63,642 nucleotides of DNA, taken from Bacteroidales bacterium (GTDB lineage Bacteria > Bacteroidota > Bacteroidia > Bacteroidales > JAIOZK01). The position numbers and the translations under genes were made by a program. The stretch is taken from assembly GCA_021740625.1 (NCBI GenBank), contig JAIOZK010000023.1:1-63642 (forward strand), written 5' to 3'. The notes beneath the pieces are model-generated. The model saw nothing but the letters and a program-made list of their open reading frames with translations. It was not told the origin of the DNA and ran no database searches. Below, piece by piece: positions 1 through 63,642 of the stretch (the stretch's first letter is position 1; each line of letters opens with the position of its first letter).

Positions 1-186
1 TCCAAGAGGATTATATGCACCATGATGCGGCATGACGAAAAAGGAAAACTTATATTGACTGTTATTCAACAACATAGAAAAACAATCTTTCTCTATAAAC
101 AGGTAATAACAGACATTTAAATTAAGTGCGAAACTTTAGATATTTACATTCAATTTCAATTTCATTATTAACCAAATCTAATTATC

Positions 187-852
187 ATGAGAAAGATTCT
201 TACTTTGATTACGACCCTGGCCATTGTGCTTTGGGTAAGTGATGTTTTTGCCCAAACCGAAGCGGGTACGTTTTACATGAGTGGTTCCACCAACATCATG
301 GCGGCTTTCGGGAGCACAACCCAAAAATTTGAGCCGAAAGATGGAGACGAGGCTGAATACGACGGTCCCAAAACAACAGCATTCAATGTTGGGCCTTCGG
401 TTGGATTTTTTATTTTCGATGGGTTTGCAGCCGGTCTTTTCCTCGATTACACTTATATAAAAGAAGATCAGGATGCAGATGAAGAAAAAGGGATCAATCA
501 ATATACCAATACCTTCAATGAATTGATATTCGGGCCATTTCTTAAATTTTACATCGGTCAAAACAATGTGAAACCTTTCCTGGTTGGCTCTGTTGGTTTT
601 GGCAACCAGAAAACCAAATATGAAGGGGATGTGGACTACATGAAATCAGATGAAGATGAGTACGAATTAAAGTTGTTCAACTGGTCGGCAGGTGCTGGTG
701 TTGCTTTTTTTCCTGCTGAAAGTGTTTCCCTGGAATTTGGGGTTGCTTATGGAAGCGACAAATACACTCACGAGAGCGATTATGGTGATCATCATGAGAT
801 AGATACCGGGATAGGAGTAAGATTCGGTATCAGTGTTTTCCTCGGTAATTAA
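187..852 (+). CDS. outer-membrane beta-barrel protein
   Basis: A 221-residue exported protein. Residues 1-22 form a Sec signal peptide ending in VFAQ. The remainder alternates hydrophobic and polar residues, is rich in Gly, Tyr and Phe, and ends in an amphipathic strand (VRFGISVFLGN), the pattern of a small 8-stranded outer-membrane barrel. Acidic stretches (EDQDADEEKG, KSDEDEYE) fit extracellular loops. It stands alone and is followed at once by a strong terminator shared with the convergent hydrogenase operon. The family is assigned from pattern (porin/OMP_b-brl class), not from a specific signature, so the ligand or role is unknown. Confidence 0.8.
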   Translation: MRKILTLITTLAIVLWVSDVFAQTEAGTFYMSGSTNIMAAFGSTTQKFEPKDGDEAEYDGPKTTAFNVGPSVGFFIFDGFAAGLFLDYTYIKEDQDADEEKGINQYTNTFNELIFGPFLKFYIGQNNVKPFLVGSVGFGNQKTKYEGDVDYMKSDEDEYELKLFNWSAGAGVAFFPAESVSLEFGVAYGSDKYTHESDYGDHHEIDTGIGVRFGISVFLGN

Positions 853-856
853 AAAC

Positions 857-886
857 AAAAGCCGGCCTGTCATGGCCGGCTTTTAT
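857..886. terminator. bidirectional intrinsic terminator
   Basis: GCCGGCC (861-867), 6-nt loop, GGCCGGC (874-880), with A-rich sequence before and T-rich sequence after. It lies between the convergent barrel gene and the last gene of the hydrogenase operon and can serve both. Confidence 0.9.
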
Positions 887-894
887 TTTTATTT

Positions 895-1869
895 TTAACT
901 GATGGTCCGTTTCATAAACTGGACCCGCTGGAAAGTGGCAAAATTCTTCTGGTCTTCCAGCATCTTGCCTTTGAAATCATCAATCTTGTTGTATGATTTG
1001 CGTTCCATCCAATCCTCCATTCTTTCAAGCATGGTTTCGATATAGCTTATCCCGTGTTTATAAAGCGTGGTACAAATCTGAACGGCATCCGCACCTGCAA
1101 GCAATTGCTTTATCACACCTTCAGCGCAGTGTATGCCTGTGGCTGCAGCAACTTGTATATCCAGGTTGTTTTTAAGAATAGAAACCCAGCGCAGGGGAAC
1201 GGTGTTTTCTTCAGGTGCACTGAAGAAATTATCGCCAATGAGGCTTTCTGATTCCACATCGATATCAGGACGGAAAAAACGATTGAAAGCAACAATACCA
1301 TCGGCACCGGCTTCTTTGAGTCGTTTGGCGATCAACACCGGATTGGTGAAATAAGATCCCAGTTTCACCGCGATCGGGAAACTTACATGCTTGCGTACTT
1401 CCTTTACAATGTTTACATAGCGCTCTTCGATATCCCTGCAATCCATTTCAGCAGTGAATGGCATGATGGCGATGTTCAGTTCCAGGCCATCAGCTCCGGC
1501 TTCTTCGAGTTGTTTGGCAAACTCAGGCCATACTTTATCTGTAACACAGTTGATGCTGCAGAAAACCGGGATACTGGTTTCTTCCTTGGCCGCTTTGATC
1601 AGGTCCAAATACTCTTTAACACCTTTTCCTTTGGCATGGTCGTTAATATAATCCACTGCTTCGGGAAACCAGTAGTACTTGTTGTCATCTGTCTCAAGTT
1701 TTGAGGGATCAGTAGTCAACTGTTCTTCGAACAGCGACTTCAACACAATGGCACCGGCTCCCTTGTCGGCACATTTTTTAATTTCTTCGATATTGCCCGT
1801 AAGCTTGTTGCTGCTCACAATAATGGGATTTCTCAGTTTAACTCCCATGTAGGTTGTTGAAAGGTCCAT
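895..1869 (-). CDS. dihydroorotate dehydrogenase-like flavoprotein
   Basis: 324 residues of the FMN-dependent dihydroorotate dehydrogenase/dihydropyrimidine dehydrogenase TIM-barrel superfamily. Visible landmarks are the N-terminal strand MGVKLRNPIIVSSNKLTG, the substrate-loop region CSINCVTDK, AVKLGSYFTNP, and the FMN-phosphate region AATGIHCAEGVIKQLLAGADAV. It is last in the operon with the hydrogenase genes, 32 bp after the maturation protease. Bacteroidota commonly carry such DHOD-like paralogues apart from true pyrD. I infer a flavin oxidoreductase linked to the NADH/hydrogen pool; a role in pyrimidine synthesis is possible but not supported by the neighbours. Confidence 0.85.
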   Translation of the reverse strand: MDLSTTYMGVKLRNPIIVSSNKLTGNIEEIKKCADKGAGAIVLKSLFEEQLTTDPSKLETDDNKYYWFPEAVDYINDHAKGKGVKEYLDLIKAAKEETSIPVFCSINCVTDKVWPEFAKQLEEAGADGLELNIAIMPFTAEMDCRDIEERYVNIVKEVRKHVSFPIAVKLGSYFTNPVLIAKRLKEAGADGIVAFNRFFRPDIDVESESLIGDNFFSAPEENTVPLRWVSILKNNLDIQVAAATGIHCAEGVIKQLLAGADAVQICTTLYKHGISYIETMLERMEDWMERKSYNKIDDFKGKMLEDQKNFATFQRVQFMKRTIS

Positions 1870-1901
1870 ATTTTTTGATTTAAGTTTTCGGTATTAATTA
1901 T

Positions 1902-2390
1902 TTAACACGCTTTCTCTAAAATTTCAGGTTCTGATTTGATTTTGGAATCAGCGATCTTTTCCTTGAAATAATCCAGTGCTTTCACCAGGTTCTGATTTGC
2001 CTTTTCAGTCAAACCCTCCCGGAAATCCCATTCATATCCCCTGATATGCATCAGAAAAACCGGAGGAGCTTCTTTGTATATCCTCCTGCACAAATTAACA
2101 ACATAACCCGGGGAGGCTGCGTGTGTGGTAAAAGCCACTTTGGTGGATTGATCCACTTTGCTTACACAAAATCCATCCAGATCTTCTTCCTTCGATGCAT
2201 CGACAAAAATCACCAGGTCTTTGTCGGATATGGCATCGGCATCTTCAATATTCAACTGGTAATTGCTGTCAAAGAAAAAATCCTGCAATCTCTGCTCCTC
2301 AACCCATTCCTCAATACGGTTTACAAAAGCATTCCCGAGACCGTCGTCCTGACGGCCCGGGTTGCCATATCCGTATATAAGAACCTTCAT
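1902..2390 (-). CDS. hydrogenase maturation protease
   Basis: 162 residues of the HyaD/HybD/HycI endopeptidase family, which removes the C-terminal peptide of the [NiFe] hydrogenase large subunit after nickel insertion. The N-terminal signature YGYGNPGRQDDGLG contains the conserved Asp; a second acidic site lies in VIFVDASKEEDLDG, and HAASPG corresponds to the family's HxxSPG region. It starts 4 bp after hoxH ends, so its substrate is presumably that subunit, which has a cleavable tail after DPCLSCATH. HoxW-type role in the Hox system is inferred from context. Confidence 0.88.
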   Translation of the reverse strand: MKVLIYGYGNPGRQDDGLGNAFVNRIEEWVEEQRLQDFFFDSNYQLNIEDADAISDKDLVIFVDASKEEDLDGFCVSKVDQSTKVAFTTHAASPGYVVNLCRRIYKEAPPVFLMHIRGYEWDFREGLTEKANQNLVKALDYFKEKIADSKIKSEPEILEKAC

Positions 2391-2393
2391 ATA

Positions 2394-3845
2394 TTAATTT
2401 CTCTTTCTGTCGATTAATTGATTACTCTTATCGAAAAGAGAGATCTCCAGTGGCATCTGACCCAGTGCATGCGTTGCGCAGCTCAAACATGGATCATATG
2501 CCCTGATGGCCACCTCAACAGCGTTCAGCATGCCTTCGGTGATCTTGCTTTCTCCGCTGATCATATTTTCTGCAACACTTTTTACCGCCAGATTCATCGG
2601 ATCGTTGTTGTTGGTCGTAGAAACAATCAGGTTTGCCATGGTGATCTCATCCTTTTCATTGATCTTGTAATGATGGAAAAGAGTTCCCCTGGGGGCTTCG
2701 ATCAAACCAACGCCTTCATTCTGCTTTTTCCCCTTGGTCGTTAGTTCGCCTTCCATCAGGTCGGGATCATTGAGCAGTTCCTTCATCATTTCTGCAGAGT
2801 GGAGCAACTCGATCAAACGTGCCCAGTGGTAATGCAATGACATATTGTTGGGCTTGCCGTTGGTATAAGCTTTAAACTCCTCAAATTCTTTTTGTGCCAG
2901 TGGTGAAGGGATAAAGTCACAGGTATTCAAACGCGCCAGCGGTCCTACCCTGTACCAGCCTTCCTGCTCACCAAACTCAAGCAGATAAGGGAATTTCATA
3001 TAGCTCCAGTTCCTGACTTCCTCACCGATATATTTCAGGTAATCCTGGTAATCCACATCATGCAGGATCTTTTTTCCTTCTGCATCAACAGCTCTCAGCA
3101 CACCATGATAAAGATCAAGCGCACCGTCTTTTCTTACCAGGCTGAGATGATTTGATGGAAAGGCTGCGAAGCTGTCGACCAACTCTTTGTTCTTTGCATG
3201 ATAATCCCTGAACAGATCAATGGATGCCTTTGACCATTCGATCATTTTATCAATATTGAGCGGATCGGCACCATTCAGAAAGCCATCTTTCTCTTCCTGG
3301 CTGAGGTGTTTGTTGATACCACCGGGGATGGCACCTGTTCCGTGAATTTTCTTTCCTGCAGTGGCTTTGATGATTTCCTGCCCGTACTTCCGCATCATCA
3401 CACCCTGCACGGCCAGATCCTTGAATTCCTGGATCACACCGATCACATTCCGGATGGCCGGATCAGCATCAATACCAAACAGAATATCGGGTGAACAAAG
3501 GTGGAAGAAATGCAGTGCATGCGACTGGAACATTTGTCCGTAGTGCATCAGGCGGCGCATTTTATCACCGGTTGGTGTAAGCCCCTCTCCTGTGCCTGCA
3601 CCCACGATAACGTCCATGGCTTTGGCTGCTGCCAGGTGATGGCTTACCGGACAAATTCCACATAAGCGCTGCACCAGAACCGGGGCTTCCCAGTAGGGCC
3701 TGCCCTGTACGAATCTTTCAAAACCACGAAACTCAACGATGTGCAAACGGCTTTGTACCACATTGTTGTTCTCGTCGAGATGAATGGTAACTTTTCCGTG
3801 ACCTTCAACCCTGGTTACGGGTTCTATGGTTATCTTTTTTGTCAT
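2394..3845 (-). CDS. hoxH: [NiFe] hydrogenase large subunit (group 3, HoxH type)
   Basis: 483 residues. It carries both nickel-ligand motifs: the L1 motif RLCGICPVSHH near residue 62 and the C-terminal L2 motif DPCLSCATHALG, followed by a tail of about 25 residues that the adjacent protease would remove after the His. The N-terminal TIEPVTRVEGHGKV is the usual start of group 3 and 4 large subunits. With HoxY, HoxU and HoxF it forms a soluble NAD(P)-coupled bidirectional hydrogenase (group 3d), interconverting H2 + NAD+ and NADH + H+. Group 3d rather than 3b is indicated by the NuoEF/NuoG-like partner subunits. Confidence 0.93.
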   Translation of the reverse strand: MTKKITIEPVTRVEGHGKVTIHLDENNNVVQSRLHIVEFRGFERFVQGRPYWEAPVLVQRLCGICPVSHHLAAAKAMDVIVGAGTGEGLTPTGDKMRRLMHYGQMFQSHALHFFHLCSPDILFGIDADPAIRNVIGVIQEFKDLAVQGVMMRKYGQEIIKATAGKKIHGTGAIPGGINKHLSQEEKDGFLNGADPLNIDKMIEWSKASIDLFRDYHAKNKELVDSFAAFPSNHLSLVRKDGALDLYHGVLRAVDAEGKKILHDVDYQDYLKYIGEEVRNWSYMKFPYLLEFGEQEGWYRVGPLARLNTCDFIPSPLAQKEFEEFKAYTNGKPNNMSLHYHWARLIELLHSAEMMKELLNDPDLMEGELTTKGKKQNEGVGLIEAPRGTLFHHYKINEKDEITMANLIVSTTNNNDPMNLAVKSVAENMISGESKITEGMLNAVEVAIRAYDPCLSCATHALGQMPLEISLFDKSNQLIDRKRN

Positions 3846-3859
3846 ATCTCTTCTGTGTT

Positions 3860-4408
3860 TTAATCAAATTTTACAACTTCATAGGGTAACTTCAGCTCAT
3901 TGCCTGTAATCAGCGCCGCCAGTGCTTCCCAGATCAGTTCAGCCCTGGGGGGACAACCCGGCAGGTAATAATCGATCTTGACGACTTCATGACAGGGATA
4001 TACCTTATCCAGGATCATGGGCAATTCGTCATCGTTGGGAAGTATGCCTTTTTTGTTACCGGAAACGGAAGGTCCGTTCAGGTAGGCTTCTTCGAGGCAT
4101 TCCTGCACGGGGATGCCATTCCGCAATGCCGGAAGACCACCCATGATGGCACATTCACCCAAAGAGATCAGGATCTTACAGTTTTTTCTGAAATCCTTGA
4201 GGACATGCACGTTTTCGCTGTTACAGCAACCACCTTCTATCAAACCGATGTCGCAGGGTTTGGTGAATTCTTTTATATCATCAATAGGTGATTTGTTGAA
4301 TTCGACCAGTTCAACCAGATCCAGGATCTTTTCGTCTATGTCGAGGATCGACATATGACAACCGAAACAGCCGGCCAATGATGTTGTTGCTACTACTGGT
4401 TTACTCAT
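3860..4408 (-). CDS. hoxY: [NiFe] hydrogenase small subunit (HoxY type)
   Basis: 182 residues, the short small-subunit form without signal peptide or extra iron-sulfur domain, as in cytosolic HoxY. Cysteines for the proximal [4Fe-4S] cluster are visible in CFGCHMS, GGCCNSE, LGECAIMGG and PGCPPRAE. It receives electrons from the NiFe site of HoxH and passes them to HoxU. It lies 14 bp before hoxH in the operon. Confidence 0.92.
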   Translation of the reverse strand: MSKPVVATTSLAGCFGCHMSILDIDEKILDLVELVEFNKSPIDDIKEFTKPCDIGLIEGGCCNSENVHVLKDFRKNCKILISLGECAIMGGLPALRNGIPVQECLEEAYLNGPSVSGNKKGILPNDDELPMILDKVYPCHEVVKIDYYLPGCPPRAELIWEALAALITGNELKLPYEVVKFD

Positions 4409-4432
4409 TATATATTACCTCCATATTTCTTG

Positions 4433-5134
4433 TTAAACAACTTTTTCTATATCGCTGCCGATCGCATTTTTGTCAAATTTCCGGGTTCCGATTGGTTCGG
4501 AGAATCCCTTTTCTTTATACAGGATGGAACCTACCGGACAAATATCAGCAGCTTTTTTAGCTTCTTCGTCCGTCATTTGCGCTGCGAGTTCATGATCGAT
4601 CTGAATCTCAACTTCATGGCCACGTTTGCGGAAGGCGAAGATATTCTTGCCATCAGCCGTTTTGATAGAACGCACGCACCTTTTGCATTTGATGCAACGG
4701 TTGCGTTCAATCCAGAGTTTCGGAGCGGTTGAATCAGGTTTCCGCAAAGGAAATTCATAAGGGAACCTGGGCACCATCATCTGGAAACGGTATGCCAGGG
4801 CCTGCAATTCACAGTTTCCGCTTTTTTCACAGGCAGGACAAAAATGATTGCCTTCCACAAAAAGCATTTCCACGATTGCTTTGCGCATATCCTGCAATTC
4901 GGCGGTATCATTTTCTATTTCCATTCCCTCTTCCACCGGTGTGGTGCATGCTGTCATGTTCCTTCCGGCAATTTTCACATTGCAGATCCGGCAGGAACCA
5001 GCCGGTATCAGACCACGAACATGACAAAGTGAAGGAATATAGACACCGTTATCAGCCGCGGCATCCAGCACATTCTGTCCTGGTTCGGCATAACATTCTT
5101 TTCCGTCTATGGTAAATTTTATTTTTTCACTCAT
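4433..5134 (-). CDS. hoxU: hydrogenase diaphorase iron-sulfur subunit (HoxU type)
   Basis: 233 residues homologous to the N-terminal part of NuoG. Residues 1-80 form a plant-type [2Fe-2S] domain (CHVRGLIPAGSCRIC then a further Cys); next comes the His/Cys cluster motif HFCPACEKSGNC; then a [4Fe-4S] motif CIKCKRC completed by ICPVGS. It wires HoxY to the flavin subunit. The length matches HoxU, which lacks the molybdopterin-like part of NuoG. Confidence 0.92.
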   Translation of the reverse strand: MSEKIKFTIDGKECYAEPGQNVLDAAADNGVYIPSLCHVRGLIPAGSCRICNVKIAGRNMTACTTPVEEGMEIENDTAELQDMRKAIVEMLFVEGNHFCPACEKSGNCELQALAYRFQMMVPRFPYEFPLRKPDSTAPKLWIERNRCIKCKRCVRSIKTADGKNIFAFRKRGHEVEIQIDHELAAQMTDEEAKKAADICPVGSILYKEKGFSEPIGTRKFDKNAIGSDIEKVV

Positions 5135-5164
5135 TTTATTGTATATTAAAATTCTTGATTCTGT

Positions 5165-6961
5165 TTACAAATTTGGTTTCCTGCCCACATAATTGCATGA
5201 TTCTGCCACAGCAGCAGCCAGATCAAAACCAGTATCGTATTCCACTTCTTTCTGGATCAGGTCTTCATATTTATCCATAAAATTTTCCATTGTAGTGGCA
5301 ATCGGGTTGGCTGCAGTTTGTCCCAGTCCACAGCGGTTGGCCATCTTTCCGTATTTGGTCCATTTTTTCAGATCATCGATGTCCGATTGTGTTCCCTTGC
5401 CGGCAATGATCTTATCGAGTTTATTTCTCAAGATGACTGTGAGAGAACGGCATACGGCACAGGACCCGCAAGATTCTTCGATGAAGAATTCAGTAAAATT
5501 CCTGACCACATCCTGCAGGAGTTTTCTTTCCTTGCCAATAATGATCATGGATCCCCCGGTTGGAAGGTCTTCATAGGCTAAAGTTCTTTTAAAATCCCTG
5601 GGGCCTATGCAGGTGCCGGAGGGACCTCCCACCTGTATGGCCTGCACATCTTCAGCTCCAACCATTTCAAGAATATCGCGTATGCGGATACCCCATTCGA
5701 ATTCGTAAACTCCGGGATATTTGCAATCGCCTGAGATACTGAGTAATTTTGTACCGGCACTTTCCCGTGAACCCATCATGGTGTACCATTCGGCACCCTT
5801 TTCCATGATCTTGACCACACTGCAGAGTGTTTCCACATTGTTGACCACGGTGGGTTGGTCCTTGTATCCTTTCTGTACTGGGAATGGTGGACGGTTGCGT
5901 GGTTCACCGCGTTTTCCTTCTGTACTTTCGATGAGTGCCGATTCCTCTCCACAAACATACGCCCCCGCACCAAACTGTATCCTGATATCAAAATCAAAGC
6001 CTTCCTTGCCGGCAAGGTTTTTACCCAGCAAGTTGGCTTCGCGCATGTCATTCAATACTTTTTCGAGATATTCCTGCAGGTATTTGTATTCGTATCTCAG
6101 GTAGAGAATTCCTTCCTTTGCACCGATAGCATAACCTGCAATGGCCATGCCTTCAAAACAACGCTGTGGCATTTCGGTCAGGATCACTCTTTCCTTAAAA
6201 GTTCCGGGCTCTCCTTCATCTGCATTGCACATTACATAGCGCTCTTCGCTCTGGGCCCTGCGACAGAAATCCCACTTCAGTCCGGCCGGAAATCCTGCTC
6301 CTCCGCGTCCCCTGAGGTATGAATTCTTCACCTCGTTGATCACATCCTGTGGATCCATGTCTGTGATCTTCTTCAGGGCAGTTCCTGTTTCATATTCTGA
6401 GAACAATACCGGTCCTTTTTTCCGAATATTGTTGTTCACCATAGCCTTGATCAGATTGGAGCTGTTGTTCCCGTCTCCATATTTTTCGACCATTTCTTCG
6501 ATGGGTTTTTCGGCTTTCATGCTCGCCACCAGGGCCCTGACCTTATAGGGATCAAGATTGGTAAAAACATGACCATTGATAATGGCGGCCGGTTCCTGGT
6601 CGCTCATACCGATGCAGGCGGTGCTGTACAGGCCTATCATACCGTCATCAGAAGTACATTCGAATTTGCAACCAACGGCTTTTTCGAAAGCTTCGGCAAC
6701 TTCGGCACGGCCCATCATATTGGCGGTAGCGCTATTGTTGAGGTAAATGGTATATTTACCCTGGGGCTTATCGGTAAAGAAGTGGTAAAAACTTTTTGTT
6801 TGCTCAACATCCACATTTGAGATATCGAGTTCTTTAGCAATAAGCTCAACCGCCTCTTCAGGAACGTGATCCATCTCAGCCTGCACATCCAGCAGGATAT
6901 CCATCAGCCTCATTGGATCCTTGTTGAACTTGCCAACAATACTTTTAATTTCATTTTCCAT
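5165..6961 (-). CDS. hoxF: NAD-reducing hydrogenase flavin subunit, HoxE-HoxF fusion type
   Basis: 598 residues. About 1-160 is a NuoE-like thioredoxin-fold domain; the rest is NuoF-like with the glycine-rich NADH/FMN segment GRGGAGFPAGLKW, CNADEGEPGTFKER, and a C-terminal [4Fe-4S] motif CGSCAVC plus a distal Cys in RCGLGQ. It is the NADH-oxidising/NAD-reducing site of the hydrogenase. In the NuoE-like domain three of the four usual [2Fe-2S] cysteines are replaced (N75, A80, C116 kept, S120), so that cluster is probably absent. First gene of the operon, preceded by a Rex operator and a TAnnTTTG promoter element. Confidence 0.92.
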   Translation of the reverse strand: MENEIKSIVGKFNKDPMRLMDILLDVQAEMDHVPEEAVELIAKELDISNVDVEQTKSFYHFFTDKPQGKYTIYLNNSATANMMGRAEVAEAFEKAVGCKFECTSDDGMIGLYSTACIGMSDQEPAAIINGHVFTNLDPYKVRALVASMKAEKPIEEMVEKYGDGNNSSNLIKAMVNNNIRKKGPVLFSEYETGTALKKITDMDPQDVINEVKNSYLRGRGGAGFPAGLKWDFCRRAQSEERYVMCNADEGEPGTFKERVILTEMPQRCFEGMAIAGYAIGAKEGILYLRYEYKYLQEYLEKVLNDMREANLLGKNLAGKEGFDFDIRIQFGAGAYVCGEESALIESTEGKRGEPRNRPPFPVQKGYKDQPTVVNNVETLCSVVKIMEKGAEWYTMMGSRESAGTKLLSISGDCKYPGVYEFEWGIRIRDILEMVGAEDVQAIQVGGPSGTCIGPRDFKRTLAYEDLPTGGSMIIIGKERKLLQDVVRNFTEFFIEESCGSCAVCRSLTVILRNKLDKIIAGKGTQSDIDDLKKWTKYGKMANRCGLGQTAANPIATTMENFMDKYEDLIQKEVEYDTGFDLAAAVAESCNYVGRKPNL

Positions 6962-7018
6962 ATAAGCAATCTTTAATTAAAAGGTTTAATATGTGTATTT
7001 TAGGGATTTACCGGCATC

Positions 7019-7034
7019 TGTTAATCTTTTAACA
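7019..7034. promoter_or_regulatory. Rex operator upstream of hoxF
   Basis: Perfect palindrome TGTTAA-TCTT-TTAACA, matching the Bacteroidota/Firmicutes Rex consensus TTGTTAAnnnnTTAACAA. It sits 58 bp before the hoxF start and 3 bp downstream of the -7 box, so Rex binding would cover the transcription start and repress the hydrogenase when NADH/NAD is low. Confidence 0.88.
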
Positions 7035-7037
7035 ACA

Positions 7038-7045
7038 CAAAAGTA
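7038..7045 (-). promoter_or_regulatory. -7 promoter element of the hox operon
   Basis: TACTTTTG on the minus strand fits the Bacteroidota -7 element TAnnTTTG. No good -33 TTG is seen at the usual distance. Confidence 0.6.
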
Positions 7046-7259
7046 AGTGTTTTTGTTTGAACCATTTATATGATACTGAAATTTAGAAGGAGTTTAAATT
7101 AAAGGGTTCTACATATAAATCATATGTACATAAAACTTCAATTTCCAAATCACAAATTACAAAAAACAAATAAACACCAAATACTAAATCCCAATGTTCG
7201 AAACCGCAGCATTCCACTTTGAGTTTGATATTTTGTATTTCGGTAATTGGAATTTATTT

Positions 7260-7308
7260 GGAATCCGGAATCCGGAATCTGGAATCTGGAATCTCGAATC
7301 TGGAATCT
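7260..7308. repeat. tandem heptamer repeat
   Basis: Seven consecutive 7-nt units of the form GGAATCY (one unit starts with C). The array ends two bases short of the rex stop codon, in its 3' flank. Similar GGAATCTG tracts are common low-complexity elements in Bacteroidota intergenic DNA. Confidence 0.85.
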
Positions 7309-7309
7309 G

Positions 7310-7927
7310 TTATTTCAAACTAAGCCTGTAGGACATTTCTTCCAGCGATGTAATAATATCGAAATCCTGCACAAAAACATTCTCCGGAGTATTCAGCCTC
7401 ACCGAAGTAAAATTCAAAATTCCTTCTATGCCCGAGTCAATGAGAAGTTCGGCAATGGTGACCGCATAATCCGAGGGTACCGTGAGGATGGCAATACTCA
7501 CCTTTTTCTTTTTTATCATCTGAGACAGATCGCGTATATCGAAGCAGGGGATGTCATACATGGTCTTACCAACTTTTACCGGATCGATGTCGAAGAGGGC
7601 GATGATATCCTGGAACATTTCCCGGTCGCTGAGATATTCGGCAATGGCCTGACCGAGCTTGCCGATGCCCACCAGAATGATCTTCCTCCCCTTTTCCGAA
7701 TCGATTTTCTCCCCGATCAGTTGCATCAACTCTTTAACATGATAACCTTTTCGGTGATTGCCTGATCCTCCAATCAGCATAAGATCACGGCGCACCTGCA
7801 CGGGATTGATATTGAGCAGGCGTGCCAGGTCGTGCGAAAAAATATAGGGTTCTTCCAGATAGCGGTATTTGTATAATATCCTCCTGTACCTGCTCAAACG
7901 TTGCACTGTTTTTCCGGGCAGTTTCAT
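7310..7927 (-). CDS. rex: redox-sensing transcriptional repressor Rex
   Basis: 205 residues. The N-terminal winged helix includes RYRRILYKYRYLEEP and SHDLARLLNINPVQVRRDL; residues 75 onward form an NAD(H)-binding Rossmann domain (ILVGIGKLGQAIAEYL; FDIDPVKVGKTMYDIPC). Rex releases DNA when NADH binds. It lies upstream of the hydrogenase operon on the same strand, and both genes carry the same operator, so it is very likely the direct regulator of hox and of itself. Confidence 0.95.
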   Translation of the reverse strand: MKLPGKTVQRLSRYRRILYKYRYLEEPYIFSHDLARLLNINPVQVRRDLMLIGGSGNHRKGYHVKELMQLIGEKIDSEKGRKIILVGIGKLGQAIAEYLSDREMFQDIIALFDIDPVKVGKTMYDIPCFDIRDLSQMIKKKKVSIAILTVPSDYAVTIAELLIDSGIEGILNFTSVRLNTPENVFVQDFDIITSLEEMSYRLSLK

Positions 7928-7928
7928 T

Positions 7929-7944
7929 TGTTAATCTTTTAACA
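7929..7944. promoter_or_regulatory. Rex operator at the rex gene (autoregulation)
   Basis: TGTTAA-TCTT-TTAACA, identical in sequence, including the normally free spacer, to the hox operator. It begins one base upstream of the rex ATG, so it covers the whole leader and the expected transcription start. Confidence 0.88.
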
Positions 7945-7947
7945 GCA

Positions 7948-7955
7948 CAAATGTA
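7948..7955 (-). promoter_or_regulatory. -7 promoter element of rex
   Basis: TACATTTG on the minus strand, three bases upstream of the operator, exactly the spacing seen at hoxF. Confidence 0.6.
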
Positions 7956-8022
7956 AAAGAAAAAATCAAAAGAACCTATTGCATGAGTTTTTCGCTTTGA
8001 AAAATTTTCATACTTTTAACTT

Positions 8023-9069
8023 ATGGAAAAGATCATCAACATTTTGCAATCCTTACTGGAACCGGGCATGGTTTTACTGGCGATCGTGTTTTTGCTGCTG
8101 GCGAACGATTGGATCTTCAAGCGTATCAAAAAAGTCTCTACCGATAGTATCGTCAAAAGAAGCATCGCCTTTTTTATCATTCTGCTGGGCCTGCTTATCC
8201 TCATTCTTTCACTTCCCATCGATAAAATCCTGAAGGGACAGATCCTCAGTTTCCTGGGCATCCTCATCAGCGCAGGCATCGCTTTGAGTTCAACCACGAT
8301 GCTGGGAAACCTCATTGCCGGACTGATGAACAATTCCATGAACCGTTACCGCAACGGCGACCTGATCACTGTAAACGAATACCAGGGACGGGTTACCAGG
8401 AAGAGCATCTTCCATACAGAGATACAGTTGGAAGACAGCAACTTCATTACCATCCCCAATCTCTACATTGCCACCAACCCCGTTAAACTTACCCGGAAAA
8501 GCGATTCTGTGATCTCTACCACCGTTTCCCTGGGTTATGATGTTTCCAGAATCAAAATCGAAGAAGCGCTCAAAGAGGCAGCCACCAAAACTGGCCTGAA
8601 CAACCCCTATGTATACATTACAAACCTGGGCGATTATAGTGTAGCTTATAAAATCCATGGCTTCCTGGAAGACACCAATAAATTCTTCAGCACCAGTTCC
8701 CTGCTGAATGCAATGGTCATGGATACCCTGCATGATCACGAAATAGAGATCGTTTCACCGTCCTTCATGAACCAACGGAGGGTGGATGAGATGGCCTTCA
8801 TACCCAAAAAAGAAACGCCCAACAGGAAAGCAGAAGAAAGCACATCACCCGAGGAAAAGGTTTTTGACGAAGCCATGAAATCGGGAGAGATCGAAAAGAA
8901 GAAAGATTTCCTGAAAGAAACCGGGAACAAAATCAACAAGCTCAAAGAACAAATCAAGGAAGCAGGATCCGATGCGGAAAAAGAAAAGTTCAAATCCTCC
9001 ATAAAAAGGCTGGAAACTTTATCGGAAAGGATTCAAGAACGCATTACTGAAGATGAATCAAAAAAATAA
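8023..9069 (+). CDS. MscS-family mechanosensitive channel
   Basis: 348 residues. Two to three N-terminal membrane segments (about 12-30, 45-65, 72-95) precede the MscS beta domain: GNLIAGLMNNSMNRYRNGD is the pore-lining helix exit and DLITVNEYQGRVTRKSIFHTEI the beta domain. The C-terminal 80 residues are highly charged and probably coiled coil (EKEKFKSSIKRLETLSERI). It would be an inner-membrane osmotic release valve. The alpha/beta hydrolase gene overlaps its end by 17 bp. Confidence 0.88.
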   Translation: MEKIINILQSLLEPGMVLLAIVFLLLANDWIFKRIKKVSTDSIVKRSIAFFIILLGLLILILSLPIDKILKGQILSFLGILISAGIALSSTTMLGNLIAGLMNNSMNRYRNGDLITVNEYQGRVTRKSIFHTEIQLEDSNFITIPNLYIATNPVKLTRKSDSVISTTVSLGYDVSRIKIEEALKEAATKTGLNNPYVYITNLGDYSVAYKIHGFLEDTNKFFSTSSLLNAMVMDTLHDHEIEIVSPSFMNQRRVDEMAFIPKKETPNRKAEESTSPEEKVFDEAMKSGEIEKKKDFLKETGNKINKLKEQIKEAGSDAEKEKFKSSIKRLETLSERIQERITEDESKK

Positions 9070-10003
9070 TATCTTGAAAAGAAGAAAAGCAAAAAAAATT
9101 ATCCTTTGGCTATTGCTGGGACTTTTCATTTTCGCTATCGGCTTTTTACTTGCAATGCCCCTGCTTGTAATGAATCCTATGACAAACAAACATATTGATT
9201 TTAAAAAGGTCTGGTCGGCTCAGGATTATGGGATGGAAGCAGAACATTTTTTTGTAAAAACAGAGGACGGGTTGAGTATTTCGGCCTGGGAGATTGAGGC
9301 GAAAAACCCAAAAGTTATCATCATCTGCATTTCCGGAATACACAACCCCTCTGTTACTGCATTTTTCGGGCATGCAAGTCTTTTCAGGGAACATAATTGC
9401 ACTACGATACTTTTCGACATGCGAGCACATGGTCAGAGCGAAGGTGACCGTATTTGTCTGGGATACAAAGAGTATTTAGACACAAGGGCCATTGTGCAGT
9501 ACATCAAAAGTAAACCGGCTTACAAGGAACTGCCGATAGTAGTATTCGGCTTATCGATGGGAGGGGTTACGGCTATCAATTCAATAGGTGAAATACCTGA
9601 AATAGATGGTTTGATCAGCCTTTCAGCTTATTCCTCATGGGAGGATGTTTTTTATGAACAAATGGCAGATCAGACACCGGTATACTTTGCTAAAATAGTG
9701 AAACCATTTGTATCAATTGTTGCATCTGTTAAATACGGAACCAATGCCTGGGTAACCCGACCAAAAAGCGAAATCAGAAAGCTGAGGACACGACCGGCTT
9801 TGTTGATGCATTCGAAAGAAGATTCACAGGTCCCGTTTTCTAACTTTGAGAGAATAATGCTTCATGCTCCCGATCATGTTGATACATTTGTCCGCGAGGG
9901 GGATCATCATTTCATAAGCGAAAGTTTTATCAAACCGGAAATGGATACAGCCTACGCAGATAAACTGTTAAGTTTTCTAATGAATAATTTTTATAACGAG
10001 TAA
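9053..10003 (+). CDS. membrane-anchored alpha/beta hydrolase
   Basis: 316 residues. An uncleaved N-terminal membrane anchor (about 16-38) is followed by an alpha/beta-hydrolase fold. The nucleophile elbow is GLSMGG, the acid is likely in HSKEDSQVP and the catalytic His in GDHHFI near the C terminus. The oxyanion-side strand includes ICISGIHNPS and the cap-side DMRAHGQSEGDR motif resembles monoacylglycerol lipase/BEM46-like hydrolases. Substrate unknown. Translationally coupled by overlap with the MscS gene. Confidence 0.85.
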   Translation: MNQKNNILKRRKAKKIILWLLLGLFIFAIGFLLAMPLLVMNPMTNKHIDFKKVWSAQDYGMEAEHFFVKTEDGLSISAWEIEAKNPKVIIICISGIHNPSVTAFFGHASLFREHNCTTILFDMRAHGQSEGDRICLGYKEYLDTRAIVQYIKSKPAYKELPIVVFGLSMGGVTAINSIGEIPEIDGLISLSAYSSWEDVFYEQMADQTPVYFAKIVKPFVSIVASVKYGTNAWVTRPKSEIRKLRTRPALLMHSKEDSQVPFSNFERIMLHAPDHVDTFVREGDHHFISESFIKPEMDTAYADKLLSFLMNNFYNE

Positions 10004-10039
10004 ACCATCATCCAAAAGAAAAGCAAAGAATAATAATCC

Positions 10040-11668
10040 TTATTTCTTTTTCCTCTCCAGTTTCTTTTTCCCTGGTGTAATGGTTTCCGCGATCCCACTC
10101 AGCACCGTTTTCCACATATAATTGATAAAGCTTTTCTCTTTGTCGCGCTCAAATCCCATTTCTGCGATTAGCGGGCTTTTTTTGCCTGCCGGATTATTGC
10201 TCCTCAGAAATGTATTCATCAGGAAGGAGAGAAACTTTCTTTCCTCTGCAATTTCTGCCTCCTGTTTCAATACTGTTATATTCAAATCGTGATAAAGAAA
10301 GCTCATCTTGCCACTGGCAAAATCATTGTTTCCCATCGCATCAAAGCTTAATTCATCCAGGTAACCTTTGTTGATCCTCACTTGCTTATTGCGTTCCAGC
10401 ATGGTATTGAAACTATTCAGATTCATATTTTTCAACGAGCCGGAAAAGAAAATCGTATCAGGCGATTTGCTGGCTGGGAAACTGATCTTCAGTTTTGCCA
10501 GGCTCTCCCCCATCACAGAACCGGTAGCAAATACCCTGAGGGTGTTGGCTTTCTTAAAATAAGCCGGATCATTGTTTACATTCAAGACAAGCAGGTTCAG
10601 GTCATCGAAAAAGACAAAACCGGCCTCCGGGGCTCCTGGCACATGTTCAATATAATGCACTTCATTCCTTTTCATACTGATGCTGTCGATACAAACACGA
10701 TAAGGAATTCCAGTTATCATTTGCTGTGGCATGGGAGGCCTGTGTCCCGGCTTTCTGGGCATGTTCTTATCACGGAAGAAATCGGCAAACACAGCATTGC
10801 CCTCAATTGCTTCACAGCGGATTATTTTATCTTCAAGTTTTTTATAATCAAAACCTCTGATGTTCAATTCATCCAGCAACAACTTGATACGGTCGGTCTG
10901 GTAACCCAGTCTTTTGGAAAAGCTGTATTTCTTGTATTGTGGCAATAATTTAATTTCCCTCAGGTTGAAGTCTTGCCCTCCCGTATTCCTTATTTGACCG
11001 ATCTCTGCTTTGTAAAATCCATCAGACAATACCGCTTGCAAAGTATCAATATCCAGTCGTTCAATATCAGGATAGCTTATCTTCATATCCTTACCGCTTT
11101 TCACACCGATTTTCAATTTTCCCGTTGTAAGCTTCAGACTGTTTACCGACATCATCTTTCTACCGGTTTCCATTTCGTGAACATTTATCCCGAGATCACT
11201 CACATTCAGGCTTTTGAAAATGATTTTACTGATTTGTGATTTTCCATGATGACCCGAAAAATCATCTCTTTCTTGTACATCAGAAACTGACAAACTGATA
11301 AAAGTCTTGCCCAGCAGAATTCCCTGAATGCTCAATTCCTTAAACAACAAATACCGAAAAGCGTTGATACCACGAATGCTCAGGGTATCTACCGAGCAGG
11401 TGTCGATCCTGATACCCGTTTCTTGTCCAGATTCCCATGCAGGATCAGGATAGATACTGAGAGACATTGCACTGACCGAGGCTGATAAAAGGTCCGTTTC
11501 AATTTTTCCTGCTTCCAGAATGTGGCCCCTGATCAATCCTTTTTCAATTGCTTTGCTGATCTCGTTTTTCAGCATATGCTGAAGCAGAAACCACGGTCCC
11601 ACAAAAATGAGGATAACAATTAAGCCAATAACAAACCATCTATTGCGAATTTTCTTTTTCTTTTCCAA
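10040..11668 (-). CDS. AsmA-like membrane-anchored protein, function unknown
   Basis: 542 residues with a single N-terminal transmembrane segment (about 10-30) after a Lys-rich start, then a long beta-rich region with repeated short strands (e.g. SLSVSDVQERDD, DLNLLVLNVNNDP) and a basic tail (KKKLERKKK). This layout is that of AsmA/DUF748-type proteins that bridge or organise the envelope; the assignment is by architecture only. Its start overlaps the end of the patatin gene by 29 bp, so the two form an operon. Confidence 0.65.
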   Translation of the reverse strand: MEKKKKIRNRWFVIGLIVILIFVGPWFLLQHMLKNEISKAIEKGLIRGHILEAGKIETDLLSASVSAMSLSIYPDPAWESGQETGIRIDTCSVDTLSIRGINAFRYLLFKELSIQGILLGKTFISLSVSDVQERDDFSGHHGKSQISKIIFKSLNVSDLGINVHEMETGRKMMSVNSLKLTTGKLKIGVKSGKDMKISYPDIERLDIDTLQAVLSDGFYKAEIGQIRNTGGQDFNLREIKLLPQYKKYSFSKRLGYQTDRIKLLLDELNIRGFDYKKLEDKIIRCEAIEGNAVFADFFRDKNMPRKPGHRPPMPQQMITGIPYRVCIDSISMKRNEVHYIEHVPGAPEAGFVFFDDLNLLVLNVNNDPAYFKKANTLRVFATGSVMGESLAKLKISFPASKSPDTIFFSGSLKNMNLNSFNTMLERNKQVRINKGYLDELSFDAMGNNDFASGKMSFLYHDLNITVLKQEAEIAEERKFLSFLMNTFLRSNNPAGKKSPLIAEMGFERDKEKSFINYMWKTVLSGIAETITPGKKKLERKKK

Positions 11669-12434
11669 AATTGATTTTTGATTTATTTTCCTTTAAATAT
11701 TTTACAGTATAGTCATAGCCGGTATCAAAAATCTTCTTGCCCTGCTTGAGGTTGAACATACCGAATTCCTCCAGCTTATCCGGTTCAATAAAAAGATCGA
11801 ATTTGTTTTTTTTGTTGATAAAATTTGCCATGACCACAAGATGAAAGGTTCTTTCGGCAATGGTAGAGAGATCTTCGAAATCTTCCCGGTGCCCGATGGG
11901 ATTTACATTCACACCGATGATCTTATCGCACCTGTCGACCAGGGGTTCTACGGGCATGTTGTTCATCACACCTCCATCCACATAATTCACCCCGTCGATT
12001 TGCCCAGGCCGGAACAAAACCGGTATGGAGCAGGAAGCGACGATTTTGTCTATCAGGCTTCCTTTCTCAAAATATTCAACCCGTGCGTCATTCAGATTGG
12101 TAGCAGAGATGATCAGGGGAATATCCAGCTCTTCAAATGTTTTCACTTTCAGCAATTCATCCAGCCTTCTGGATAATTTTTTCATATTGGCCAGGCCTTT
12201 CGCAAAGCTGATCTGTATGAAGCTCATCAACTTTTTGTTGAGGAAATAATCCAGGATCTCATCCGGCTTATGACCTGATGCATAAAAAACACCCACAATG
12301 GATCCGGCACTCACACCCGAGATACAATCGGGATAGATACCTTGTTCATTGAGTGCTTTCAATACTCCCAGATGGGCAAAACACCTCACTGCTCCGCCAC
12401 TCAGAACGATACCAACCTTTTTATCTTTTCCCAT
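11640..12434 (-). CDS. patatin-like phospholipase
   Basis: 264 residues, RssA/YchK class. The Ser nucleophile is in GVSAGS, the dyad Asp in VDGGVMNNMP, and the oxyanion loop is LSGGAVRCFAHLGV, where the usual Arg-Gly is Arg-Cys. No signal peptide, so a cytosolic or membrane-peripheral lipid acyl hydrolase is expected. First of two overlapping genes with the AsmA-like protein. Confidence 0.9.
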   Translation of the reverse strand: MGKDKKVGIVLSGGAVRCFAHLGVLKALNEQGIYPDCISGVSAGSIVGVFYASGHKPDEILDYFLNKKLMSFIQISFAKGLANMKKLSRRLDELLKVKTFEELDIPLIISATNLNDARVEYFEKGSLIDKIVASCSIPVLFRPGQIDGVNYVDGGVMNNMPVEPLVDRCDKIIGVNVNPIGHREDFEDLSTIAERTFHLVVMANFINKKNKFDLFIEPDKLEEFGMFNLKQGKKIFDTGYDYTVKYLKENKSKINFGKEKENSQ

Positions 12435-12496
12435 AAAAATTTGAAGTCATTGAAATTTTAATAAATTTACAATTTTTAACCTAAAAGTATGACGCT

Positions 12497-15409
12497 ATGA
12501 AGAAATTTCTACTGTACAACATTATTTTCTTGTTTCTTTTTCTTTCAGTATTTATAGATACTCGAATACAGGCACAGGATTCAAATCGCGAATGGTCGAT
12601 CATTGCTTCCTATCAGATTCCGGGAAAGGCTTCCGGTCTGGCATGGGATGGAACTTATCTCTATTATGGTATTTATGGTTCCAATGGTGATGAAGTATAC
12701 CAGGTAGATCCCGCCAATGGATCCTACACATTGCTTTGCAACGGCCCCTTTGACGATGCTTATGGCATGAGCTATCATTCACCCAACCTGTGGACCATCG
12801 ACCAGCCTTCAAGCCCTTCCAACCCTGCCCTGGCAACGGAATTTGATTTCAGCGGTAATTTTGTTTCAAGCTTTGCCCTTCCAGATCATTACATGTCGGG
12901 AATCGCTTATGATGCCGGGGATTTCTGGGTATGCACCTATTATCCCGACCCGGGAACGGTATACAAGGTGGATGATGCCGGGAATGTCCTGAGCCAGTTC
13001 ACTCCCCCTGCCGATCAGCCCTGGGACATCTGCACAGAAGGTGATAACCTGTGGATTGTCGACTACAACGCCAATATGATATACAAAACAGACCAGAGCG
13101 GAAATGTGCTTGAAAGCCAGCCTGCCGAAAACATCAAACCTGCCGGGATCGTTTTCGACGGCAATTATCTCTGGTATGTCGACGGGCAACTAAGTTCTCC
13201 CAGCACACTCTACAAAGTAGACCTGGGAGGATCCGGCACACCTACGATCTACCTTCCCGTGCAAAGTCATAATTACGGAACCGTGACCATTGGGGATTCA
13301 GAAACCTGGAATATGCAGGTACAGAATACCGGCACGGCCGACCTCACCATTACCGCAGTGAATATTCCTTCAGGACAACCCGTAAGCACCAGCTTTACAA
13401 CGCCTTATTATATTGCACCGGGGGGTTCCGCAACGATTCCATTAAGCTATGAACCGGATGAATTCGGCCCACTGAATACAAATGTGACAATCAACTCCTC
13501 CGATCCTATCAATCCCAGTGTTTCTGTCAGTCTTACTGGCAATGCAGTTTACAGTGGCCCTTACATTTTTGTTTCCCCCGATTCGTATGACTATGGAGAT
13601 GTACGCATGAACGCCCACACAGGAAGGTATATTTCTCTGGAAAACCGTGGAGATGAACTGCTTGAAGTGGATGCGCTTAACCTGGAAACGGAGAATTTTT
13701 ATGTGGATGAAACCGTAGAATTGCCGCTGGGGATCACTCCACTCGAAACCGAAGAACTCAGAATTTGGTTCACTCCTGATGGTTCAGGGCAATTTACCGA
13801 CAACCTCGAGGTAGAAAGCAATGATCCTGCCCAGCCAGAGGTCGATATTCCCCTTGAAGGATATGGTATGAAAACAAGCTATCCCATCAGAGAAACACTC
13901 TGGCAATATTTTATAGAAGAATCATATGATAACAGTCCGAAAGCTATCGCCCCTATACAAGACATCACCGGGGATGATGTTTCCGATGTGATCGTTTGTT
14001 CAGAAGACAATTACGTAAGATGTTTCAACGGAAACTCTTCCGGTACGGCCGACCTGATGTGGAAAACAGAGATATATTCGGGATCTGTTTATCAGCAGCA
14101 AGGATTGCAGACCATCCAGGACATTGATGATGATGGATACCAGGATGTGATTGTAGGATCAGCCTGGGGCGACCGCTCAGTAAATGCTCTTTCGGGGAAA
14201 ACAGGAGAAGAGATATGGAAATTCCAGACCAACCTTTATGGCGATGGCGGCTGGGTTTACCAGGTGGATTGCCGTTACGATTACAATGGTGATGGTGTGG
14301 TGGACGTGCTGGCTGCTGTGGGTGATGACTCCAATGATAACGGCCCCCGCAGGGTCTTCTGCCTGAACAGCCTCACGGGCGATCAGATCTGGCAAGCTTT
14401 CCTCGATGGACCCGTCTTCAGTGTAATCGGTGTGGAAGACTTTACCGGCGACGGGCAGGAAGATGTTATTGCTGGCGCTTCGAACTATAACGAATCTGAA
14501 GGAAAAACGTTTGGGATCAATGGTTCCGACGGCAACATAGAATGGACACATACCGCAAACGGTTCTTCCGTGTGGGCACTGGCGCAGTTGGATGATATCA
14601 ATGGTGACGGCAAACAGGATGTGGCATCTGGAGACTTTGCAGGCTATTACTTCTTTTTCGATGCAAGCAATGGTGAGGTACTGGAACAGGGATCAGTCGC
14701 CAACGAGCTTTTGCTTAGGTTTGAAGTTATGCAGGATGTAAATGATGATGGATATAGTGACCTACTTGTTGCCCACAGTGGTGATGAAGGTATCATGATC
14801 AATGGTTACGATGCCAGCAACATATGGTTTGTCTCTTTGCCGGACAAGCCTTGGAATGTGGCCCGGACACGTGATATTTCCGGCGACTTCATCAACGACG
14901 TCCAAATAGGTACTTTGTATCAGAACAACTACAGCATTTTCCTGGATGGCGTTGACGGAACAGAGCTCGAGTCGGTCAGCTCGAGTAGTCCCATCGACGC
15001 CCTGAATGCCATACCCGACATTGTTGGTGACGAATCCATGGAAATGGTTTCAGGGGGAAGAAATGGTGCCATCTTTTGCTATTCCGGCGGATTGAATTCA
15101 GCAGTAGGCATCAAAGCCAATGCTGCAAAAAAAGAAGCTCTGATTTTTGATGTAAATCCCAATCCCTTCCATGAACAGACTACACTGATCTTCAATCTTG
15201 AAGAAAGAACAAGATTAAAAATAGATGTTTACAGTTTGAACGGAAATATTGTAAATAATTTATTTGAAGGCAGTTTCCCGGCCGGTAAACACCAGCTTGA
15301 ATGGGATGGTACAGATAAAGAAGGCAACAAACTCCTGCCGGGCTTTTATATGATCAGAGCATCAATAGGAAATGCAGAAACCACAAGCAAAGTAGCCATT
15401 TATCAATAA
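12497..15409 (+). CDS. T9SS type A cargo protein with propeller, ASH-like and FG-GAP repeats
   Basis: 970 residues. A signal peptide (1-26, ending QAQ) is followed by a beta-propeller of NHL/SMP-30 character (about 30-250), two immunoglobulin-like 'choice-of-anchor D'/ASH domains (about 250-455; YGTVTIGDSETWNMQVQNTG is typical), then at least six FG-GAP/PQQ-like repeats with calcium-loop motifs (DITGDDVSD, DIDDDGYQD, DYNGDGVVD, DFTGDGQED, DINGDGKQD, DVNDDGYSD; about 475-870). The last 80 residues are a type A T9SS sorting domain (NPNPFHEQTTLIFNL to the C terminus). Expected to be secreted and attached to the cell surface. Followed by a terminator. Confidence 0.92.
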   Translation: MKKFLLYNIIFLFLFLSVFIDTRIQAQDSNREWSIIASYQIPGKASGLAWDGTYLYYGIYGSNGDEVYQVDPANGSYTLLCNGPFDDAYGMSYHSPNLWTIDQPSSPSNPALATEFDFSGNFVSSFALPDHYMSGIAYDAGDFWVCTYYPDPGTVYKVDDAGNVLSQFTPPADQPWDICTEGDNLWIVDYNANMIYKTDQSGNVLESQPAENIKPAGIVFDGNYLWYVDGQLSSPSTLYKVDLGGSGTPTIYLPVQSHNYGTVTIGDSETWNMQVQNTGTADLTITAVNIPSGQPVSTSFTTPYYIAPGGSATIPLSYEPDEFGPLNTNVTINSSDPINPSVSVSLTGNAVYSGPYIFVSPDSYDYGDVRMNAHTGRYISLENRGDELLEVDALNLETENFYVDETVELPLGITPLETEELRIWFTPDGSGQFTDNLEVESNDPAQPEVDIPLEGYGMKTSYPIRETLWQYFIEESYDNSPKAIAPIQDITGDDVSDVIVCSEDNYVRCFNGNSSGTADLMWKTEIYSGSVYQQQGLQTIQDIDDDGYQDVIVGSAWGDRSVNALSGKTGEEIWKFQTNLYGDGGWVYQVDCRYDYNGDGVVDVLAAVGDDSNDNGPRRVFCLNSLTGDQIWQAFLDGPVFSVIGVEDFTGDGQEDVIAGASNYNESEGKTFGINGSDGNIEWTHTANGSSVWALAQLDDINGDGKQDVASGDFAGYYFFFDASNGEVLEQGSVANELLLRFEVMQDVNDDGYSDLLVAHSGDEGIMINGYDASNIWFVSLPDKPWNVARTRDISGDFINDVQIGTLYQNNYSIFLDGVDGTELESVSSSSPIDALNAIPDIVGDESMEMVSGGRNGAIFCYSGGLNSAVGIKANAAKKEALIFDVNPNPFHEQTTLIFNLEERTRLKIDVYSLNGNIVNNLFEGSFPAGKHQLEWDGTDKEGNKLLPGFYMIRASIGNAETTSKVAIYQ

Positions 15410-15425
15410 TAAAAAATAATATACT

Positions 15426-15463
15426 GCGAGGGTTTTGTCTCACGACAGGCTCTCGCTTTTTTA
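15426..15463 (+). terminator. intrinsic terminator after the T9SS protein gene
   Basis: GCGAG (15426-15430) pairs with CTCGC (15452-15456), with an inner TGTC/GACA stem, followed by six T. Confidence 0.75.
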
Positions 15464-15572
15464 GCAAATGGTACTAATACCCAGGGTGGTTTGATAAACT
15501 GTATTCTTTCTATCCCTGATTGCCAAACACCGACTGCATATTGCTTACTGCCAGTGATGCTTATATGCACCA

Positions 15573-16028
15573 TCAAATCCACCCCTTACCATACCCCAGA
15601 AATGGCCAGGGAATAGATACCAGGATCAGCACAAAAGCGATCAGGTAAAATATAAAAGTGCGTTTGTGTTTTTTTACATCCGTATCAGCCTTCTTTACCC
15701 TGACCCTGCCCACATGCACCAGGATAATGGCGATGAGCATCAGCAGGAAATGTTCCACGGCAAAAAAACGCAGCACCGAATTCGACATGGCTGCCCCAAA
15801 ATCCTGGAATGCAGTCTCGGTGTAAGGGGATAAAAAAACATACAGGATCAATCCCAGGATCAATTGTACGTCGAGAATCGAATTCAACGATAATCCAAGC
15901 ATATTCTCAGATCCTGAATAAAGTTTCTTTCCGGTCCATCCTACCAGCGACCTGATGATCACGGTCAAAGCCAGAATAACCACGAACCATCTTAGAACAG
16001 AATGTATTGTTGTAATAACTTCGTACAT
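15573..16028 (-). CDS. four-helix membrane protein of unknown function
   Basis: 151 residues with four predicted membrane helices (about 8-27, 47-68, 86-106, 123-143) and a short polar loop after helix 3. His residues lie near the membrane edges (H9, H92, H100), which could be heme or metal ligands, but no family motif is certain. It resembles small conserved membrane proteins of Bacteroidota. It stands alone with its own promoter element. Confidence 0.75.
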   Translation of the reverse strand: MYEVITTIHSVLRWFVVILALTVIIRSLVGWTGKKLYSGSENMLGLSLNSILDVQLILGLILYVFLSPYTETAFQDFGAAMSNSVLRFFAVEHFLLMLIAIILVHVGRVRVKKADTDVKKHKRTFIFYLIAFVLILVSIPWPFLGYGKGWI

Positions 16029-16044
16029 AATTTTTAGTTTTTAG

Positions 16045-16052
16045 CAAAGATA
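16045..16052 (-). promoter_or_regulatory. -7 promoter element
   Basis: TATCTTTG on the minus strand, 16 bp before the start of the four-helix membrane protein gene, matches TAnnTTTG. Confidence 0.5.
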
Positions 16053-16232
16053 ACAATGCAGGGGAAAGATTTGTTGTAAAATTTAACAGAACGAAAATTC
16101 AGCAAATTTCAAATACCCCCTATACCTTTATACCCCATAACCCTGCATGCTTTATCCCTATACGTTTGCCCAAAAACAATAATTTACCGTTCTTTGCATT
16201 TTATTTTTAACTGGTTTAAATAAATATAAAAT

Positions 16233-16955
16233 ATGGCAAGCTTCAGTGTTCAAAAGCCACGAAAGAGGAATAAGGAGAAAGCTTACAATAGCGTTTTGAA
16301 CTATCAACCGCATAACACCTTAAAGGTTCTTGGGAGAAGGGATCTCACAGAATCAGCCTATGTTTTGCGGCTGGAAAGAAAAAATATCAAATTCATGGCC
16401 GGACAGCATATTTCCCTCGGGAAGGAGGATGACAATGATACCCGAGAATATTCACTGTACAGCGGCGAAAATGATGATTACCTTGAAGTGCTGATCAAAG
16501 AAGTGGAAGACGGCCTGGTTTCAAAACATTTGAAACATTCTAAAGCCGGTGACCTGGTAAAATTTGACGGACCGGTGGGATATTTCCTCATCAATGAAGA
16601 GGACAGGAAGTTAAAAAAATTTTTGTTCATCGCCAGTGGAACAGGCATAGCCCCTTTTCACAGTTTCATGAGATCATACCCGGACCTGGACTTTAAGATC
16701 CTGCATGGGGTGCGCTATAAACGCGAAGCTTATGAGCGGGATGATTATCATGAGGATAAGATCATACTTTGCACTTCCAGGGATGAAACCGGAGATTATC
16801 ATGGCAGGGTGACGGATTATCTTAAGGAAAATCCGGTTGACAAAAACACACAGGTCTATCTCTGCGGCAATTGTGAAATGATCCATGATGCATACGACAT
16901 TTTGTTGGACCAGGGCTTGCCGGCGGATAACTTGCACTCGGAAGTTTATTTTTAA
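16233..16955 (+). CDS. ferredoxin/flavodoxin-NAD(P) reductase-like protein
   Basis: 240 residues of the ferredoxin reductase superfamily. The FAD-binding motif is REYSLYSGEND (RxYS); the NAD(P)-binding strand is FIASGTGIAPFHSFM, followed by HGVRYKREAYERDD and LCGNCEMIHDAYDIL. The C terminus ends in an aromatic residue (EVYF) as in plant-type reductases. No iron-sulfur domain is attached, so the partner is a separate carrier. Single gene. Confidence 0.88.
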   Translation: MASFSVQKPRKRNKEKAYNSVLNYQPHNTLKVLGRRDLTESAYVLRLERKNIKFMAGQHISLGKEDDNDTREYSLYSGENDDYLEVLIKEVEDGLVSKHLKHSKAGDLVKFDGPVGYFLINEEDRKLKKFLFIASGTGIAPFHSFMRSYPDLDFKILHGVRYKREAYERDDYHEDKIILCTSRDETGDYHGRVTDYLKENPVDKNTQVYLCGNCEMIHDAYDILLDQGLPADNLHSEVYF

Positions 16956-16965
16956 GGAAATTGTA

Positions 16966-17055
16966 ATTGGATGGTTGATTGGATGGATGGTTGGTTGATT
17001 GAATGAATGATTGATCAAATGACCAATGACAAATGACCAATGACCAATGACAAAT
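16966..17055. repeat. low-complexity tandem repeats
   Basis: Short imperfect tandem units: TGGATGGTTGAT-like repeats followed by (GACCAATGACAAAT)-like repeats, filling most of the gap between two genes. Confidence 0.8.
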
Positions 17056-17107
17056 AAACAGAGTCAGTAGCTGCATTACAAGCAGGATAAAGACCTTATT
17101 TATTTTG

Positions 17108-17115
17108 TACCTTTG
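17108..17115 (+). promoter_or_regulatory. -7 promoter element of the methylthiotransferase pair
   Basis: TACCTTTG fits TAnnTTTG. Transcription would start near 17121, which supports translation from the ATG at 17156 and not from an upstream TTG at 17105. Confidence 0.5.
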
Positions 17116-17155
17116 CAAGCCGGAAAACGTTGAGTTTAAAGAAGAAGGAATTTCC

Positions 17156-18508
17156 ATGAAATATCACTTATTATCATTGGGTTGCCAGATGAACATGTCG
17201 GACAGCGAACGTGTCAGAACAGTGCTGGATGACCTGGGCTATCAATGGACCGACCGGGAACAGAACGCCAATGTGATCGGTATCCTGGCATGCTCCGTCC
17301 GGCAGAAAGCCATCGACAAGGTGTACTCGAAGATCTCACAGTGGAATAAAAGAAAAGACCGGCAAAATCTCATTACTTTTATTTCGGGATGCATTTTGCC
17401 CAGCGACAAAGAAAAATTCCTGAAGTTGTTCGACATTGTCTTCCCGATGAGCGAACTCAAACAATTCCCTGAGATGCTGAACCAGTATGGTGTAGTATCA
17501 CCATCCTCCCTCCGGAATATGGGAAGTTCGCTGGTGCTTAACAAAAGCATCAAGGATTTCTGGAACATCAGACCCAATTATACCTCGGATTTTGAGGCTT
17601 TCGTGCCCATACAAAATGGTTGTGACAAATTCTGTACGTTCTGTGCTGTGCCTTATACCAGGGGTCGTGAGGTTTCCCGGCCATCCGGAGAGATCCTTCA
17701 GGAAATCCGGTCCCTGGTAGAAAATGGTTATAAATCCATCACCCTGCTCGGGCAAAACGTGAACTCATACGGACTGGATAAAAGAGGCGATGAGATATCC
17801 TTTCCGGAATTGCTCAGGAAGATCGGGGAATACGGCAAAACATCAGATCATGATTTCTGGCTGTATTTTACCTCCCCGCATCCGCGGGATATGACTGATG
17901 AGGTGATCGATGTGATCGCCCAATACGATTGCCTGGCCAATCAAATCCATCTGCCCCTGCAGTCGGGCGACGACAAGGTACTGATCCGCATGAATCGCAA
18001 GCATGGCATAAAGAAATACAGGCAGATCATACACAAGATATGGAATACCCTGCCTGAGGCAACAATCTTTACCGACATCATTGTTGGTTTTACAGGAGAA
18101 ACCGAGGAACAGTTCGGCAATACCATCGCTGCCATGGATGAATTCAAATACAACATGGCGTATATCGCCATGTATTCACCGCGCCCCGGAGCTGCCAGTT
18201 CACGCTGGAATGACGATATTCCGCATGAAGTGAAGAAAGAAAGATTTCACCGTTTGTCGGAAGCACTGCAGAAACATACCCTGGTATACAACCAAGGCAT
18301 GATTGGAAAAACCTTCAAAGTGCTGGTCACCGGCAAAGACAGGAAATCTGGTTATCTTTCGGCACTTACCGAAGGAAAGATCGTACTTCGTTTTCCGGCA
18401 GAGGACGAATCCCTGATCGGGAAATTCGTACATGTAAAGATCACTTCTGCTGTGGCCTTTTCGGCCGAAGGCGAACGAATCAAAGTGGAGGAAGCACAAC
18501 TCGCATGA
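17156..18508 (+). CDS. MiaB-like tRNA methylthiotransferase (radical SAM)
   Basis: 450 residues from ATG 17156 (an in-frame TTG lies 51 bp upstream but before the expected mRNA start). Domains: N-terminal UPF0004 domain with auxiliary-cluster cysteines (LGCQMN, ILACSVR, SGCILP), radical-SAM motif CDKFCTFC, and a C-terminal TRAM domain. Such enzymes insert a methylthio group at C2 of modified A37. Sequence is closest to MiaB (CQMN, ACSVR), but divergence in the first domain leaves the exact substrate open. Its stop overlaps the start of the MtaB gene. Confidence 0.82.
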   Translation: MKYHLLSLGCQMNMSDSERVRTVLDDLGYQWTDREQNANVIGILACSVRQKAIDKVYSKISQWNKRKDRQNLITFISGCILPSDKEKFLKLFDIVFPMSELKQFPEMLNQYGVVSPSSLRNMGSSLVLNKSIKDFWNIRPNYTSDFEAFVPIQNGCDKFCTFCAVPYTRGREVSRPSGEILQEIRSLVENGYKSITLLGQNVNSYGLDKRGDEISFPELLRKIGEYGKTSDHDFWLYFTSPHPRDMTDEVIDVIAQYDCLANQIHLPLQSGDDKVLIRMNRKHGIKKYRQIIHKIWNTLPEATIFTDIIVGFTGETEEQFGNTIAAMDEFKYNMAYIAMYSPRPGAASSRWNDDIPHEVKKERFHRLSEALQKHTLVYNQGMIGKTFKVLVTGKDRKSGYLSALTEGKIVLRFPAEDESLIGKFVHVKITSAVAFSAEGERIKVEEAQLA

Positions 18509-19794
18509 TGAACAAAAAAATTGCATTCCGGACGCTGGGCTGCAGGCTGAACCAGTACGAAACCGATGCCATCGCATCCAGTTTCCACAAACATCAATAC
18601 GAGATCGTGGATTTTGAACAGGATGCCGATGTATATGTGATCAACACCTGTACCGTCACAAACCAGGGAGATCAGAAATCCCGGCAGGAGATCAACAAAG
18701 CCCTGAAAAAAGGAAAAGACCCCGTGGTATTGGTTACGGGATGCATGGTCAACAATTACAAAGAAAAGCTGGATAATTTTAATGGTGTTTCCTATTTCAT
18801 TGAAAACAGCCACAAGAAGTCCATCTTCAATGTTATAGATGCCCATTACAAGGGAGAAACGCTAAGTCCTGCCGATCTGCAACCCGACATATTCGGATTC
18901 GAGCCGGCAGAAAAAACATTTCACACACGTTCCATGATCAAGATACAGGATGGCTGCGATAATTTCTGCACTTTCTGCATCGTTCCCAAAGTCAGGGGAA
19001 GAGCCACCAGCCGGCCTGTTGAGGATATCAAAGACAACATCAGAAAAGTACTCGATTTCGGTTACAAAGAAGTGGTGATGACCGGTGTGAACATCGGCAG
19101 GTACAATTTCGAAGGAACCAACTTTGAACAACTTGTTGAAGAGATACTGGAAATACCAGGAGATTTCCGGGTCAGGATTTCCAGCATAGAACCGGAAGGT
19201 TTTGGGGATCGATTATTTAAGCTGTTCCAGCACCCGAAACTTACCCCACATTTACACCTCTGCCTGCAAAGCGGCTCGGACAAGATCTTACTGAAGATGC
19301 GCAGGATGTATAATCTCAAAACTTTCCTGGGCATGACGGAAAAACTCAAAAGCCGTTATCCTGACTTTAACCTGACCACGGATATCATCGTAGGCTTTCC
19401 CGGTGAATCGGAAGAAGAATTCCAGAAATCTTGCAAAGTAGCCAGGGATGTTGGCTTCAGCCACATCCATACATTCAAATACTCTGTCCGCAATGGCACC
19501 CGTGCCGCAAGGATGGATGAGCAGATCCCAGAAAAGATCAAAAATGAAAGAAGCCGGATCATCCGGGAAATTTCCATCGAAAATAAACTGAAATACCAGC
19601 AATCCCTGATTGGCCAAGATCAGAGAGTTTTGGTAGAGAAAATCAATTCCGGGGGAATTGCCAGGGGTTATGGCGAACATTATGTGCCGCTTGAATTCAA
19701 AACAAATCTGAAAGAAACCAATCAGTTTGCAGATGTAAGACCGTATGACATCCGCAAAGGAAAAAACCCGATTTTGCTTGGAAGACAACTCTGA
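18505..19794 (+). CDS. mtaB: tRNA t6A37 methylthiotransferase MtaB
   Basis: 429 residues. The signature TLGCRLNQYETDAI and INTCTVTNQGDQKSR distinguish the MtaB/YqeV (e-MtaB) branch from MiaB and RimO. The radical-SAM motif is CDNFCTFC; a TRAM-like end follows. It converts t6A37 to ms2t6A37 in tRNAs for ANN codons. It overlaps the MiaB-like gene by 4 bp (ATGA), so both are co-translated. Confidence 0.88.
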   Translation: MMNKKIAFRTLGCRLNQYETDAIASSFHKHQYEIVDFEQDADVYVINTCTVTNQGDQKSRQEINKALKKGKDPVVLVTGCMVNNYKEKLDNFNGVSYFIENSHKKSIFNVIDAHYKGETLSPADLQPDIFGFEPAEKTFHTRSMIKIQDGCDNFCTFCIVPKVRGRATSRPVEDIKDNIRKVLDFGYKEVVMTGVNIGRYNFEGTNFEQLVEEILEIPGDFRVRISSIEPEGFGDRLFKLFQHPKLTPHLHLCLQSGSDKILLKMRRMYNLKTFLGMTEKLKSRYPDFNLTTDIIVGFPGESEEEFQKSCKVARDVGFSHIHTFKYSVRNGTRAARMDEQIPEKIKNERSRIIREISIENKLKYQQSLIGQDQRVLVEKINSGGIARGYGEHYVPLEFKTNLKETNQFADVRPYDIRKGKNPILLGRQL

Positions 19795-19952
19795 ATAGCC
19801 CATTTCACAGCGGACTTATCTCACGCCAAGCCGCAATTTAATAAACGATGTCTAACCCCAGAAAAAATATCTCCGGCTTATGAACTACCACAATTAGCAT
19901 CCCCAAGCGATTCAGAGCGCTTTTTCTTCTTTGTCGGCTTTTCTAATGCAGA

Positions 19953-20030
19953 CTATAAGGCTCGTTAGAGCCGATATTATGGCAGCAAGGGAATACAGGC
20001 GCAGCGCCAAAATCCCGTAGGGATGATATT
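19953..20030 (+). repeat. composite dispersed repeat, copy A
   Basis: About 75 bp with three short hairpins: GGCTC-GTTA-GAGCC (19959-19972), GGCGC-A-GCGCC (19998-20008) and ATCCC-GTA-GGGAT (20012-20024), the last followed by GATATT. A second copy with compensating stem changes is at 63355-63431 in reverse orientation. Confidence 0.8.
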
Positions 20031-20182
20031 AATGATTTGAAACAATAAAACGCATATTATCCCAATCACGCCTCTGACGGGAAAATTCGAAATTGGGTGT
20101 TTGACATTCGAAATTCGTAGAATGTCGAATATCGAATGATCGATTATGAATGATAACAAGAAGGAAATTACTGTTCCACAAC

Positions 20183-20212
20183 AAAAAACCCGGGATGTTC
20201 TCCGGGCTTTTA
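20183..20212 (-). terminator. intrinsic terminator of the Xre-family gene
   Basis: On the minus strand, CCCGG, an 8-nt loop, CCGGG, then TTTTTT. About 40 bp after the regulator's stop codon. Confidence 0.8.
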
Positions 20213-20251
20213 CCTACTTTGGTTTATGTACTCATCTCGCGTGAGATATCT

Positions 20252-20482
20252 TCAGACGATACGATATTTGTACCGGTTTTCTTTTTCGTAATCAAATAAT
20301 TCACCAGGAGATACCTGTAACTTATTGCATATCTTTTCGATCATCTTCAGGCGCGGATCCTTCAAAACACTTTTCTTTAAAAGGCTGATGTTCGACTCGG
20401 GAACATCGATTCTTGTGCTCAGCTCTGCTGTCGTCATCTTCCTTTTTGCCAGGGCTTTGTCCAGGTTAATCCTGATGAACAT
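20252..20482 (-). CDS. Xre/Cro-type small DNA-binding protein
   Basis: 76 residues, nearly all one helix-turn-helix domain of the HTH_26/Cro type: LDKALAKRKMTTAELSTRI, VPESNISLLKKS, PRLKMIEKICNKLQVSPGEL, DYEK. Such stand-alone regulators resemble the YozG family. There is no obvious target gene; the flanks are repeats. The 5' side faces a long gene-poor region. Confidence 0.88.
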   Translation of the reverse strand: MFIRINLDKALAKRKMTTAELSTRIDVPESNISLLKKSVLKDPRLKMIEKICNKLQVSPGELFDYEKENRYKYRIV

Positions 20483-21340
<858 letters not shown>

Positions 21341-24300
21341 ATGAAAAAATTACATCTTTTAATTCTTGCTTTTCTTGCATATGGTATATGCTCAGGGCAA
21401 GCAACGTGGGTTCAGTTTACGGATCCCAGCCCACAAGAACCAGAAGTTCAGTTAATAAGTTCTTCTAATACTTCGGTACAGTTTCAGGTTGAGTTTTTTG
21501 GTATGTACTCTGAGGACATTGCAGAACAGGGCGATACATATCAACGCTTATCAATACCCGGATGCAGAACAACAAATGAAGAAGGGGAGCCCGAGTTACC
21601 CTACCTGAGGAAGTTAATTGCAATCCCAGAATGTTCAAGCATAACACCAAGTATAAGCGTTACCACAGGAAGTACGTTAACTGGAGATTATCTTGTTTAT
21701 CCGGCTCCTGGTCATACAGTACAAACTGATGCAAACGGCAATAAATATGTAGAAGAGGTCTTTAGTAAAGATCAATCATTTTACAATACAGACCAGGTCA
21801 ATCCAATAGTGGATGCCGAGATAGTCGGTACAGGCTATATGCGTGGGCAGAAATTCGCCGAAATTTACATTTATCCGGTATTGTATAATCCATATGATGA
21901 GGAAATTACAGCAAATTACACCTATACAATAACCTTGTCCTTTACAAACCCCACATCCAACGTTAATGAAGATGTTGGAATTTTCAATAATGTAGCAGGT
22001 GATTCATTTATTAATTATACTTCCGATGGCACAAGTGCCAAAGTAAATGATATGGTATTTGATCAGGGGATGGTAAACTGGTATACTCATACATCCACAT
22101 CTGATGCAGAAAACATCTATGCTGACTATCTTATTATTACGGATGATGATTATTGGACTCCCCAGGATCAAAATGCAGAAATAAATCAGTTAGCTCAACA
22201 TCGTGCTTACTATAATGGATTTGATGTTGGTATTGTTAAGATTGAAAATATTCTTTCACTACCATTTCAGTTTGATGAACAAGAATACCAAGATGAACAA
22301 AAATTAAGGTCATTTTTGAAAGAAGTTTTTGATGCTGAGAATGCAAATCATACATACGACGGGAAACTAGGATATGCAATTCTCGTTGGTGATCATGATG
22401 ACGTCCCAACCTCATACGACCAAAATCCCGGTAAAACATTTTATGGTGAACCTTATCCTTCAGACTATTATTTTACATGTTTAACATCAGAAAATGGAAC
22501 TTATGATGAAATTGGTGAATTCTTCATTGGACGTTTAAGTATACAAAACTCTACTGAGCTAGATAATTTTATCAACAAAATAACCTACTTCGAGAATGAA
22601 TACTCAGCTGGACAATGGAGAAACAACATAGGTCACGCGTTTGGTGGTGGCATGGCTTCCGGATATCCACAAATATACAATGAATTTGTTGAGGGACTAT
22701 TTCCAAACGATAATTATGAACTCAATACTGCCGAATATCCAAATCTTCAAAATGAGTTGCTTACAAATATTAATAATGGGTTACCATATTTAATGCTTTT
22801 TGGTCATGGATCAAGAACATCATGGGAAGTAATAACTTCAAGTGAATTTCAGACTTATTTAACTAATGTTAATAAAACTCCTGTTGCTTTAGGTTATTCA
22901 TGTAAAACAGGAGAATTTGATAATGAATATGAACAATGTCTTGCTGAAGTTTTAACAACCTATTCTGCTACTAAAGGTATGGCAGGATATTTAGGAGCAG
23001 GTCTCGAGATTTGGTCAAGTTCGGGCACAACGTACGATCTTCCGGTATATCATAGAGAATATTCTCCGAATAACATTTTTCAAAATCTAAGTCACATCTG
23101 TGGAGAGTTTATTTATGAATCAAATGTTAATTCCTTTGATGTATCATACCCATTTGCACTAAATTATTTTGGTGATCCAGCAATGAATATAATGGCCACT
23201 GGCTATGAAGTCACCACTAACCTAACAATACCAGATGAAACAGTCATTTCATCGGTTATATATGTTAGGGATGGAGCCACGGTGACAATCTCTCCATATA
23301 GTAATATTTATTTTGAGTCAAATGGTAAATTGATTATAGAAGATGGTGGAAAACTCAATCTTTATGGGGGTTCTACCATATACGGAATCAATGAATACAA
23401 TGCGATCGTTATCCAGGGTGACTTGAATGCTGGGAATACAGTTTCAAGTGTAACCTTTACATCAACAGAATCCAACGAGTGGACTGGATTGGTATTTGAA
23501 GATGAAACTTCTGATTATGGAGTTAATTCTTGTGTTTTTGAGAATTGTGGAGTTTCTGGATATGCACACAATCTTGATGTTGATAATACCGATTTGGATA
23601 ATGCATTCATTGAGTATTCTGCTGGTAAACTTGATGTGAACGGCTGTGATTTTACAGACTCATACATTTATGCATTTGATGGAACCCTGGTATTACCTGT
23701 ACAGATTATCAATAGCACTTTCAATAATACAACTAATAACAATTATCCTATCAAAATTGATAATTACAGGTTATTCGATATCCATGGTAATGACATAAAA
23801 CATAATGATAAAACAGGCATTGCTATTTATAATTCGAAGGGAACAAGAGGAGCCGTTATTCAGGATATTTATGACAATACTATTTATTCCAAAACTGCCG
23901 GTAGTGGATCAACAGATTTTGGAATTCGGGTATATAATAGTCATGCCGACATCATTGATGATAACTATATTTACAACAATTATGTAGGTGTTGTTTCATA
24001 CAATACCTCCGAAGTTAATATAGTTGGTGATTGTAATGCAGCTAATGAAACCGAAGCACAAAAAATAAAAAATAACAGTCTTAGGCAGGTTTTCACAGAT
24101 CAAAATAGTTTTCCAACTGATTTCATGTATAATGTAATTTATGATGATAATGCAAGTACTTACTACGTATATTACGACAGAGAATTTGTTGGTTTTCCGG
24201 ATACTGATATAACAGATAATTTCTGGGGAACTGGATTTGTTCCTGGAAATAATCTTTATCCTGCTGTTTGTTTTATCTATTCTCCAACCTGGAGCTTTGG

Positions 24301-25117
24301 GTGTACAAAAAATGGATCCGTAGTAAACAAATATGATAGCGCCATACAGTTTATTGTTAACCAAGATTACCAAACTGCAGAAACACTTTTTAAAGAGATT
24401 GTAGTTGAAAACCCCGATTCAAAATATGCAAAAGCATCAATTAAACAATTGTTCTCATTGAAAGAACGCTATGATAATGATTATGAGTCGTTGAAATCCT
24501 TTTATGATACAACTTCTGTGTTGCAAGATACTACCGACATTGCAAAACTAGCGGATTGGCTATCAAACAAATGCGATGTTAAACTTCAAAACTATCAAAC
24601 AGCAATAAACTGGTATGAGGATATTATTGAGAATCCGGAAACAGAGAATGACTCAACTTTTGCCATCATAGATTTGGGCTATTTGTATTTGATAATGGAA
24701 GATTCGTCTCAAAGGCAGGAAGTGGTCTGCAGATTTCCTCAATATAAATTCTCAGATCGAGTCAACTATTCAAATTACCGAGACAAGCTATTGGATAACT
24801 TGTATCTTGGGGAAATATCAACCGGTACAAATGAAACTGAGTTGAATGATCAGAATGGTATTTCTAATATTAGCATCTCACCAAACCCCGTTATTACGAA
24901 TGTGAATATTGATTTCAAGAGTAAAGAACAGGGATTGTTGAAGATTAATATTTATGACATATCCAGCAGATTAATACTTAAAAGCAAGGATTTTAAGGTA
25001 ACGAAAGGTAAAAACTCTCTTTCTATTAATCTTTCTGATTTTCCCAAGGGCTTATATAATTGTACCTTTCATTTAAATAATGATTTTTCTGTTTCTAAAA
25101 AGGTTATTAAACTTTAA
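21341..25117 (+). CDS. C25 (gingipain-class) cysteine peptidase with T9SS sorting domain
   Basis: 1258 residues. Signal peptide 1-20; an N-terminal propeptide-like region; peptidase C25 domain with catalytic His489 in LMLFGHGS and Cys521 in GYSCKTG, the gingipain His-Cys spacing. About 620-960 resembles a right-handed beta-helix (repeated NNT, DNYI, short strands), about 1000-1140 is helical and TPR-like, and the last ~80 residues are a T9SS type A domain (ISPNPVITNVNIDF to the end). It should be secreted and surface-bound, degrading or processing proteins. The DNA is clearly more AT-rich than the flanking genes. Its leader is nearly the same as that of the gene at 187. Confidence 0.92.
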   Translation: MKKLHLLILAFLAYGICSGQATWVQFTDPSPQEPEVQLISSSNTSVQFQVEFFGMYSEDIAEQGDTYQRLSIPGCRTTNEEGEPELPYLRKLIAIPECSSITPSISVTTGSTLTGDYLVYPAPGHTVQTDANGNKYVEEVFSKDQSFYNTDQVNPIVDAEIVGTGYMRGQKFAEIYIYPVLYNPYDEEITANYTYTITLSFTNPTSNVNEDVGIFNNVAGDSFINYTSDGTSAKVNDMVFDQGMVNWYTHTSTSDAENIYADYLIITDDDYWTPQDQNAEINQLAQHRAYYNGFDVGIVKIENILSLPFQFDEQEYQDEQKLRSFLKEVFDAENANHTYDGKLGYAILVGDHDDVPTSYDQNPGKTFYGEPYPSDYYFTCLTSENGTYDEIGEFFIGRLSIQNSTELDNFINKITYFENEYSAGQWRNNIGHAFGGGMASGYPQIYNEFVEGLFPNDNYELNTAEYPNLQNELLTNINNGLPYLMLFGHGSRTSWEVITSSEFQTYLTNVNKTPVALGYSCKTGEFDNEYEQCLAEVLTTYSATKGMAGYLGAGLEIWSSSGTTYDLPVYHREYSPNNIFQNLSHICGEFIYESNVNSFDVSYPFALNYFGDPAMNIMATGYEVTTNLTIPDETVISSVIYVRDGATVTISPYSNIYFESNGKLIIEDGGKLNLYGGSTIYGINEYNAIVIQGDLNAGNTVSSVTFTSTESNEWTGLVFEDETSDYGVNSCVFENCGVSGYAHNLDVDNTDLDNAFIEYSAGKLDVNGCDFTDSYIYAFDGTLVLPVQIINSTFNNTTNNNYPIKIDNYRLFDIHGNDIKHNDKTGIAIYNSKGTRGAVIQDIYDNTIYSKTAGSGSTDFGIRVYNSHADIIDDNYIYNNYVGVVSYNTSEVNIVGDCNAANETEAQKIKNNSLRQVFTDQNSFPTDFMYNVIYDDNASTYYVYYDREFVGFPDTDITDNFWGTGFVPGNNLYPAVCFIYSPTWSFGCTKNGSVVNKYDSAIQFIVNQDYQTAETLFKEIVVENPDSKYAKASIKQLFSLKERYDNDYESLKSFYDTTSVLQDTTDIAKLADWLSNKCDVKLQNYQTAINWYEDIIENPETENDSTFAIIDLGYLYLIMEDSSQRQEVVCRFPQYKFSDRVNYSNYRDKLLDNLYLGEISTGTNETELNDQNGISNISISPNPVITNVNIDFKSKEQGLLKINIYDISSRLILKSKDFKVTKGKNSLSINLSDFPKGLYNCTFHLNNDFSVSKKVIKL

Positions 25118-25123
25118 TAAAAC

Positions 25124-25162
25124 AACCCGAGAAGGAATATTGCCTTCTCGGGTTTTATTTTT
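25124..25162 (+). terminator. intrinsic terminator after the C25 peptidase gene
   Basis: A perfect 12-bp stem (25124-25135 with 25143-25154; core CCCGAGAAGG/CCTTCTCGGG), 7-nt loop, then a T-rich tail. Confidence 0.93.
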
Positions 25163-25198
25163 TTAGTTTTGTATAACCTCAAAAATCTACGATAAAAA

Positions 25199-26437
25199 AT
25201 GAAAAAGTTACTTGTACTAATTATTCTCCTCTTAATTAAGTTGTATGCTACAGCTCAAATCACGAGGGGTGCTATAGACGAAGAAATCTATTTAAGTTTG
25301 GATTGGTATCTTGAGCCACCAAATATCCTTTATAAAGCTTTGTTTCAGTCTGTTGATCATGGTGAAACGATTGAACTGAAATACTCTTCTGTAAAGTACC
25401 CAGCACCTCCACCTGATTCAATGAGTTTAAGTAATATAACAGGTGATGCAAGCGAAGGTGTTCTGTATAATTACTCAATTAATTCATTTTGGAGAAGTGA
25501 TGATTATGGGAGTACATGGAATTATCTGGAAGATTCAGTTAGTTTTAAATATTTGAGTGGAGCATATCCTGGTGAAGTTTACAAGAAGAAGATGGCATTA
25601 TACAGGTCGTTGGATTATGGTGAGAGTTTTTCTTTAGAGTTGGATTCTCTTCTCTTAATAAAGGTAGAAATAGGATATCTGGAAGGAGAAGTCTATGGGA
25701 TAATTGCCTCTGAAGATACAAATTATGATTTTCAATTTGTGCATTCTTATGACTTTGGTGCTACCTACGATACGATTTCACTTTGTAAAGAAATAACAGG
25801 ATTAAACTATGGAAATTATCGCCCCGAACCAATCAGGGGTGCCTCGGAGGAGGAGATTTACCTCATGACTCATCATCAGGACTCCAATAGTCCTAGAAAA
25901 ATTGTGAAGATATTTTATAGTTATGATTATGGTGAAACTTTTGAGCTACGCTATGCCTCTGAACCTATCGACACATATTATTGGGCAATATTTGGTACTG
26001 CAGGTAGAGAACCTGGATCATTCTACCTTGGGAAAGCTCGTATTGATACCATAAACTACAATTCAACTTGGTTGTACTTGAGCTATAGCAATGATACAGC
26101 CACAACGTTCAAAACTTATTTCCATGATTTGGGATTATTTAGCAGCCAGGAGGAATTGCCAATAAATAAATTTGATATAAAGACCTATCCAAATCCATTC
26201 GATAATAAAACCCAAATCACCTTTAATCTAAACAAACAAGAAAACGTATGCATCAATGTTTATTCTCTGGAAGGACGCCTTATTAAACGCCTTTTTGAAG
26301 GAGAATTACCTGCCGAATTGCAGGGAATAGCGTGGAATGGAAAAGATGCTTCAGGGAATGAAGTAAAAAATGGGGTGTATATTGTGAAGGTGGAAACAGG
26401 GAAGGCCTCAAAAAGCTTAAAGCTTATTAAAAATTAG
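25199..26437 (+). CDS. T9SS type A cargo protein with BNR-like repeats
   Basis: 412 residues. Signal peptide 1-20 (ATAQ). The body has repeated SxDYGxTF/Y-type strands (FQSVDHGETIELKY, SDDYGSTWNY, SLDYGESFSLEL, SYDFGATYDTI, SYDYGETFELRY) as in BNR/VPS10-like beta-propellers. Residues ~330-412 form a T9SS type A sorting domain (TYPNPFDNKTQITFNL; GNEVKNGVYIVKVETG). No catalytic motif is visible. It shares the AT-rich composition of the preceding peptidase gene but is separated from it by a terminator. Confidence 0.88.
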   Translation: MKKLLVLIILLLIKLYATAQITRGAIDEEIYLSLDWYLEPPNILYKALFQSVDHGETIELKYSSVKYPAPPPDSMSLSNITGDASEGVLYNYSINSFWRSDDYGSTWNYLEDSVSFKYLSGAYPGEVYKKKMALYRSLDYGESFSLELDSLLLIKVEIGYLEGEVYGIIASEDTNYDFQFVHSYDFGATYDTISLCKEITGLNYGNYRPEPIRGASEEEIYLMTHHQDSNSPRKIVKIFYSYDYGETFELRYASEPIDTYYWAIFGTAGREPGSFYLGKARIDTINYNSTWLYLSYSNDTATTFKTYFHDLGLFSSQEELPINKFDIKTYPNPFDNKTQITFNLNKQENVCINVYSLEGRLIKRLFEGELPAELQGIAWNGKDASGNEVKNGVYIVKVETGKASKSLKLIKN

Positions 26438-26541
26438 TGGGGTGCTATAATTCTTATAAACCCATCAAGCCAGATAGATGATACCGGATGTTGAGCGAAA
26501 CAAAACCCCACAAACAAAGTGATGCTGCAACCTGCAACCCA

Positions 26542-27300
26542 TTACTTGGAAAACTGTGCGATCTTCTTCATAAAAATATCCTTCTTGGTCCTGGAGATGG
26601 GTAAGCTGGAACCATCTTCCATCACGATGGATCCCCCATATTGTCTGACATATTTCTTCACATAATCCAGGTTGATAAGATGGGAGTTGTGTGCACGAAA
26701 GAAATAGCGCTCATCCAGCAATTCCTGGTATTCTTTCAGGTTGCGGCTTACCAGGATCTTATTCCCCTGTTTCAGGTAAAACCAGGAATAGCTTCTGTCA
26801 GCTTCTATGCGTATGATGTCGCGGGTATTTAAAAACTCCATGCCCTCCGAAGTAGGAATGGCCAGCTTGCTGGGTGAGCCTGACTTCAGGTTCTGCAAAA
26901 GTGTCTTATAATTTAGGTTCCTGTCTTTGGGAACAAAACGGCTTTCCTTTACTTTGTTCACAGCCGCGACAAGTTCCTCAATATTGATGGGTTTGAGAAT
27001 GTAATCAACAGCGCTGAATTTTATGGCCTGAATGGCATAATGATTATAAGCTGTAATAAAGATTACATCAAAATCTTTCTCAGGAAATGCGTCCAGCAAG
27101 TCGAAACCCGTACCATGTGGCATTTCAACATCCAAAAAAACCAGTTCAGGTTTTTTACCCCGGACGAGCTCGATCCCTTCTTTTGCAGAGTTGGCTGTTC
27201 CAAGCAGTTCCACATCTTTGCAATATTCTTCTACAATAGAGGCAATAAACTCTACCGCATCACTTTCGTCGTCAATAATTACTGCTTTAATCATGATCAA
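26542..27300 (-). CDS. LytTR-family response regulator
   Basis: 252 residues. Receiver domain 1-120 with phospho-acceptor Asp in LVFLDVEMPHG and the conserved Lys in YILKPINIEE; a LytTR DNA-binding domain follows (about 150-250; RIEADRSYSWFYLKQG, FFRAHNSHLINLDYVKKYVR). Its start overlaps the end of the sensor kinase gene by 4 bp, so they are a cognate pair. Confidence 0.95.
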   Translation of the reverse strand: MIMIKAVIIDDESDAVEFIASIVEEYCKDVELLGTANSAKEGIELVRGKKPELVFLDVEMPHGTGFDLLDAFPEKDFDVIFITAYNHYAIQAIKFSAVDYILKPINIEELVAAVNKVKESRFVPKDRNLNYKTLLQNLKSGSPSKLAIPTSEGMEFLNTRDIIRIEADRSYSWFYLKQGNKILVSRNLKEYQELLDERYFFRAHNSHLINLDYVKKYVRQYGGSIVMEDGSSLPISRTKKDIFMKKIAQFSK

Positions 27301-29222
27301 TCGTTGATTATGGGGATGTGCAGTTCAACCCTTGTTCCACAACCATTGCGGGCTTCATCATACAAATCAGTATATTCAACCCGCATCTCATCGCCATACA
27401 GGGATCTTACCAGCTTCATCCTCGATTCGGTTATTTTAGTACCAAGTGAATTGTGATTCCCATTCCTTTCCTTTTTGAGGCGCTCAGCAGCTTTTCTGCC
27501 GATACCATCATCTTCCACAACACACCTGATGTGATTGTTTTCCTGTTGCAGCGCTATCCTGATGTGCCCCTTACCTTCCTTATACCTGATGCCATGTGTG
27601 ATGGCATTTTCAACATAGGGCTGGATCAGCATGGGCGGTACTTTAAAGGTCAGGGTATCTATTTCATTGTCCACATCAATGTTCCAGCTAAATTTTTCTT
27701 TGAACCTCACGACCTCCAGTTCAATGTATAGTTTCAGTGCATCCAAATCCCGGCTGATGGGGATGGCTGCATGCTGAGAATTTTCAAGCACCATGCGCAT
27801 CAGGCGGGCAAATTTATTCATGTAGTTGTTGGATGCAACTTTATCGTTCCTGAACATATAAAACTGTATAGAGTTCAGTGTATTGAAAATGAAATGCGGA
27901 TTCATTTGCTGTAAGAGGTTTTTCTGCGACAGCTCCGTTATCTGCTGTTTCATTTTTTCAATGCGGTGTTTGGCCCTGATCTTATTTTGCCTAAAGATCA
28001 TCAACCCGATGACCAGCATCAAAACCAGTCCTGCAGCCAGGCTGTAATTCAGGGTACGGTTTTGCTCGAGCTTCATGTTCAGGATTTCCAATTCCTTCTG
28101 GCGTTTGATATCCTCCCGCCTGGATATTTCTCTTGCCAGACCCTCCCTGTAATGCATCATGGCAAGGGTATCGCTGTATTCCCTGGCTTTTTGCATACTC
28201 TCATATGCTTTTTCATACTTATTCTGTTTCGCATAGAGTTCTGCCAGATCATGGTATACCCACGATAAATTGTAAATACTTCTTTCCTCTAAAGCAATGT
28301 CAATGCTTTTATTATAATTTTCAATGGCGAGATCGTATTGTTTCCTGTCGCGGTATATGTTCCCAATATTTCCGTACTGGTTTTCGAGATAACCCCTGAA
28401 GTCAATCTTATTCAGGAACTCAATGTTTTTCAAATAATAATCGAGCGAGCGGGACAGATTACCTGCCTCATAGAAATTGTATGCCATCCGGCTAATAATA
28501 GCAGCCATTTTTGCCGAATCCTGTATTTCCCTGGCAATATCATATGCAAAATTAAAATACTTAAATGCACTGTCGTGCTGGCCCATCAAACGGTATTTAT
28601 CACCCAGGGAAAAGTTTACATAATACAAGCCGATCTCCTCCTTGTCGGGATCGGCATGTTGAATGTATTTGCGGTAATATTTCATGGCCTGGTCCATCAT
28701 GTCCGTATTGTTGTAAACCGTGGCAAGTCCTTCGTATGCTGAAGGATATTTTCGCTCCAGATCGTTTTCCTCGATTATCTCCAGGCATTTCAAGAAATAA
28801 TCTTCACTGGACCTGTATTTTCTAAAATGAAAGTAGATCCAACCGATGTACTCCAGATAGCGGGCTTTCAGGACGGGGTCCTCCACTTTATCTACCATGT
28901 GTACAAGTTTCTTGCTCAACCTGAACTGAAAAATATTGGTATCATAGCGATACATTATCCTTGTCAGAAACTCATAAAAATGAATCTCCGGTAAATACAG
29001 AGAACTGGCTGCCAGAGAATCTGCAATCAATCCATTTTTAACTGACTCGGCAAAATTCCCTTCTCTCGCCTGCGATTTACTGAGTTGTATGTAGTTTTTG
29101 ATTTTCAGGGTATCGGTCTGCCCGGAAGACTGTGACAATGCCCGGTCAGCCGTCGACAAATACAAAAAAATACAAATCAATGCAGTTATACTGATAAATA
29201 CCAGCCTTTTCCCGTGATTCAT
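27297..29222 (-). CDS. TPR-containing LytS-type sensor histidine kinase
   Basis: 641 residues. Signal-anchor 10-30, about seven tetratricopeptide repeats (60-370) predicted in the periplasm, a transmembrane segment (about 396-413), a coiled coil, then a His_kinase domain with the phospho-His in QMNPHFIFNTLNSIQFY and an ATPase part (PPMLIQPYVENAITHGI; VEDDGIGRK; GTKITESRMKLV). This is a common Bacteroidota two-component design. Signal and targets are unknown. Confidence 0.93.
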   Translation of the reverse strand: MNHGKRLVFISITALICIFLYLSTADRALSQSSGQTDTLKIKNYIQLSKSQAREGNFAESVKNGLIADSLAASSLYLPEIHFYEFLTRIMYRYDTNIFQFRLSKKLVHMVDKVEDPVLKARYLEYIGWIYFHFRKYRSSEDYFLKCLEIIEENDLERKYPSAYEGLATVYNNTDMMDQAMKYYRKYIQHADPDKEEIGLYYVNFSLGDKYRLMGQHDSAFKYFNFAYDIAREIQDSAKMAAIISRMAYNFYEAGNLSRSLDYYLKNIEFLNKIDFRGYLENQYGNIGNIYRDRKQYDLAIENYNKSIDIALEERSIYNLSWVYHDLAELYAKQNKYEKAYESMQKAREYSDTLAMMHYREGLAREISRREDIKRQKELEILNMKLEQNRTLNYSLAAGLVLMLVIGLMIFRQNKIRAKHRIEKMKQQITELSQKNLLQQMNPHFIFNTLNSIQFYMFRNDKVASNNYMNKFARLMRMVLENSQHAAIPISRDLDALKLYIELEVVRFKEKFSWNIDVDNEIDTLTFKVPPMLIQPYVENAITHGIRYKEGKGHIRIALQQENNHIRCVVEDDGIGRKAAERLKKERNGNHNSLGTKITESRMKLVRSLYGDEMRVEYTDLYDEARNGCGTRVELHIPIIND

Positions 29223-29243
29223 GAATTGCTGAATTTAAGACCT

Positions 29244-29251
29244 CAAAGATA
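29244..29251 (-). promoter_or_regulatory. -7 promoter element of the two-component operon
   Basis: TATCTTTG on the minus strand, 21 bp before the kinase start codon, matches TAnnTTTG. Confidence 0.5.
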
Positions 29252-29338
29252 GGAAACTCCAGAGGATTCTTAACGCATTATGATATGATCTGCCGCTGCG
29301 AACTTTCGGTTTGACACTTTAGATCAATAATTTGCACT

Positions 29339-29743
29339 TTATTGAGGCGTCAGCGTTTTCAGTGTGATCACCCAGTAACCTTTTTCGAAAATCTTGAATT
29401 CCATTGCTCCCTGTCCTTTGTTGGAATTATAAAACAACTTCCCCCAGAAGGGAAAATCAACATTTTCGAATTTTTGCAGCGACCTGGAGCCTTCGCCCCG
29501 TTCCATATTGACCAGCCGTATATTGCGAACACCGCGATTGTATGTACCCAAAGCAATATAATCCACTTCAATGCTCGAACCTTTTTTGTTCTGGTTAACA
29601 AAACTCACATCCTCCGGGATGTTGGTTTTATAAATGATCTCGTAGGGTTTTTTCAGATCTTTTTTGCTTGTTCCCTTTGTTTTATCAGATGAAGAACAGG
29701 CACCCAGGATCAATATCAAGGTGAAAATGAACAACTTTTGCAT
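29339..29743 (-). CDS. small lipoprotein of unknown function
   Basis: 134 residues from the ATG at 29743 (an upstream in-frame ATG adds 12 residues but would mask the signal). The lipobox LILGAC at residues ~11-16 predicts a lipid-anchored envelope protein, followed by a Ser/Lys-rich linker. The mature part is beta-rich, with SIEVDYIALGTYNRGVRNIRL and EFKIFEKGYWVITLK. No family recognised. Confidence 0.75.
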   Translation of the reverse strand: MQKLFIFTLILILGACSSSDKTKGTSKKDLKKPYEIIYKTNIPEDVSFVNQNKKGSSIEVDYIALGTYNRGVRNIRLVNMERGEGSRSLQKFENVDFPFWGKLFYNSNKGQGAMEFKIFEKGYWVITLKTLTPQ

Positions 29744-29820
29744 ATGATTAGTTTTTAGACTACAAGCAACAAAATACAAAAAATAATGCCTTTCTTTTGC
29801 TGGATCAATACAATGAACCT

Positions 29821-30915
29821 TTATGATTTATCATCGATGATCACATCCACCGCCCCAACGCCAAACCTGGCCAGAGAAGCACTTCTTTTCTCGAGGCCTT
29901 CATAATCCTTCATAATACGCACGATCTCATTTTTCAAAACACCGTTCCCGACACCATGGATGAAGGTAATTTTCTGATAATTATTCTTGATACCATTTTC
30001 CAGCATTTTGACGAAATAGTCTTTCTGTATTTTCAACATATCGGCGCTTGATAATCCCAGTATGTTGTCGACCAGTTCGCCGATGTGAAGGTCTACAACA
30101 GCAATTCCATCTGATACCCGGTGTTTGTCGATGGGTTCTTTCCGGATTAGCTGCTTTGCTTTGTGTTCAACTGCTTGATCTTCCTGGTATTTTTTGGCCC
30201 TGGCATGGCTTTCAAATTTGCCATGCAGGGGAAGCTCCATCAGGTTGAATAAAAACGCTTTCTCGGAAACAAGTGGTGTTTCCTTATAATTTCCCTCCTT
30301 GTAGATACGTGAAGCCTTGATATCAAAATCACAATTGGCCGGAAGCAGAAGCTCTTTCTTTTCCTCAGCATGAAAAATACATTGTACCACGCCTTTGGCC
30401 CAGGTTTCAAGTTCTTCCCTTTCGATGGTCTCAATCAGTATTTTTGATTGCGGATCCAGCATATCATAATCGATCCCCTGGAATGTTCCTTTCGCACTTT
30501 CCAGAAAAAAGCTGAACAATACATCCCATTTTGTATTGTTGATCAGAAATATGTCCATCTCACCAGTCACCAGCCACTTCTGGTCGTGGGGAACGAAAGC
30601 CAGGTAAATTCCTTCCTGTATGCTGCCCCTGAATCCTACCTTATCAATGGGGCTTTTTCTTTCATCATATTGTTGTTCATGCGATGTTGAGCTTTCCTCG
30701 CTTACCCTTTCTTCCAGTTCACTCCTGCTGCTTGTTTTCTTTGCTGCATCCTCGAGCCTGCTCCGTTCATCCAACACCAGCTCATTGACCATAACAGGCA
30801 ACTCAAAACCGTCTTCGATCTCCACATTCACGAGTGTCGGGCTGATAATCCTGCTGATCACACCTCCGCCCCGCTCATTCAGAAAATTGACCTTATCTCC
30901 TACTTTAAATCTCAT
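29821..30915 (-). CDS. DUF2027-Smr domain protein (MutS2-related)
   Basis: 364 residues. N-terminal SH3-like DUF2027 domain (MRFKVGDKVNFLNERGGGV), a central beta domain, and a C-terminal Smr nuclease-like domain (about 275-364) with VVDLHIGEL and the ITFIHGVGNGVLKNEI motif. This arrangement is typical of and nearly restricted to Bacteroidota. By analogy with MutS2 Smr domains it may act on nucleic acids, possibly stalled ribosomes; that is inference. Confidence 0.9.
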   Translation of the reverse strand: MRFKVGDKVNFLNERGGGVISRIISPTLVNVEIEDGFELPVMVNELVLDERSRLEDAAKKTSSRSELEERVSEESSTSHEQQYDERKSPIDKVGFRGSIQEGIYLAFVPHDQKWLVTGEMDIFLINNTKWDVLFSFFLESAKGTFQGIDYDMLDPQSKILIETIEREELETWAKGVVQCIFHAEEKKELLLPANCDFDIKASRIYKEGNYKETPLVSEKAFLFNLMELPLHGKFESHARAKKYQEDQAVEHKAKQLIRKEPIDKHRVSDGIAVVDLHIGELVDNILGLSSADMLKIQKDYFVKMLENGIKNNYQKITFIHGVGNGVLKNEIVRIMKDYEGLEKRSASLARFGVGAVDVIIDDKS

Positions 30916-30929
30916 AGTCTACTTTTCTG

Positions 30930-30937
30930 CAAAGTTA
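30930..30937 (-). promoter_or_regulatory. -7 promoter element of the DUF2027 gene
   Basis: TAACTTTG on the minus strand, 14 bp before the start codon. Confidence 0.5.
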
Positions 30938-31012
30938 CAATAATTGTTATCCTGCCTTATTTGTAAAGCTTTCTAAATTAAACATCGACATAAACTCGAT
31001 ACCTTTTATAAT

Positions 31013-31020
31013 TAAATTTG
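31013..31020 (+). promoter_or_regulatory. -7 promoter element of the TonB receptor operon
   Basis: TAAATTTG, 31 bp before the receptor start codon. Confidence 0.5.
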
Positions 31021-31051
31021 TAGAATATAAAGTACTAAGCCGGATGAAGAG

Positions 31052-33391
31052 ATGAAAGAGACTTTAATCACGATTTTATTCCTGTTATCCTCCTTTATCC
31101 TTTTTGCCCAAAACCAGGTGGTGATAGAAGGTTATGTCCTGGATAAGGAAAACCAGGAGCCCATTGATCAGGTAAGTGTTGAGCTTGCAGGCAAAGGAAC
31201 AGGAACCCTAACCAATGCCAATGGACACTTCAAGATAGAAAACCTGCCCCCGGGCGTGTACAATCTGGAATTCAGCCACCTCAGTTATATCAATGTCACA
31301 CGAAAAACCAATGCCAAAAAGGCGGGTATTTACAGGGTGGATGTGATGATGGAAGCTTTTGTCAGTACTTTGGAAGAAGTGAAAATTGAGGCAAAATCCT
31401 TTCAGCAACAAACTTACAAGGCCGAAAAAATTTCCAGGCTTGAGATCCGGGAGTCCGCGGTGCGGGATATCGGAGATATTATCCGCAGAACACCAAATTT
31501 ATCAGGCGTTCGAAAAGGAGCCATTGGCATTGACCCGGTAATGCGTGGCTTCAAAAACAAGCAATTGAATGTGATGGTAAACGGAGGCACCAGAATAGAG
31601 GGAGGATGCCCCAACCGTATGGACCCTGCTGTGGCACATATTGAAGCCGAGGACATTTCTGAGATCGAAATCCTCAAAGGTCCTTATGCCCTGCGATACG
31701 GCCCTGCATTCGGAGGCGTGATCCATTTAAAAACCGTCAAGCCAAAACCTTATACCAGGTACACCAATAATATCACCGCGATCCAGGGATTCGAAAGCAA
31801 CTGGAACGGCCGCAAACAGCACCTTTCTATCGATGGCGGAAATCATATGGTTTATTATAATATTTCGGGAAATTATAAAAAATACGGTAATTATTCCGCC
31901 GGCAACGGACAGGAGATCAGCTCATCATTCACAAAATACAATTATGCTGTTCAACTGGGTGTGAGTCCGGTTGAGAACCAGCAATATGTTTTCAGTTACG
32001 ATCGCTCCTATGGCCGGAATGTCAATTTCCCTGCCCTGCCCATGGACGAACGCTCGGATGATACACGTTTGCTCTCGTTTGATTATACCATTACAAAGAT
32101 CTCCGATGCATGGGATAAGATGCGCCTGAAGCTTTATCATTCCGATGTTCATCATATCATGGACAACAAAGAAAGACCGTTTTCCGATACAGTGGTGGCG
32201 GTTTCGGATATTACAGCCGTGAATTACGGCGGGCGCCTGGAATCCTTTTTCAATATCGGAGGGCAAAACATCACCGCAGGTATTGACCTGGAGAATATTT
32301 GGAAAAACGGGCAAAGAACGAAGAATTTCATCCTGCAGCCAAATCTTCCCCTAAAAATTGAAGATCTCTGGAAACAGGCCAGAATTATCAATGCTGGATT
32401 TTATTCAAGCTGGAACCAGCAGCTTGGTAAATTTGATCTTACATTCTCCGCACGGCTTGATTTTAATTCGGCCAGATCCAATCCGCTCATACTGAAAAAA
32501 ATGAATGGGGATGTGTTGTATGAAAACGTAAATACAGCTTCAAATTATACCAATGTTAGTATCAGCGGCGGGTTGCTCTGGGACATCAAGGAAAATTGGG
32601 GCCTTGGCCTTACATTGGGCCGTGGGGTAAGAAGCCCTGATCTCACCGAAAGATATATCATTTTGCTTCCGGTCGGTTACGACCGTTATGATTATTTGGG
32701 CAACCCAGGACTAAAACCCGAAGCCAATCACCAGGCCGACCTGAAGATCTATTATGAAAATGAAAAAACCGGCTACTTTGAGGCCAATACTTTCTTTTCT
32801 TACGTTACGAACTATATCACAGCACAGTTGGTGCCTGAATCCTATGTCCAAAAACAAACCCAGGATGTTTTGGGCGTGAAGGAATTTTACAATGAAGACC
32901 GGGTTTATCTGTATGGATTTGAATTCAGCTATGCCTCTCCTGTATGGGGGAAATTTGGAATGACAGCCAGCGGCGCCGTTACGATAGGTATTAATCCCGA
33001 TGCAACGAAATACATCATTGAAAGCGGTCAGGTGACCGGTGAAGAAAAAATCGGCAGGGACGCCTTGCCGGAAATCCCACCTTTTGAATCCAATATCGAT
33101 TTTATTTATAAGATTATTGAAAATAAATTACAGACCAAAGCTTCTGTAAGAATGGTTGCAGCCCAGGAACATGTTTCGGATGCCTTTTATGAGGAGGCTA
33201 CGCCGGGCTTCGTGCTGGCCGACCTGTCGGTAAATTATATGTATAGCAAAAATCTGAGGGTAAATGCCGGGGTTAACAATATTTTCGACAAGGCTTATTA
33301 TGAGCATTTGAACAGACGCATCATCGGCAGCATGCAACCGCTTTACGAACCCGGCAGATTGTTTTTTGTGAACCTGATCTTAAATATTTAG
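31052..33391 (+). CDS. TonB-dependent outer-membrane receptor
   Basis: 779 residues. Signal peptide 1-20; a carboxypeptidase regulatory-like domain (about 22-110; IEGYVLDKENQEPIDQVSV); plug domain (IRRTPNLSGVRKG, PVMRGFKNKQLNVMVNGG, IEILKGPYALRYGPAFGGVI); and a 22-strand barrel to the C-terminal phenyl/aliphatic strand. It imports a substrate energised by TonB. Two Cys-free plug loops with GGCPNRMDPAVAHIE resemble receptors linked to copper. It heads an operon with a lipoprotein, MbnP and MbnH, so copper or a copper chelate is the likeliest cargo (inference). Confidence 0.93.
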   Translation: MKETLITILFLLSSFILFAQNQVVIEGYVLDKENQEPIDQVSVELAGKGTGTLTNANGHFKIENLPPGVYNLEFSHLSYINVTRKTNAKKAGIYRVDVMMEAFVSTLEEVKIEAKSFQQQTYKAEKISRLEIRESAVRDIGDIIRRTPNLSGVRKGAIGIDPVMRGFKNKQLNVMVNGGTRIEGGCPNRMDPAVAHIEAEDISEIEILKGPYALRYGPAFGGVIHLKTVKPKPYTRYTNNITAIQGFESNWNGRKQHLSIDGGNHMVYYNISGNYKKYGNYSAGNGQEISSSFTKYNYAVQLGVSPVENQQYVFSYDRSYGRNVNFPALPMDERSDDTRLLSFDYTITKISDAWDKMRLKLYHSDVHHIMDNKERPFSDTVVAVSDITAVNYGGRLESFFNIGGQNITAGIDLENIWKNGQRTKNFILQPNLPLKIEDLWKQARIINAGFYSSWNQQLGKFDLTFSARLDFNSARSNPLILKKMNGDVLYENVNTASNYTNVSISGGLLWDIKENWGLGLTLGRGVRSPDLTERYIILLPVGYDRYDYLGNPGLKPEANHQADLKIYYENEKTGYFEANTFFSYVTNYITAQLVPESYVQKQTQDVLGVKEFYNEDRVYLYGFEFSYASPVWGKFGMTASGAVTIGINPDATKYIIESGQVTGEEKIGRDALPEIPPFESNIDFIYKIIENKLQTKASVRMVAAQEHVSDAFYEEATPGFVLADLSVNYMYSKNLRVNAGVNNIFDKAYYEHLNRRIIGSMQPLYEPGRLFFVNLILNI

Positions 33392-33395
33392 GAAA

Positions 33396-33767
33396 ATGAA
33401 AAAATATATCATTCTGACGATCCTAAGTTTAAGCCTGATTGGAATCTCATCCTGTGAAAAGAACGATGAAGCGAGGAAGGTGGTTTATCAGATCTCCGAT
33501 AATCAAAGTGGATTTGAGGTGAGCTACAGGAACGCAAGCGGTGAAGTGAAAAAAGAACAGGTAATTCCGGAAAGCAAGGAGGATGTCTGGAAATATACAT
33601 TTGAAGCAAGAGAGGGTGAAATCATTTATGTTTCAGGTATTTATGATGATGTAACGACAGGCATAAAAGTTCAGATACTGCTGGATGGAAAACTTTTTAA
33701 AGAAAAATCGAGTTTGTACGATACCCTAAATTATGTAATTGTAAGTGGAACAGTCCCGTTTGAGTAA
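33396..33767 (+). CDS. small lipoprotein in the copper-linked operon
   Basis: 123 residues, 4 bp after the receptor gene. Lipobox GISSC (Cys ~20) followed by EKNDEARKV. The mature part is beta-rich, like MmpS/immunoglobulin-fold accessory lipoproteins, with no metal-binding motif that I can see. Role unknown; position suggests a periplasmic or outer-membrane partner of the receptor. Confidence 0.8.
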   Translation: MKKYIILTILSLSLIGISSCEKNDEARKVVYQISDNQSGFEVSYRNASGEVKKEQVIPESKEDVWKYTFEAREGEIIYVSGIYDDVTTGIKVQILLDGKLFKEKSSLYDTLNYVIVSGTVPFE

Positions 33768-33852
33768 AAAGGAAAAATAATGGATCATGGGCCTACGTTA
33801 CATTATCATAGGATGGAAAATTTCAGGGAAATCAATAATATTAAATTTTTGA

Positions 33853-34647
33853 ATGAACTTTAAACCACACATATTTCTGCTTTTGCTTCTGATCGTTTTC
33901 TCAGCCTGCACTAAAAAAGACGACCCGCCGGTAGAAACAAAGCAAAAGATCAAGCTGCATTTTTATCACAAAGTGAATGGTGAGGAAGCCCGCTTCGACA
34001 CTATGATCTATGAGAATGCAGCGGGAAATCCCTATCTCATCAACGAGATACAATGGTTCATTTCAGACCTCAGCCTGATGAAATCCAATGGTGACAGCAT
34101 TTTGCTAAACGACTGGAAAGATATTCATTACATCGATACCGACCTGCCCGAAACCCATACCTGGAATGTTTTTGACAATATTCCGGCAGGAAGTTATGAT
34201 GAAATCCGTTTTACTTTTGGTTTTACCGAAGAGAAAAACCAATCATTCATGTTTCCCAATCCCCCCGAAAGAGATATGTTCTGGCCTGAATTTCTCGGAG
34301 GCGGATATCATTATATGAAACTCAACGGCAAATGGAATGAACCCAACGGGAATATCACACCCTTTGATTTTCATATGGGCATCGGACAAATCTATTATTC
34401 ATACCCGGACAGCATCATCGGGTTTGTGCACAACAACTTCAGGGTTTCCCTGCCCAATTCCGCATTTGAAATACAGGAAAACGAAGCAATGGATTTCAAT
34501 ATCATCATGAACATCGAAAACTGGTTTAAGGACCCGCATGTTTATGATCATAATGTATGGAAGGGATACATTATGCAGAACCAGGAAGCGATGAAGCTGG
34601 CCAAAGAGAATGGGCATAATGTTTTTAGCGTGGAGGAAGTGAAATGA
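33853..34647 (+). CDS. MbnP-family copper-binding-type lipoprotein
   Basis: 264 residues. Lipobox VFSAC, then IKLHFYHKVNGEEARFDTMIYENAAGNPYLINEIQWFISDL, the typical opening of the MbnP family (seen here in parts: LHFYHKVNG and LINEIQWFISDLSL). In methanobactin-type loci MbnP binds copper and is modified by its partner diheme enzyme MbnH, which oxidises a Trp. Several Trp residues (e.g. in IQWFISD, DNIPAGSY context, NIENWFKDP) are candidates. The stop codon overlaps the start of the MbnH gene (ATGA). Confidence 0.88.
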   Translation: MNFKPHIFLLLLLIVFSACTKKDDPPVETKQKIKLHFYHKVNGEEARFDTMIYENAAGNPYLINEIQWFISDLSLMKSNGDSILLNDWKDIHYIDTDLPETHTWNVFDNIPAGSYDEIRFTFGFTEEKNQSFMFPNPPERDMFWPEFLGGGYHYMKLNGKWNEPNGNITPFDFHMGIGQIYYSYPDSIIGFVHNNFRVSLPNSAFEIQENEAMDFNIIMNIENWFKDPHVYDHNVWKGYIMQNQEAMKLAKENGHNVFSVEEVK

Positions 34648-35885
34648 GTTTTAACCGCAAAGTACGCAATGAAAAATGGAAAATAAAGTTCGCAAAGATT
34701 TCTTCGCGCCCTTTGCGCAAATCCTTTGCGGACTTTGCGGTTAAGTTTATTTCGCTATTTGCTTTTTTCGTCATTATTTCGCTTTACTCCTGTGATAAAA
34801 ACGATACTCCCGGGCCCCAAAAACACAACCCCACCCCCTACGAAATAGAAATCCCTTATGGTTTTCCAACACAACTGAACATCCCCGAAGACAATCCGAT
34901 GACGGTAGAAGGCGTGGAACTGGGACGTTATCTATTCTACGACGGCCGCATGTCGGGCCGCACCCATCCCGATTCCCTGATGAGTTGCGCCACATGTCAT
35001 ATACAGGAAAACTCTTTTGAATGTGGCGTCGATCATCCCGAATACGAAGGGGGATTTACGCATGGGATCACCGGCAAACCGACTCCTCATGTAATGTTGC
35101 CGCTGGTGAATCTTGTGTGGAACGATCATGGTTATCTCTGGAACGGGATCATTTCTGAAGACAATCCGGACCCTCATTATCAAAACATAGAGTCGCTGGT
35201 TTGGATGGGCATTGTTGCCGAACATGAAATGAACAGCGATACCAACCGGGCCAAAGAGGTGATCCAGAACATCCCGGGATACCCTGAACTTTTCGAAAAA
35301 GCGTTTGGCAGTAGCAAAGTAACGGTAAAAAACATGAGCCGGGCCATCGCACAATTTATCCGCACATTCATCTCCGCCAATTCAAAATTTGATAAGTATT
35401 TGCGCGGGGAGGTTCAGCTAAGTCCTTCTGAATTAAACGGATTTGTATTGTTCACCACCGAGGAAGGCGCAGATTGTTTCCATTGCCATGGAGGTTCCGG
35501 CAATCCCTTGTTCACCACCAATCTGTTTTACAATAACGGGAAAGATACCATTTTTAATGACCCGCGGGATCGTTATGCCATTACGGGTGATCCGCAGGAC
35601 CACGGAGCATACAAGGCAACGACCCTGAGAAATATCGAACTTACCGGACCTTATATGCACGACGGCCGTTTTGAAACCCTGGATGATGTACTTGATTTTT
35701 ACGATCACCAATTATTATGGTCCCCCTATATCGACCCATTGATGCATCACATCAATGATGGGGGGGTGCAGCTAACACAAAACGAAAGAGAAGACCTGAA
35801 AGCCTTTATCAGGACCTTGCGTGATGAAGAGTTCCTGGCAAATCCGGATTTTGGACCGCCGGAGAAATTTCCAGATGAACTTTGA
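34644..35885 (+). CDS. diheme cytochrome c peroxidase/MbnH-like protein
   Basis: 413 residues. Two c-type heme motifs, CATCH (about 116) and CFHCH (about 278), in the bacterial cytochrome c peroxidase/MauG/MbnH fold. With MbnP next door, the MbnH activity (Trp oxidation of MbnP) is the best guess; a peroxide-scavenging peroxidase is the alternative. The N terminus is odd: about 30 residues encoded by a palindromic repeat precede the hydrophobic signal segment (FISLFAFFVIISLYSC). No later ATG precedes that segment, so the ATGA-overlapping start is kept. Confidence 0.9.
   Translation: MSFNRKVRNEKWKIKFAKISSRPLRKSFADFAVKFISLFAFFVIISLYSCDKNDTPGPQKHNPTPYEIEIPYGFPTQLNIPEDNPMTVEGVELGRYLFYDGRMSGRTHPDSLMSCATCHIQENSFECGVDHPEYEGGFTHGITGKPTPHVMLPLVNLVWNDHGYLWNGIISEDNPDPHYQNIESLVWMGIVAEHEMNSDTNRAKEVIQNIPGYPELFEKAFGSSKVTVKNMSRAIAQFIRTFISANSKFDKYLRGEVQLSPSELNGFVLFTTEEGADCFHCHGGSGNPLFTTNLFYNNGKDTIFNDPRDRYAITGDPQDHGAYKATTLRNIELTGPYMHDGRFETLDDVLDFYDHQLLWSPYIDPLMHHINDGGVQLTQNEREDLKAFIRTLRDEEFLANPDFGPPEKFPDEL
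34651..34744. repeat. 94-bp inverted repeat inside the MbnH reading frame
   Basis: Arms TTAACCGCAAAGT (34651-34663) and ACTTTGCGGTTAA (34732-34744) enclose further CGCAAAG/CTTTGCG runs. This looks like the common Bacteroidota CTTTGCGGTTAA intergenic element, here read in frame as residues ~3-34. Confidence 0.85.
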
Positions 35886-35954
35886 CACATTTGAGAATTC
35901 CAATTCCCAATATATAATCAATTGAATAATGTCGTCCGGAAACCAAAGAAATTA

Positions 35955-36362
35955 TTAATAACCATATTCTCTGTGAAATCTTCGTAAGGTAAGCTCCAGA
36001 TCATCAACCATAACATAATGGTTCTTGCAGCCAACCCTTGAACAAATGCTCACAACACCGCCAATATCAATGTTGAACTTGATCATCTTACCGTTTCCTT
36101 CACATTTACAATTTACATCCGTATTCAATAATGCATTGCAGTGCGGGCAAATCATTTCCACATTCGTATTATCCGGCAGGTCAATATCACTTTGCTTGTC
36201 ATAACAGCCATAGGTTGAACAAAGCCAGAGATTCCCGGTTTTATTAATTTCATTTTTTACCAGGATATGCACACTGGGTTTATCATGAATTGGATTGTTG
36301 TAATCCATCAGTGTTTGGTTGCATTTCGGGCATTTTACATTGAATGATATTTTGTCGTCCAT
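35955..36362 (-). CDS. zinc-ribbon protein at the end of the Qmo-like operon
   Basis: 135 residues from ATG 36362, which has a strong Shine-Dalgarno site; an upstream ATG at 36389 lacks one. Cysteine pairs CPKC (near residue 11), WLCSTYGC, CPHC and CKC, and ICSRVGC suggest two zinc ribbons or rubredoxin-like sites. No family identified. Last gene of the operon and separated from QmoC by about 30 bp. Confidence 0.75.
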   Translation of the reverse strand: MDDKISFNVKCPKCNQTLMDYNNPIHDKPSVHILVKNEINKTGNLWLCSTYGCYDKQSDIDLPDNTNVEMICPHCNALLNTDVNCKCEGNGKMIKFNIDIGGVVSICSRVGCKNHYVMVDDLELTLRRFHREYGY

Positions 36363-36366
36363 TTTT

Positions 36367-36374
36367 ACCTCCTT
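36367..36374 (-). promoter_or_regulatory. Shine-Dalgarno site fixing the zinc-ribbon start
   Basis: AAGGAGGT, 4 bases before ATG at 36362 on the minus strand. Canonical sites are rare in this genome, so this one is informative. Confidence 0.8.
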
Positions 36375-36393
36375 GGTTTGGTTTAACATTTTA

Positions 36394-37554
36394 TTAATTT
36401 TTTTCCCGATTCCGGGCGCGTGTTATCAAATTATTAAAATAGATGGCAAATGGCCGGTAGGCCAAATGCGACCATTTTGAAAATGGAACTTCTATCATGA
36501 GCATGGGAAACAATACCATCAGATGAATCACATAAAGGTAATAAGTTAAATTGGGCAGTCCGTTTATCCTGAAAATATGGACCAGGATACCGGTTATCGC
36601 AGTGATAAAAAGCAGTATCAGGAAAGTCCAGTCGGTGAAATGAGAGTGTTTGCTTTTTTCGTTTTGTTTTTTGATCCTGAGAACAGAAAAATAAATCACT
36701 CCGACGATCAAGCCGAATGTAGCATAATAACCAAGCAATCGCTGGGGATGATACCATCTATGTATGGTTTCGGTTTGAAACCATCCCAGAAACCCAACAA
36801 TCATTGTAAACAGGATCACATAACCTGACATCAATAAAAAGTGTACGATCCAGTAATTATATTTTCCGGATTTCAGGTTACTCCAGAAAGTAATTTCACG
36901 GGGTTCGCATTTTTTAAACCTCCATTGGGAAAAGAAGTTGAAAATCAGCGCCCAGAGTTCAGTAAAATAAAACCTGAATGGGATCTTCATCTTATTCTTT
37001 ACCACCATCTTCAAGTACATATTGAAAATATTACTAAGCAGGAAGAATGACAATATGCCTGCCATGATCCAGTCACCCAGCTCAATGGTCTTCCAGGGCG
37101 CAAAAGTATTCAGCTTAACGCCGCCTTCTGCGGTTAGCTCGGTTGTCATGGGCCCGTGGAAAAAAACAAACAACAACAGCACAACTAAAGCCAGAAAAAC
37201 GATTGCAGCGATTTCCCATATTTTGGATGTGTAAAACAATTGTGATAAACCCGTCCAGTCGTAGCGGGATGTAAGATAACGCCTGACAGACATCATCAGT
37301 TCGCCGGGATTGGCCTCCCTTGGGCAGGTCTCACTGCAATCACCGCAATAATAACATAACCATGGATCAACTGTTGTGATAAGCTCATCTTCAAGCCCCA
37401 GAACAGAACTCCTGATCACTTTCCTTGGGAAAGAGTTATTCTCATCCGATAGTGAACAAACAGCAGTGCAATTACCACAGTTATAACATGCGCTGAAATC
37501 CTCTGTTCCATAATTCAGTAATGTATTCCGAAAATCAGGATTTACCCTTGCCAT
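36394..37554 (-). CDS. QmoC-like membrane subunit (HdrC-HdrE fusion)
   Basis: 386 residues. Two [4Fe-4S] motifs of HdrC type (C23-x2-C26-x2-C29-x3-C33 and C67-x2-C70-x2-C73-x3-C77), then six or so membrane helices from about 112 onward with His residues suited to heme b (e.g. in YWIVHFLL, IHRWYHP, YVIHLMVL). This fusion is characteristic of QmoC, which exchanges electrons between menaquinone and the soluble QmoAB flavoproteins. It lies 3 bp after a small winged-helix gene and downstream of two HdrA-type genes. Confidence 0.9.
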   Translation of the reverse strand: MARVNPDFRNTLLNYGTEDFSACYNCGNCTAVCSLSDENNSFPRKVIRSSVLGLEDELITTVDPWLCYYCGDCSETCPREANPGELMMSVRRYLTSRYDWTGLSQLFYTSKIWEIAAIVFLALVVLLLFVFFHGPMTTELTAEGGVKLNTFAPWKTIELGDWIMAGILSFFLLSNIFNMYLKMVVKNKMKIPFRFYFTELWALIFNFFSQWRFKKCEPREITFWSNLKSGKYNYWIVHFLLMSGYVILFTMIVGFLGWFQTETIHRWYHPQRLLGYYATFGLIVGVIYFSVLRIKKQNEKSKHSHFTDWTFLILLFITAITGILVHIFRINGLPNLTYYLYVIHLMVLFPMLMIEVPFSKWSHLAYRPFAIYFNNLITRARNREKN

Positions 37555-37557
37555 TGC

Positions 37558-37821
37558 TTATTGATTCAGTTTGTAATAGTAGTATTCATCCATTTCGTCC
37601 GGTTCGCCGGCTGTTATCTTTCCGTACTTCATCAAAGTCATCAAATAATAGGTTACCAGCGAAGGATCCATATTTAATTCTGTTGATATTACAGGTATTG
37701 TCTTTTCTTTTTCTTTCAAACAATTCAAAATGCTTCTGTTTATCTTTCCATCGTTTTTCACCCTGTTCTTAAGTTCTTCGGACACCTGATGTTTTTCCTT
37801 TATTTTATCAATTGTTTTCAT
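37558..37821 (-). CDS. small winged-helix protein
   Basis: 87 residues. Residues ~27-75 form an ArsR/MarR-like winged helix (RSILNCLKEKEKTIPVISTE, MDPSLVTYYLMTLMKYGKI). Similar small proteins occur within Hdr/Qmo operons of anaerobes. It has a Shine-Dalgarno site AAGGA 9 bases upstream. Either a local regulator or a structural partner; the sequence does not decide. Confidence 0.75.
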   Translation of the reverse strand: MKTIDKIKEKHQVSEELKNRVKNDGKINRSILNCLKEKEKTIPVISTELNMDPSLVTYYLMTLMKYGKITAGEPDEMDEYYYYKLNQ

Positions 37822-37836
37822 TTACCAATTCCTTTT

Positions 37837-39786
37837 TTAACTAATCAATGCATCAATAAATGACTCAATTTCTTTATCAGTATACCCGATCAGGTTAATC
37901 GCATTTTGATCACACACGGGCAGGCACATTCCACAACCTTTGCATTTCGATTCATCCACCTCTGCGATTTCTTTCCCGTTGTGGCCAATCTTACGGATGG
38001 CATCATACAGGCAAACCTCAGTACATGCACCACACCAAGAACATTGCTCGGGATTTATTTCAGCGATTGTTGGCTCCAATTCGATCTTTCCTTTGCTAAT
38101 CAGGGCATTTGCCTTGGATGCCGCCGATAGTGAGGATTTTATAGTCTCGGTAATATTAAATGGTGCCTGGCAGGCTCCGCAAATAAATACACCATCAATA
38201 ACCGTTTCAACAGGTTTTAGTTTGGGATGTATCTCATTGAAAAAATGATCACGGCCCAGGGGTATCTTTAAAATATCGGACACCTTGCTATGCTTCCGTG
38301 GAACCATTCCAGTGACTAAAACCAGTAAATCAGCTTCAACTTCAAGTTCCTTTTCCTGGGTAAGAATGTCCTTAACCTTTATAATCAGTTTTTCTCCCTG
38401 CTTTTCAACAACAGGTATATTTTCCTCATCAAATTGCAAATATATGTCGCCATTTCTTGATGATTCTTCATACAGCAATTCCTGTTTGCCGTATGTTCTT
38501 ATTCCCCTGTTGATATGAAAATTGTTGATATCTCGGTATTTATTCCTGGCATGAATGGCGGCATGAATGGCGGAAGTGCAGCAATACCTGGAGCAATAAT
38601 TGTTTTTCCCTTCTGTTTGCCTGCTGCCAACACAGTATATGTAGGCGATATTTTTCACAGCTTTATTACGGTAAGTCAACTCTTTTTCATTCATCTCAAT
38701 CAGTCGCTTGAACTGTGGAAGGGTGATTACATTTTCCACTTCAGCGTAAGCATATTCTCCCTTTTCAGGTTCGTAAGGATCGAAACCGGTTGCAACAACA
38801 AATGCTCCGACATTGATTTCTACTTCCTGTTCTTTTTGTTCAAAATCAACGGCATCCAGGTATTTGGCGCATTCACCGCATTTTGTACAATGTTCATAAT
38901 CTATTGCCGGGCATTCCGGAAATTCACTATGGTAATTTTTATAAATCGCCTTGCGTTTTGTGATATTGAAATTGAAATCATCGGAGATTTCAACCGGGCA
39001 GGCGTTGATAGCTTTCAAGGTGGCGTTCAGCAATTCCTGATTATCTTTTAGTATACAATCAGCTTTGATATAGCGCGGAATGATCCTGATCTTTGCCTTG
39101 AAATCACCAACACTACCCTTCATGGATAGCAGTTCGGCGCCGGTATACAGACTGATATTTTCATTGTTTATAATCTTATTATACAAACCCGAAACCACCT
39201 CCTCACCTGATTGTCGCGTTGTAAACAGTTGGCTCCACTGGGAGGTTCTTCCTCCGACAAAATGCTCTCTTTCAATCAGGTGTACCTCCGTTCCCATGTC
39301 CGCCATTTCAATTGCAGCACGCATGCCGGAAACACCTGCTCCCAATATGGCCACCGCATTTCGGGAGGGGATATCTATACTTTTCAGTGCTTTCGAATGT
39401 TTTACCCGTGCAATTCCCGCCGAAACCAGTCCAATGGCTTTTAGTGTGGCTTCTGCAGGATGATCGGAATGTGCCCAGGAATCCTGTTCCCGAATATTCA
39501 CCTGAACATAATGATAAGGATTCAAACCGGCCCTGATGGCAACATTCCTAAAGGTAAACAAATGCAATTTGGGAGAACAGGAAGCCACCACCATCGCATC
39601 CAGCTTTTTATTCCGGACGTCTTCTATAATCTCTTTCTGGGTGGAGTCGGCACAGGCAAACATTGTGGTTTTGGCGATGGCAACCCCTTCGATTTTGCTT
39701 ACTTCATCTCTTACCTTCTCCACGTCAACATAATCGGAAATATTGGAACCACATTGACAAATATATACTCCGATATTATTTTTCAT
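37837..39786 (-). CDS. HdrA-type iron-sulfur flavoprotein (QmoB-like)
   Basis: 649 residues. An N-terminal Cys-containing HdrA domain (IGVYICQCGSN; FACAD; VVASCSP) is followed by an FAD-binding Rossmann motif (AILGAGVSGMRAAIEM, about 145-160), an incomplete ferredoxin insert (CTKCGECAKYLDA, lacking the fourth Cys), and two complete C-terminal [4Fe-4S] motifs (CSWCGACTEVC and CKGCGMCLPVC, about 580-625). QmoB normally also carries an MvhD domain; here that domain is a separate gene upstream. Begins with SD GGAGG and ATGA overlap with the preceding HdrA gene. Confidence 0.9.
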   Translation of the reverse strand: MKNNIGVYICQCGSNISDYVDVEKVRDEVSKIEGVAIAKTTMFACADSTQKEIIEDVRNKKLDAMVVASCSPKLHLFTFRNVAIRAGLNPYHYVQVNIREQDSWAHSDHPAEATLKAIGLVSAGIARVKHSKALKSIDIPSRNAVAILGAGVSGMRAAIEMADMGTEVHLIEREHFVGGRTSQWSQLFTTRQSGEEVVSGLYNKIINNENISLYTGAELLSMKGSVGDFKAKIRIIPRYIKADCILKDNQELLNATLKAINACPVEISDDFNFNITKRKAIYKNYHSEFPECPAIDYEHCTKCGECAKYLDAVDFEQKEQEVEINVGAFVVATGFDPYEPEKGEYAYAEVENVITLPQFKRLIEMNEKELTYRNKAVKNIAYIYCVGSRQTEGKNNYCSRYCCTSAIHAAIHARNKYRDINNFHINRGIRTYGKQELLYEESSRNGDIYLQFDEENIPVVEKQGEKLIIKVKDILTQEKELEVEADLLVLVTGMVPRKHSKVSDILKIPLGRDHFFNEIHPKLKPVETVIDGVFICGACQAPFNITETIKSSLSAASKANALISKGKIELEPTIAEINPEQCSWCGACTEVCLYDAIRKIGHNGKEIAEVDESKCKGCGMCLPVCDQNAINLIGYTDKEIESFIDALIS

Positions 39787-41114
39787 GACAACCTCCTCAG
39801 ATATGTTGCGGTTTCGGATGAAGCAGCACCGGCCGACAATATGGAATCCGGGATATCCATTGGACCGGAAGCAGCACCGGCCACAAACACCCCCTTCATC
39901 GAAGTTTTTGCAGGATTACTCAGTTCATCAACCTGCATAACATAATGAAACGGATCCAACTCCGGTCTTTCTTTTAAAAACATATCCTCCGGGATTATAT
40001 CGGGTAAAATTCCCACAGACAGTACAACCATATCGTGTTCCGCTTCTTTAACCACGCCTTCCCTTATATCCTCGTATCTGACCAGCAAATCACCGTTTTC
40101 TTTTTCGGTGATCTTTCCGATCTTTCCCTTGATAAATTCGACTCCCATTGATCGGCCTTGCTGATAAAACTCTTCAAAGCCTTTACCAAAAGCTCTAACA
40201 TGAAGAAAATAAATGGTGATATCTGCCATGGGCAAAGCACCCATTAACAATTGGGCCTGCTTTGTAGAATACATGCAGCAAACCTGGGAACAAATGGGGT
40301 TTCCTACAGTGGCATCCCTTGAACCTGTGCACAACACATAGGCAATATTATCAGGCATTTTTCCATCACCTGGCCGCAATACATTATTATAAGGCCTGGT
40401 TGGAACCAATTGCCTTTCCATTTGCATGGCGGTTACCACATTTTTAAATCTGCCATATCCGTACCTTTCGATCACTACCGGATCAAACAATTTATAACCT
40501 GTTGCCAGAATAACCGACTTTATGTGGATCGGGATTTCTTCCTTTTCCTGCGTAAAATCAATGGCGTCAGCCGGGCAGGCTTTTTCACAGGCGCCACAGA
40601 GAATGCAATTATCCATATCGATGGTAGCAATACGAGGATTTGCAATACTGAAAGGAACGTATACAGCTTTTCTTCCCACCAAATCATATTGGAACTGGTC
40701 TTGCACAAATACAGGGCACTTCTCCTCACAAATCTGACAGCCGGTGCAGGTTTCCTCGTTTACATAACGCGGTTTGCGTTCGACCCTTGCCATGAAACCT
40801 GAACCATTTAACTTATTGATGCCCTTAACCTCGCTGTAGGTGTAAATTGTGATATTGCTATGTCTGGCTGTTTCGGATACCTTTGGCGTTGTGATACAGG
40901 CAGCACAATCAAGTGTGGGAAAGACCTTGCTCAAATGGATCATCTTACCTCCGATTGAAAGATCTTTTTCGACCATGATGATCTTATATCCCTGATTAGC
41001 AAGGTTCAATGCTGCCTCTTCTCCGGCAATTCCGCCTCCCACTACCAGTACATCGTATTCCTCGGTTTTATCTTTATCATTAATCATGAAATCAATTTTC
41101 CTGTTTCTGTTCAT
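39783..41114 (-). CDS. HdrA-type flavoprotein (QmoA-like)
   Basis: 443 residues (a second possible start at 41087 removes nine residues). FAD motif VLVVGGGIAGEEAALNLA (about 22-38), Cys pair DCAACITTP, two [4Fe-4S] motifs CTGCQICEEKC and CILCGACEKAC, then a second half of the flavin fold (VLCTGSRD, VFVAGAASGPMDIPDS). The compact size and paired ferredoxin clusters match QmoA. It probably pairs with the adjacent QmoB-like protein as a soluble flavin electron-transfer module on QmoC. Confidence 0.9.
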   Translation of the reverse strand: MNRNRKIDFMINDKDKTEEYDVLVVGGGIAGEEAALNLANQGYKIIMVEKDLSIGGKMIHLSKVFPTLDCAACITTPKVSETARHSNITIYTYSEVKGINKLNGSGFMARVERKPRYVNEETCTGCQICEEKCPVFVQDQFQYDLVGRKAVYVPFSIANPRIATIDMDNCILCGACEKACPADAIDFTQEKEEIPIHIKSVILATGYKLFDPVVIERYGYGRFKNVVTAMQMERQLVPTRPYNNVLRPGDGKMPDNIAYVLCTGSRDATVGNPICSQVCCMYSTKQAQLLMGALPMADITIYFLHVRAFGKGFEEFYQQGRSMGVEFIKGKIGKITEKENGDLLVRYEDIREGVVKEAEHDMVVLSVGILPDIIPEDMFLKERPELDPFHYVMQVDELSNPAKTSMKGVFVAGAASGPMDIPDSILSAGAASSETATYLRRLS

Positions 41115-41499
41115 TTTCCAGTGCTTTTGTAAATGATATCATTTGCTTCACAAAAGACTCTGCACAAACCGAACAAATTGCTGCCATTTTCAACCTGGCA
41201 GGATCAATACCCCTTGCTTTCATTTCTTGATGGGCTTGTTTTACAATGTTTGCAGTATTATCTGAACAGGTTTCACCATATGGGCAATCCGTGCCGTCGG
41301 CCGCAATAAAGACACCATCGAATCCTTTGTCAAATGCATGTAAAATCCATTTGGGTTTAACCGAACTTGAACAGGGAACGTTAATCGTATATACGGATGG
41401 TGGATAATGTTTCTTCAATAGTCCTGCCAGATCAATAGCTGGATCAGATATCTTTTCTGTTGAAAAGACAAGAATTTTTGATTGAATATTGGTTTTCAA
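41092..41499 (-). CDS. MvhD/FlpD-type iron-sulfur subunit
   Basis: 135 residues of the methyl-viologen-reducing hydrogenase delta subunit family. Cys residues lie in VPCSSSVKP, DCPYGETCSD and ICSVCAESF, enough for one [2Fe-2S] cluster. In methanogens MvhD links hydrogenase or formate dehydrogenase to HdrA; in QmoB it is fused. Here it is separate, between tusA and the QmoA-like gene, overlapping tusA by 4 bp. Confidence 0.9.
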   Translation of the reverse strand: MKTNIQSKILVFSTEKISDPAIDLAGLLKKHYPPSVYTINVPCSSSVKPKWILHAFDKGFDGVFIAADGTDCPYGETCSDNTANIVKQAHQEMKARGIDPARLKMAAICSVCAESFVKQMISFTKALENEQKQEN

Positions 41500-41747
41500 T
41501 TTTTCTTCATATATATAATGAAATAACCTGACTCCTCAATGGTTCCAAGGTATTCATGGCCCTTTTTCATAGCCCATTTTGGAATATCCTTTTTTGTTCC
41601 CTCATCTGAAGAAAGGATTTCCATAACTTCACCGGATTTAATTTCTCCTATTGCCTTCTTTGCAGCCAATAAGGGGCCCGGACAGGCCGTACCTCTTGCA
41701 TCAACAGTCTTATCAGACTTGATGTTTTGTAATTCTTCTACTAACAT
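41496..41747 (-). CDS. TusA-family sulfur carrier
   Basis: 83 residues. The family motif DARGTACPGPLLAAKKAI contains the persulfide-carrying Cys22 in CPGP. TusA proteins carry sulfane sulfur between enzymes, in both tRNA thiolation and dissimilatory sulfur metabolism. Its place between a DsrE-like gene and Hdr-type genes indicates the dissimilatory or redox role. Confidence 0.93.
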   Translation of the reverse strand: MLVEELQNIKSDKTVDARGTACPGPLLAAKKAIGEIKSGEVMEILSSDEGTKKDIPKWAMKKGHEYLGTIEESGYFIIYMKKN

Positions 41748-41777
41748 AATTTTAAGTATTTGATTATTAAACGAATA

Positions 41778-42209
41778 TTAAATAAACAAATGAACATCAG
41801 CTTCTTCAGCAGCAGTTATATATTCTCCAATACCTACAATATCATCAGCCAGATCTATGAAGTCTTCGAGCTTTTCAGCACCCCATATCTTTCCTGCCAA
41901 ACCGCAGATATGGATTTTCACATTTGTTATTTCCTTGGCCTGTTGAAAAAACTCGTACCATTCATTCACATTCAGTTTTTTTAAAGACTGAAGAAACTCC
42001 TCCCGCAGATGAGCATTCTCTGCAAGTTGTAGTTCATTTTTATCTTTTGCAAATTCCTTTTTAAAAGCACGGGCACCTTGTAATAAAACAAATACATCTA
42101 TTTGCATATCATCGGCTGCTGCTCCACTAAGAATTATACCGGCTGCTGTTAATTTATCCAAACTGCCGGAAAAAAGAGCTAAAGTCATTTTTTTGTTTTC
42201 CATAAGCAT
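41778..42209 (-). CDS. DsrE-like protein
   Basis: 143 residues of the DsrE/DsrF-like fold: MTLALFSGSLDKLTAAGIILSGAAADDMQIDVFV is the typical N-terminal half (seen in parts LALFSGSLDKL and GAAADDMQIDVFV), then VKIHICGLAGKIWG with a Cys at the position often used for persulfide, and DDIVGIGEYITAAEEAD. First gene of the Qmo-like operon. DsrE proteins hand sulfur to TusA. The start may be six bases further in (M3). Confidence 0.85.
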   Translation of the reverse strand: MLMENKKMTLALFSGSLDKLTAAGIILSGAAADDMQIDVFVLLQGARAFKKEFAKDKNELQLAENAHLREEFLQSLKKLNVNEWYEFFQQAKEITNVKIHICGLAGKIWGAEKLEDFIDLADDIVGIGEYITAAEEADVHLFI

Positions 42210-42622
42210 TTAATTATTACTTGATGGTAACAAATTTGATTTAATAAATAATAAAATACAAATAAATAAGCGTTGTATATGCTTTAATTCAAGGAGAATT
42301 ATGCTTCTAAGAAATAGATTTTTTCTTACATTAAAATATACTTATTATTACATTTTTCTTTAACAAATCATACATTTACAAAAATTTAGTTTGGAATTTG
42401 GAGTCCGGGAATTCAACAATATATGGCATAAGCCTTATTATTCAACAATCTCAGGTAGAAGATTCAAAAACAATCCATTTAAAAAATATTTGCATCTAAA
42501 GTACTCATAAAATCAATAATACACATATTAATATACATATTTATATGTGAACTGCTTAACAAAAAAATTAGACATTGGCTCATATTTTTATTAAATTAGC
42601 TTAACAAATTAATAAAGACTCA
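42210..42622. other. divergent promoter region between dsrE-like and crp-type genes
   Basis: Very AT-rich, no gene seen. An inverted repeat CACATAT-N14-ATATGTG (42522-42549) lies about 75 bp before the Crp/Fnr gene and could be an operator. No exact TAnnTTTG box is found in either direction. Confidence 0.5.
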
Positions 42623-43318
42623 ATGAATAATATAGTCCAGGATTGCCCTTGCATAAGTTGTATGGATAGATCTATTCCGGTATCGGTGCTTAGTGAAAAA
42701 GAATTGGAAATTTTTTGCAACAATAGTGTTAAAATCTTTTTTCAAAAAGGAGAAAGAATAATTAAACAAGGAACCTTTTCAAGTAACATTACATTTATCA
42801 AATCCGGGATATTCAAAATGCACATTAATGGCCCCCTGAATCGTGATGAGATTTTAAAAATTGGCAAAGGACCTGCTTTTATTGGAATACCGGATGTTTT
42901 TGTTTCAAGAACACATAATTACTCAGTTTCCGCACTAACAAATACTGATGCCTGTTTTATTGATTTTGAGGGATTTAGCTATTTAATAGAAAATAACGGG
43001 CAATTTGCTACCGAAATTCTTAAAACCCTCAGTTATGACCTGTTGGATCATTTTAGCAGATGTGTTCATAAAACACAAAAGCAGTTGACTGCTTTCCTTG
43101 CTGAAGCGCTATTGTTTTTTATGGATACGATTTATGAAAGTGATGAGTTCGAAATTCCTTTAACAAGGTCCGAATTCGGAGCCTACATCGGAACTACCCG
43201 GGAAACCATTACAAAAATAATTCACGATTTTACCAAAGACAAGATCATTGAGGTAAATGGGAAGAGCATCTTGATACTCAATAAAAATATTCTTCAAAAA
43301 ATCAGTAATACAGGATAG
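42623..43318 (+). CDS. Crp/Fnr-family regulator with N-terminal Cys cluster
   Basis: 231 residues: cyclic-nucleotide-binding-like domain (about 25-140) and winged helix with recognition helix TTRETITKII. N-terminal C8, C10, C13 and a later C111 could bind an iron-sulfur cluster, although the spacing is not that of E. coli FNR. It is transcribed divergently from the Qmo/TusA/DsrE operon, so it is a candidate regulator of it. Confidence 0.9.
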   Translation: MNNIVQDCPCISCMDRSIPVSVLSEKELEIFCNNSVKIFFQKGERIIKQGTFSSNITFIKSGIFKMHINGPLNRDEILKIGKGPAFIGIPDVFVSRTHNYSVSALTNTDACFIDFEGFSYLIENNGQFATEILKTLSYDLLDHFSRCVHKTQKQLTAFLAEALLFFMDTIYESDEFEIPLTRSEFGAYIGTTRETITKIIHDFTKDKIIEVNGKSILILNKNILQKISNTG

Positions 43319-43406
43319 AAAATAAGCAAACAAGCCTGGGTTCCACTTCACATATCTCATTATATTCTAATCAACACTCTACAAGGCCCGTTTCGCAACC
43401 ATGAAA

Positions 43407-44768
43407 CTATTTTCTTGCATTCATTTCAGCTATTGCCATTTCTGCAGCTTTGATCAGTACTGTCTTGGTAGGAGCCGCCGTGAGCAAGGGATGTGTACCA
43501 ATCTGGTATGAAATCAGCTCATAAACCGTAACCCCTTTTTGAATTGCCAAACTGATGGTATTGATGATCTCTCCACTTGATTTGCTTCCCCAGACTTCTC
43601 CGCCTAAAATACTGCCATCTGACGGAGAAACATACAATTTAACCGTGAGCGGCATAGTATCTTCAAAAGTACCCGGGTGCCTGTCAACATCTGTGAATTT
43701 AGCTGAAATAAATTCAATATTGGCTTCTTTCGCATTGTTTTCATTTAGTCCGGCAGCAGCCATCGCCAGGCCATTGATCTCAGTTGAAAATACAGCCAGT
43801 GTACCTGTAAAGCATTTTTTTACTTTAATACCAAAAAGATTATGGCCCAATACTCTTGCTTCTGCAGTTGCCGTGGAAGCCAGCATTATATTATCAAGTG
43901 TACCTGTTAAAAATCCAACGGTTTGCGAACAATCACCAACTGCGCAGACATCTTTTATGCTGGTTCGCTCATAATTATCAACGATAATTGCACTCATCCG
44001 ATTCAAATCCAGGCCTGCTTCCCTGGCCAATTCTGTATTCGGTTTATAACCAATTGCCATGATTACTGCATCTGCATCCAGTGATTTGCCATTGCTCAGT
44101 TCAACTTTTTCAACAGTTCTGCCTTTACCGTTTACACTATTTACTCGTGTTGAAGTGTAAACATTGACATTGGTTTTTCTTAATTTCTCGGTTGCAATTT
44201 CACTAAGCTCAGCAGAAAAGGCTTTGATAAAACAAAATTCTTCCATCTCAACCAGAGACACTTCCTTATTGGGTTCAAGTGCAAGCTGTTCTGCCACTTC
44301 AGCACCGATAAAACCACCACCAACGATAATGATGTTCTTTTTATCTTTAAGATGCACTATGAGTTGCTTAATATAGTTATAGCTTTTTTTGATGTAAAAT
44401 ACATTTTCGAAATCATAACCCGGTATAAATGTCGGAATAACAGGAAGAGAACCTGTTGCAAAAACAAGCTTTTCGTAATGAAATTCCTTCCCTGATTTTG
44501 TTTGAACAGTTTTCTTTTCAATATTAACCTTTTCAACTGAATCCGTAATAACATCACCCCCAGCATCAACAAATGGTTTGGGACCCATCTTGTTTTTGTC
44601 AACATCGCCAAGCCGGTGAAAAATGTAAGGAATACCGCAAGGTACCAGTCCGTTCTCTTCCTCCTTGATCATCAACATGGATTTGTCAGGATTCTTTTTC
44701 TTTGCTGTCGTACCCGTAATGATGCCGGCCGGGCCAGCCCCGATAATAATTACGTCGTATTTTCTCAT
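43407..44768 (-). CDS. CoA-disulfide reductase-type FAD/NAD(P)H oxidoreductase
   Basis: 453 residues. FAD motif IIIGAGPAGIITG, a redox-active single Cys44 in VPCGIPY (the position of the CoA-disulfide reductase/NADH persulfide reductase Cys), NAD(P) motif IIVGGGFIGAEVAEQL, second FAD motif VCAVGDC and a C-terminal dimerisation domain (about 330-453). Likely reduces CoA disulfide, CoA persulfide or polysulfide with NAD(P)H; NADH oxidase is a possible alternative. Lies between sulfur-related genes. Its promoter carries an ArsR-type palindrome shared with the operon starting at 58655. Confidence 0.88.
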   Translation of the reverse strand: MRKYDVIIIGAGPAGIITGTTAKKKNPDKSMLMIKEEENGLVPCGIPYIFHRLGDVDKNKMGPKPFVDAGGDVITDSVEKVNIEKKTVQTKSGKEFHYEKLVFATGSLPVIPTFIPGYDFENVFYIKKSYNYIKQLIVHLKDKKNIIIVGGGFIGAEVAEQLALEPNKEVSLVEMEEFCFIKAFSAELSEIATEKLRKTNVNVYTSTRVNSVNGKGRTVEKVELSNGKSLDADAVIMAIGYKPNTELAREAGLDLNRMSAIIVDNYERTSIKDVCAVGDCSQTVGFLTGTLDNIMLASTATAEARVLGHNLFGIKVKKCFTGTLAVFSTEINGLAMAAAGLNENNAKEANIEFISAKFTDVDRHPGTFEDTMPLTVKLYVSPSDGSILGGEVWGSKSSGEIINTISLAIQKGVTVYELISYQIGTHPLLTAAPTKTVLIKAAEMAIAEMNARK

Positions 44769-44780
44769 GTCTGTTGTTGT

Positions 44781-44801
44781 TTAAATTTGTCACAAATTTA
44801 A
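44781..44801. promoter_or_regulatory. 21-bp inverted repeat over the promoter
   Basis: Arms TTAAATTTGT (44781-44790) and ACAAATTTAA (44792-44801) around a single C. The right arm contains the -7 box of the flavoenzyme gene. Could bind a regulator or only reflect back-to-back -7 boxes. Confidence 0.6.
44793..44800 (-). promoter_or_regulatory. -7 promoter element of the CoA-disulfide-reductase-type gene
   Basis: TAAATTTG on the minus strand, 24 bp before the start codon. Confidence 0.6.
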
Positions 44802-44802
44802 C

Positions 44803-44814
44803 GAACATATGTTC
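44803..44814. promoter_or_regulatory. ArsR/SmtB-type operator-like palindrome
   Basis: Perfect GAACATATGTTC, two bases upstream of the -7 box and so between -7 and -33, the place for a repressor. The sequence matches the TGAACA-n2-TGTTCA core of ArsR/SmtB-family metal-sensor operators. The same 12 bp occur at 58696-58707. Confidence 0.75.
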
Positions 44815-44877
44815 ATTACACAAATCTGTTACTGATTTTTTTAATAAATGTGTAAGTGCCAATAAAAGCCTTTGATA

Positions 44878-45330
44878 TCATTCATTATAATCAATACGAA
44901 CCTGCGGGGTATCGAGGCTATCCTTGATGATCTCCTGCCATTCATTCGTTTGCCAGCTTCCAAGTTTCTTGTGCACACTGTAATATTTTTCAGGGATCGG
45001 ATGTGTACCATACACCACTTTCAGCTCATATTTCGCTTCTATGAACTTTTTAAAATGTTTTAAATAAGGACAGGGTGGATAACCGACAAGAAAGCCTGTT
45101 GCCAGGTGAATCACCTCGGCACCGTTCTTTTTCATTTCTTCCGGGGCATATTCTATGTTGCCCCCCGGACAACCACCACAGGTAGTATAACCTACGATCT
45201 CCACTTCCTGGTCTTTTCCGTAGATTTTAAATCCACCATCCCTGTTTTTCAGAGCTTTGAAACATTTACCGCCGGCACATCCGCTGTAGCGATCACAAAT
45301 GATGATTCCGATTTTTGTTGTCTTTTTCAT
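44878..45330 (-). CDS. CGGC-domain protein
   Basis: 150 residues. The family's CGGC motif is in GYTTCGGCPGGN; other conserved cysteines are DRYSGCAGGKC near the start and YPPCPYLKHF. The CGGC domain is a putative metal- or iron-sulfur-binding domain of anaerobes, with unknown activity. Last gene of the operon starting at 49802, 1 bp after the DUF364 gene. Confidence 0.88.
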   Translation of the reverse strand: MKKTTKIGIIICDRYSGCAGGKCFKALKNRDGGFKIYGKDQEVEIVGYTTCGGCPGGNIEYAPEEMKKNGAEVIHLATGFLVGYPPCPYLKHFKKFIEAKYELKVVYGTHPIPEKYYSVHKKLGSWQTNEWQEIIKDSLDTPQVRIDYNE

Positions 45331-45331
45331 T

Positions 45332-46051
45332 TTAATCAGTTCTTGCTAATACTTTTTTATTTTCATACCGCATAAAATCGCGGGTTCCCCCGTCCTGCTG
45401 AATGATATCAAGCACGCGAAAGCAAAACCGATCGAAGGTAGTACCACAGATCAGTTTGATATTATCGTATTCAAATAAATCATTTGACATGATGGATGAA
45501 GGCCCCAACATGAATACATCGCATTGATCCCGGATAGCGCTGATCACATCATAGAAGGTTCCGTTGAAAATGGAAGTCGAAGTCAGAATTAGCCCGTCGG
45601 CACTTTTCAGGTAAAGCGCTTTTTCTGATTCTAACCGCGTGGAATCATCTTTTAGGCGGGGATCAAATATCTTAATATTAATCTTTTCCTTTTCAAATTT
45701 CCTTGACAATGAACCAAAATAACCAAGCATAACGATCCTTTGATACTTTTGAAAGCGAACCAATTCAAATATATCCCCATCCTCCTTATGATTTAAATAA
45801 TTCAAGGTAGCATTATAATAGGCAACCAGCACGATCCTGTGTGAGATCAAACTCAGATCAGGTTCTTTGTACAGGATGGGATCAGGATTTATTTTTTCAC
45901 CAAAATTGGCACAAACGCCAATGTTGCCATTCTTCAGAAGTACCGCCGTATATTTACTTCCGGAATATATCCGGCTGATCAATTCCACACCAAAGGTGTA
46001 TTTTCCAACAAAATGTTCAAGCGGGTCATTATATTTAATCAAGTCTACCAT
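45332..46051 (-). CDS. DUF364-type protein (putative heavy-metal chelation domain)
   Basis: 239 residues. The C-terminal Rossmann-like half (ADGLILTSTSIFNGTFYDVI, VFMLGPSSIMSNDLFEYDN, LICGTTFDRF) is the DUF364 signature; the N-terminal part (FGVELISRIYSGSKYTAVLL) corresponds to the DUF4213-like domain. The family is linked in anaerobes to metal-cofactor genes. Overlaps the Cys-rich mini-protein gene by 17 bp. Confidence 0.78.
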   Translation of the reverse strand: MVDLIKYNDPLEHFVGKYTFGVELISRIYSGSKYTAVLLKNGNIGVCANFGEKINPDPILYKEPDLSLISHRIVLVAYYNATLNYLNHKEDGDIFELVRFQKYQRIVMLGYFGSLSRKFEKEKINIKIFDPRLKDDSTRLESEKALYLKSADGLILTSTSIFNGTFYDVISAIRDQCDVFMLGPSSIMSNDLFEYDNIKLICGTTFDRFCFRVLDIIQQDGGTRDFMRYENKKVLARTD

Positions 46052-46235
46052 CTATTTCACCATTGGGCAGCATGTTGTCGGGATGATATTCTCCATTCAT
46101 CTCTTTTTGAAAACGTACACAATCATTCCAGTTTCCTTTGCAGTAATTCTCAATCCATTTTGATTCAATTTTTCCCTGTTCCCAGAATCGCTTCATAGGG
46201 CAAACAGCAAACCAGATACACTCCTTATCATCCAT
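46035..46235 (-). CDS. 66-residue cysteine-motif protein
   Basis: Short protein with four cysteines arranged as C-x5-CP and C-x6-C (CIWFAVCPMKRF; YCKGNWNDCVRF), plus many aromatic and basic residues. The arrangement suits one iron-sulfur cluster or a zinc site. Similar CPMKRF...CKGxWxxC mini-proteins are known as uncharacterised neighbours of redox genes. Tight packing between two genes of the operon supports its reality. Confidence 0.75.
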   Translation of the reverse strand: MDDKECIWFAVCPMKRFWEQGKIESKWIENYCKGNWNDCVRFQKEMNGEYHPDNMLPNGEIDGRLD

Positions 46236-46249
46236 TGCAAAACAACAGC

Positions 46250-47416
46250 TTAATTTGAATAACCAAAATACTTTTCTATCCTGTCGAAAGCTTTGTTGAT
46301 CATTTCTTCTGATACGCAGAAGGAAAGCCTCACATGACTTTCTCCTGCAGGCCCGAAAGCAATACCGGGAGTTGCACTCACCTGCACTTTATCAAGCAGA
46401 TCCTTGCAAAAAGCCAGCGAGTCCTTGCCACGGGGATCATTGATCCTGGGAAACATCAGATATGAACCTCCGGGCTTATTGTACGATATGATTTCTGACA
46501 TTCGATCCAATCTTTCGCACATCAGGTTTCTGGCATTGAAATAATGATCTCTGAATTCATCGATACAATCCTGTGGTCCCTTTAAAGCTTCCAATGCTGC
46601 ATATTGAGAAACAACGGGAGCACAAATTGCAAAGGGGATATGTGCTTTCTTGATTTGCTGGATCATTTCTTCACTTGCATGCAGGTAACCAATTCGCCAG
46701 CCAGTCATAGCATAAGATTTGGTAAAAGTGAAGTTGCTAATCACCCTGCCCTTCATTTCCGGCATGGAAGCTATGCTAAAATGCTTATGATCGTCAAAAA
46801 CAAAGTACTCATAGGCTTCATCAGTAATGATGGTCAGGTTATTCTCAAGGGCAAGTGCAGCAAGTTTGCGCAGATCATCCTCAGGAAATACCGTACCCGT
46901 GGGATTGTTCGGTGAACACAACATAATCGCCCTGGTTTTGGAAGTTATGGATTCATTGATGGCTTCAATATCAAGGGCAAAATCATTCTCTTCCCGCAGT
47001 GGCACCAGCACAGGTACTCCTGAAGCAAGCCTGACCTGTGTTATATGGGTTGAATAAGTTGGCATGGACAAGATCACCTCATCGCCCGGATCAATCACTG
47101 CCATAACGGATGCAATCAAACCTTCAACAGCACCCACCGTTACCAGCAGTTGTGAAACATTTGCTTCTATATGATTGTCCCTGTTCAGCTTTTTAGCAAT
47201 TTCCTCTCTCAGCTCGGGCAGGCCGTCGCTTTGCGAATAACCTCCCGTGAGACCTTTATGGATTGCATCTATCGCTGCATGATTGATGTGGGAAGGTGTT
47301 CCTGATGTTGGTTTGGCCCATGACAAGAACGCAACATCATCATATTGCTTCGAAAGCCTGGTCATCTCATGGATGGCAGATTTTTTAATTTGATTCACTC
47401 TGTATGAAGTATCCAT
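46250..47416 (-). CDS. PLP-dependent class I/II aminotransferase
   Basis: 388 residues, fold type I aspartate-aminotransferase family. The Schiff-base Lys is in NFTFTKSYAMTGWRIGY; the PLP-binding Asn/Asp/Tyr residues are in SPNNPTGTVFPEDD and IITDEAYEYFVF; the C-terminal Arg is in SHVRLSFCVS. Substrate is not deducible. Sits in an operon with a methyltransferase, radical SAM protein and CGGC/DUF364 proteins, where a simple amino-acid aminotransferase is unexpected. Confidence 0.92.
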   Translation of the reverse strand: MDTSYRVNQIKKSAIHEMTRLSKQYDDVAFLSWAKPTSGTPSHINHAAIDAIHKGLTGGYSQSDGLPELREEIAKKLNRDNHIEANVSQLLVTVGAVEGLIASVMAVIDPGDEVILSMPTYSTHITQVRLASGVPVLVPLREENDFALDIEAINESITSKTRAIMLCSPNNPTGTVFPEDDLRKLAALALENNLTIITDEAYEYFVFDDHKHFSIASMPEMKGRVISNFTFTKSYAMTGWRIGYLHASEEMIQQIKKAHIPFAICAPVVSQYAALEALKGPQDCIDEFRDHYFNARNLMCERLDRMSEIISYNKPGGSYLMFPRINDPRGKDSLAFCKDLLDKVQVSATPGIAFGPAGESHVRLSFCVSEEMINKAFDRIEKYFGYSN

Positions 47417-47420
47417 ATAT

Positions 47421-48053
47421 TCAGATTTTTAATGCTTTTAATACAACAAAACCGCCCCTGCCATGACCGGAAACAATGTTTTGCACTTTTTTTATGTTTT
47501 CCAGTTTTCCAAAAACTGTCTGGCAAATACTATCCAGGTTGAAACCTGTATTCAACAATATTTTATGCAGCTCATTCGTGCTGTAAAAAACAGCATCGCG
47601 GTAAAAAATATTTTCATGTTTGTGTTTTAAGTAAATTTCCCCGAGCTGACTGTCTTTATCAACAAAAGCAAGCAGGAAAACACCTTGATCTTTTAATACC
47701 CGGTTTACTTCGTAGAAAGCTTTTTCAACATCATCCAGGAAACAAACAGTGGTGACCATCAAGACAGCTTCCTTGCTTTTATCTGGATATGGGAGGTTTT
47801 CCCCAACCGCCCGGATCACATGAATTCCTCTTCGCCGAGCCTTTTCTCCCATTTCTGCGGAGGGTTCGATTCCTTCCTTAATGCCAAGCTTTTCAGCAAA
47901 AAGGCCACTGCCCACGCCCACTTCAATCACTTCGGTATTCTCAGGCATCATTTGCCTGATCGCGTTTACCTCAGACCGGAATGCAAATTGGTTTTGTACG
48001 AACCAGTCTTCGTATTCTTCCAGATGTTCATCAAATGCTTTTGTTTTCGGCAT
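47421..48053 (-). CDS. class I SAM-dependent methyltransferase
   Basis: 210 residues from ATG 48053 (a GTG directly before it is less likely). Motif I VIEVGVGSGLFAEKLG, the acidic motif II region GIEPSAEMGEKARR, and AVLMVTTVCFLDDVEKAFYEV are of the UbiE/BioC class. 4 bp before the aminotransferase gene. Substrate unknown. Confidence 0.9.
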   Translation of the reverse strand: MPKTKAFDEHLEEYEDWFVQNQFAFRSEVNAIRQMMPENTEVIEVGVGSGLFAEKLGIKEGIEPSAEMGEKARRRGIHVIRAVGENLPYPDKSKEAVLMVTTVCFLDDVEKAFYEVNRVLKDQGVFLLAFVDKDSQLGEIYLKHKHENIFYRDAVFYSTNELHKILLNTGFNLDSICQTVFGKLENIKKVQNIVSGHGRGGFVVLKALKI

Positions 48054-48079
48054 CACCTTGCATTAATACGACCTCATAT

Positions 48080-49039
48080 TCATTTCTCTGCAGGAATTCG
48101 ATAAAACAATCCTCTTTCCTGCCTGACAGATTCAATTTTATCCTCAGATTCCAGCACATCCAGGTATTTGTTGATCTCGTTAACATGCAATCCCAGGATA
48201 TCTGCCAGATCTTCCAAGGTACAGGGTCTCCTTGCAATGGTTTCCAGGATGGCTGATTCGGAATCTTTGCGGTATGATTGTATATCTTTCCTTTTGGAAG
48301 CAGCTGCAATGATCTCAACATTATCCAGGCTCCATAAATCCATGATCTTTTTCAGTTCCTGATAACTGGCAGCTCTCAAATCCTCTCTGCTTCCTGGTCT
48401 GTCGAGTGTGTTCAATTGTATCCTGTCGGGCTGAATTTCCTGAAAAACTTTCTTCATTGCATTCAATTCCTTTTCATCATCATTGAACCCGGGAACGATA
48501 AAAACTTCCAGCCAGATCTCACCATCGAACTCTTTGCGAAACCCGATCAATCCTTCAATAATTTTATCAGCTTTCAATTTACGGTCTGGGCGGTTCACCT
48601 TTTTAAAAGCAAGATCACTAACTGCATCGAGGTTTGGCAGGATCACATCAGCATCCATGAGCTCCTGCCGCAACTCTTCGTCATAAAGCAAAGTACCATT
48701 GGTGAGCACTGCTACAGGGATGCCTGGTTTGTTCTTTTTGATAAACTTCAGGATGTCTCCAATCCTGCTGTTCAGTGTTGGTTCGCCATAGCCTGAAAAA
48801 GTGATATAATCCGGATCGGGATTGTTGCTGAAATAATCCTTTAGTTCTGCAACAACTTTATCGTAAGGAATATATTCCATTCTCTCGGTGGTCAGCTTTG
48901 TCGTTGGCCCTACCTCGCAATAGATACAATTCAGCGAACAAACCTTTTTGGGTACAAGATCCACCCCGAGCGACATCCCGAGTCGCCTGGAAGGTACCGG
49001 TCCGAATAAATATTTATACATATCTGCCAGTTTTTTCAA
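48080..49039 (-). CDS. radical SAM protein with C-terminal winged helix
   Basis: 319 residues (an internal start at 49021 is possible). Cluster motif CSLNCIYC at about 34-41, GEPTL motif (YGEPTLNSR), then AVLTNGTLL and FIVPGFNDDEKEL; the class resembles COG0731 proteins. The last ~75 residues form a winged helix (ILETIARRPCTLEDLADILGLHVNEIN in parts). DNA-binding and radical SAM on one chain suggest a sensor-type or RNA-modifying role; unknown. 8 bp after the KaiC-like gene. Confidence 0.88.
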   Translation of the reverse strand: MKKLADMYKYLFGPVPSRRLGMSLGVDLVPKKVCSLNCIYCEVGPTTKLTTERMEYIPYDKVVAELKDYFSNNPDPDYITFSGYGEPTLNSRIGDILKFIKKNKPGIPVAVLTNGTLLYDEELRQELMDADVILPNLDAVSDLAFKKVNRPDRKLKADKIIEGLIGFRKEFDGEIWLEVFIVPGFNDDEKELNAMKKVFQEIQPDRIQLNTLDRPGSREDLRAASYQELKKIMDLWSLDNVEIIAAASKRKDIQSYRKDSESAILETIARRPCTLEDLADILGLHVNEINKYLDVLESEDKIESVRQERGLFYRIPAEK

Positions 49040-49046
49040 TCATCAA

Positions 49047-49802
49047 TCAGATCTTAGAAATTGCAGGGATCACAACACTTCTGCTATGTTCTGCAACTTG
49101 TTTTATATGTTCAAGTTTTCCCGGGTCAATTTTCACCTGGACTTCTTCCGTCTTAAAGGATACGTCTTTCATCCTGATCACTTTAAGATAAAGGCGGAAA
49201 GGCTTTTTTGTGCTTCTTGTCATGATCAGGTTGTCAGCAACTTCCTCCAGATGAGCGATCTCTTTCGCCTTGGCCGAGGTACTGACCGAAAACAAATAGG
49301 TCATTTTGATATCCGAAGTAATGGTGTTTCTGATCGCTTCCAGGATTTCCTCACCATAGGTTGGAGAGAACAAAAGCAGATTCAGAGCAGATCCAAAAAC
49401 AAGCACACCAGGGCCTTCATCAGGCAGATGATCTTTAATTTTAATCATCACACATTCCCATACATCCGGTTTTACCAGGTTTGCCCTGATGGTATGATCA
49501 TCCATGCTTTTCAATGCTGATAAGTCCGTGTCAAGCTGGATGAACATAATCTTCTCTGCAAAATCATTCAAATCAACATCGGTGACCTCCCTGATGCTTT
49601 CTATCAGGAATTCCTTATCAGGATACTGAAGAGACATAAAAGCCACACTGCCGCCCGATTTAAGCCATGCAGCCACAAAATTTTCACCGATCAGCGGTTT
49701 GCCAGAACCTCCGGGTCCTGTAATGATCGTTGCCGTATGAAGTGGTAATCCCCCGGGCAACAGATCATCAATCCATGATACACCTGTTTTTATCGATTTC
49801 AC
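49047..49802 (-). CDS. KaiC/RadA-like P-loop protein with degenerate ATPase motifs
   Basis: 251 residues, GTG start. Opening KTGVSWIDDLLPGGLPLHTATIITG is typical of KaiC/GvpD/RAD55 ATPases (here in pieces: GVSWIDDLLPGG). The Walker A reads GPGGSGKPL, with Pro where Ser/Thr is needed, and the Walker B strand GPGVLVFGSALN lacks its Asp. It may bind but not hydrolyse nucleotide. First gene of an operon of seven genes and downstream of a perfect FNR box. Looks like a conserved but non-catalytic member and not a decaying gene, as the frame is intact. Confidence 0.82.
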   Translation of the reverse strand: MKSIKTGVSWIDDLLPGGLPLHTATIITGPGGSGKPLIGENFVAAWLKSGGSVAFMSLQYPDKEFLIESIREVTDVDLNDFAEKIMFIQLDTDLSALKSMDDHTIRANLVKPDVWECVMIKIKDHLPDEGPGVLVFGSALNLLLFSPTYGEEILEAIRNTITSDIKMTYLFSVSTSAKAKEIAHLEEVADNLIMTRSTKKPFRLYLKVIRMKDVSFKTEEVQVKIDPGKLEHIKQVAEHSRSVVIPAISKI

Positions 49803-49821
49803 AACTTTTTATTATTTACTA

Positions 49822-49829
49822 CAAAATTA
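49822..49829 (-). promoter_or_regulatory. -7 promoter element of the KaiC-like operon
   Basis: TAATTTTG on the minus strand, 19 bp before the GTG start. Confidence 0.5.
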
Positions 49830-49884
49830 AGCATTAGGATTGTTATGCATAAAAATGAACAAACCATAGATGTTAAGGCAATTC

Positions 49885-49898
49885 TTGATATTTATCAA
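49885..49898. promoter_or_regulatory. FNR-type box upstream of the KaiC-like operon
   Basis: TTGAT-ATTT-ATCAA, a perfect match to the FNR consensus TTGATnnnnATCAA. Its centre is about 73 bp upstream of the expected transcription start, an activator class I position. It lies just after the end of the universal stress protein gene. Confidence 0.8.
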
Positions 49899-49918
49899 TT
49901 AATTTATTGATGTATATG

Positions 49919-50812
49919 TCAGAGAAATTCACTGCCCCAGCTTTCATATTCATTGCTGAAGCCCATGAATTTAGAGGTTTTCTCTGATATTTTTGGAATT
50001 TTAACGCTCAAGACCGGTGTGGCTTCGTGTTTCACAACATCTTCAGCCAAACTCCCATTGATCAAATGCGACAGGCCGGTCCTGCCATGGGTTTCGATTG
50101 CAATCAGGTCGGCATCCACACTTTCACCAAATTCGATGATCCCGGCTTCGATGCTTTTGTGGTTGTAAACATGAACAGAATAATCCCTGAGGTTAAAATT
50201 TCTGACGAATTGATTTATATATTCATTGCTGACAGGAGTGGATTCAAATTCCCTGGGTGTAATTATCTTAAGCAAAAACAAATGTGCATCATAGGTGTCT
50301 GCAAAAAACTGGATTTTATCAAAAACGCTGTACGATTCCTCGAAAAAATTTGAAGCAAACACCATTTTTTTAATATTGAAATCCGGGATTTCATTTTTAA
50401 TGGTCAACACAGGCTGATTTGCCATTCTCACCATTTTTTCAGTATTTGAACCAATGATGATCCGGTTGAAACCACTTTCACCATGCGATCCCATCACAAT
50501 CAGATCAGAATTCCTGAATTGCTTTTCATCTGGGATTTGCCACATCAGCATATTGTTAACAATATGTTTTTCAACCGGGATGCCCCGCATAAAATCGAGT
50601 TTCAGCATCTCCTCCATTTTATGATCTGCATTGGAGTGAACCAGACGATAATACTCATCATAATAATGATTCTTTTCAAATCCTGTTGAGGGAAGATTAT
50701 ACACGTGCACAAGTCGGATCATGCCCTGCAACTTTGAAGCTATTTGGGCAGCAACTTTCAAAGCGTACATAGCATGATCGGAAAAGTCAGTCGGTACAAG
50801 TATGATTTTCAT
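49919..50812 (-). CDS. tandem universal stress protein (UspA)
   Basis: 297 residues with two Usp domains (1-145 and 150-280). Both have the ATP-binding glycine motif: GSHGESGFNRIIIGSNTE and THGRTGLSHLINGSLAED. Usp doubles next to Fnr-family regulators are frequent in anaerobes and often anaerobiosis-induced. Separated from the KaiC-like operon by the FNR box and transcribed in the same direction. Confidence 0.93.
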   Translation of the reverse strand: MKIILVPTDFSDHAMYALKVAAQIASKLQGMIRLVHVYNLPSTGFEKNHYYDEYYRLVHSNADHKMEEMLKLDFMRGIPVEKHIVNNMLMWQIPDEKQFRNSDLIVMGSHGESGFNRIIIGSNTEKMVRMANQPVLTIKNEIPDFNIKKMVFASNFFEESYSVFDKIQFFADTYDAHLFLLKIITPREFESTPVSNEYINQFVRNFNLRDYSVHVYNHKSIEAGIIEFGESVDADLIAIETHGRTGLSHLINGSLAEDVVKHEATPVLSVKIPKISEKTSKFMGFSNEYESWGSEFL

Positions 50813-50922
50813 TTTACATAGATTTGTTTCTTCAATGGTCCCCGTATCCCATTTTATTATAAAGTTAATACTGTATAAGCAAAGATTTCTATGAATTACT
50901 TTTTATCACGTTAATAGAATAT

Positions 50923-50936
50923 TTGAGATTACTCAA
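50923..50936. promoter_or_regulatory. FNR-like palindrome at the second Crp/Fnr gene
   Basis: TTGAG-ATTA-CTCAA, a perfect 14-bp palindrome one base per half-site away from the FNR box. It is centred about 42 bp before the expected transcription start of the + strand regulator gene (class II activator spacing) and about 118 bp before the divergent Usp gene start. Confidence 0.7.
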
Positions 50937-50957
50937 GGATTTTATTGATATATATTT

Positions 50958-50965
50958 TAAATTTG
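50958..50965 (+). promoter_or_regulatory. -7 promoter element of the second Crp/Fnr gene
   Basis: TAAATTTG, matching TAnnTTTG. Confidence 0.55.
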
Positions 50966-50978
50966 TTCTGTAAGTCAT

Positions 50979-50984
50979 GGGGAG
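50979..50984 (+). promoter_or_regulatory. Shine-Dalgarno site fixing the regulator start
   Basis: GGGGAG, 5 bases before ATG 50990. It decides against an earlier in-frame start at 50945, which lies upstream of the -7 box and cannot be on the mRNA. Confidence 0.75.
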
Positions 50985-50989
50985 ATAAA

Positions 50990-51682
50990 ATGGATAAACC
51001 TGAAACCACAAATTGCCTGAAATGCAAAAGAAGCGCACAATGCTTTAAAAAGTTAATCCCTGCTGAGCTTGAATTTATCAACCAGAACAAAACCCAAATC
51101 CTCTACAGAAAAGGGGAAAACATATGCAAACAGGGGGCTTACGCTCCCAATCTTTTATTTATTCTGGACGGACTGGTAAAGGTTTATCTCGACAGTCCCA
51201 AGAACAAGAACATCAACCTGAAAATCCTCAGTACCTCCGAGTTTATTGGCCTGTCATCGCTTTACGACGAAAAATTCTTCAATTACTCCACAACAGCTCT
51301 CAAAGACTCGGTGATCTGTCTGATTGAAAAAACAAGTTTCAGAAAACTCCTTATAAACAATTGTGCATTCTCCTCAGAGATCATAAAAAGATATTGCAAC
51401 AACGAAAGGGAGTTGTTTCATAAAATACAAAGTCTTGGAAATAAACAAATGCACGGCCGCATCGCTGATACTTTGATATACTTGAATGAACAAAGCAAAA
51501 AAGAGGGAAATATATTCCTTTACCTGTCGAGAAAAGATATTGCAGAATTTGCAGGATTATCAACGGAAACTACTGTAAGATTGCTGACCGAGCTGAAGAA
51601 TGATCATATCATCGATATAAATGGAAAAGATATCAAAGTATTACAAGCCGAATCACTGAAAGAAATAAGCCAGAGAGGCTAA
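50990..51682 (+). CDS. FNR-type Crp-family regulator
   Basis: 230 residues. N-terminal C9-x2-C12-x5-C18 has exactly the FNR [4Fe-4S] spacing, and C110 (DSVICLIEK) is at the place of the fourth FNR ligand. Cyclic-nucleotide-binding-like domain 25-145; recognition helix STETTVRLLTEL, close to FNR's VETISRLL, with Glu and Arg kept and Ser replaced by Val. A direct oxygen sensor is likely. FNR-like palindromes lie in its own promoter and before the KaiC-like operon. Confidence 0.9.
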   Translation: MDKPETTNCLKCKRSAQCFKKLIPAELEFINQNKTQILYRKGENICKQGAYAPNLLFILDGLVKVYLDSPKNKNINLKILSTSEFIGLSSLYDEKFFNYSTTALKDSVICLIEKTSFRKLLINNCAFSSEIIKRYCNNERELFHKIQSLGNKQMHGRIADTLIYLNEQSKKEGNIFLYLSRKDIAEFAGLSTETTVRLLTELKNDHIIDINGKDIKVLQAESLKEISQRG

Positions 51683-51703
51683 ACTTCATGGGTATTTCCT
51701 GCA

Positions 51704-52135
51704 TTAACCATCCACCGCAGATTTCAAAATGCCTGCCTTGATGGTAAACATTTTAAACTCTGTTTTGTTCTGCTCCCATTCTTCCCTGATCCAGTGAAGA
51801 TGGCCCAGGAGGACCTGGATGACTTCTTCAGTAGTATCCTTTTGGACTATCACGGGAATGAAATGCCGGTTGACCAGCTTGATATTTCTGCCAAATTGCC
51901 TGGATACCAATACATTTACATTTTTCTTTCTGAGTGCCTCAATGATGGCCAGGCCCTTCTTTCTTGAACCGTGTTCCTTTTCCTCATCCAGCATTTTAAA
52001 AGGATTCACGAACTCAATTAACTTTTCCATTCCGTTCAAATCTTCCCTGTAGATCAAATATTTATCGGCATCACCAAAATGCCTGTTTTCAAAAACATTG
52101 TCCTGATTAACCGCGAATGCAAAACTCAAATTCAT
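51704..52135 (-). CDS. NifX/NifB-C-like (orange-protein family) domain protein
   Basis: 143 residues, dinitrogenase iron-molybdenum-cofactor-binding fold (MTH1175/ORP class): FAFAVNQDNVFENRHFGDADKY is the typical opening in parts (NRHFGDADKYLIY), then RKKNVNVLVSRQFGRNIKLV. About 35 extra residues at the C terminus. With the gene at 55548 this makes two such proteins in the operon. Nitrogenase structural genes are absent, so an ORP-like metal-cofactor role is inferred. Preceded by an AGGAG site. Confidence 0.85.
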   Translation of the reverse strand: MNLSFAFAVNQDNVFENRHFGDADKYLIYREDLNGMEKLIEFVNPFKMLDEEKEHGSRKKGLAIIEALRKKNVNVLVSRQFGRNIKLVNRHFIPVIVQKDTTEEVIQVLLGHLHWIREEWEQNKTEFKMFTIKAGILKSAVDG

Positions 52136-52210
52136 AATTATATAATTTAACTCCTTTAATTAAAACAAAGTTCAGAAAAATTAGCATGCAAAGTCTTCCA
52201 TCAAACACAT

Positions 52211-54064
52211 TTACAATTTCATCGCGAGATCGTGCGCCTCGTGAATTGCATCTTTGGCTTTACCCACTTTTCTGGCATCACCCACAATATATACGGGTGT
52301 ATCACCTAATTTTTCAAAAGGAACATAACTTTTCATCCCAGCGGATACGACAATCATATCAACATCCTGGAATTGTATATCCTGTTCATCTTTCCTGGCA
52401 TAAACAGTATTTCCTTCCACTTTTGTGATAAAGGTATGATCGCTGAAAAGCGTTTCCTTTTCACGCATCATTTTCAAAGAAAGGTTCTTGGCGATCAATT
52501 CCATATCTTCTCCGAAATCAGTTGTTCTTTTCACAATGATCAGCTTGTTGTTGCGTGGAATCAGGGCGGTGGCAATATCCACTCCCACCAGTCCGCCACC
52601 GATGATCAGGATTTTTTTATTTTCAGGCAAATTCTTTTCCAGCAGGATTTCAGCCCAATGATAATCGCTAAGACCCGGAATTTTAAGCGCAGCAGGTTTG
52701 GAGCCACTTGCCAAAATAACGCCATCATAATCATGCTTCAAATCTGAATCCCTGGCTTCCTTATAAATAACATGTACTTTATTATCTTCCAACTCCTTAA
52801 CGAAATAGGGCACCAGCACACCCATGGATTTCTTACCCGGTGTAAGCGGAGCAAGATTAAACTGTCCGCCCAGTTTTTCTTTTTCATAAAGATCCACTTC
52901 ATGCCCTCTCTTTTTTAAGATCAGTGCGGCTTCCATGCCGGCAAGTCCACCGCCTACCACAGCATATTTTTGGGGTTCTTTTACTTTTTCAATATCGACA
53001 TGATCCTTGCCCACATCAGGATTCACGAGGCATTGCAATCCCACACCGCTTTTCACACCTCCCAGGCACCCATCGGCACAAGCAAGACATGGTCTTATAT
53101 TCCCTTCTAGCTTTCCGAGATATTTACCGATAAAATCAGGATCGGCAACAAGCGCTCTTCCAACAGCCAGATAGTCCGCATGATATTTTTTATCCAGTTC
53201 ATGAACATCTTCCGGGGAGTTGATTCTTCCAACAAAGATTACCGGGATGTTTAGATGTTTCTTTATGGCTTCAGCCATTTCCCAGGTTTTCCCTTTGGGG
53301 ATGAACATATGCTGAAAAAACCAGGGCGGAGTGGAGCATACGGAACCTGCGCTTACATGTATTCCATCCAAACCGGTATTTTGCAGCATTAGGGAAAATC
53401 GTATCATTTCATCCAAATGAAAACCCTTTTCGATCATTTCATCACCGCTGATCCTGGCAATAATTGGCACGTCCACCTCCCTTCTAACAGCTCTGGCAAG
53501 CTCCAGTGGAAACCGAATCCTGTTCTCGAAACTTCCTCCGTAATCATCTTTTCTGTCGTTAACCGCTGGTGACAGAAACTGGGCCAGCAGGTAACCATGC
53601 CCAAATTGAAGTTCAATCATATCAAAGTTTGAAGCTACAGCTCTTCTTGCCGCATTAACAAATAAGCGAATCACCGTATTTATTTTCTTCCGGTCCATTT
53701 TTTCAGGAACAGCACCACCATTCTCGCAGGCTTTGTTGGTGGATGACCAGAAGTAATTGCCGGGAATTTTTGGATTGGCCATTCGTCCCGGATGGTTCAG
53801 ATGGGCAATGGTTTTGGCCCCTTCATTATGAATGGCCAGGTTTAACCTTTTCAATCCTTCAATCATCTTGTCATCATGTATGCCCATCTGTGTCGGAACT
53901 TCTTTCAGACACTCATCCAGGAAAAAGGGCTCGGGGGTCACGGCAGCAATGTATTTGCTTCTCCTGACATAAAAATCTATGTGTTTCTGTTTCACAATTC
54001 CTGAAGCATCGCTATACCCAAGCTTAATAGGAGCAAATATGAATTTATTTCTCAATGTTAACAT
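52211..54064 (-). CDS. Old Yellow Enzyme-type FMN/Fe-S/FAD oxidoreductase
   Basis: 617 residues. FMN-binding TIM barrel (1-340; APIKLGYSD, FGHGYLLAQFLSP, DDYGGSFENRIRFPLE), a cluster motif CLACADGCLGG plus a Cys 11 residues on, and an FAD/NAD domain (YAVVGGGLAGMEAALILKKR about 378; ILIIGGGLVGVDIATAL). This is the 2,4-dienoyl-CoA reductase/trimethylamine dehydrogenase architecture. Physiological substrate unknown. Second-last gene of the ORP-like run. Confidence 0.9.
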   Translation of the reverse strand: MLTLRNKFIFAPIKLGYSDASGIVKQKHIDFYVRRSKYIAAVTPEPFFLDECLKEVPTQMGIHDDKMIEGLKRLNLAIHNEGAKTIAHLNHPGRMANPKIPGNYFWSSTNKACENGGAVPEKMDRKKINTVIRLFVNAARRAVASNFDMIELQFGHGYLLAQFLSPAVNDRKDDYGGSFENRIRFPLELARAVRREVDVPIIARISGDEMIEKGFHLDEMIRFSLMLQNTGLDGIHVSAGSVCSTPPWFFQHMFIPKGKTWEMAEAIKKHLNIPVIFVGRINSPEDVHELDKKYHADYLAVGRALVADPDFIGKYLGKLEGNIRPCLACADGCLGGVKSGVGLQCLVNPDVGKDHVDIEKVKEPQKYAVVGGGLAGMEAALILKKRGHEVDLYEKEKLGGQFNLAPLTPGKKSMGVLVPYFVKELEDNKVHVIYKEARDSDLKHDYDGVILASGSKPAALKIPGLSDYHWAEILLEKNLPENKKILIIGGGLVGVDIATALIPRNNKLIIVKRTTDFGEDMELIAKNLSLKMMREKETLFSDHTFITKVEGNTVYARKDEQDIQFQDVDMIVVSAGMKSYVPFEKLGDTPVYIVGDARKVGKAKDAIHEAHDLAMKL

Positions 54065-54104
54065 AACATTCCGAATTTCATTTTACATTCGTCGCAGGAG
54101 TTAA

Positions 54105-54479
54105 CTAAGCCTGCTTCACTTCGAATATATTACCGGAATTATCCCTGATAAATATCAGATCAAATTTATCTCTTTCGATCCGTTCAACAGTATAATTCTT
54201 TTGCCGGGCATATTCAACAATCTTTTCCCGCTCATTGACAGATATACAAATATGCCGGTAAGTAGGCTGCTGATCCTCACGGTTGAGAAAAACTTCAAGT
54301 CTCACATTTCCATTCTTCAGCAAAAACACATCTGCAGACTTGTCAATATGGAAAATCCTTGCGGACAATTCATTGTTGATCTCAAAACTTTTCTCAAGCT
54401 CAAAGCCCAATACATCGATATAAAAACCATTTATTTCTTCTTTATCGCGGCAACTCATTGCCATGTGTTGAAAGTCCAT
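54105..54479 (-). CDS. VOC (glyoxalase-fold) protein
   Basis: 124 residues, two beta-alpha-beta-beta-beta modules. Landmarks: DFQHMAMSCRDKEEINGFYIDVLGF (in parts FYIDVLGFELEKSF), RLEVFLNREDQQPTYRHICISV, and IFIRDNSGNIFEVKQ at the end. Possible metal ligands H5, H77 and E121. Enzyme reaction not deducible. Closely packed in the operon. Confidence 0.88.
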   Translation of the reverse strand: MDFQHMAMSCRDKEEINGFYIDVLGFELEKSFEINNELSARIFHIDKSADVFLLKNGNVRLEVFLNREDQQPTYRHICISVNEREKIVEYARQKNYTVERIERDKFDLIFIRDNSGNIFEVKQA

Positions 54480-54506
54480 ATCATATATTCTTTTATCAAT
54501 TCATTA

Positions 54507-55544
54507 TCAAATGCCCATACTGAGACCGATCAATCCGAAAACCAAAGCGATGATCACATTTACAAGTTTTACGGCAAGAAAAGCACGCTTGGATTCGGCC
54601 AGTAGGGGCAAGGAGCCATGTCCATCCTGCGAAATAGAGCTGGCCATTAAAATACTGAAAGGAATAGATCCCTGAGCGAACAAAGTAACGAATACCAGAT
54701 GAGGGCCCGACTCAGGGATTATTCCAATCAGTATGGCAAACACTAAGACAACAAACAGATTATTGGCGAGCAGTTCGTTTAAATCTACATAATGAAGCAA
54801 TATACCGAAAACAAGCAATGTACCGAAGGTCCAGTAAAAGATCCTTGGTACATGTTGTTTTGCCACATGTCCCCAAAGGTGATCCTTGAGGAAATGCTCA
54901 GGAACACTGACAACAATGAACAAAGAAAAAGCAACAGCCAGCAAAAGGCTGATTCTGACCCACATTTTGGCGTTTCCTGCCAGTATGCCCGTGAGTATCA
55001 GCACAAAAAGTGTCAGTACGGTCAGGATCAGCAGCAAACGGTATACTGAGGGCCTTGTAATCTGTGGAATGAATTTTTCCTTTTGAAAACATCTGCATTT
55101 TTCCTCAGCATGAAGTGGAAAACGATTCCCGGAGAATTTCTCCAGTATCTTATGCGGTGTGTAGAAACGATCGGTGAGGTAACCCGCAAGAATACCCAGG
55201 GCGAACAAGATCAGTGTAAGGACAAGGGTTGTTTGGGGAAACATGGCCAGCATAACAAAAGCCTCATCTCCACTGGTTGCGATCATGGCAGTAACAATGG
55301 CACCAAAAGATATCATGCGGTGCGAGAAAAGTGCCACTGCTGTAAAAGCCCCCATGCATCCGGGGATAGCTCCCAGCGAGGCAGCCAGCAGATACTGTTT
55401 CCATTTTTTATCCAGTACTTTCCCCTGCCAGATTCCCCTGGTCTGAACATTGATATATTCGATGACCAGCATCATCACGAAAACGAAACCGGTGATCATC
55501 ACAGCCCTTTTCAGGATCTGGACCGATTCCAGCAAGACATCCAT
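54507..55544 (-). CDS. putative 10-TM metal/arsenic exporter
   Basis: 345 residues with about ten membrane helices in two halves, each with a conserved polar motif: AIPGCMGAFTAVALFSH and ATSGDEAFVMLAMFP in the first half; IPESGPHLVFVTLFAQGSIP and SSISQDGHGSLPLLAESKRAF in the second. This is the pattern of the 10-TM putative heavy-metal exporter/ArsP_2 family. A cytosolic loop contains HAEEKCRCF. Starts 3 bp after the NifX-like gene. Substrate unknown; an ArsR-type operator at the operon promoter fits metal or metalloid control. Confidence 0.85.
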   Translation of the reverse strand: MDVLLESVQILKRAVMITGFVFVMMLVIEYINVQTRGIWQGKVLDKKWKQYLLAASLGAIPGCMGAFTAVALFSHRMISFGAIVTAMIATSGDEAFVMLAMFPQTTLVLTLILFALGILAGYLTDRFYTPHKILEKFSGNRFPLHAEEKCRCFQKEKFIPQITRPSVYRLLLILTVLTLFVLILTGILAGNAKMWVRISLLLAVAFSLFIVVSVPEHFLKDHLWGHVAKQHVPRIFYWTFGTLLVFGILLHYVDLNELLANNLFVVLVFAILIGIIPESGPHLVFVTLFAQGSIPFSILMASSISQDGHGSLPLLAESKRAFLAVKLVNVIIALVFGLIGLSMGI

Positions 55545-55547
55545 ATC

Positions 55548-55886
55548 TCAGAATTTTTCCAGTGTTTTGTTTTCGTATGCCTGATAAGCCTCTTTCACAT
55601 TCATATTACCGGCACCTACAAAAATTTCCACCCCTGCCTTTTCAAGCACAGCAGATGCATTTCCCCCCGGACCATTGCCCGTGATGATAACATCTGCACC
55701 CAGATCAAAGATCTTCTGGGCAGTTTTGGGTCCTGCCCCATGGGCTTCTTTTTCAATATCCCGGTTGTCAAGATATTTGAAAACATCTTTCTCCTCATCA
55801 TAGATCAATAAAAAGTCTGCCCTTCCAAACCTTGGATCCATCATGGCATTCCAATCCATGCCTTTTGTTGTAAATAGTATTTTCAT
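55548..55886 (-). CDS. NifX/MTH1175-like (orange-protein family) protein
   Basis: 112 residues from ATG 55886, which overlaps the stop of the preceding ATPase gene (ATGA); an earlier in-frame ATG at 55934 lies inside that gene. Motifs: MDPRFGRADFLLIYDEE, HGAGPKTAQKIFDLGADVIITGNGPGGNASAVLEKAGVEIFVG (in parts ADVIITGNGPGGNA). Members of this family bind small metal clusters, e.g. the Mo-Cu cluster of orange protein. Downstream of two MinD-like ATPases, as in ORP operons. Confidence 0.9.
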   Translation of the reverse strand: MKILFTTKGMDWNAMMDPRFGRADFLLIYDEEKDVFKYLDNRDIEKEAHGAGPKTAQKIFDLGADVIITGNGPGGNASAVLEKAGVEIFVGAGNMNVKEAYQAYENKTLEKF

Positions 55887-56776
55887 TTTTTCTGTTTTAC
55901 CTGATTGACATAATAATTCACTTTCTCCCAGCAAAAATTCATCAATTGTTGCATTGCTTTATCATCGTATTCTGCCATGGTCTTGCCCTGTATCATGGCT
56001 TGCGTAAAAACCTCATCATAGGGTATCTCTGCAATAAAATCGATGGATTCTTCTGACATAAATTCGCGAATTGCTTCACTGATATGCGGATTCAGATCAT
56101 GCTTATTGATGATGCAACCGCTTTTTATTTTAAATTTTTTCACCAGGGCATGAATCCTTCTGAGATCATGCAAACCCGATATGCTTGGCTCGGTAACAAG
56201 CACCACATAATCTGCGCCTGAGAGCGAAGATACCACAGGGCATCCCACACCCGGTGAACCATCCACGATGATCATGTCAGCATTCTTTTCTCTGGCAATC
56301 CTTTGGGCTTCATTCTTCACCTTTGCCACGAATTTACCGGAATTATCCGCACCAATCTTCAGCTTTGCATGGGCCATGATACTGCCGGTTTTTATTGCAG
56401 AAATAAAAGAACGGCCCACATGCTGCTCGATATCTTCAATGGCTTGTTCCGGACAAATTTTAGAGCAATAACCACATCCTTCGCAATTTAATGGATCGAC
56501 GGAATACTTTCCATCCTGAACACGAATAGCATCAAAGCGGCAAATTTCTCCACAATCACCACATGAGGTGCATTTTTCCTGGTCAATGACAGCAAGTTTC
56601 CCACTGTAAAAATCTTCCCCATTCTCAAAGTCCGGTTCCAGCAGCAGGTGCATATCGGCTGCATCCACATCGCAATCGGCCAGGATCACATCCTTGCCAC
56701 CCAGCACACCAAAAGAAGCTGCGATTGAAGTTTTACCGGTTCCACCTTTTCCTGATATGATCACGATTTCTTTCAT
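55883..56776 (-). CDS. MinD/Mrp-type ATPase with ferredoxin insert (ORP-type)
   Basis: 297 residues. Deviant Walker A SGKGGTGKTS at 8-17, an inserted 2x[4Fe-4S] ferredoxin domain (about 62-110; CTSCGDCGEIC, CEGCGYCSKIC), then IIVDGSPGVGCPVVSSLSG (Walker B/switch) . In Desulfovibrio such ATPases accompany the orange protein. Probably assembles or inserts a metal cluster. SD GGAGG before the ATG; overlaps the neighbouring ATPase gene by 4 bp. Confidence 0.92.
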   Translation of the reverse strand: MKEIVIISGKGGTGKTSIAASFGVLGGKDVILADCDVDAADMHLLLEPDFENGEDFYSGKLAVIDQEKCTSCGDCGEICRFDAIRVQDGKYSVDPLNCEGCGYCSKICPEQAIEDIEQHVGRSFISAIKTGSIMAHAKLKIGADNSGKFVAKVKNEAQRIAREKNADMIIVDGSPGVGCPVVSSLSGADYVVLVTEPSISGLHDLRRIHALVKKFKIKSGCIINKHDLNPHISEAIREFMSEESIDFIAEIPYDEVFTQAMIQGKTMAEYDDKAMQQLMNFCWEKVNYYVNQVKQKK

Positions 56777-57642
56777 GACCTCCCTCCTTTTCCAATCCTT
56801 AACACATGATCCCTGATCTTTTCAAAGGCAGCCCTGACATCCTCCAGCTTGTCATAGATCAATTCACCGCCGGAGTATAGCCTGGCGATTTCTCTTTTAT
56901 TCGGAATGGTGGCAATGATGGGTATTTTATTGTTTTTGCAGTAATCCCTGATTTCTTTATCATCCCCTATCCCATGTCGATTGATCACCACCCCGAATTT
57001 CTTTTGCATTTCCAACATGGTTTCAACTGCCAGTTTCAAGTCGTGAAATCCGAAAGGCGTAGGTTCGGTAACCAGGATAATATAATCAGCGCCTTTGCTT
57101 GCCTCAATTACCGGGCAAGAGGTTCCAGGCGGGGCATCATAAATCCTGATCTCATCATGCCCAAAATGCTCTTCAACATAACCCAGAGTTTGTGCAATCA
57201 ATGGAACAGCCTGCTCCTGCCCTATGTCCAGGTGGCTCTCCACAAAATCAATTTCCTTTACTTTGCGGTATTTTAGCTCTCCCATTCTTTGCCGGATCAT
57301 GGGCAGTGAGAAAGTGGGGCATAATTCGGAACAGGCATAACAACTGTGGCAAAGTTCAGGAAAAACCATGATTTGTTGCCCCAGTTGTATGATTGCATGG
57401 AAGTTGCAGTTTTTTTGGCATTCTCCACACAGCGTACATGTACTTTCCTCCCATTCGGGGATATGTTTGTACATGATTTCTTTTTGCACCAGGTTACCAT
57501 GCAAAAACAAACCTGAATTGGGTTCTTCCACATCCAGATCGGTAAGTACGACCTTATGATTTTCCGACAGCAAAGCTGCCAGGTTGACTGAGAGCGTAGT
57601 TTTCCCTGTTCCGCCTTTTCCACTAGCGATGGCTATTTTCAT
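56773..57642 (-). CDS. MinD/Mrp-type ATPase with ferredoxin insert (ORP-type), second copy
   Basis: 289 residues, paralogue of the next gene. Walker A SGKGGTGKTT at 7-16, ferredoxin insert with CTLCGECQKNC and CHSCYACSELC (about 68-110), and YDAPPGTSCPVIEA. Two paralogous MinD-ferredoxin ATPases side by side are the hallmark of ORP-like loci and may act as a heterodimer. Confidence 0.92.
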   Translation of the reverse strand: MKIAIASGKGGTGKTTLSVNLAALLSENHKVVLTDLDVEEPNSGLFLHGNLVQKEIMYKHIPEWEESTCTLCGECQKNCNFHAIIQLGQQIMVFPELCHSCYACSELCPTFSLPMIRQRMGELKYRKVKEIDFVESHLDIGQEQAVPLIAQTLGYVEEHFGHDEIRIYDAPPGTSCPVIEASKGADYIILVTEPTPFGFHDLKLAVETMLEMQKKFGVVINRHGIGDDKEIRDYCKNNKIPIIATIPNKREIARLYSGGELIYDKLEDVRAAFEKIRDHVLRIGKGGRS

Positions 57643-57680
57643 CCTCTTTTCAGACTTAGTGCTTAAATACTCAATCTAAT

Positions 57681-57872
57681 CTATTCGTGCGATATGGCTT
57701 CCACAGGACATTCCTCCTCAGCAGTCATGGCACAATCCTGCAAATCTTCCGGAACAGGATCCAGAATAACCTTTGCCATTTCACCATCATCACTCATCTG
57801 AAAAACATCCGGACATGCCTCTTCGCATGCGGCGCATCCAATGCATAAATCCTCGTCAACAATAAATTTCAT
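57681..57872 (-). CDS. single-cluster [4Fe-4S] ferredoxin
   Basis: 63 residues. C10-x2-C13-x2-C16 and C55-Pro can bind one cluster; C20 and C47 are placed as the disulfide pair of Desulfovibrio gigas-type ferredoxins. Strongly acidic. Lies 39 bp before the MinD-ferredoxin ATPases, so it probably gives them electrons. Confidence 0.93.
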   Translation of the reverse strand: MKFIVDEDLCIGCAACEEACPDVFQMSDDGEMAKVILDPVPEDLQDCAMTAEEECPVEAISHE

Positions 57873-57978
57873 AAATCAAGCATTTTTAAAATCCATTCAA
57901 TAAATTTAGAGTGAGTGACCGGATGACCAACGAATCAACAGACTGATAATGACAAAACTTTCGGGTCATCCAGTCAAC

Positions 57979-58098
57979 TCAAACTGATTTGAACACTTTA
58001 CTCCAACCATCTGTTTCAGTTTCCAGCTTTCCTGCCACATCAAAACTTTTGCGGGGTTTTGCCTCGGATAACATCCAGGTTCTGGCAGGCAGTTTCAA
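57979..58098 (-). CDS. possible short protein, uncertain
   Basis: A 39-codon frame from TTG 58098 (or 31 codons from ATG 58074) that begins 13 bases after the stop codon of the preceding gene and has coding-like composition (LPARTWMLSEAKPRK; KLETETDGWSKVF). No recognisable family. Could be a real micro-protein of the operon or a decayed fragment. Confidence 0.3.
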   Translation of the reverse strand: MKLPARTWMLSEAKPRKSFDVAGKLETETDGWSKVFKSV

Positions 58099-58110
58099 TT
58101 CCGGGATGCA

Positions 58111-58332
58111 TTATTTCTTGCTTTCCAACAGCTCTTCCCTGATCATGGTCTTACCACAATTCGGACACTTTAGCTCAGTGCACTTTACACCCTGCTGATG
58201 TGGCACTTTTTCACCGCATTTGGCGCATACGCAATAGCCGCCAACTCCAAAGCCACCACCCCGGTTCCTGCCCCTTCCACCGCCTCGTCCAAGTCCTCTT
58301 CCCGGTTGATTTCTATTTCCTCCATTCGACAT
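58111..58332 (-). CDS. Gly/Arg-rich zinc-ribbon protein
   Basis: 73 residues. A Gly/Arg/Asn-rich first half (GRGLGRGGGRGRNRGGG) is followed by a zinc ribbon: C-x-C-x2-C (YCVCAKC) and C-x4-C-x2-C (CTELKCPNC). Similar small proteins accompany NifX/ORP-type genes in anaerobes. Function unknown. Eight bases after the DUF5320 gene. Confidence 0.82.
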   Translation of the reverse strand: MSNGGNRNQPGRGLGRGGGRGRNRGGGFGVGGYCVCAKCGEKVPHQQGVKCTELKCPNCGKTMIREELLESKK

Positions 58333-58340
58333 AGCGTTCC

Positions 58341-58655
58341 TTATTTTTCGTTATCACTTTTTTTCTTCAGTTGATCTTCGAGATAAGAGATCTGGTTTTT
58401 GAGCACATTGATCTCATCTTCGATCGCATCCTTATTTTCGGCGCCACGGTATACTTGTCTTCTTCCATAACCGAAACCAAAACCACCGCCGAAACGGAAG
58501 CCTCTTCCACGACCTCTTCCTCCGAAACCACGACCACGACCGAATCCATAACCGCCGTATCCCGGATCAACATCTGATTCACCGGCGCAATCTCCCATGC
58601 GCCAACCCGTCATTGGGCCCATACCTTGGGGACCCGTTCTGTCTCTTCCTGGCAT
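58341..58655 (-). CDS. DUF5320-type Gly/Arg-rich protein
   Basis: 104 residues from ATG 58655, fixed by a Shine-Dalgarno site; a longer frame reaching 58709 starts inside the operator. It begins MPGRDRTGPQGMGPMTGW, the DUF5320 opening, goes on with a long GRGRG/GFGRG tract (about 35-70) and ends in a coiled coil (DEINVLKNQISYLEDQLKKK). The family goes with NifX/ORP-type clusters. First gene of the operon that runs down to 51704. Confidence 0.88.
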   Translation of the reverse strand: MPGRDRTGPQGMGPMTGWRMGDCAGESDVDPGYGGYGFGRGRGFGGRGRGRGFRFGGGFGFGYGRRQVYRGAENKDAIEDEINVLKNQISYLEDQLKKKSDNEK

Positions 58656-58659
58656 AATT

Positions 58660-58666
58660 ACCTCCT
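58660..58666 (-). promoter_or_regulatory. Shine-Dalgarno site of the DUF5320 gene
   Basis: AGGAGGT, 4 bases before ATG 58655 on the minus strand. Confidence 0.8.
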
Positions 58667-58685
58667 GTTTTTTAGATTCACAATG

Positions 58686-58693
58686 CAAATATA
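58686..58693 (-). promoter_or_regulatory. -7 promoter element of the ORP-like operon
   Basis: TATATTTG on the minus strand, 30 bp before the DUF5320 start. Confidence 0.65.
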
Positions 58694-58709
58694 ATGAACA
58701 TATGTTCAT
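58694..58709. promoter_or_regulatory. ArsR/SmtB-type operator-like palindrome
   Basis: Perfect 16-bp palindrome ATGAACATATGTTCAT. The 12-bp core GAACATATGTTC (58696-58707) is two bases upstream of the -7 box, as at 44803-44814. Confidence 0.8.
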
Positions 58710-58972
58710 AATAAAAGAAAATAAAGCATGATATAAATCACACTTTATAACAAAAATGAAACCTTACCTGTAGGAACATCCTGCATATCTGAATAAGAAA
58801 AGATAATTGGAAAAGTGGAATTAAAGTTTTATCTCTAACTTCCCGCTTTCATTGAAAATATGACATTCATCAGTATCAATCTTATAAGAATCCACATAAA
58901 CTTGTATTCCGGTATTTCATTTTCTGATCCTGGTTTCAGAAATTCATCCAAGGCTTCGGTATATGTAACAAA

Positions 58973-59025
58973 AGCCCTCCGGGAATATTGTCCGGCCATT
59001 TCGTATATTTGCCCACAGGAGGGCT
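58973..59025. repeat. inverted repeat upstream of crcB
   Basis: AGCCCTCC (58973-58980) pairs with GGAGGGCT (59018-59025); an internal CCGG pair lies within. The stem spans the crcB -7 box TATATTTG (59004-59011), so it may be an operator or a cruciform and not an mRNA leader structure. It lacks the conserved bases of the fluoride riboswitch. Confidence 0.6.
59004..59011 (+). promoter_or_regulatory. -7 promoter element of crcB
   Basis: TATATTTG, 61 bp before the crcB start codon. Confidence 0.5.
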
Positions 59026-59072
59026 CTGTAATCAGCATACAAAACCAATCTGAACAACCCAAACGAAACAAA

Positions 59073-59447
59073 ATGAAAATACTGCTAATTGTCGGAACCG
59101 GTAGTTTTGCCGGTGGGATCCTGCGCTATCTCACCGGGATCCTATTGCAACGAATGACCCAGAGCGTTTATCCTTACGGAACGCTAACTGCCAACATCAT
59201 CGGATGTTTCCTGATCGGTATCTTTTTCGGAATTGCAGAAAAAGGGAATATTCTGACACCTGAATGGAGGATATTTCTCACCACCGGACTTTGTGGTGGT
59301 TTCACGACCTTCAGCACCTTTTCGCTGGATGCACTCCACCTTATGAATGACAGGGGAATAATCACTGCCCTGGCTTATATAGGCATAAGCATCTTCATTG
59401 GTATATTGTTTACTTTTTCAGGAATCCTTATTACAAGAGCGATATGA
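59073..59447 (+). CDS. crcB: fluoride exporter CrcB/Fluc
   Basis: 124 residues from ATG 59073; the upstream in-frame extension has no similarity to the family. Four membrane helices, with conserved GGILRYL, YGTLTANIIGCFLIG and the TTGLCGGFTTFSTFS motif that holds the phenylalanine fluoride track and the central Na+ site. Acts as a homodimeric fluoride channel. Stop overlaps the DUF190 start (ATGA). Confidence 0.93.
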   Translation: MKILLIVGTGSFAGGILRYLTGILLQRMTQSVYPYGTLTANIIGCFLIGIFFGIAEKGNILTPEWRIFLTTGLCGGFTTFSTFSLDALHLMNDRGIITALAYIGISIFIGILFTFSGILITRAI

Positions 59448-59797
59448 TCATGAAACAGGAGAAAGAAAAAAAATTGTTGCGCATTTTTATTGGTGAAGCC
59501 GAAAAATACAAAAGCCGGCCCCTTTACGAAGCCATCGTGTACGCAGCAAAAAAAGCAGGCCTTGCAGGAGCTACTGTAAGCCGCGGATTGATGTCGTTTG
59601 GTGCAAACAGCCGAATCCATACCATGAAGATTTTGTCCCTTTCGCATGACCTGCCCATGATCATAGAGATCGTGGACGAAACCGAAAAGATCAGCCCTTT
59701 CCTGGAAGTGCTGGACAAGATGTTCGAAAAATGTGGAGCAGGAGGTATGATTACCATGGAGAAGATTGAGGTGATACGGTACCGGGAGAAGCATTAG
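59444..59797 (+). CDS. DUF190 (PII-like) protein
   Basis: 117 residues. LLRIFIGEAEKYKSRPLYEAIV, AKKAGLAGATVSRGLMSFG and LPMIIEIVDETEKI are the DUF190 landmarks (each seen in part). The fold is like PII signalling proteins. Commonly coupled to crcB, so it may control the exporter. Start may be at the third codon (also Met). Confidence 0.92.
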   Translation: MIMKQEKEKKLLRIFIGEAEKYKSRPLYEAIVYAAKKAGLAGATVSRGLMSFGANSRIHTMKILSLSHDLPMIIEIVDETEKISPFLEVLDKMFEKCGAGGMITMEKIEVIRYREKH

Positions 59798-60055
59798 GGC
59801 TGGAACCCGGCAGTCGGCAGCAGGCAGTCGGAAATCAGCAAACGATGATATACCCAAAACATGAACCCTAAAAAATGGAAAATTCCGAATGTACAATGCC
59901 GAATGTACAATTCAATATGTAAAATGCTTTGTATCCGTAAATTCAGTGAATTAATCTTTATTTTCCATTCGGCATTCTGCATTTTCAAAGTTCCATTTAC
60001 TTGTGCAGGCAAAAAAACTTATCATTGAGTTAACCTTCCTTCGCCCGTCAAGGTT

Positions 60056-60063
60056 TATTTTTG
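60056..60063 (+). promoter_or_regulatory. -7 promoter element of the phosphoesterase gene
   Basis: TATTTTTG, 22 bp before the start codon. The preceding 59798-60050 is low-complexity sequence (CGGCAGTCGGCAGCAGG and AATGTACAATGCCGAATG-type repeats) without a gene. Confidence 0.5.
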
Positions 60064-60085
60064 TATTGAACAAAACAATTGCACA

Positions 60086-61957
60086 ATGAAAAGAGTATAT
60101 ATCATTGCTTTACTTTCCCTCTTCGTATTTGCCGGATTCAGCCAGGAAATACCTGATATTCATAAAAACCTGTACCAGGATGAGAAAGGCATCTTTCTTG
60201 AAAAAGACGGAGAAAAGATCTATGCCCTCGCGCCTGAAGATCAGTTTAAGTTTACAGATCTTTACGGAAATGTAAGCGGAAACGACAAAGGTCTGTTATT
60301 CGATTTCAAAAATTCCGGACTAAACGGAACCCTTTATTTCGGATTCATCAATTACAATGATGCAAAATATCCACAGCCGGTATTTTTCAAAAAGACCGCT
60401 CCCATCGAATCCGGAAATGCATTCATCAAAATTGCTGATGATCTTTCAGGTAAATATGATATGATTGGCTGGCAGGATTCCGGGCAGGGGACACTCGGCT
60501 ATCGCATTGTAAAGGAAAACGGTCACATGCTTTATGATGGCAAGGCATCCTTTTCATGGGACGGAAAAACCTTTCAATACCTTCCCACACTTATCGAAGG
60601 CCCCTTCGTTGACCTGCTGACGAATACCAGCCTTGTCGTCTCCTTTGAAACAACTGAAGAAGTAAGCGCCAGCGTTTTGATTGATGGAAAAACCTATTCA
60701 GACAAAGAACCCACCTTCCATCATGAAATTGAGGTCAGAGGCCTTCAGGCAGATACGCATTATGATTACACCGTCGAATACGGCAACCAGCGTCTCAGCT
60801 TTTCTTTCAGGACGGCCCCCGAAAAAGGAAGCCGCAAGCCTTTCACCTTTGCTTATGCCAGCGATTCCCGTGCAGGACAGGGCGGTGGAGAAAGAGATAT
60901 TTTCGGAACCAATGCATATATCGTTAAGAAAATTGCTGCTCTGGCCCAGGCTGAAAATGCCGCATTTCTCCAGTTTACGGGTGACCTGATCAACGGTTAT
61001 GAAAACAGCCGGGAAAGAATGCAACTTCAATATACCAACTGGAAACATGCCATTGAACCCTTTGCCCATTATTTCCCGGTAAACGAAGGATTTGGGAACC
61101 ATGAATCTTATGGGTACATCTTCCTGGATGGTGCAGGCAGTGAACTCTGCATGATCGATCATTTTCCTTTTCAGGATGATTCGGGCGAAAGCATGTTCAT
61201 GGAAAACTTTGTAAATCCGACCAACGGGCCGTTTTCTGAAGATGATTCAAAATATGATCCCAATCCGGATAAAATGGATTTTCCGCCTTATGAAGAGACT
61301 GTTTTCTGGTACCAACACGACAATGTGGCCATGATCGTTTTAAACAGCAATTACTGGTATGCCCCGGATGGCCACCAACTCAGCGGTGGAAACATCCACG
61401 CCTTTATCATGGATCAGCAAATGCTTTGGCTGGCGGAAACACTTCAGATGCTGGAAGAAGATGAAACAGTCGACCATGTTTTCATCACGCTACATACCCC
61501 GTTCTTCCCAAATGGCGGCCATGTAAAGGATGATATGTGGTACAATGGCAACAACGATCCCCGGCCAATTGTCGAAGAATATGCTTATGATGTGGGCATC
61601 ATTCAGCGGCGGGACCAGTTGCTCGACCTGATCGTGAACAAAAGTGATAAACCCCTGGCCTTGCTAACCGGCGACGAGCACAATTATAACTTGCTGCCCA
61701 TCACAAACGATATGGAACGTTACCCGGAGGATTATCCACATAAGAAACTCGAGCTGAAAAGAAAGTTTTACCAGGTAAACAATGGTGCGGCCGGGGCGCC
61801 TTATTATGCCCAGGAAGAAACTCCCTGGATGGACAGGGTGCAGGATTTTTCAACACAAAATGCGCTTGTGTTGTTTGACATTGATGGCAAAGAAGTAAAG
61901 GTGCGGGTAAAAAACCCCGATACTCTGGAAGACGTTGCAGAATATAACTTAAGGTAA
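60086..61957 (+). CDS. secreted purple-acid-phosphatase-like metallophosphoesterase
   Basis: 623 residues. Signal peptide 1-19 (AGFSQ). Beta-sandwich domains to about 255, the last a fibronectin-like domain of the purple acid phosphatase N-terminal type (NTSLVVSFETTEEVSASV; LQADTHYDYTVEYG). Catalytic metallophosphoesterase domain from 265: YASDSRAG, FTGDLING, GFGNHES (GNHE), LHTPFFPNGG and LTGDEHNYN supply the bimetal ligands. No T9SS tail. Probably periplasmic phosphatase or phosphodiesterase. Confidence 0.9.
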   Translation: MKRVYIIALLSLFVFAGFSQEIPDIHKNLYQDEKGIFLEKDGEKIYALAPEDQFKFTDLYGNVSGNDKGLLFDFKNSGLNGTLYFGFINYNDAKYPQPVFFKKTAPIESGNAFIKIADDLSGKYDMIGWQDSGQGTLGYRIVKENGHMLYDGKASFSWDGKTFQYLPTLIEGPFVDLLTNTSLVVSFETTEEVSASVLIDGKTYSDKEPTFHHEIEVRGLQADTHYDYTVEYGNQRLSFSFRTAPEKGSRKPFTFAYASDSRAGQGGGERDIFGTNAYIVKKIAALAQAENAAFLQFTGDLINGYENSRERMQLQYTNWKHAIEPFAHYFPVNEGFGNHESYGYIFLDGAGSELCMIDHFPFQDDSGESMFMENFVNPTNGPFSEDDSKYDPNPDKMDFPPYEETVFWYQHDNVAMIVLNSNYWYAPDGHQLSGGNIHAFIMDQQMLWLAETLQMLEEDETVDHVFITLHTPFFPNGGHVKDDMWYNGNNDPRPIVEEYAYDVGIIQRRDQLLDLIVNKSDKPLALLTGDEHNYNLLPITNDMERYPEDYPHKKLELKRKFYQVNNGAAGAPYYAQEETPWMDRVQDFSTQNALVLFDIDGKEVKVRVKNPDTLEDVAEYNLR

Positions 61958-62045
61958 ATGCTAATGAAACACTACTTCATAAATCAGCCCAAAACTTTAA
62001 CCTTTTACAAATCAGCGCTGAAAGGAAATTTGATTCTTGCAATGG

Positions 62046-62573
62046 TTAAAATTCAATTCCTTCCCGGGCTTCAACACCTTGCTGATAGTAATGCTTTACT
62101 TCTTTCATTTCTGTGACAAGATCGGCCAATTCGATCAATTCGGCAGGAGCATATCTACCGGTCATGATCACTTCAAGCTTGTCCGGTTTGTTTTCCAATA
62201 TTTCAATCACTTCCTCTATTGAAAACAATTTATAGAATAAGGCAATGAAGATTTCATCCAGCACCACCATATCAAAATTTCCTGTATGAACAATAGATTT
62301 AACTTTTTCGAGGCCTCTTCGAGCAGCTTTGATATCTTCCTCAGCAGGCTCCTTCACGATAAAACAACCCCGGCCAAACTGTTCGATCCGGATCTGTGGA
62401 ATATTTTTTCTAACCACAGCAATTTCCGAATAATCGAGACCTTTTACGAACTGAGCAATATACACTTTCATACCCGCTCCGGCCGCGCGCAGGGCCTGCC
62501 CAAAAGCTGCCGTGGTTTTACCTTTGCCGTTACCGGTGTAAATGTGGATGCAAGAATTCATTTTACTATTCAT
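62046..62573 (-). CDS. cobO: cob(I)yrinic acid a,c-diamide adenosyltransferase (CobO/BtuR type)
   Basis: 175 residues (start may be four codons later). P-loop YTGNGKGKTTAAFGQALRA, VYIAQFVKG, MVVLDEIFIALFY and LIELADLVTEMKEVKHYY at the C terminus are the CobO landmarks. It makes adenosylcobamide from the reduced corrinoid. Single gene here; other cobalamin genes are not in the window. No cobalamin riboswitch was seen upstream. Confidence 0.92.
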   Translation of the reverse strand: MNSKMNSCIHIYTGNGKGKTTAAFGQALRAAGAGMKVYIAQFVKGLDYSEIAVVRKNIPQIRIEQFGRGCFIVKEPAEEDIKAARRGLEKVKSIVHTGNFDMVVLDEIFIALFYKLFSIEEVIEILENKPDKLEVIMTGRYAPAELIELADLVTEMKEVKHYYQQGVEAREGIEF

Positions 62574-62982
62574 AATCAGACATTCTATTGATTTTTGAAT
62601 ATCAATACCAACTGATCTGGCAAGTTACCCATTTTTGGGCAACTATCCCTGGCTGGACAAGAATTTTATTTATTCTTATTTGTCTTCGACAACTTGCCTG
62701 ACGGCAGTCAGGTTCGTTATTCAGTGTTCGATATTCGATATTTTTAGATACTTTGCGTCAGCTACTACTAACCGCTACATTTCATGGAATATCGAATATC
62801 GTACACCCAAAAACGAATCATGAAGTTATGGGGTAGCTGAAGAATCTTGGGTTATTATTGTTGTCACCTCACTAACACCAACGTCCCCGTATACGTATAA
62901 ATTACTCCATTTCGTACAACTTCCTGATAGCAGTTTTTAATCTTATGATCCAAATGCTTTTTTTTGTAAAAAGCACTAAACA
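62574..62982. other. repeat-rich intergenic region
   Basis: No supported gene. Contains a CCTGAC-GGCA-GTCAGG hairpin (62697-62712) and a larger inverted repeat with 14-bp arms CGATATTCGATATT (62729-62742) and AATATCGAATATCG (62788-62801), a low-complexity element seen also near 20.1 kb. Confidence 0.7.
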
Positions 62983-63147
62983 ATGGTTGTTATTATTAAA
63001 AAAGGTACAGGAAAAAAACGACTTAACGAATTATTAAAAAAGTTTAAAAGAAATAAGCGGTTCAATGCCAATCGTTTCCTCGGAAAAGTGCAATGGAACG
63101 AAGACGCCCTTACATACCAAAAAAGAATAAGAAATGAATGGGATTAG
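62983..63147 (+). CDS. small antitoxin-like protein
   Basis: 54 residues. N-terminal MVVIIKKGTGKKRLNELLKK resembles the DNA-binding or dimerising strand-helix of Bacteroidota antitoxins that pair with PIN toxins; the tail FNANRFLGKVQWNEDALTYQ and KRIRNEWD matches the toxin-binding end of that group (typical F-D-A-K-K-F-x-G-x-I...E-D-P-L...Q-K-x-x-R-D-E-W). Family recognised by eye only. Followed by a broken toxin gene. Confidence 0.72.
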   Translation: MVVIIKKGTGKKRLNELLKKFKRNKRFNANRFLGKVQWNEDALTYQKRIRNEWD

Positions 63148-63270
63148 AATTCTTTGTGACACCAACCCATTATTGCAGCAACTTCTTTATACCTGGATTT
63201 ACCTTTGCTTACTGCAGATACGGGCTTTGAAGGAATTGAAAAAATTAAACTTATTTTATTAGAATTGTAG
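63134..63270 (+). pseudogene. remnant of a PIN-domain toxin gene
   Basis: Starts at ATG 63134, overlapping the antitoxin end. The first codons read MNGIRILCDTNPLL, the usual start of a PIN toxin with its first acidic residue. After about 14 codons the frame changes and the sequence LPLLTADTGFEGIEKIKLIL (stop 63268-63270) is a typical PIN C terminus in another frame. Some 70-90 central codons are missing, so the toxin is inactive. Confidence 0.65.
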
Positions 63271-63283
63271 ATTAGCTAATACC

Positions 63284-63323
63284 TGCCAATGCCAATGCCA
63301 CTGCCACTGCCACTCCCACTCCC
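63284..63323. repeat. hexamer tandem repeat
   Basis: About 6-7 units of TGCCAA/TGCCAC/TCCCAC in a row. Confidence 0.85.
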
Positions 63324-63354
63324 TCACCTTACCAAATACTACACTCTTTTTATT

Positions 63355-63431
63355 TATGTCATCCCTACGGGATTTTCGAGGCCGGCCATAGTTTCCATTG
63401 CTACCATACTGCCGGGCCTAACAGGCCTTTA
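63355..63431 (-). repeat. composite dispersed repeat, copy B
   Basis: Read on the minus strand it aligns along its whole length to copy A (19953-20030): AGGCCT-GTT-AGGCC hairpin, the shared TATGGyAGCAAkGGAA core, a GGCC/GGCC hairpin, then ATCCC-GTA-GGGAT (63361-63373). Stem bases differ between copies but pairing is kept. Confidence 0.8.
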
Positions 63432-63459
63432 GATAAGGATATGAAGAAAAAAATACATG

Positions 63460-63560
63460 CTCCCAAAATCGCGTAGCGATGATCATTATGGTAGTAAAAA
63501 AAGCCGGAGATCGAAAATAAAGTGCCGTAGGCACGTTATTATCCAGAATATTTTTGAAGA
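63460..63560 (+). repeat. further hairpin units of the dispersed repeat
   Basis: AAAATCGC-GTA-GCGATGAT near 63468-63483 and TGCC-GTA-GGCA near 63522-63532 repeat the stem-GTA-stem design, with ATTATGGTAGTAA between them as in the core of copies A and B. Confidence 0.7.
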
Positions 63561-63642
63561 ATGGGATTTTCGATTTTGACGATAGTCTGTAAAACCCCGA
63601 AAAACTTGTTAATAAAGGCCTCGCCCGTAGCGAATTTTGAAG

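Follow-up and report, generated by a model that had tools for sequence, protein, structure and literature searches.

The operons for ORP-type proteins in Desulfovibrio vulgaris encode MinD-type ATPases and FeMo-cofactor-like proteins, and to our knowledge the purpose of the ORP complex and of the FeMo-cofactor-like proteins is unsettled. These operons are controlled by the sigma54 activator DVU2106 together with IHF (PMC3897727). That system resembles the one proposed here in its operons of ORP-type proteins, its palindromic sites and the negative autoregulation of its regulator, which is a sigma54 enhancer-binding protein, whereas the regulator that we propose is a small helix-turn-helix protein on vegetative-type promoters. 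ArsR/SmtB repressors share with our candidate, in outline, that they are small autoregulated repressors with a palindrome in the promoter. Our candidate belongs to a different family by profile, DUF134, and is predicted to carry a helix-turn-helix like that of sigma factor region 4, not a winged helix. A likeness to region 4 itself may lie in the predicted fold of residues 14–86; in contrast to region 4, DUF134 is free-standing, has a Cys ribbon in most members checked and would recognise a palindrome rather than a -35 element.

DUF134/UPF0251 (PF02001) is the family named ‘predicted DNA-binding protein’ under COG1342. Searches of the literature by the names DUF134 and UPF0251 returned, in the accessible parts of the texts, no target site, regulon or function; UPF0251 was mentioned in a mutation table, and an apparent mention of DUF134 in PMC10434189 proved to be DUF1349.

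Results

A palindrome repeated over two promoters

The window analysed here is a contig of 63,642 nucleotides from a Bacteroidales bacterium (JAIOZK010000023.1). A first-pass annotation had pointed out that the palindrome GAACATATGTTC occurs at 44803–44814 and 58696–58707, each copy exactly two bases from a TAnnTTTG box. We verified these coordinates and found both boxes on the minus strand (Table 1). The exact 12-mer was absent from 100 dinucleotide shuffles of the window. When the 12-mer and the box were searched together with up to three mismatches, the two sites were the sole matches in the window; the shuffles gave a mean of 0.06, and none of them reached two. Extended to 14 bases, the two operators differ in a single outer base. 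The promoter under operator 1 also has a TTTG, 20 bases further upstream of the -7 box, as a candidate -33 element.

Table 1. Features of the window, the DUF134 gene of the same genome and a Syntrophaceae promoter
Feature	Position	Strand	Remark
TAnnTTTG -7 box TAAATTTG	44793..44800	-	two bases from operator 1 12-mer
Predicted operator 1, TGAACATATGTTCG	44802..44815	-	overlies promoter of CoA-disulfide-reductase-like gene
FAD/NAD-dependent pyridine-nucleotide-disulfide oxidoreductase, predicted target gene 1	43407..44768	-	Pyr_redox_2 2e-54, Pyr_redox_dim
TAnnTTTG -7 box TATATTTG	58686..58693	-	two bases from operator 2 12-mer
Predicted operator 2, perfect TGAACATATGTTCA	58695..58708	-	overlies promoter of ORP-like operon
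DUF5320 protein, first gene of ORP-like operon	58341..58658	-	PF17253, 74 bits
Small CxxC..CxxC ribbon protein	58111..58332	-	without Pfam match
Ferredoxin of ORP-like operon	57681..57872	-	profile search
MinD/CbiA-type ATPase with 4Fe-4S motifs (ORP-type)	56773..57642	-	profile search
Second MinD/CbiA-type ATPase with 4Fe-4S motifs	55883..56776	-	profile search
Nitro_FeMo-Co (NifX/ORP-like) protein	55548..55886	-	profile search
ArsP_2, putative 10-TM heavy-metal exporter of ORP-like operon	54507..55544	-	132 bits
Oxidored_FMN + Pyr_redox_2 oxidoreductase	52211..54064	-	profile search
Second Nitro_FeMo-Co protein of ORP-like train	51704..52135	-	co-transcription putative
DUF134 (PF02001/UPF0251) gene	G000:C1:106322-106942	-	77.4 bits in genome search, 75.6 bits as protein; cut-off 27
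Syntrophaceae DUF134 promoter, sigma70-type			TTGACA-TGAGCATATGCTTA-TATAAT

By the reading of the annotation as well as our own, the product of the first predicted target gene is CoA-disulfide-reductase-like (CoADR). The genes behind operator 2 include MinD-type ATPases together with FeMo-cofactor-like proteins, as expected of an ORP-type cluster. The Oxidored_FMN oxidoreductase probably lies near the end of this gene train, co-transcription being suggested by strand and spacing.

Rather than the dozens of hits without promoter context that the annotation had named as counting against its proposal, the exact 12-mer has three copies in the whole genome (reversed-pattern control, one). The third precedes an octaheme-cytochrome operon (G000:C25); the TATTTTG behind it falls one base short of the TAnnTTTG box. 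The cytochrome is of the tetrathionate/nitrite-reductase kind. Operator plus box, at up to three mismatches and with a palindrome read on both strands counted once, gave four distinct sites (reversed control, 0). The 14-mer at up to two mismatches was found at 30 places, versus 9 in the reversed control; among the 30, we inspected the four with a box and C21:1817. The latter, a one-mismatch site within what we read as a deaminase gene, we attribute to chance.

Association of the palindrome with DUF134 across genomes

Across 295 genomes of the same order, operator plus box occurred 28 times, in 24 genomes; this count covers the own genome with its two window sites, and the reversed control gave 0. 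The next gene, identified by eye, was DUF134 at 14 sites, DUF5320 at 10 (two of them identified from separate views of the loci), a FeMo-cofactor-like gene at 2 and a CoADR-like gene at 2. DUF134 was present in 23 of the 24 operator-bearing genomes versus 154 of the 295 overall (p = 1.8e-6, genome lists crossed by eye); in the remaining one, G199, the profile search of the order's genomes did not detect it. In its behaviour the palindrome matches an operator placed over a promoter of the Bacteroidetes type, as had been proposed, and we consider it very likely to be a genuine DNA switch common to a limited group of genes for sulfur and metal redox.

Seen from the DUF134 side, the palindrome lay upstream, with at most two mismatches, of 76 of the 111 DUF134 genes of the order (about 0.2 expected from shuffles; 0/110 in downstream stretches), and in 50 of 74 sites TAnnTTTG kept its offset. 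The other 35 loci had more than two mismatches, which counts against the association. The gene of the window's own genome is preceded by the one-mismatch operator TGATCATATGTTCA and the box TATCTTTG, with spacing identical to that of the window sites. A masked score of at least 9 of 10 was reached at 134 of 191 DUF134 loci, a set in which one locus is duplicated (L110 and L167), versus 1 of 187 control stretches.

Among 15 DUF5320 genes that lack a DUF134 helix directly upstream, 12 had the operator, six of them already in the order-wide scan (in this survey, one of 30 loci had no start found). Only 3 of 13 close relatives of the CoADR gene, this gene included, have their own operator, as do 2 of 30 relatives of the octaheme-type cytochrome; both counts speak against the explanation that we favour. 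In G123, DUF134 and octaheme-type cytochrome genes point away from each other, with a single operator between them. As proposed earlier, one regulator plausibly governs both the CoADR-like gene and the ORP-like operon, which includes the 10-TM exporter ArsP_2. A further species of the genus (G103) shows the pairing of CoADR and ORP operators as well, and so does a genome of another family (G102). G103 also has a weak three-mismatch site at C30:51139.

In a sample of the phylum, the exact 23-mer was found only in the own genome and was absent from the 295 others, in part because half-sites vary. DUF134 matches were present in 82 of the 296 genomes, own included (75 over the cut-off). In the profile search of the own genome, two archaea among the control genomes also had matches. 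Twelve of 40 loci of the phylum sample, all of family code f136, had no recognisable site; five of these twelve had a mask score of 8, but from a stretch that forms no palindrome of this type.

In many phyla, too, the palindrome is placed before DUF134. There the gene faces TGAGCATATGCT(T/C)A, a TGAGC-type palindrome in the spacer of sigma70-type promoters, a variant that we had predicted before the scan. Fifty-five of 64 strong sites in these phyla overlap a -10 hexamer; 48 have an upstream TTGA, and 36 of these show a 17-bp spacer.

The DUF134 protein

Below the cut-offs, the own-genome protein also matched Sigma70_r4 (21.2 bits, cut-off 24.1) and HypA. A second PF02001 match in the genome, on C12, scored 23.9 bits and so missed the cut-off; it belongs to a 137-residue protein adjoining a gene read as an integrase and was discounted. 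Structural matches to the predicted structure of residues 14–86 were mostly to sigma region 4, with Z of at most 7.4 over 57 residues and thus all below 8. The top Foldseek matches in the PDB, MCM N-terminal domains, had a TM-score of about 0.2 and were discarded as poor, and a PDB sequence search for a helix-turn-helix relative gave nothing convincing (best E 0.06, to a ribbon). A Cys ribbon is present in 135 of the 188 members checked (3 of 191 unscored). That of the own-genome protein, at its end, is the module also seen in the small ribbon protein of the ORP-like operon (41% over 34 residues).

Structural alignment would place the putative specificity residues of DUF134 at positions 413–414 of Thermus aquaticus sigmaA, provided that the alignment ends for 1ku7, 1ku3 and 1rio (constant offset 346) hold. 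In sigmaA, these positions contact -35 DNA.

Covariation between helix residues and half-site bases

We compared recognition-helix residues with half-site bases at 156 loci with strong sites, all recounted, a two-state count of base 4 having left out three loci with T or C in the half-site pair of a Thr/Ser protein. The 92 Gly/Ala proteins had the half-site base pairs GG (80), AG (8), GT (3) and AA (1); the 64 Thr/Ser proteins had AA (56), AG (4), AT (2), AC (1) and GG (1). At the next helix residue, Asn went with TT in 15 of 15 cases and Arg in 0 of 141. The exceptions include L174 (Gly with TGAAC..GTTTA), L320 (Ser-Asn with G in both half-sites), four Thr/Ser proteins with one G half-site, among them that of G103 from the window's own genus, and three Thr/Ser proteins with T or C in one half, the own DUF134 included.

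On supported branches there were 3–4 phylogenetically independent contrasts (sign test, median p 0.25), and a larger set gave 2 (p 0.5). On average the contrasts agree or do not differ, although a discordant one occurs among single random pairings; with so few contrasts, the covariation does not attain phylogenetic significance.

Discussion

The protein that binds the palindrome is most likely not ArsR but DUF134, a widespread family whose putative contact residues vary with the letters of the operator. We consider it highly probable that DUF134 represses ORP-like, CoADR-like and cytochrome genes, as well as its own gene, by occluding their promoters.

The annotation had assigned the palindrome to an ArsR/SmtB metal sensor. 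Its idea of a common regulator for both promoters is supported; the ArsR identity is not, and we regard it as extremely unlikely. ArsR-type operators have a 12-2-12 arrangement, which the 14-mer resembles, and the ArsP_2 exporter in the ORP-like operon would suit such a sensor. However, the search of the genome yielded only two HTH_5 (ArsR) genes, both distant from the operator sites and adjoining none; upstream of them are other palindromes, TTTCGTATTTTTACGAAA and TTCTGATATGTCAGAA, with five mismatches in the best 14-mer match. Because of this gene location and these distinct palindromes, ArsR was rejected. Moreover, it is DUF134 rather than ArsR that follows the operator across genomes, and the own DUF134 protein gave no ArsR model match at E 0.001 in the profile search. 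The 87-residue protein at 37558, named earlier as a weak candidate, fared no better: its helix-turn-helix matches are sub-threshold and non-ArsR, and the best match upstream of its gene has five mismatches. The proposed link of the regulon to a metal cofactor may hold nevertheless, given its FeMo-cofactor-like genes.

That DUF134 is merely a target, and a Crp/Fnr-type regulator of the window or another unlinked factor binds the palindrome, is highly improbable. Two genes read by eye as Crp/Fnr-type (42623–43318 and 50945–51682) do lie in the same cluster, and Crp/Fnr sites are palindromes of 14–16 bp; yet both genes have five mismatches at the best upstream match, and an outside factor leaves unexplained why half-site letters track DUF134 recognition-helix residues across phyla. 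We see an equally slim chance that DUF134, though bound to the palindrome, works as an activator or a partial sigma factor and not as a repressor, as its resemblance to sigma region 4 in profile and structural matches might suggest. Against this, a Pfam scan of the protein found no other sigma region, and the site occupies the spacer of promoters whose elements are good in themselves and lie at the usual 17-bp spacing, while MerR-type activators that bind the spacer use spacers of 19–20 bp.

In the repressor model that we favour, a DUF134 dimer would use its sigma-region-4-like helix-turn-helix to bind two TGAAC half-sites that are separated by about one turn of the DNA and, seated on the promoter spacer, would block RNA polymerase. 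It would thereby repress its own gene and the downstream FeMo-cofactor-like gene, and further the ORP-like operon (58.7–51.7 kb), the CoADR-like gene (44.8 kb) and the octaheme-cytochrome/cytochrome-b operon (G000:C25). As for the signal, our guess is that DUF134 might respond to reduced-sulfur redox or to the state of a metal-sulfur cofactor, perhaps with its C-terminal Cys ribbon, or else the neighbouring FeMo-cofactor-like protein, as the sensing element.

A wider reading can be offered tentatively, as somewhat short of an even chance. The family may follow a readable protein-DNA code of two to three letters, with Thr/Ser, Gly/Ala or Gln at one position of the helix governing the inner half-site bases (TGAAC, TGAGC and TGTGC, respectively) and Arg or Asn at the next governing base 2 (TGAGC or TTRGC), and DUF134 may be a multi-phylum family of autoregulated repressors, a general anaerobic switch of ORP/FeMo-cofactor-like, thiol-redox and cytochrome genes that senses a metal-sulfur cofactor or reduced sulfur.

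For a family of ‘unknown function’, the proposal supplies a specific, testable role, with a target site, a regulon and DNA-reading residues. It also offers a handle on the ORP complex with its FeMo-cofactor-like proteins, since the genes predicted to be switched with it are a CoADR-like enzyme, an eight-heme cytochrome and a 10-TM exporter. The residue-base code, if true, would let the regulons of uncultured anaerobes be predicted from their sequences alone.

Operator sites in the window and the genome

Both copies of the 12-mer palindrome lie where the first-pass annotation had placed them in the window, each with a TAnnTTTG box two bases away on the minus strand. That annotation had also discounted chance, and rightly: exact copies were absent from 100 shuffles, and no shuffle gave two matches when the box was included and up to three mismatches were allowed. 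A genome-wide scan of the organism's own genome (4.0 Mb, 52 contigs) recovered a third exact 12-mer, 5′ of a multiheme cytochrome gene. At ≤3 mismatches the genome contains four distinct sites with operator and box, against none for the reversed control; the bare 14-mer, at ≤2 mismatches, occurs at 30 places against 9 for its reversed control; the four boxed sites and one other of these places were inspected. The cytochrome under the third operator matches Cytochrome_cB (240 bits) and has eight CxxCH motifs; we take it to be octaheme-tetrathionate-reductase-like. The next gene encodes a cytochrome b561 that carries PAS domains.

Coordinates of the features discussed (window, or contig C and extracted locus L of the same genome, G000)
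Feature	Coordinates	Strand	Remark
Operator, first copy	window 44803-44814		before CoADR-like gene
Operator, second copy	window 58696-58707		before ORP-like operon headed by DUF5320
CoADR-like gene	window 43407-44768	-	
Putative Crp/Fnr-type gene	window 42623-43318	+	sulfur/ORP cluster
Putative Crp/Fnr-type gene	window 50945-51682	+	sulfur/ORP cluster
Small ribbon protein	window 58111-58332		
DUF134 gene	C1:106322-106942		
C-terminal end of DUF134	L052:8326-8493		
Third exact 12-mer	C25:11988		
Cytochrome b561-type protein	L004:13703-15043		adjoins eight-heme cytochrome
ArsR-type gene	C19:27092		
ArsR-type gene	C11:7294		
Putative arsenate-type operon	L054:2973-5955 (G000:C19)		ArsR head gene

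Association of the operator with DUF134

Across 295 genomes of the order, operator plus box occurred at 28 places in 24 genomes (the two of the own genome included), and the reversed pattern nowhere. The genes behind these sites, read by eye, encode DUF134 (14), DUF5320 (10, two recognised only in the later analysis of DUF5320 loci), FeMo-cofactor-like proteins (2) and CoA-disulfide-reductase-like (CoADR-like) proteins (2). DUF134 (PF02001/UPF0251) was present in 23 of the 24 operator-bearing genomes versus 154 of all 295 (Fisher p = 1.8e-6). In the remaining genome, G199, the operator stands before FeMo-cofactor-like genes (locus L041) and DUF134 was not found; either a contig is missing or another regulator acts there.

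A single DUF134 gene of the own genome passes the cut-off, with a FeMo-cofactor-like gene next after it. Immediately before the DUF134 gene stand TGATCATATGTTCA and then T plus TATCTTTG, in the geometry seen in the window. We scored 111 DUF134 loci of the order (this one, the 30 best matches and the next 80 among the matches listed), each over a stretch that starts 220 bp before the match and reaches 30 bp into it. In 76 of the 111 this stretch contains TGAACATATGTTCA with ≤2 mismatches, compared with about 0.2 in dinucleotide shuffles and 0/110 in stretches 400-650 bases downstream. TAnnTTTG stood at the exact window offset in 50 of 74 such sites, with starts reassigned. Loci failing the consensus often had palindromes of equal length but different sequence (TGAGC..GCTTA, TGAGA..TCTCA, TGCAC..GTGCA). 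These comparisons indicate that the operator is a site that goes with DUF134 genes in general.

Operator variants and residue-base covariation

Residue X of the helix motif SRPTF-X-R appeared to vary with half-site base 4, and we predicted beforehand that DUF134 proteins of the SRxTFGRI type in other phyla would have TGAGC-N4-GCTCA. The set examined, the best 80 of 551 confirmed loci among at least 584 listed matches, was dominated by the Gly type, to which the query itself belonged. Upstream stood mostly TGAGCATATGCT(T/C)A or near variants, and a template-free search returned AGCATATGCT as the commonest exact palindrome (29/80 loci). The operator here occupies the spacer of TTGACA-TATAAT promoters: 55 of 64 strong sites overlap a -10 hexamer and 48 have TTGA upstream, 36 of these 48 with a 17-bp spacer. 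The order sample has the TAnnTTTG box at 42 of its 70 strong sites, in place of such sigma70-type elements. In other phyla, two proteins with Ser or Thr at X, in L225 (Planctomycetota) and L243 (Omnitrophota), go with TGAAC..GTTCA, and Asn replacing the Arg after X goes with TTRGC..GCTAA.

With a site mask that ignores bases 2 and 4, 158 of 191 loci scored ≥8 of 10 against 26 of 187 control stretches, and 134 against 1 scored ≥9. At ≥8, base 4 of the two half-sites was AA in 66 and GG in none of the 77 Thr/Ser loci, and GG in 68 and AA in one of the 81 Gly/Ala loci. A further 40 DUF134 loci, hand-picked across the families of the phylum sample and scored afterwards, contained 22 with a strong site: 18 Gly proteins had GG and one had AG, Thr was matched by AA in 2/2, and one Ser-Asn protein with GG was discordant. 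Asn went with TT (base 2) in 8/8, and Arg with GG in 14/14. No recognised site was found upstream of 12 of the 40, all SRxTFGRI copies of family f136 (L293-L303, L317); SRQTFGNI copies of this family do carry TTRGC sites. Gln at X, in L331 and L332 (families f135 and f159), accompanies a third palindrome type, TGTGCATATGCACA.

Over all 156 strong-site loci, Gly/Ala (92) had GG 80, AG 8, GT 3 and AA 1, Thr/Ser (64) had AA 56, AG 4, AT 2, AC 1 and GG 1, and TT accompanied Asn in 15/15 and Arg in 0/141; kinship inflates these counts, L110 and L167 are one locus counted twice, and L185 and L190 have common site surroundings. Trees built after masking the tested residues gave 3-4 and 2 independent contrasts on supported branches; on average these agree or show no difference, and they are too few for significance.

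Candidate regulators and proposed mode of action

The first-pass annotation had attributed the operator to an ArsR repressor, a reading that the own genome does not support: both ArsR-type genes found there lie away from operator sites, with other palindromes upstream and no operator near either. The one on C19 is read as heading a putative arsenate-type operon; the promoter of this ArsR gene contains a different palindrome, TTTCGTATTTTTACGAAA. Upstream of the two putative Crp/Fnr-type genes of the window, the operator is absent.

A fold prediction based on an alignment of 40 relatives (mean pLDDT 86; helices 36-47, 52-58 and 63-83) presents DUF134 as a free-standing helix-turn-helix protein, with the SRxTFXR motif opening the third helix. 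VIA-align matches of the model were mostly sigma region 4 domains, at Z values up to 7.4, below relationship level. Provided that the alignment ends of 1ku7, 1ku3 and 1rio are right, X and the next Arg would fall on residues 413-414 of sigmaA, positions that contact -35 DNA. A DUF134 dimer bound within the spacer, to two half-sites roughly one turn apart, would keep polymerase out, and good hexamers at a 17-bp spacing speak for repression. Behind the helix-turn-helix comes a CxxC..CxxC ribbon in 90/97 Thr/Ser-type and 45/91 Gly/Ala-type proteins; the ribbon, a possible sensor of metal or thiol state, is not universal.

Genes of the proposed regulon

DUF134 is followed by FeMo-cofactor-like, MinD-type ATPase and DUF5320 genes at 71, 26 and 17 of the 111 loci of the order, and at 26, 6 and 1 of the 80 loci of the other collection. 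Of the 295 genomes, 109 have DUF5320; DUF134 is present in 100 of these and in 54 of the 186 others (lists crossed by eye). Thirty DUF5320 loci were scanned, one without a start found. The operator (≤2 mismatches) precedes DUF5320 in 12 of the 15 loci that show no DUF134 helix ahead of it, 6 of the 12 already seen in the order-wide scan; the other three include G224, a genome without DUF134. With a DUF134 helix upstream, 5 of 14 have the operator, and DUF5320 behind DUF134 may use the promoter of DUF134. A second, weaker site, TGG..GTTCA-like, often lies 125-165 bp before DUF5320 following DUF134 (L268, L269, L273, L276, L280, L281).

An operator belonging to the CoADR-like gene itself is present in 3 of 13 close relatives (G000, G103, G102); by distances read from listed coordinates, the gene lies ≤14 kb from DUF5320 on the same contig and strand in 7 (G000, G102, G103, G007, G172, G176, G180). 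The octaheme-type cytochrome has the operator in 2 of 30 relatives examined, of 58 matches listed, one being the own gene; in G123 it is divergent from DUF134, with one operator common to both.

In the openly searchable literature DUF134 is named in two papers, apparently neither on its function, and UPF0251 in one, within a mutation table; we found the exact palindromes in none. The ORP operons of Desulfovibrio vulgaris have the regulator DVU2106, with sigma54 and IHF (PMC3897727); the regulator proposed here, DUF134, differs. The small ribbon protein of the window is the same module as the C-terminal end of the own DUF134. Sharing of this module by the ORP operon and DUF134 may tie the sensor to its target. 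We file DUF134 as a candidate new repressor family, of a generally known kind.
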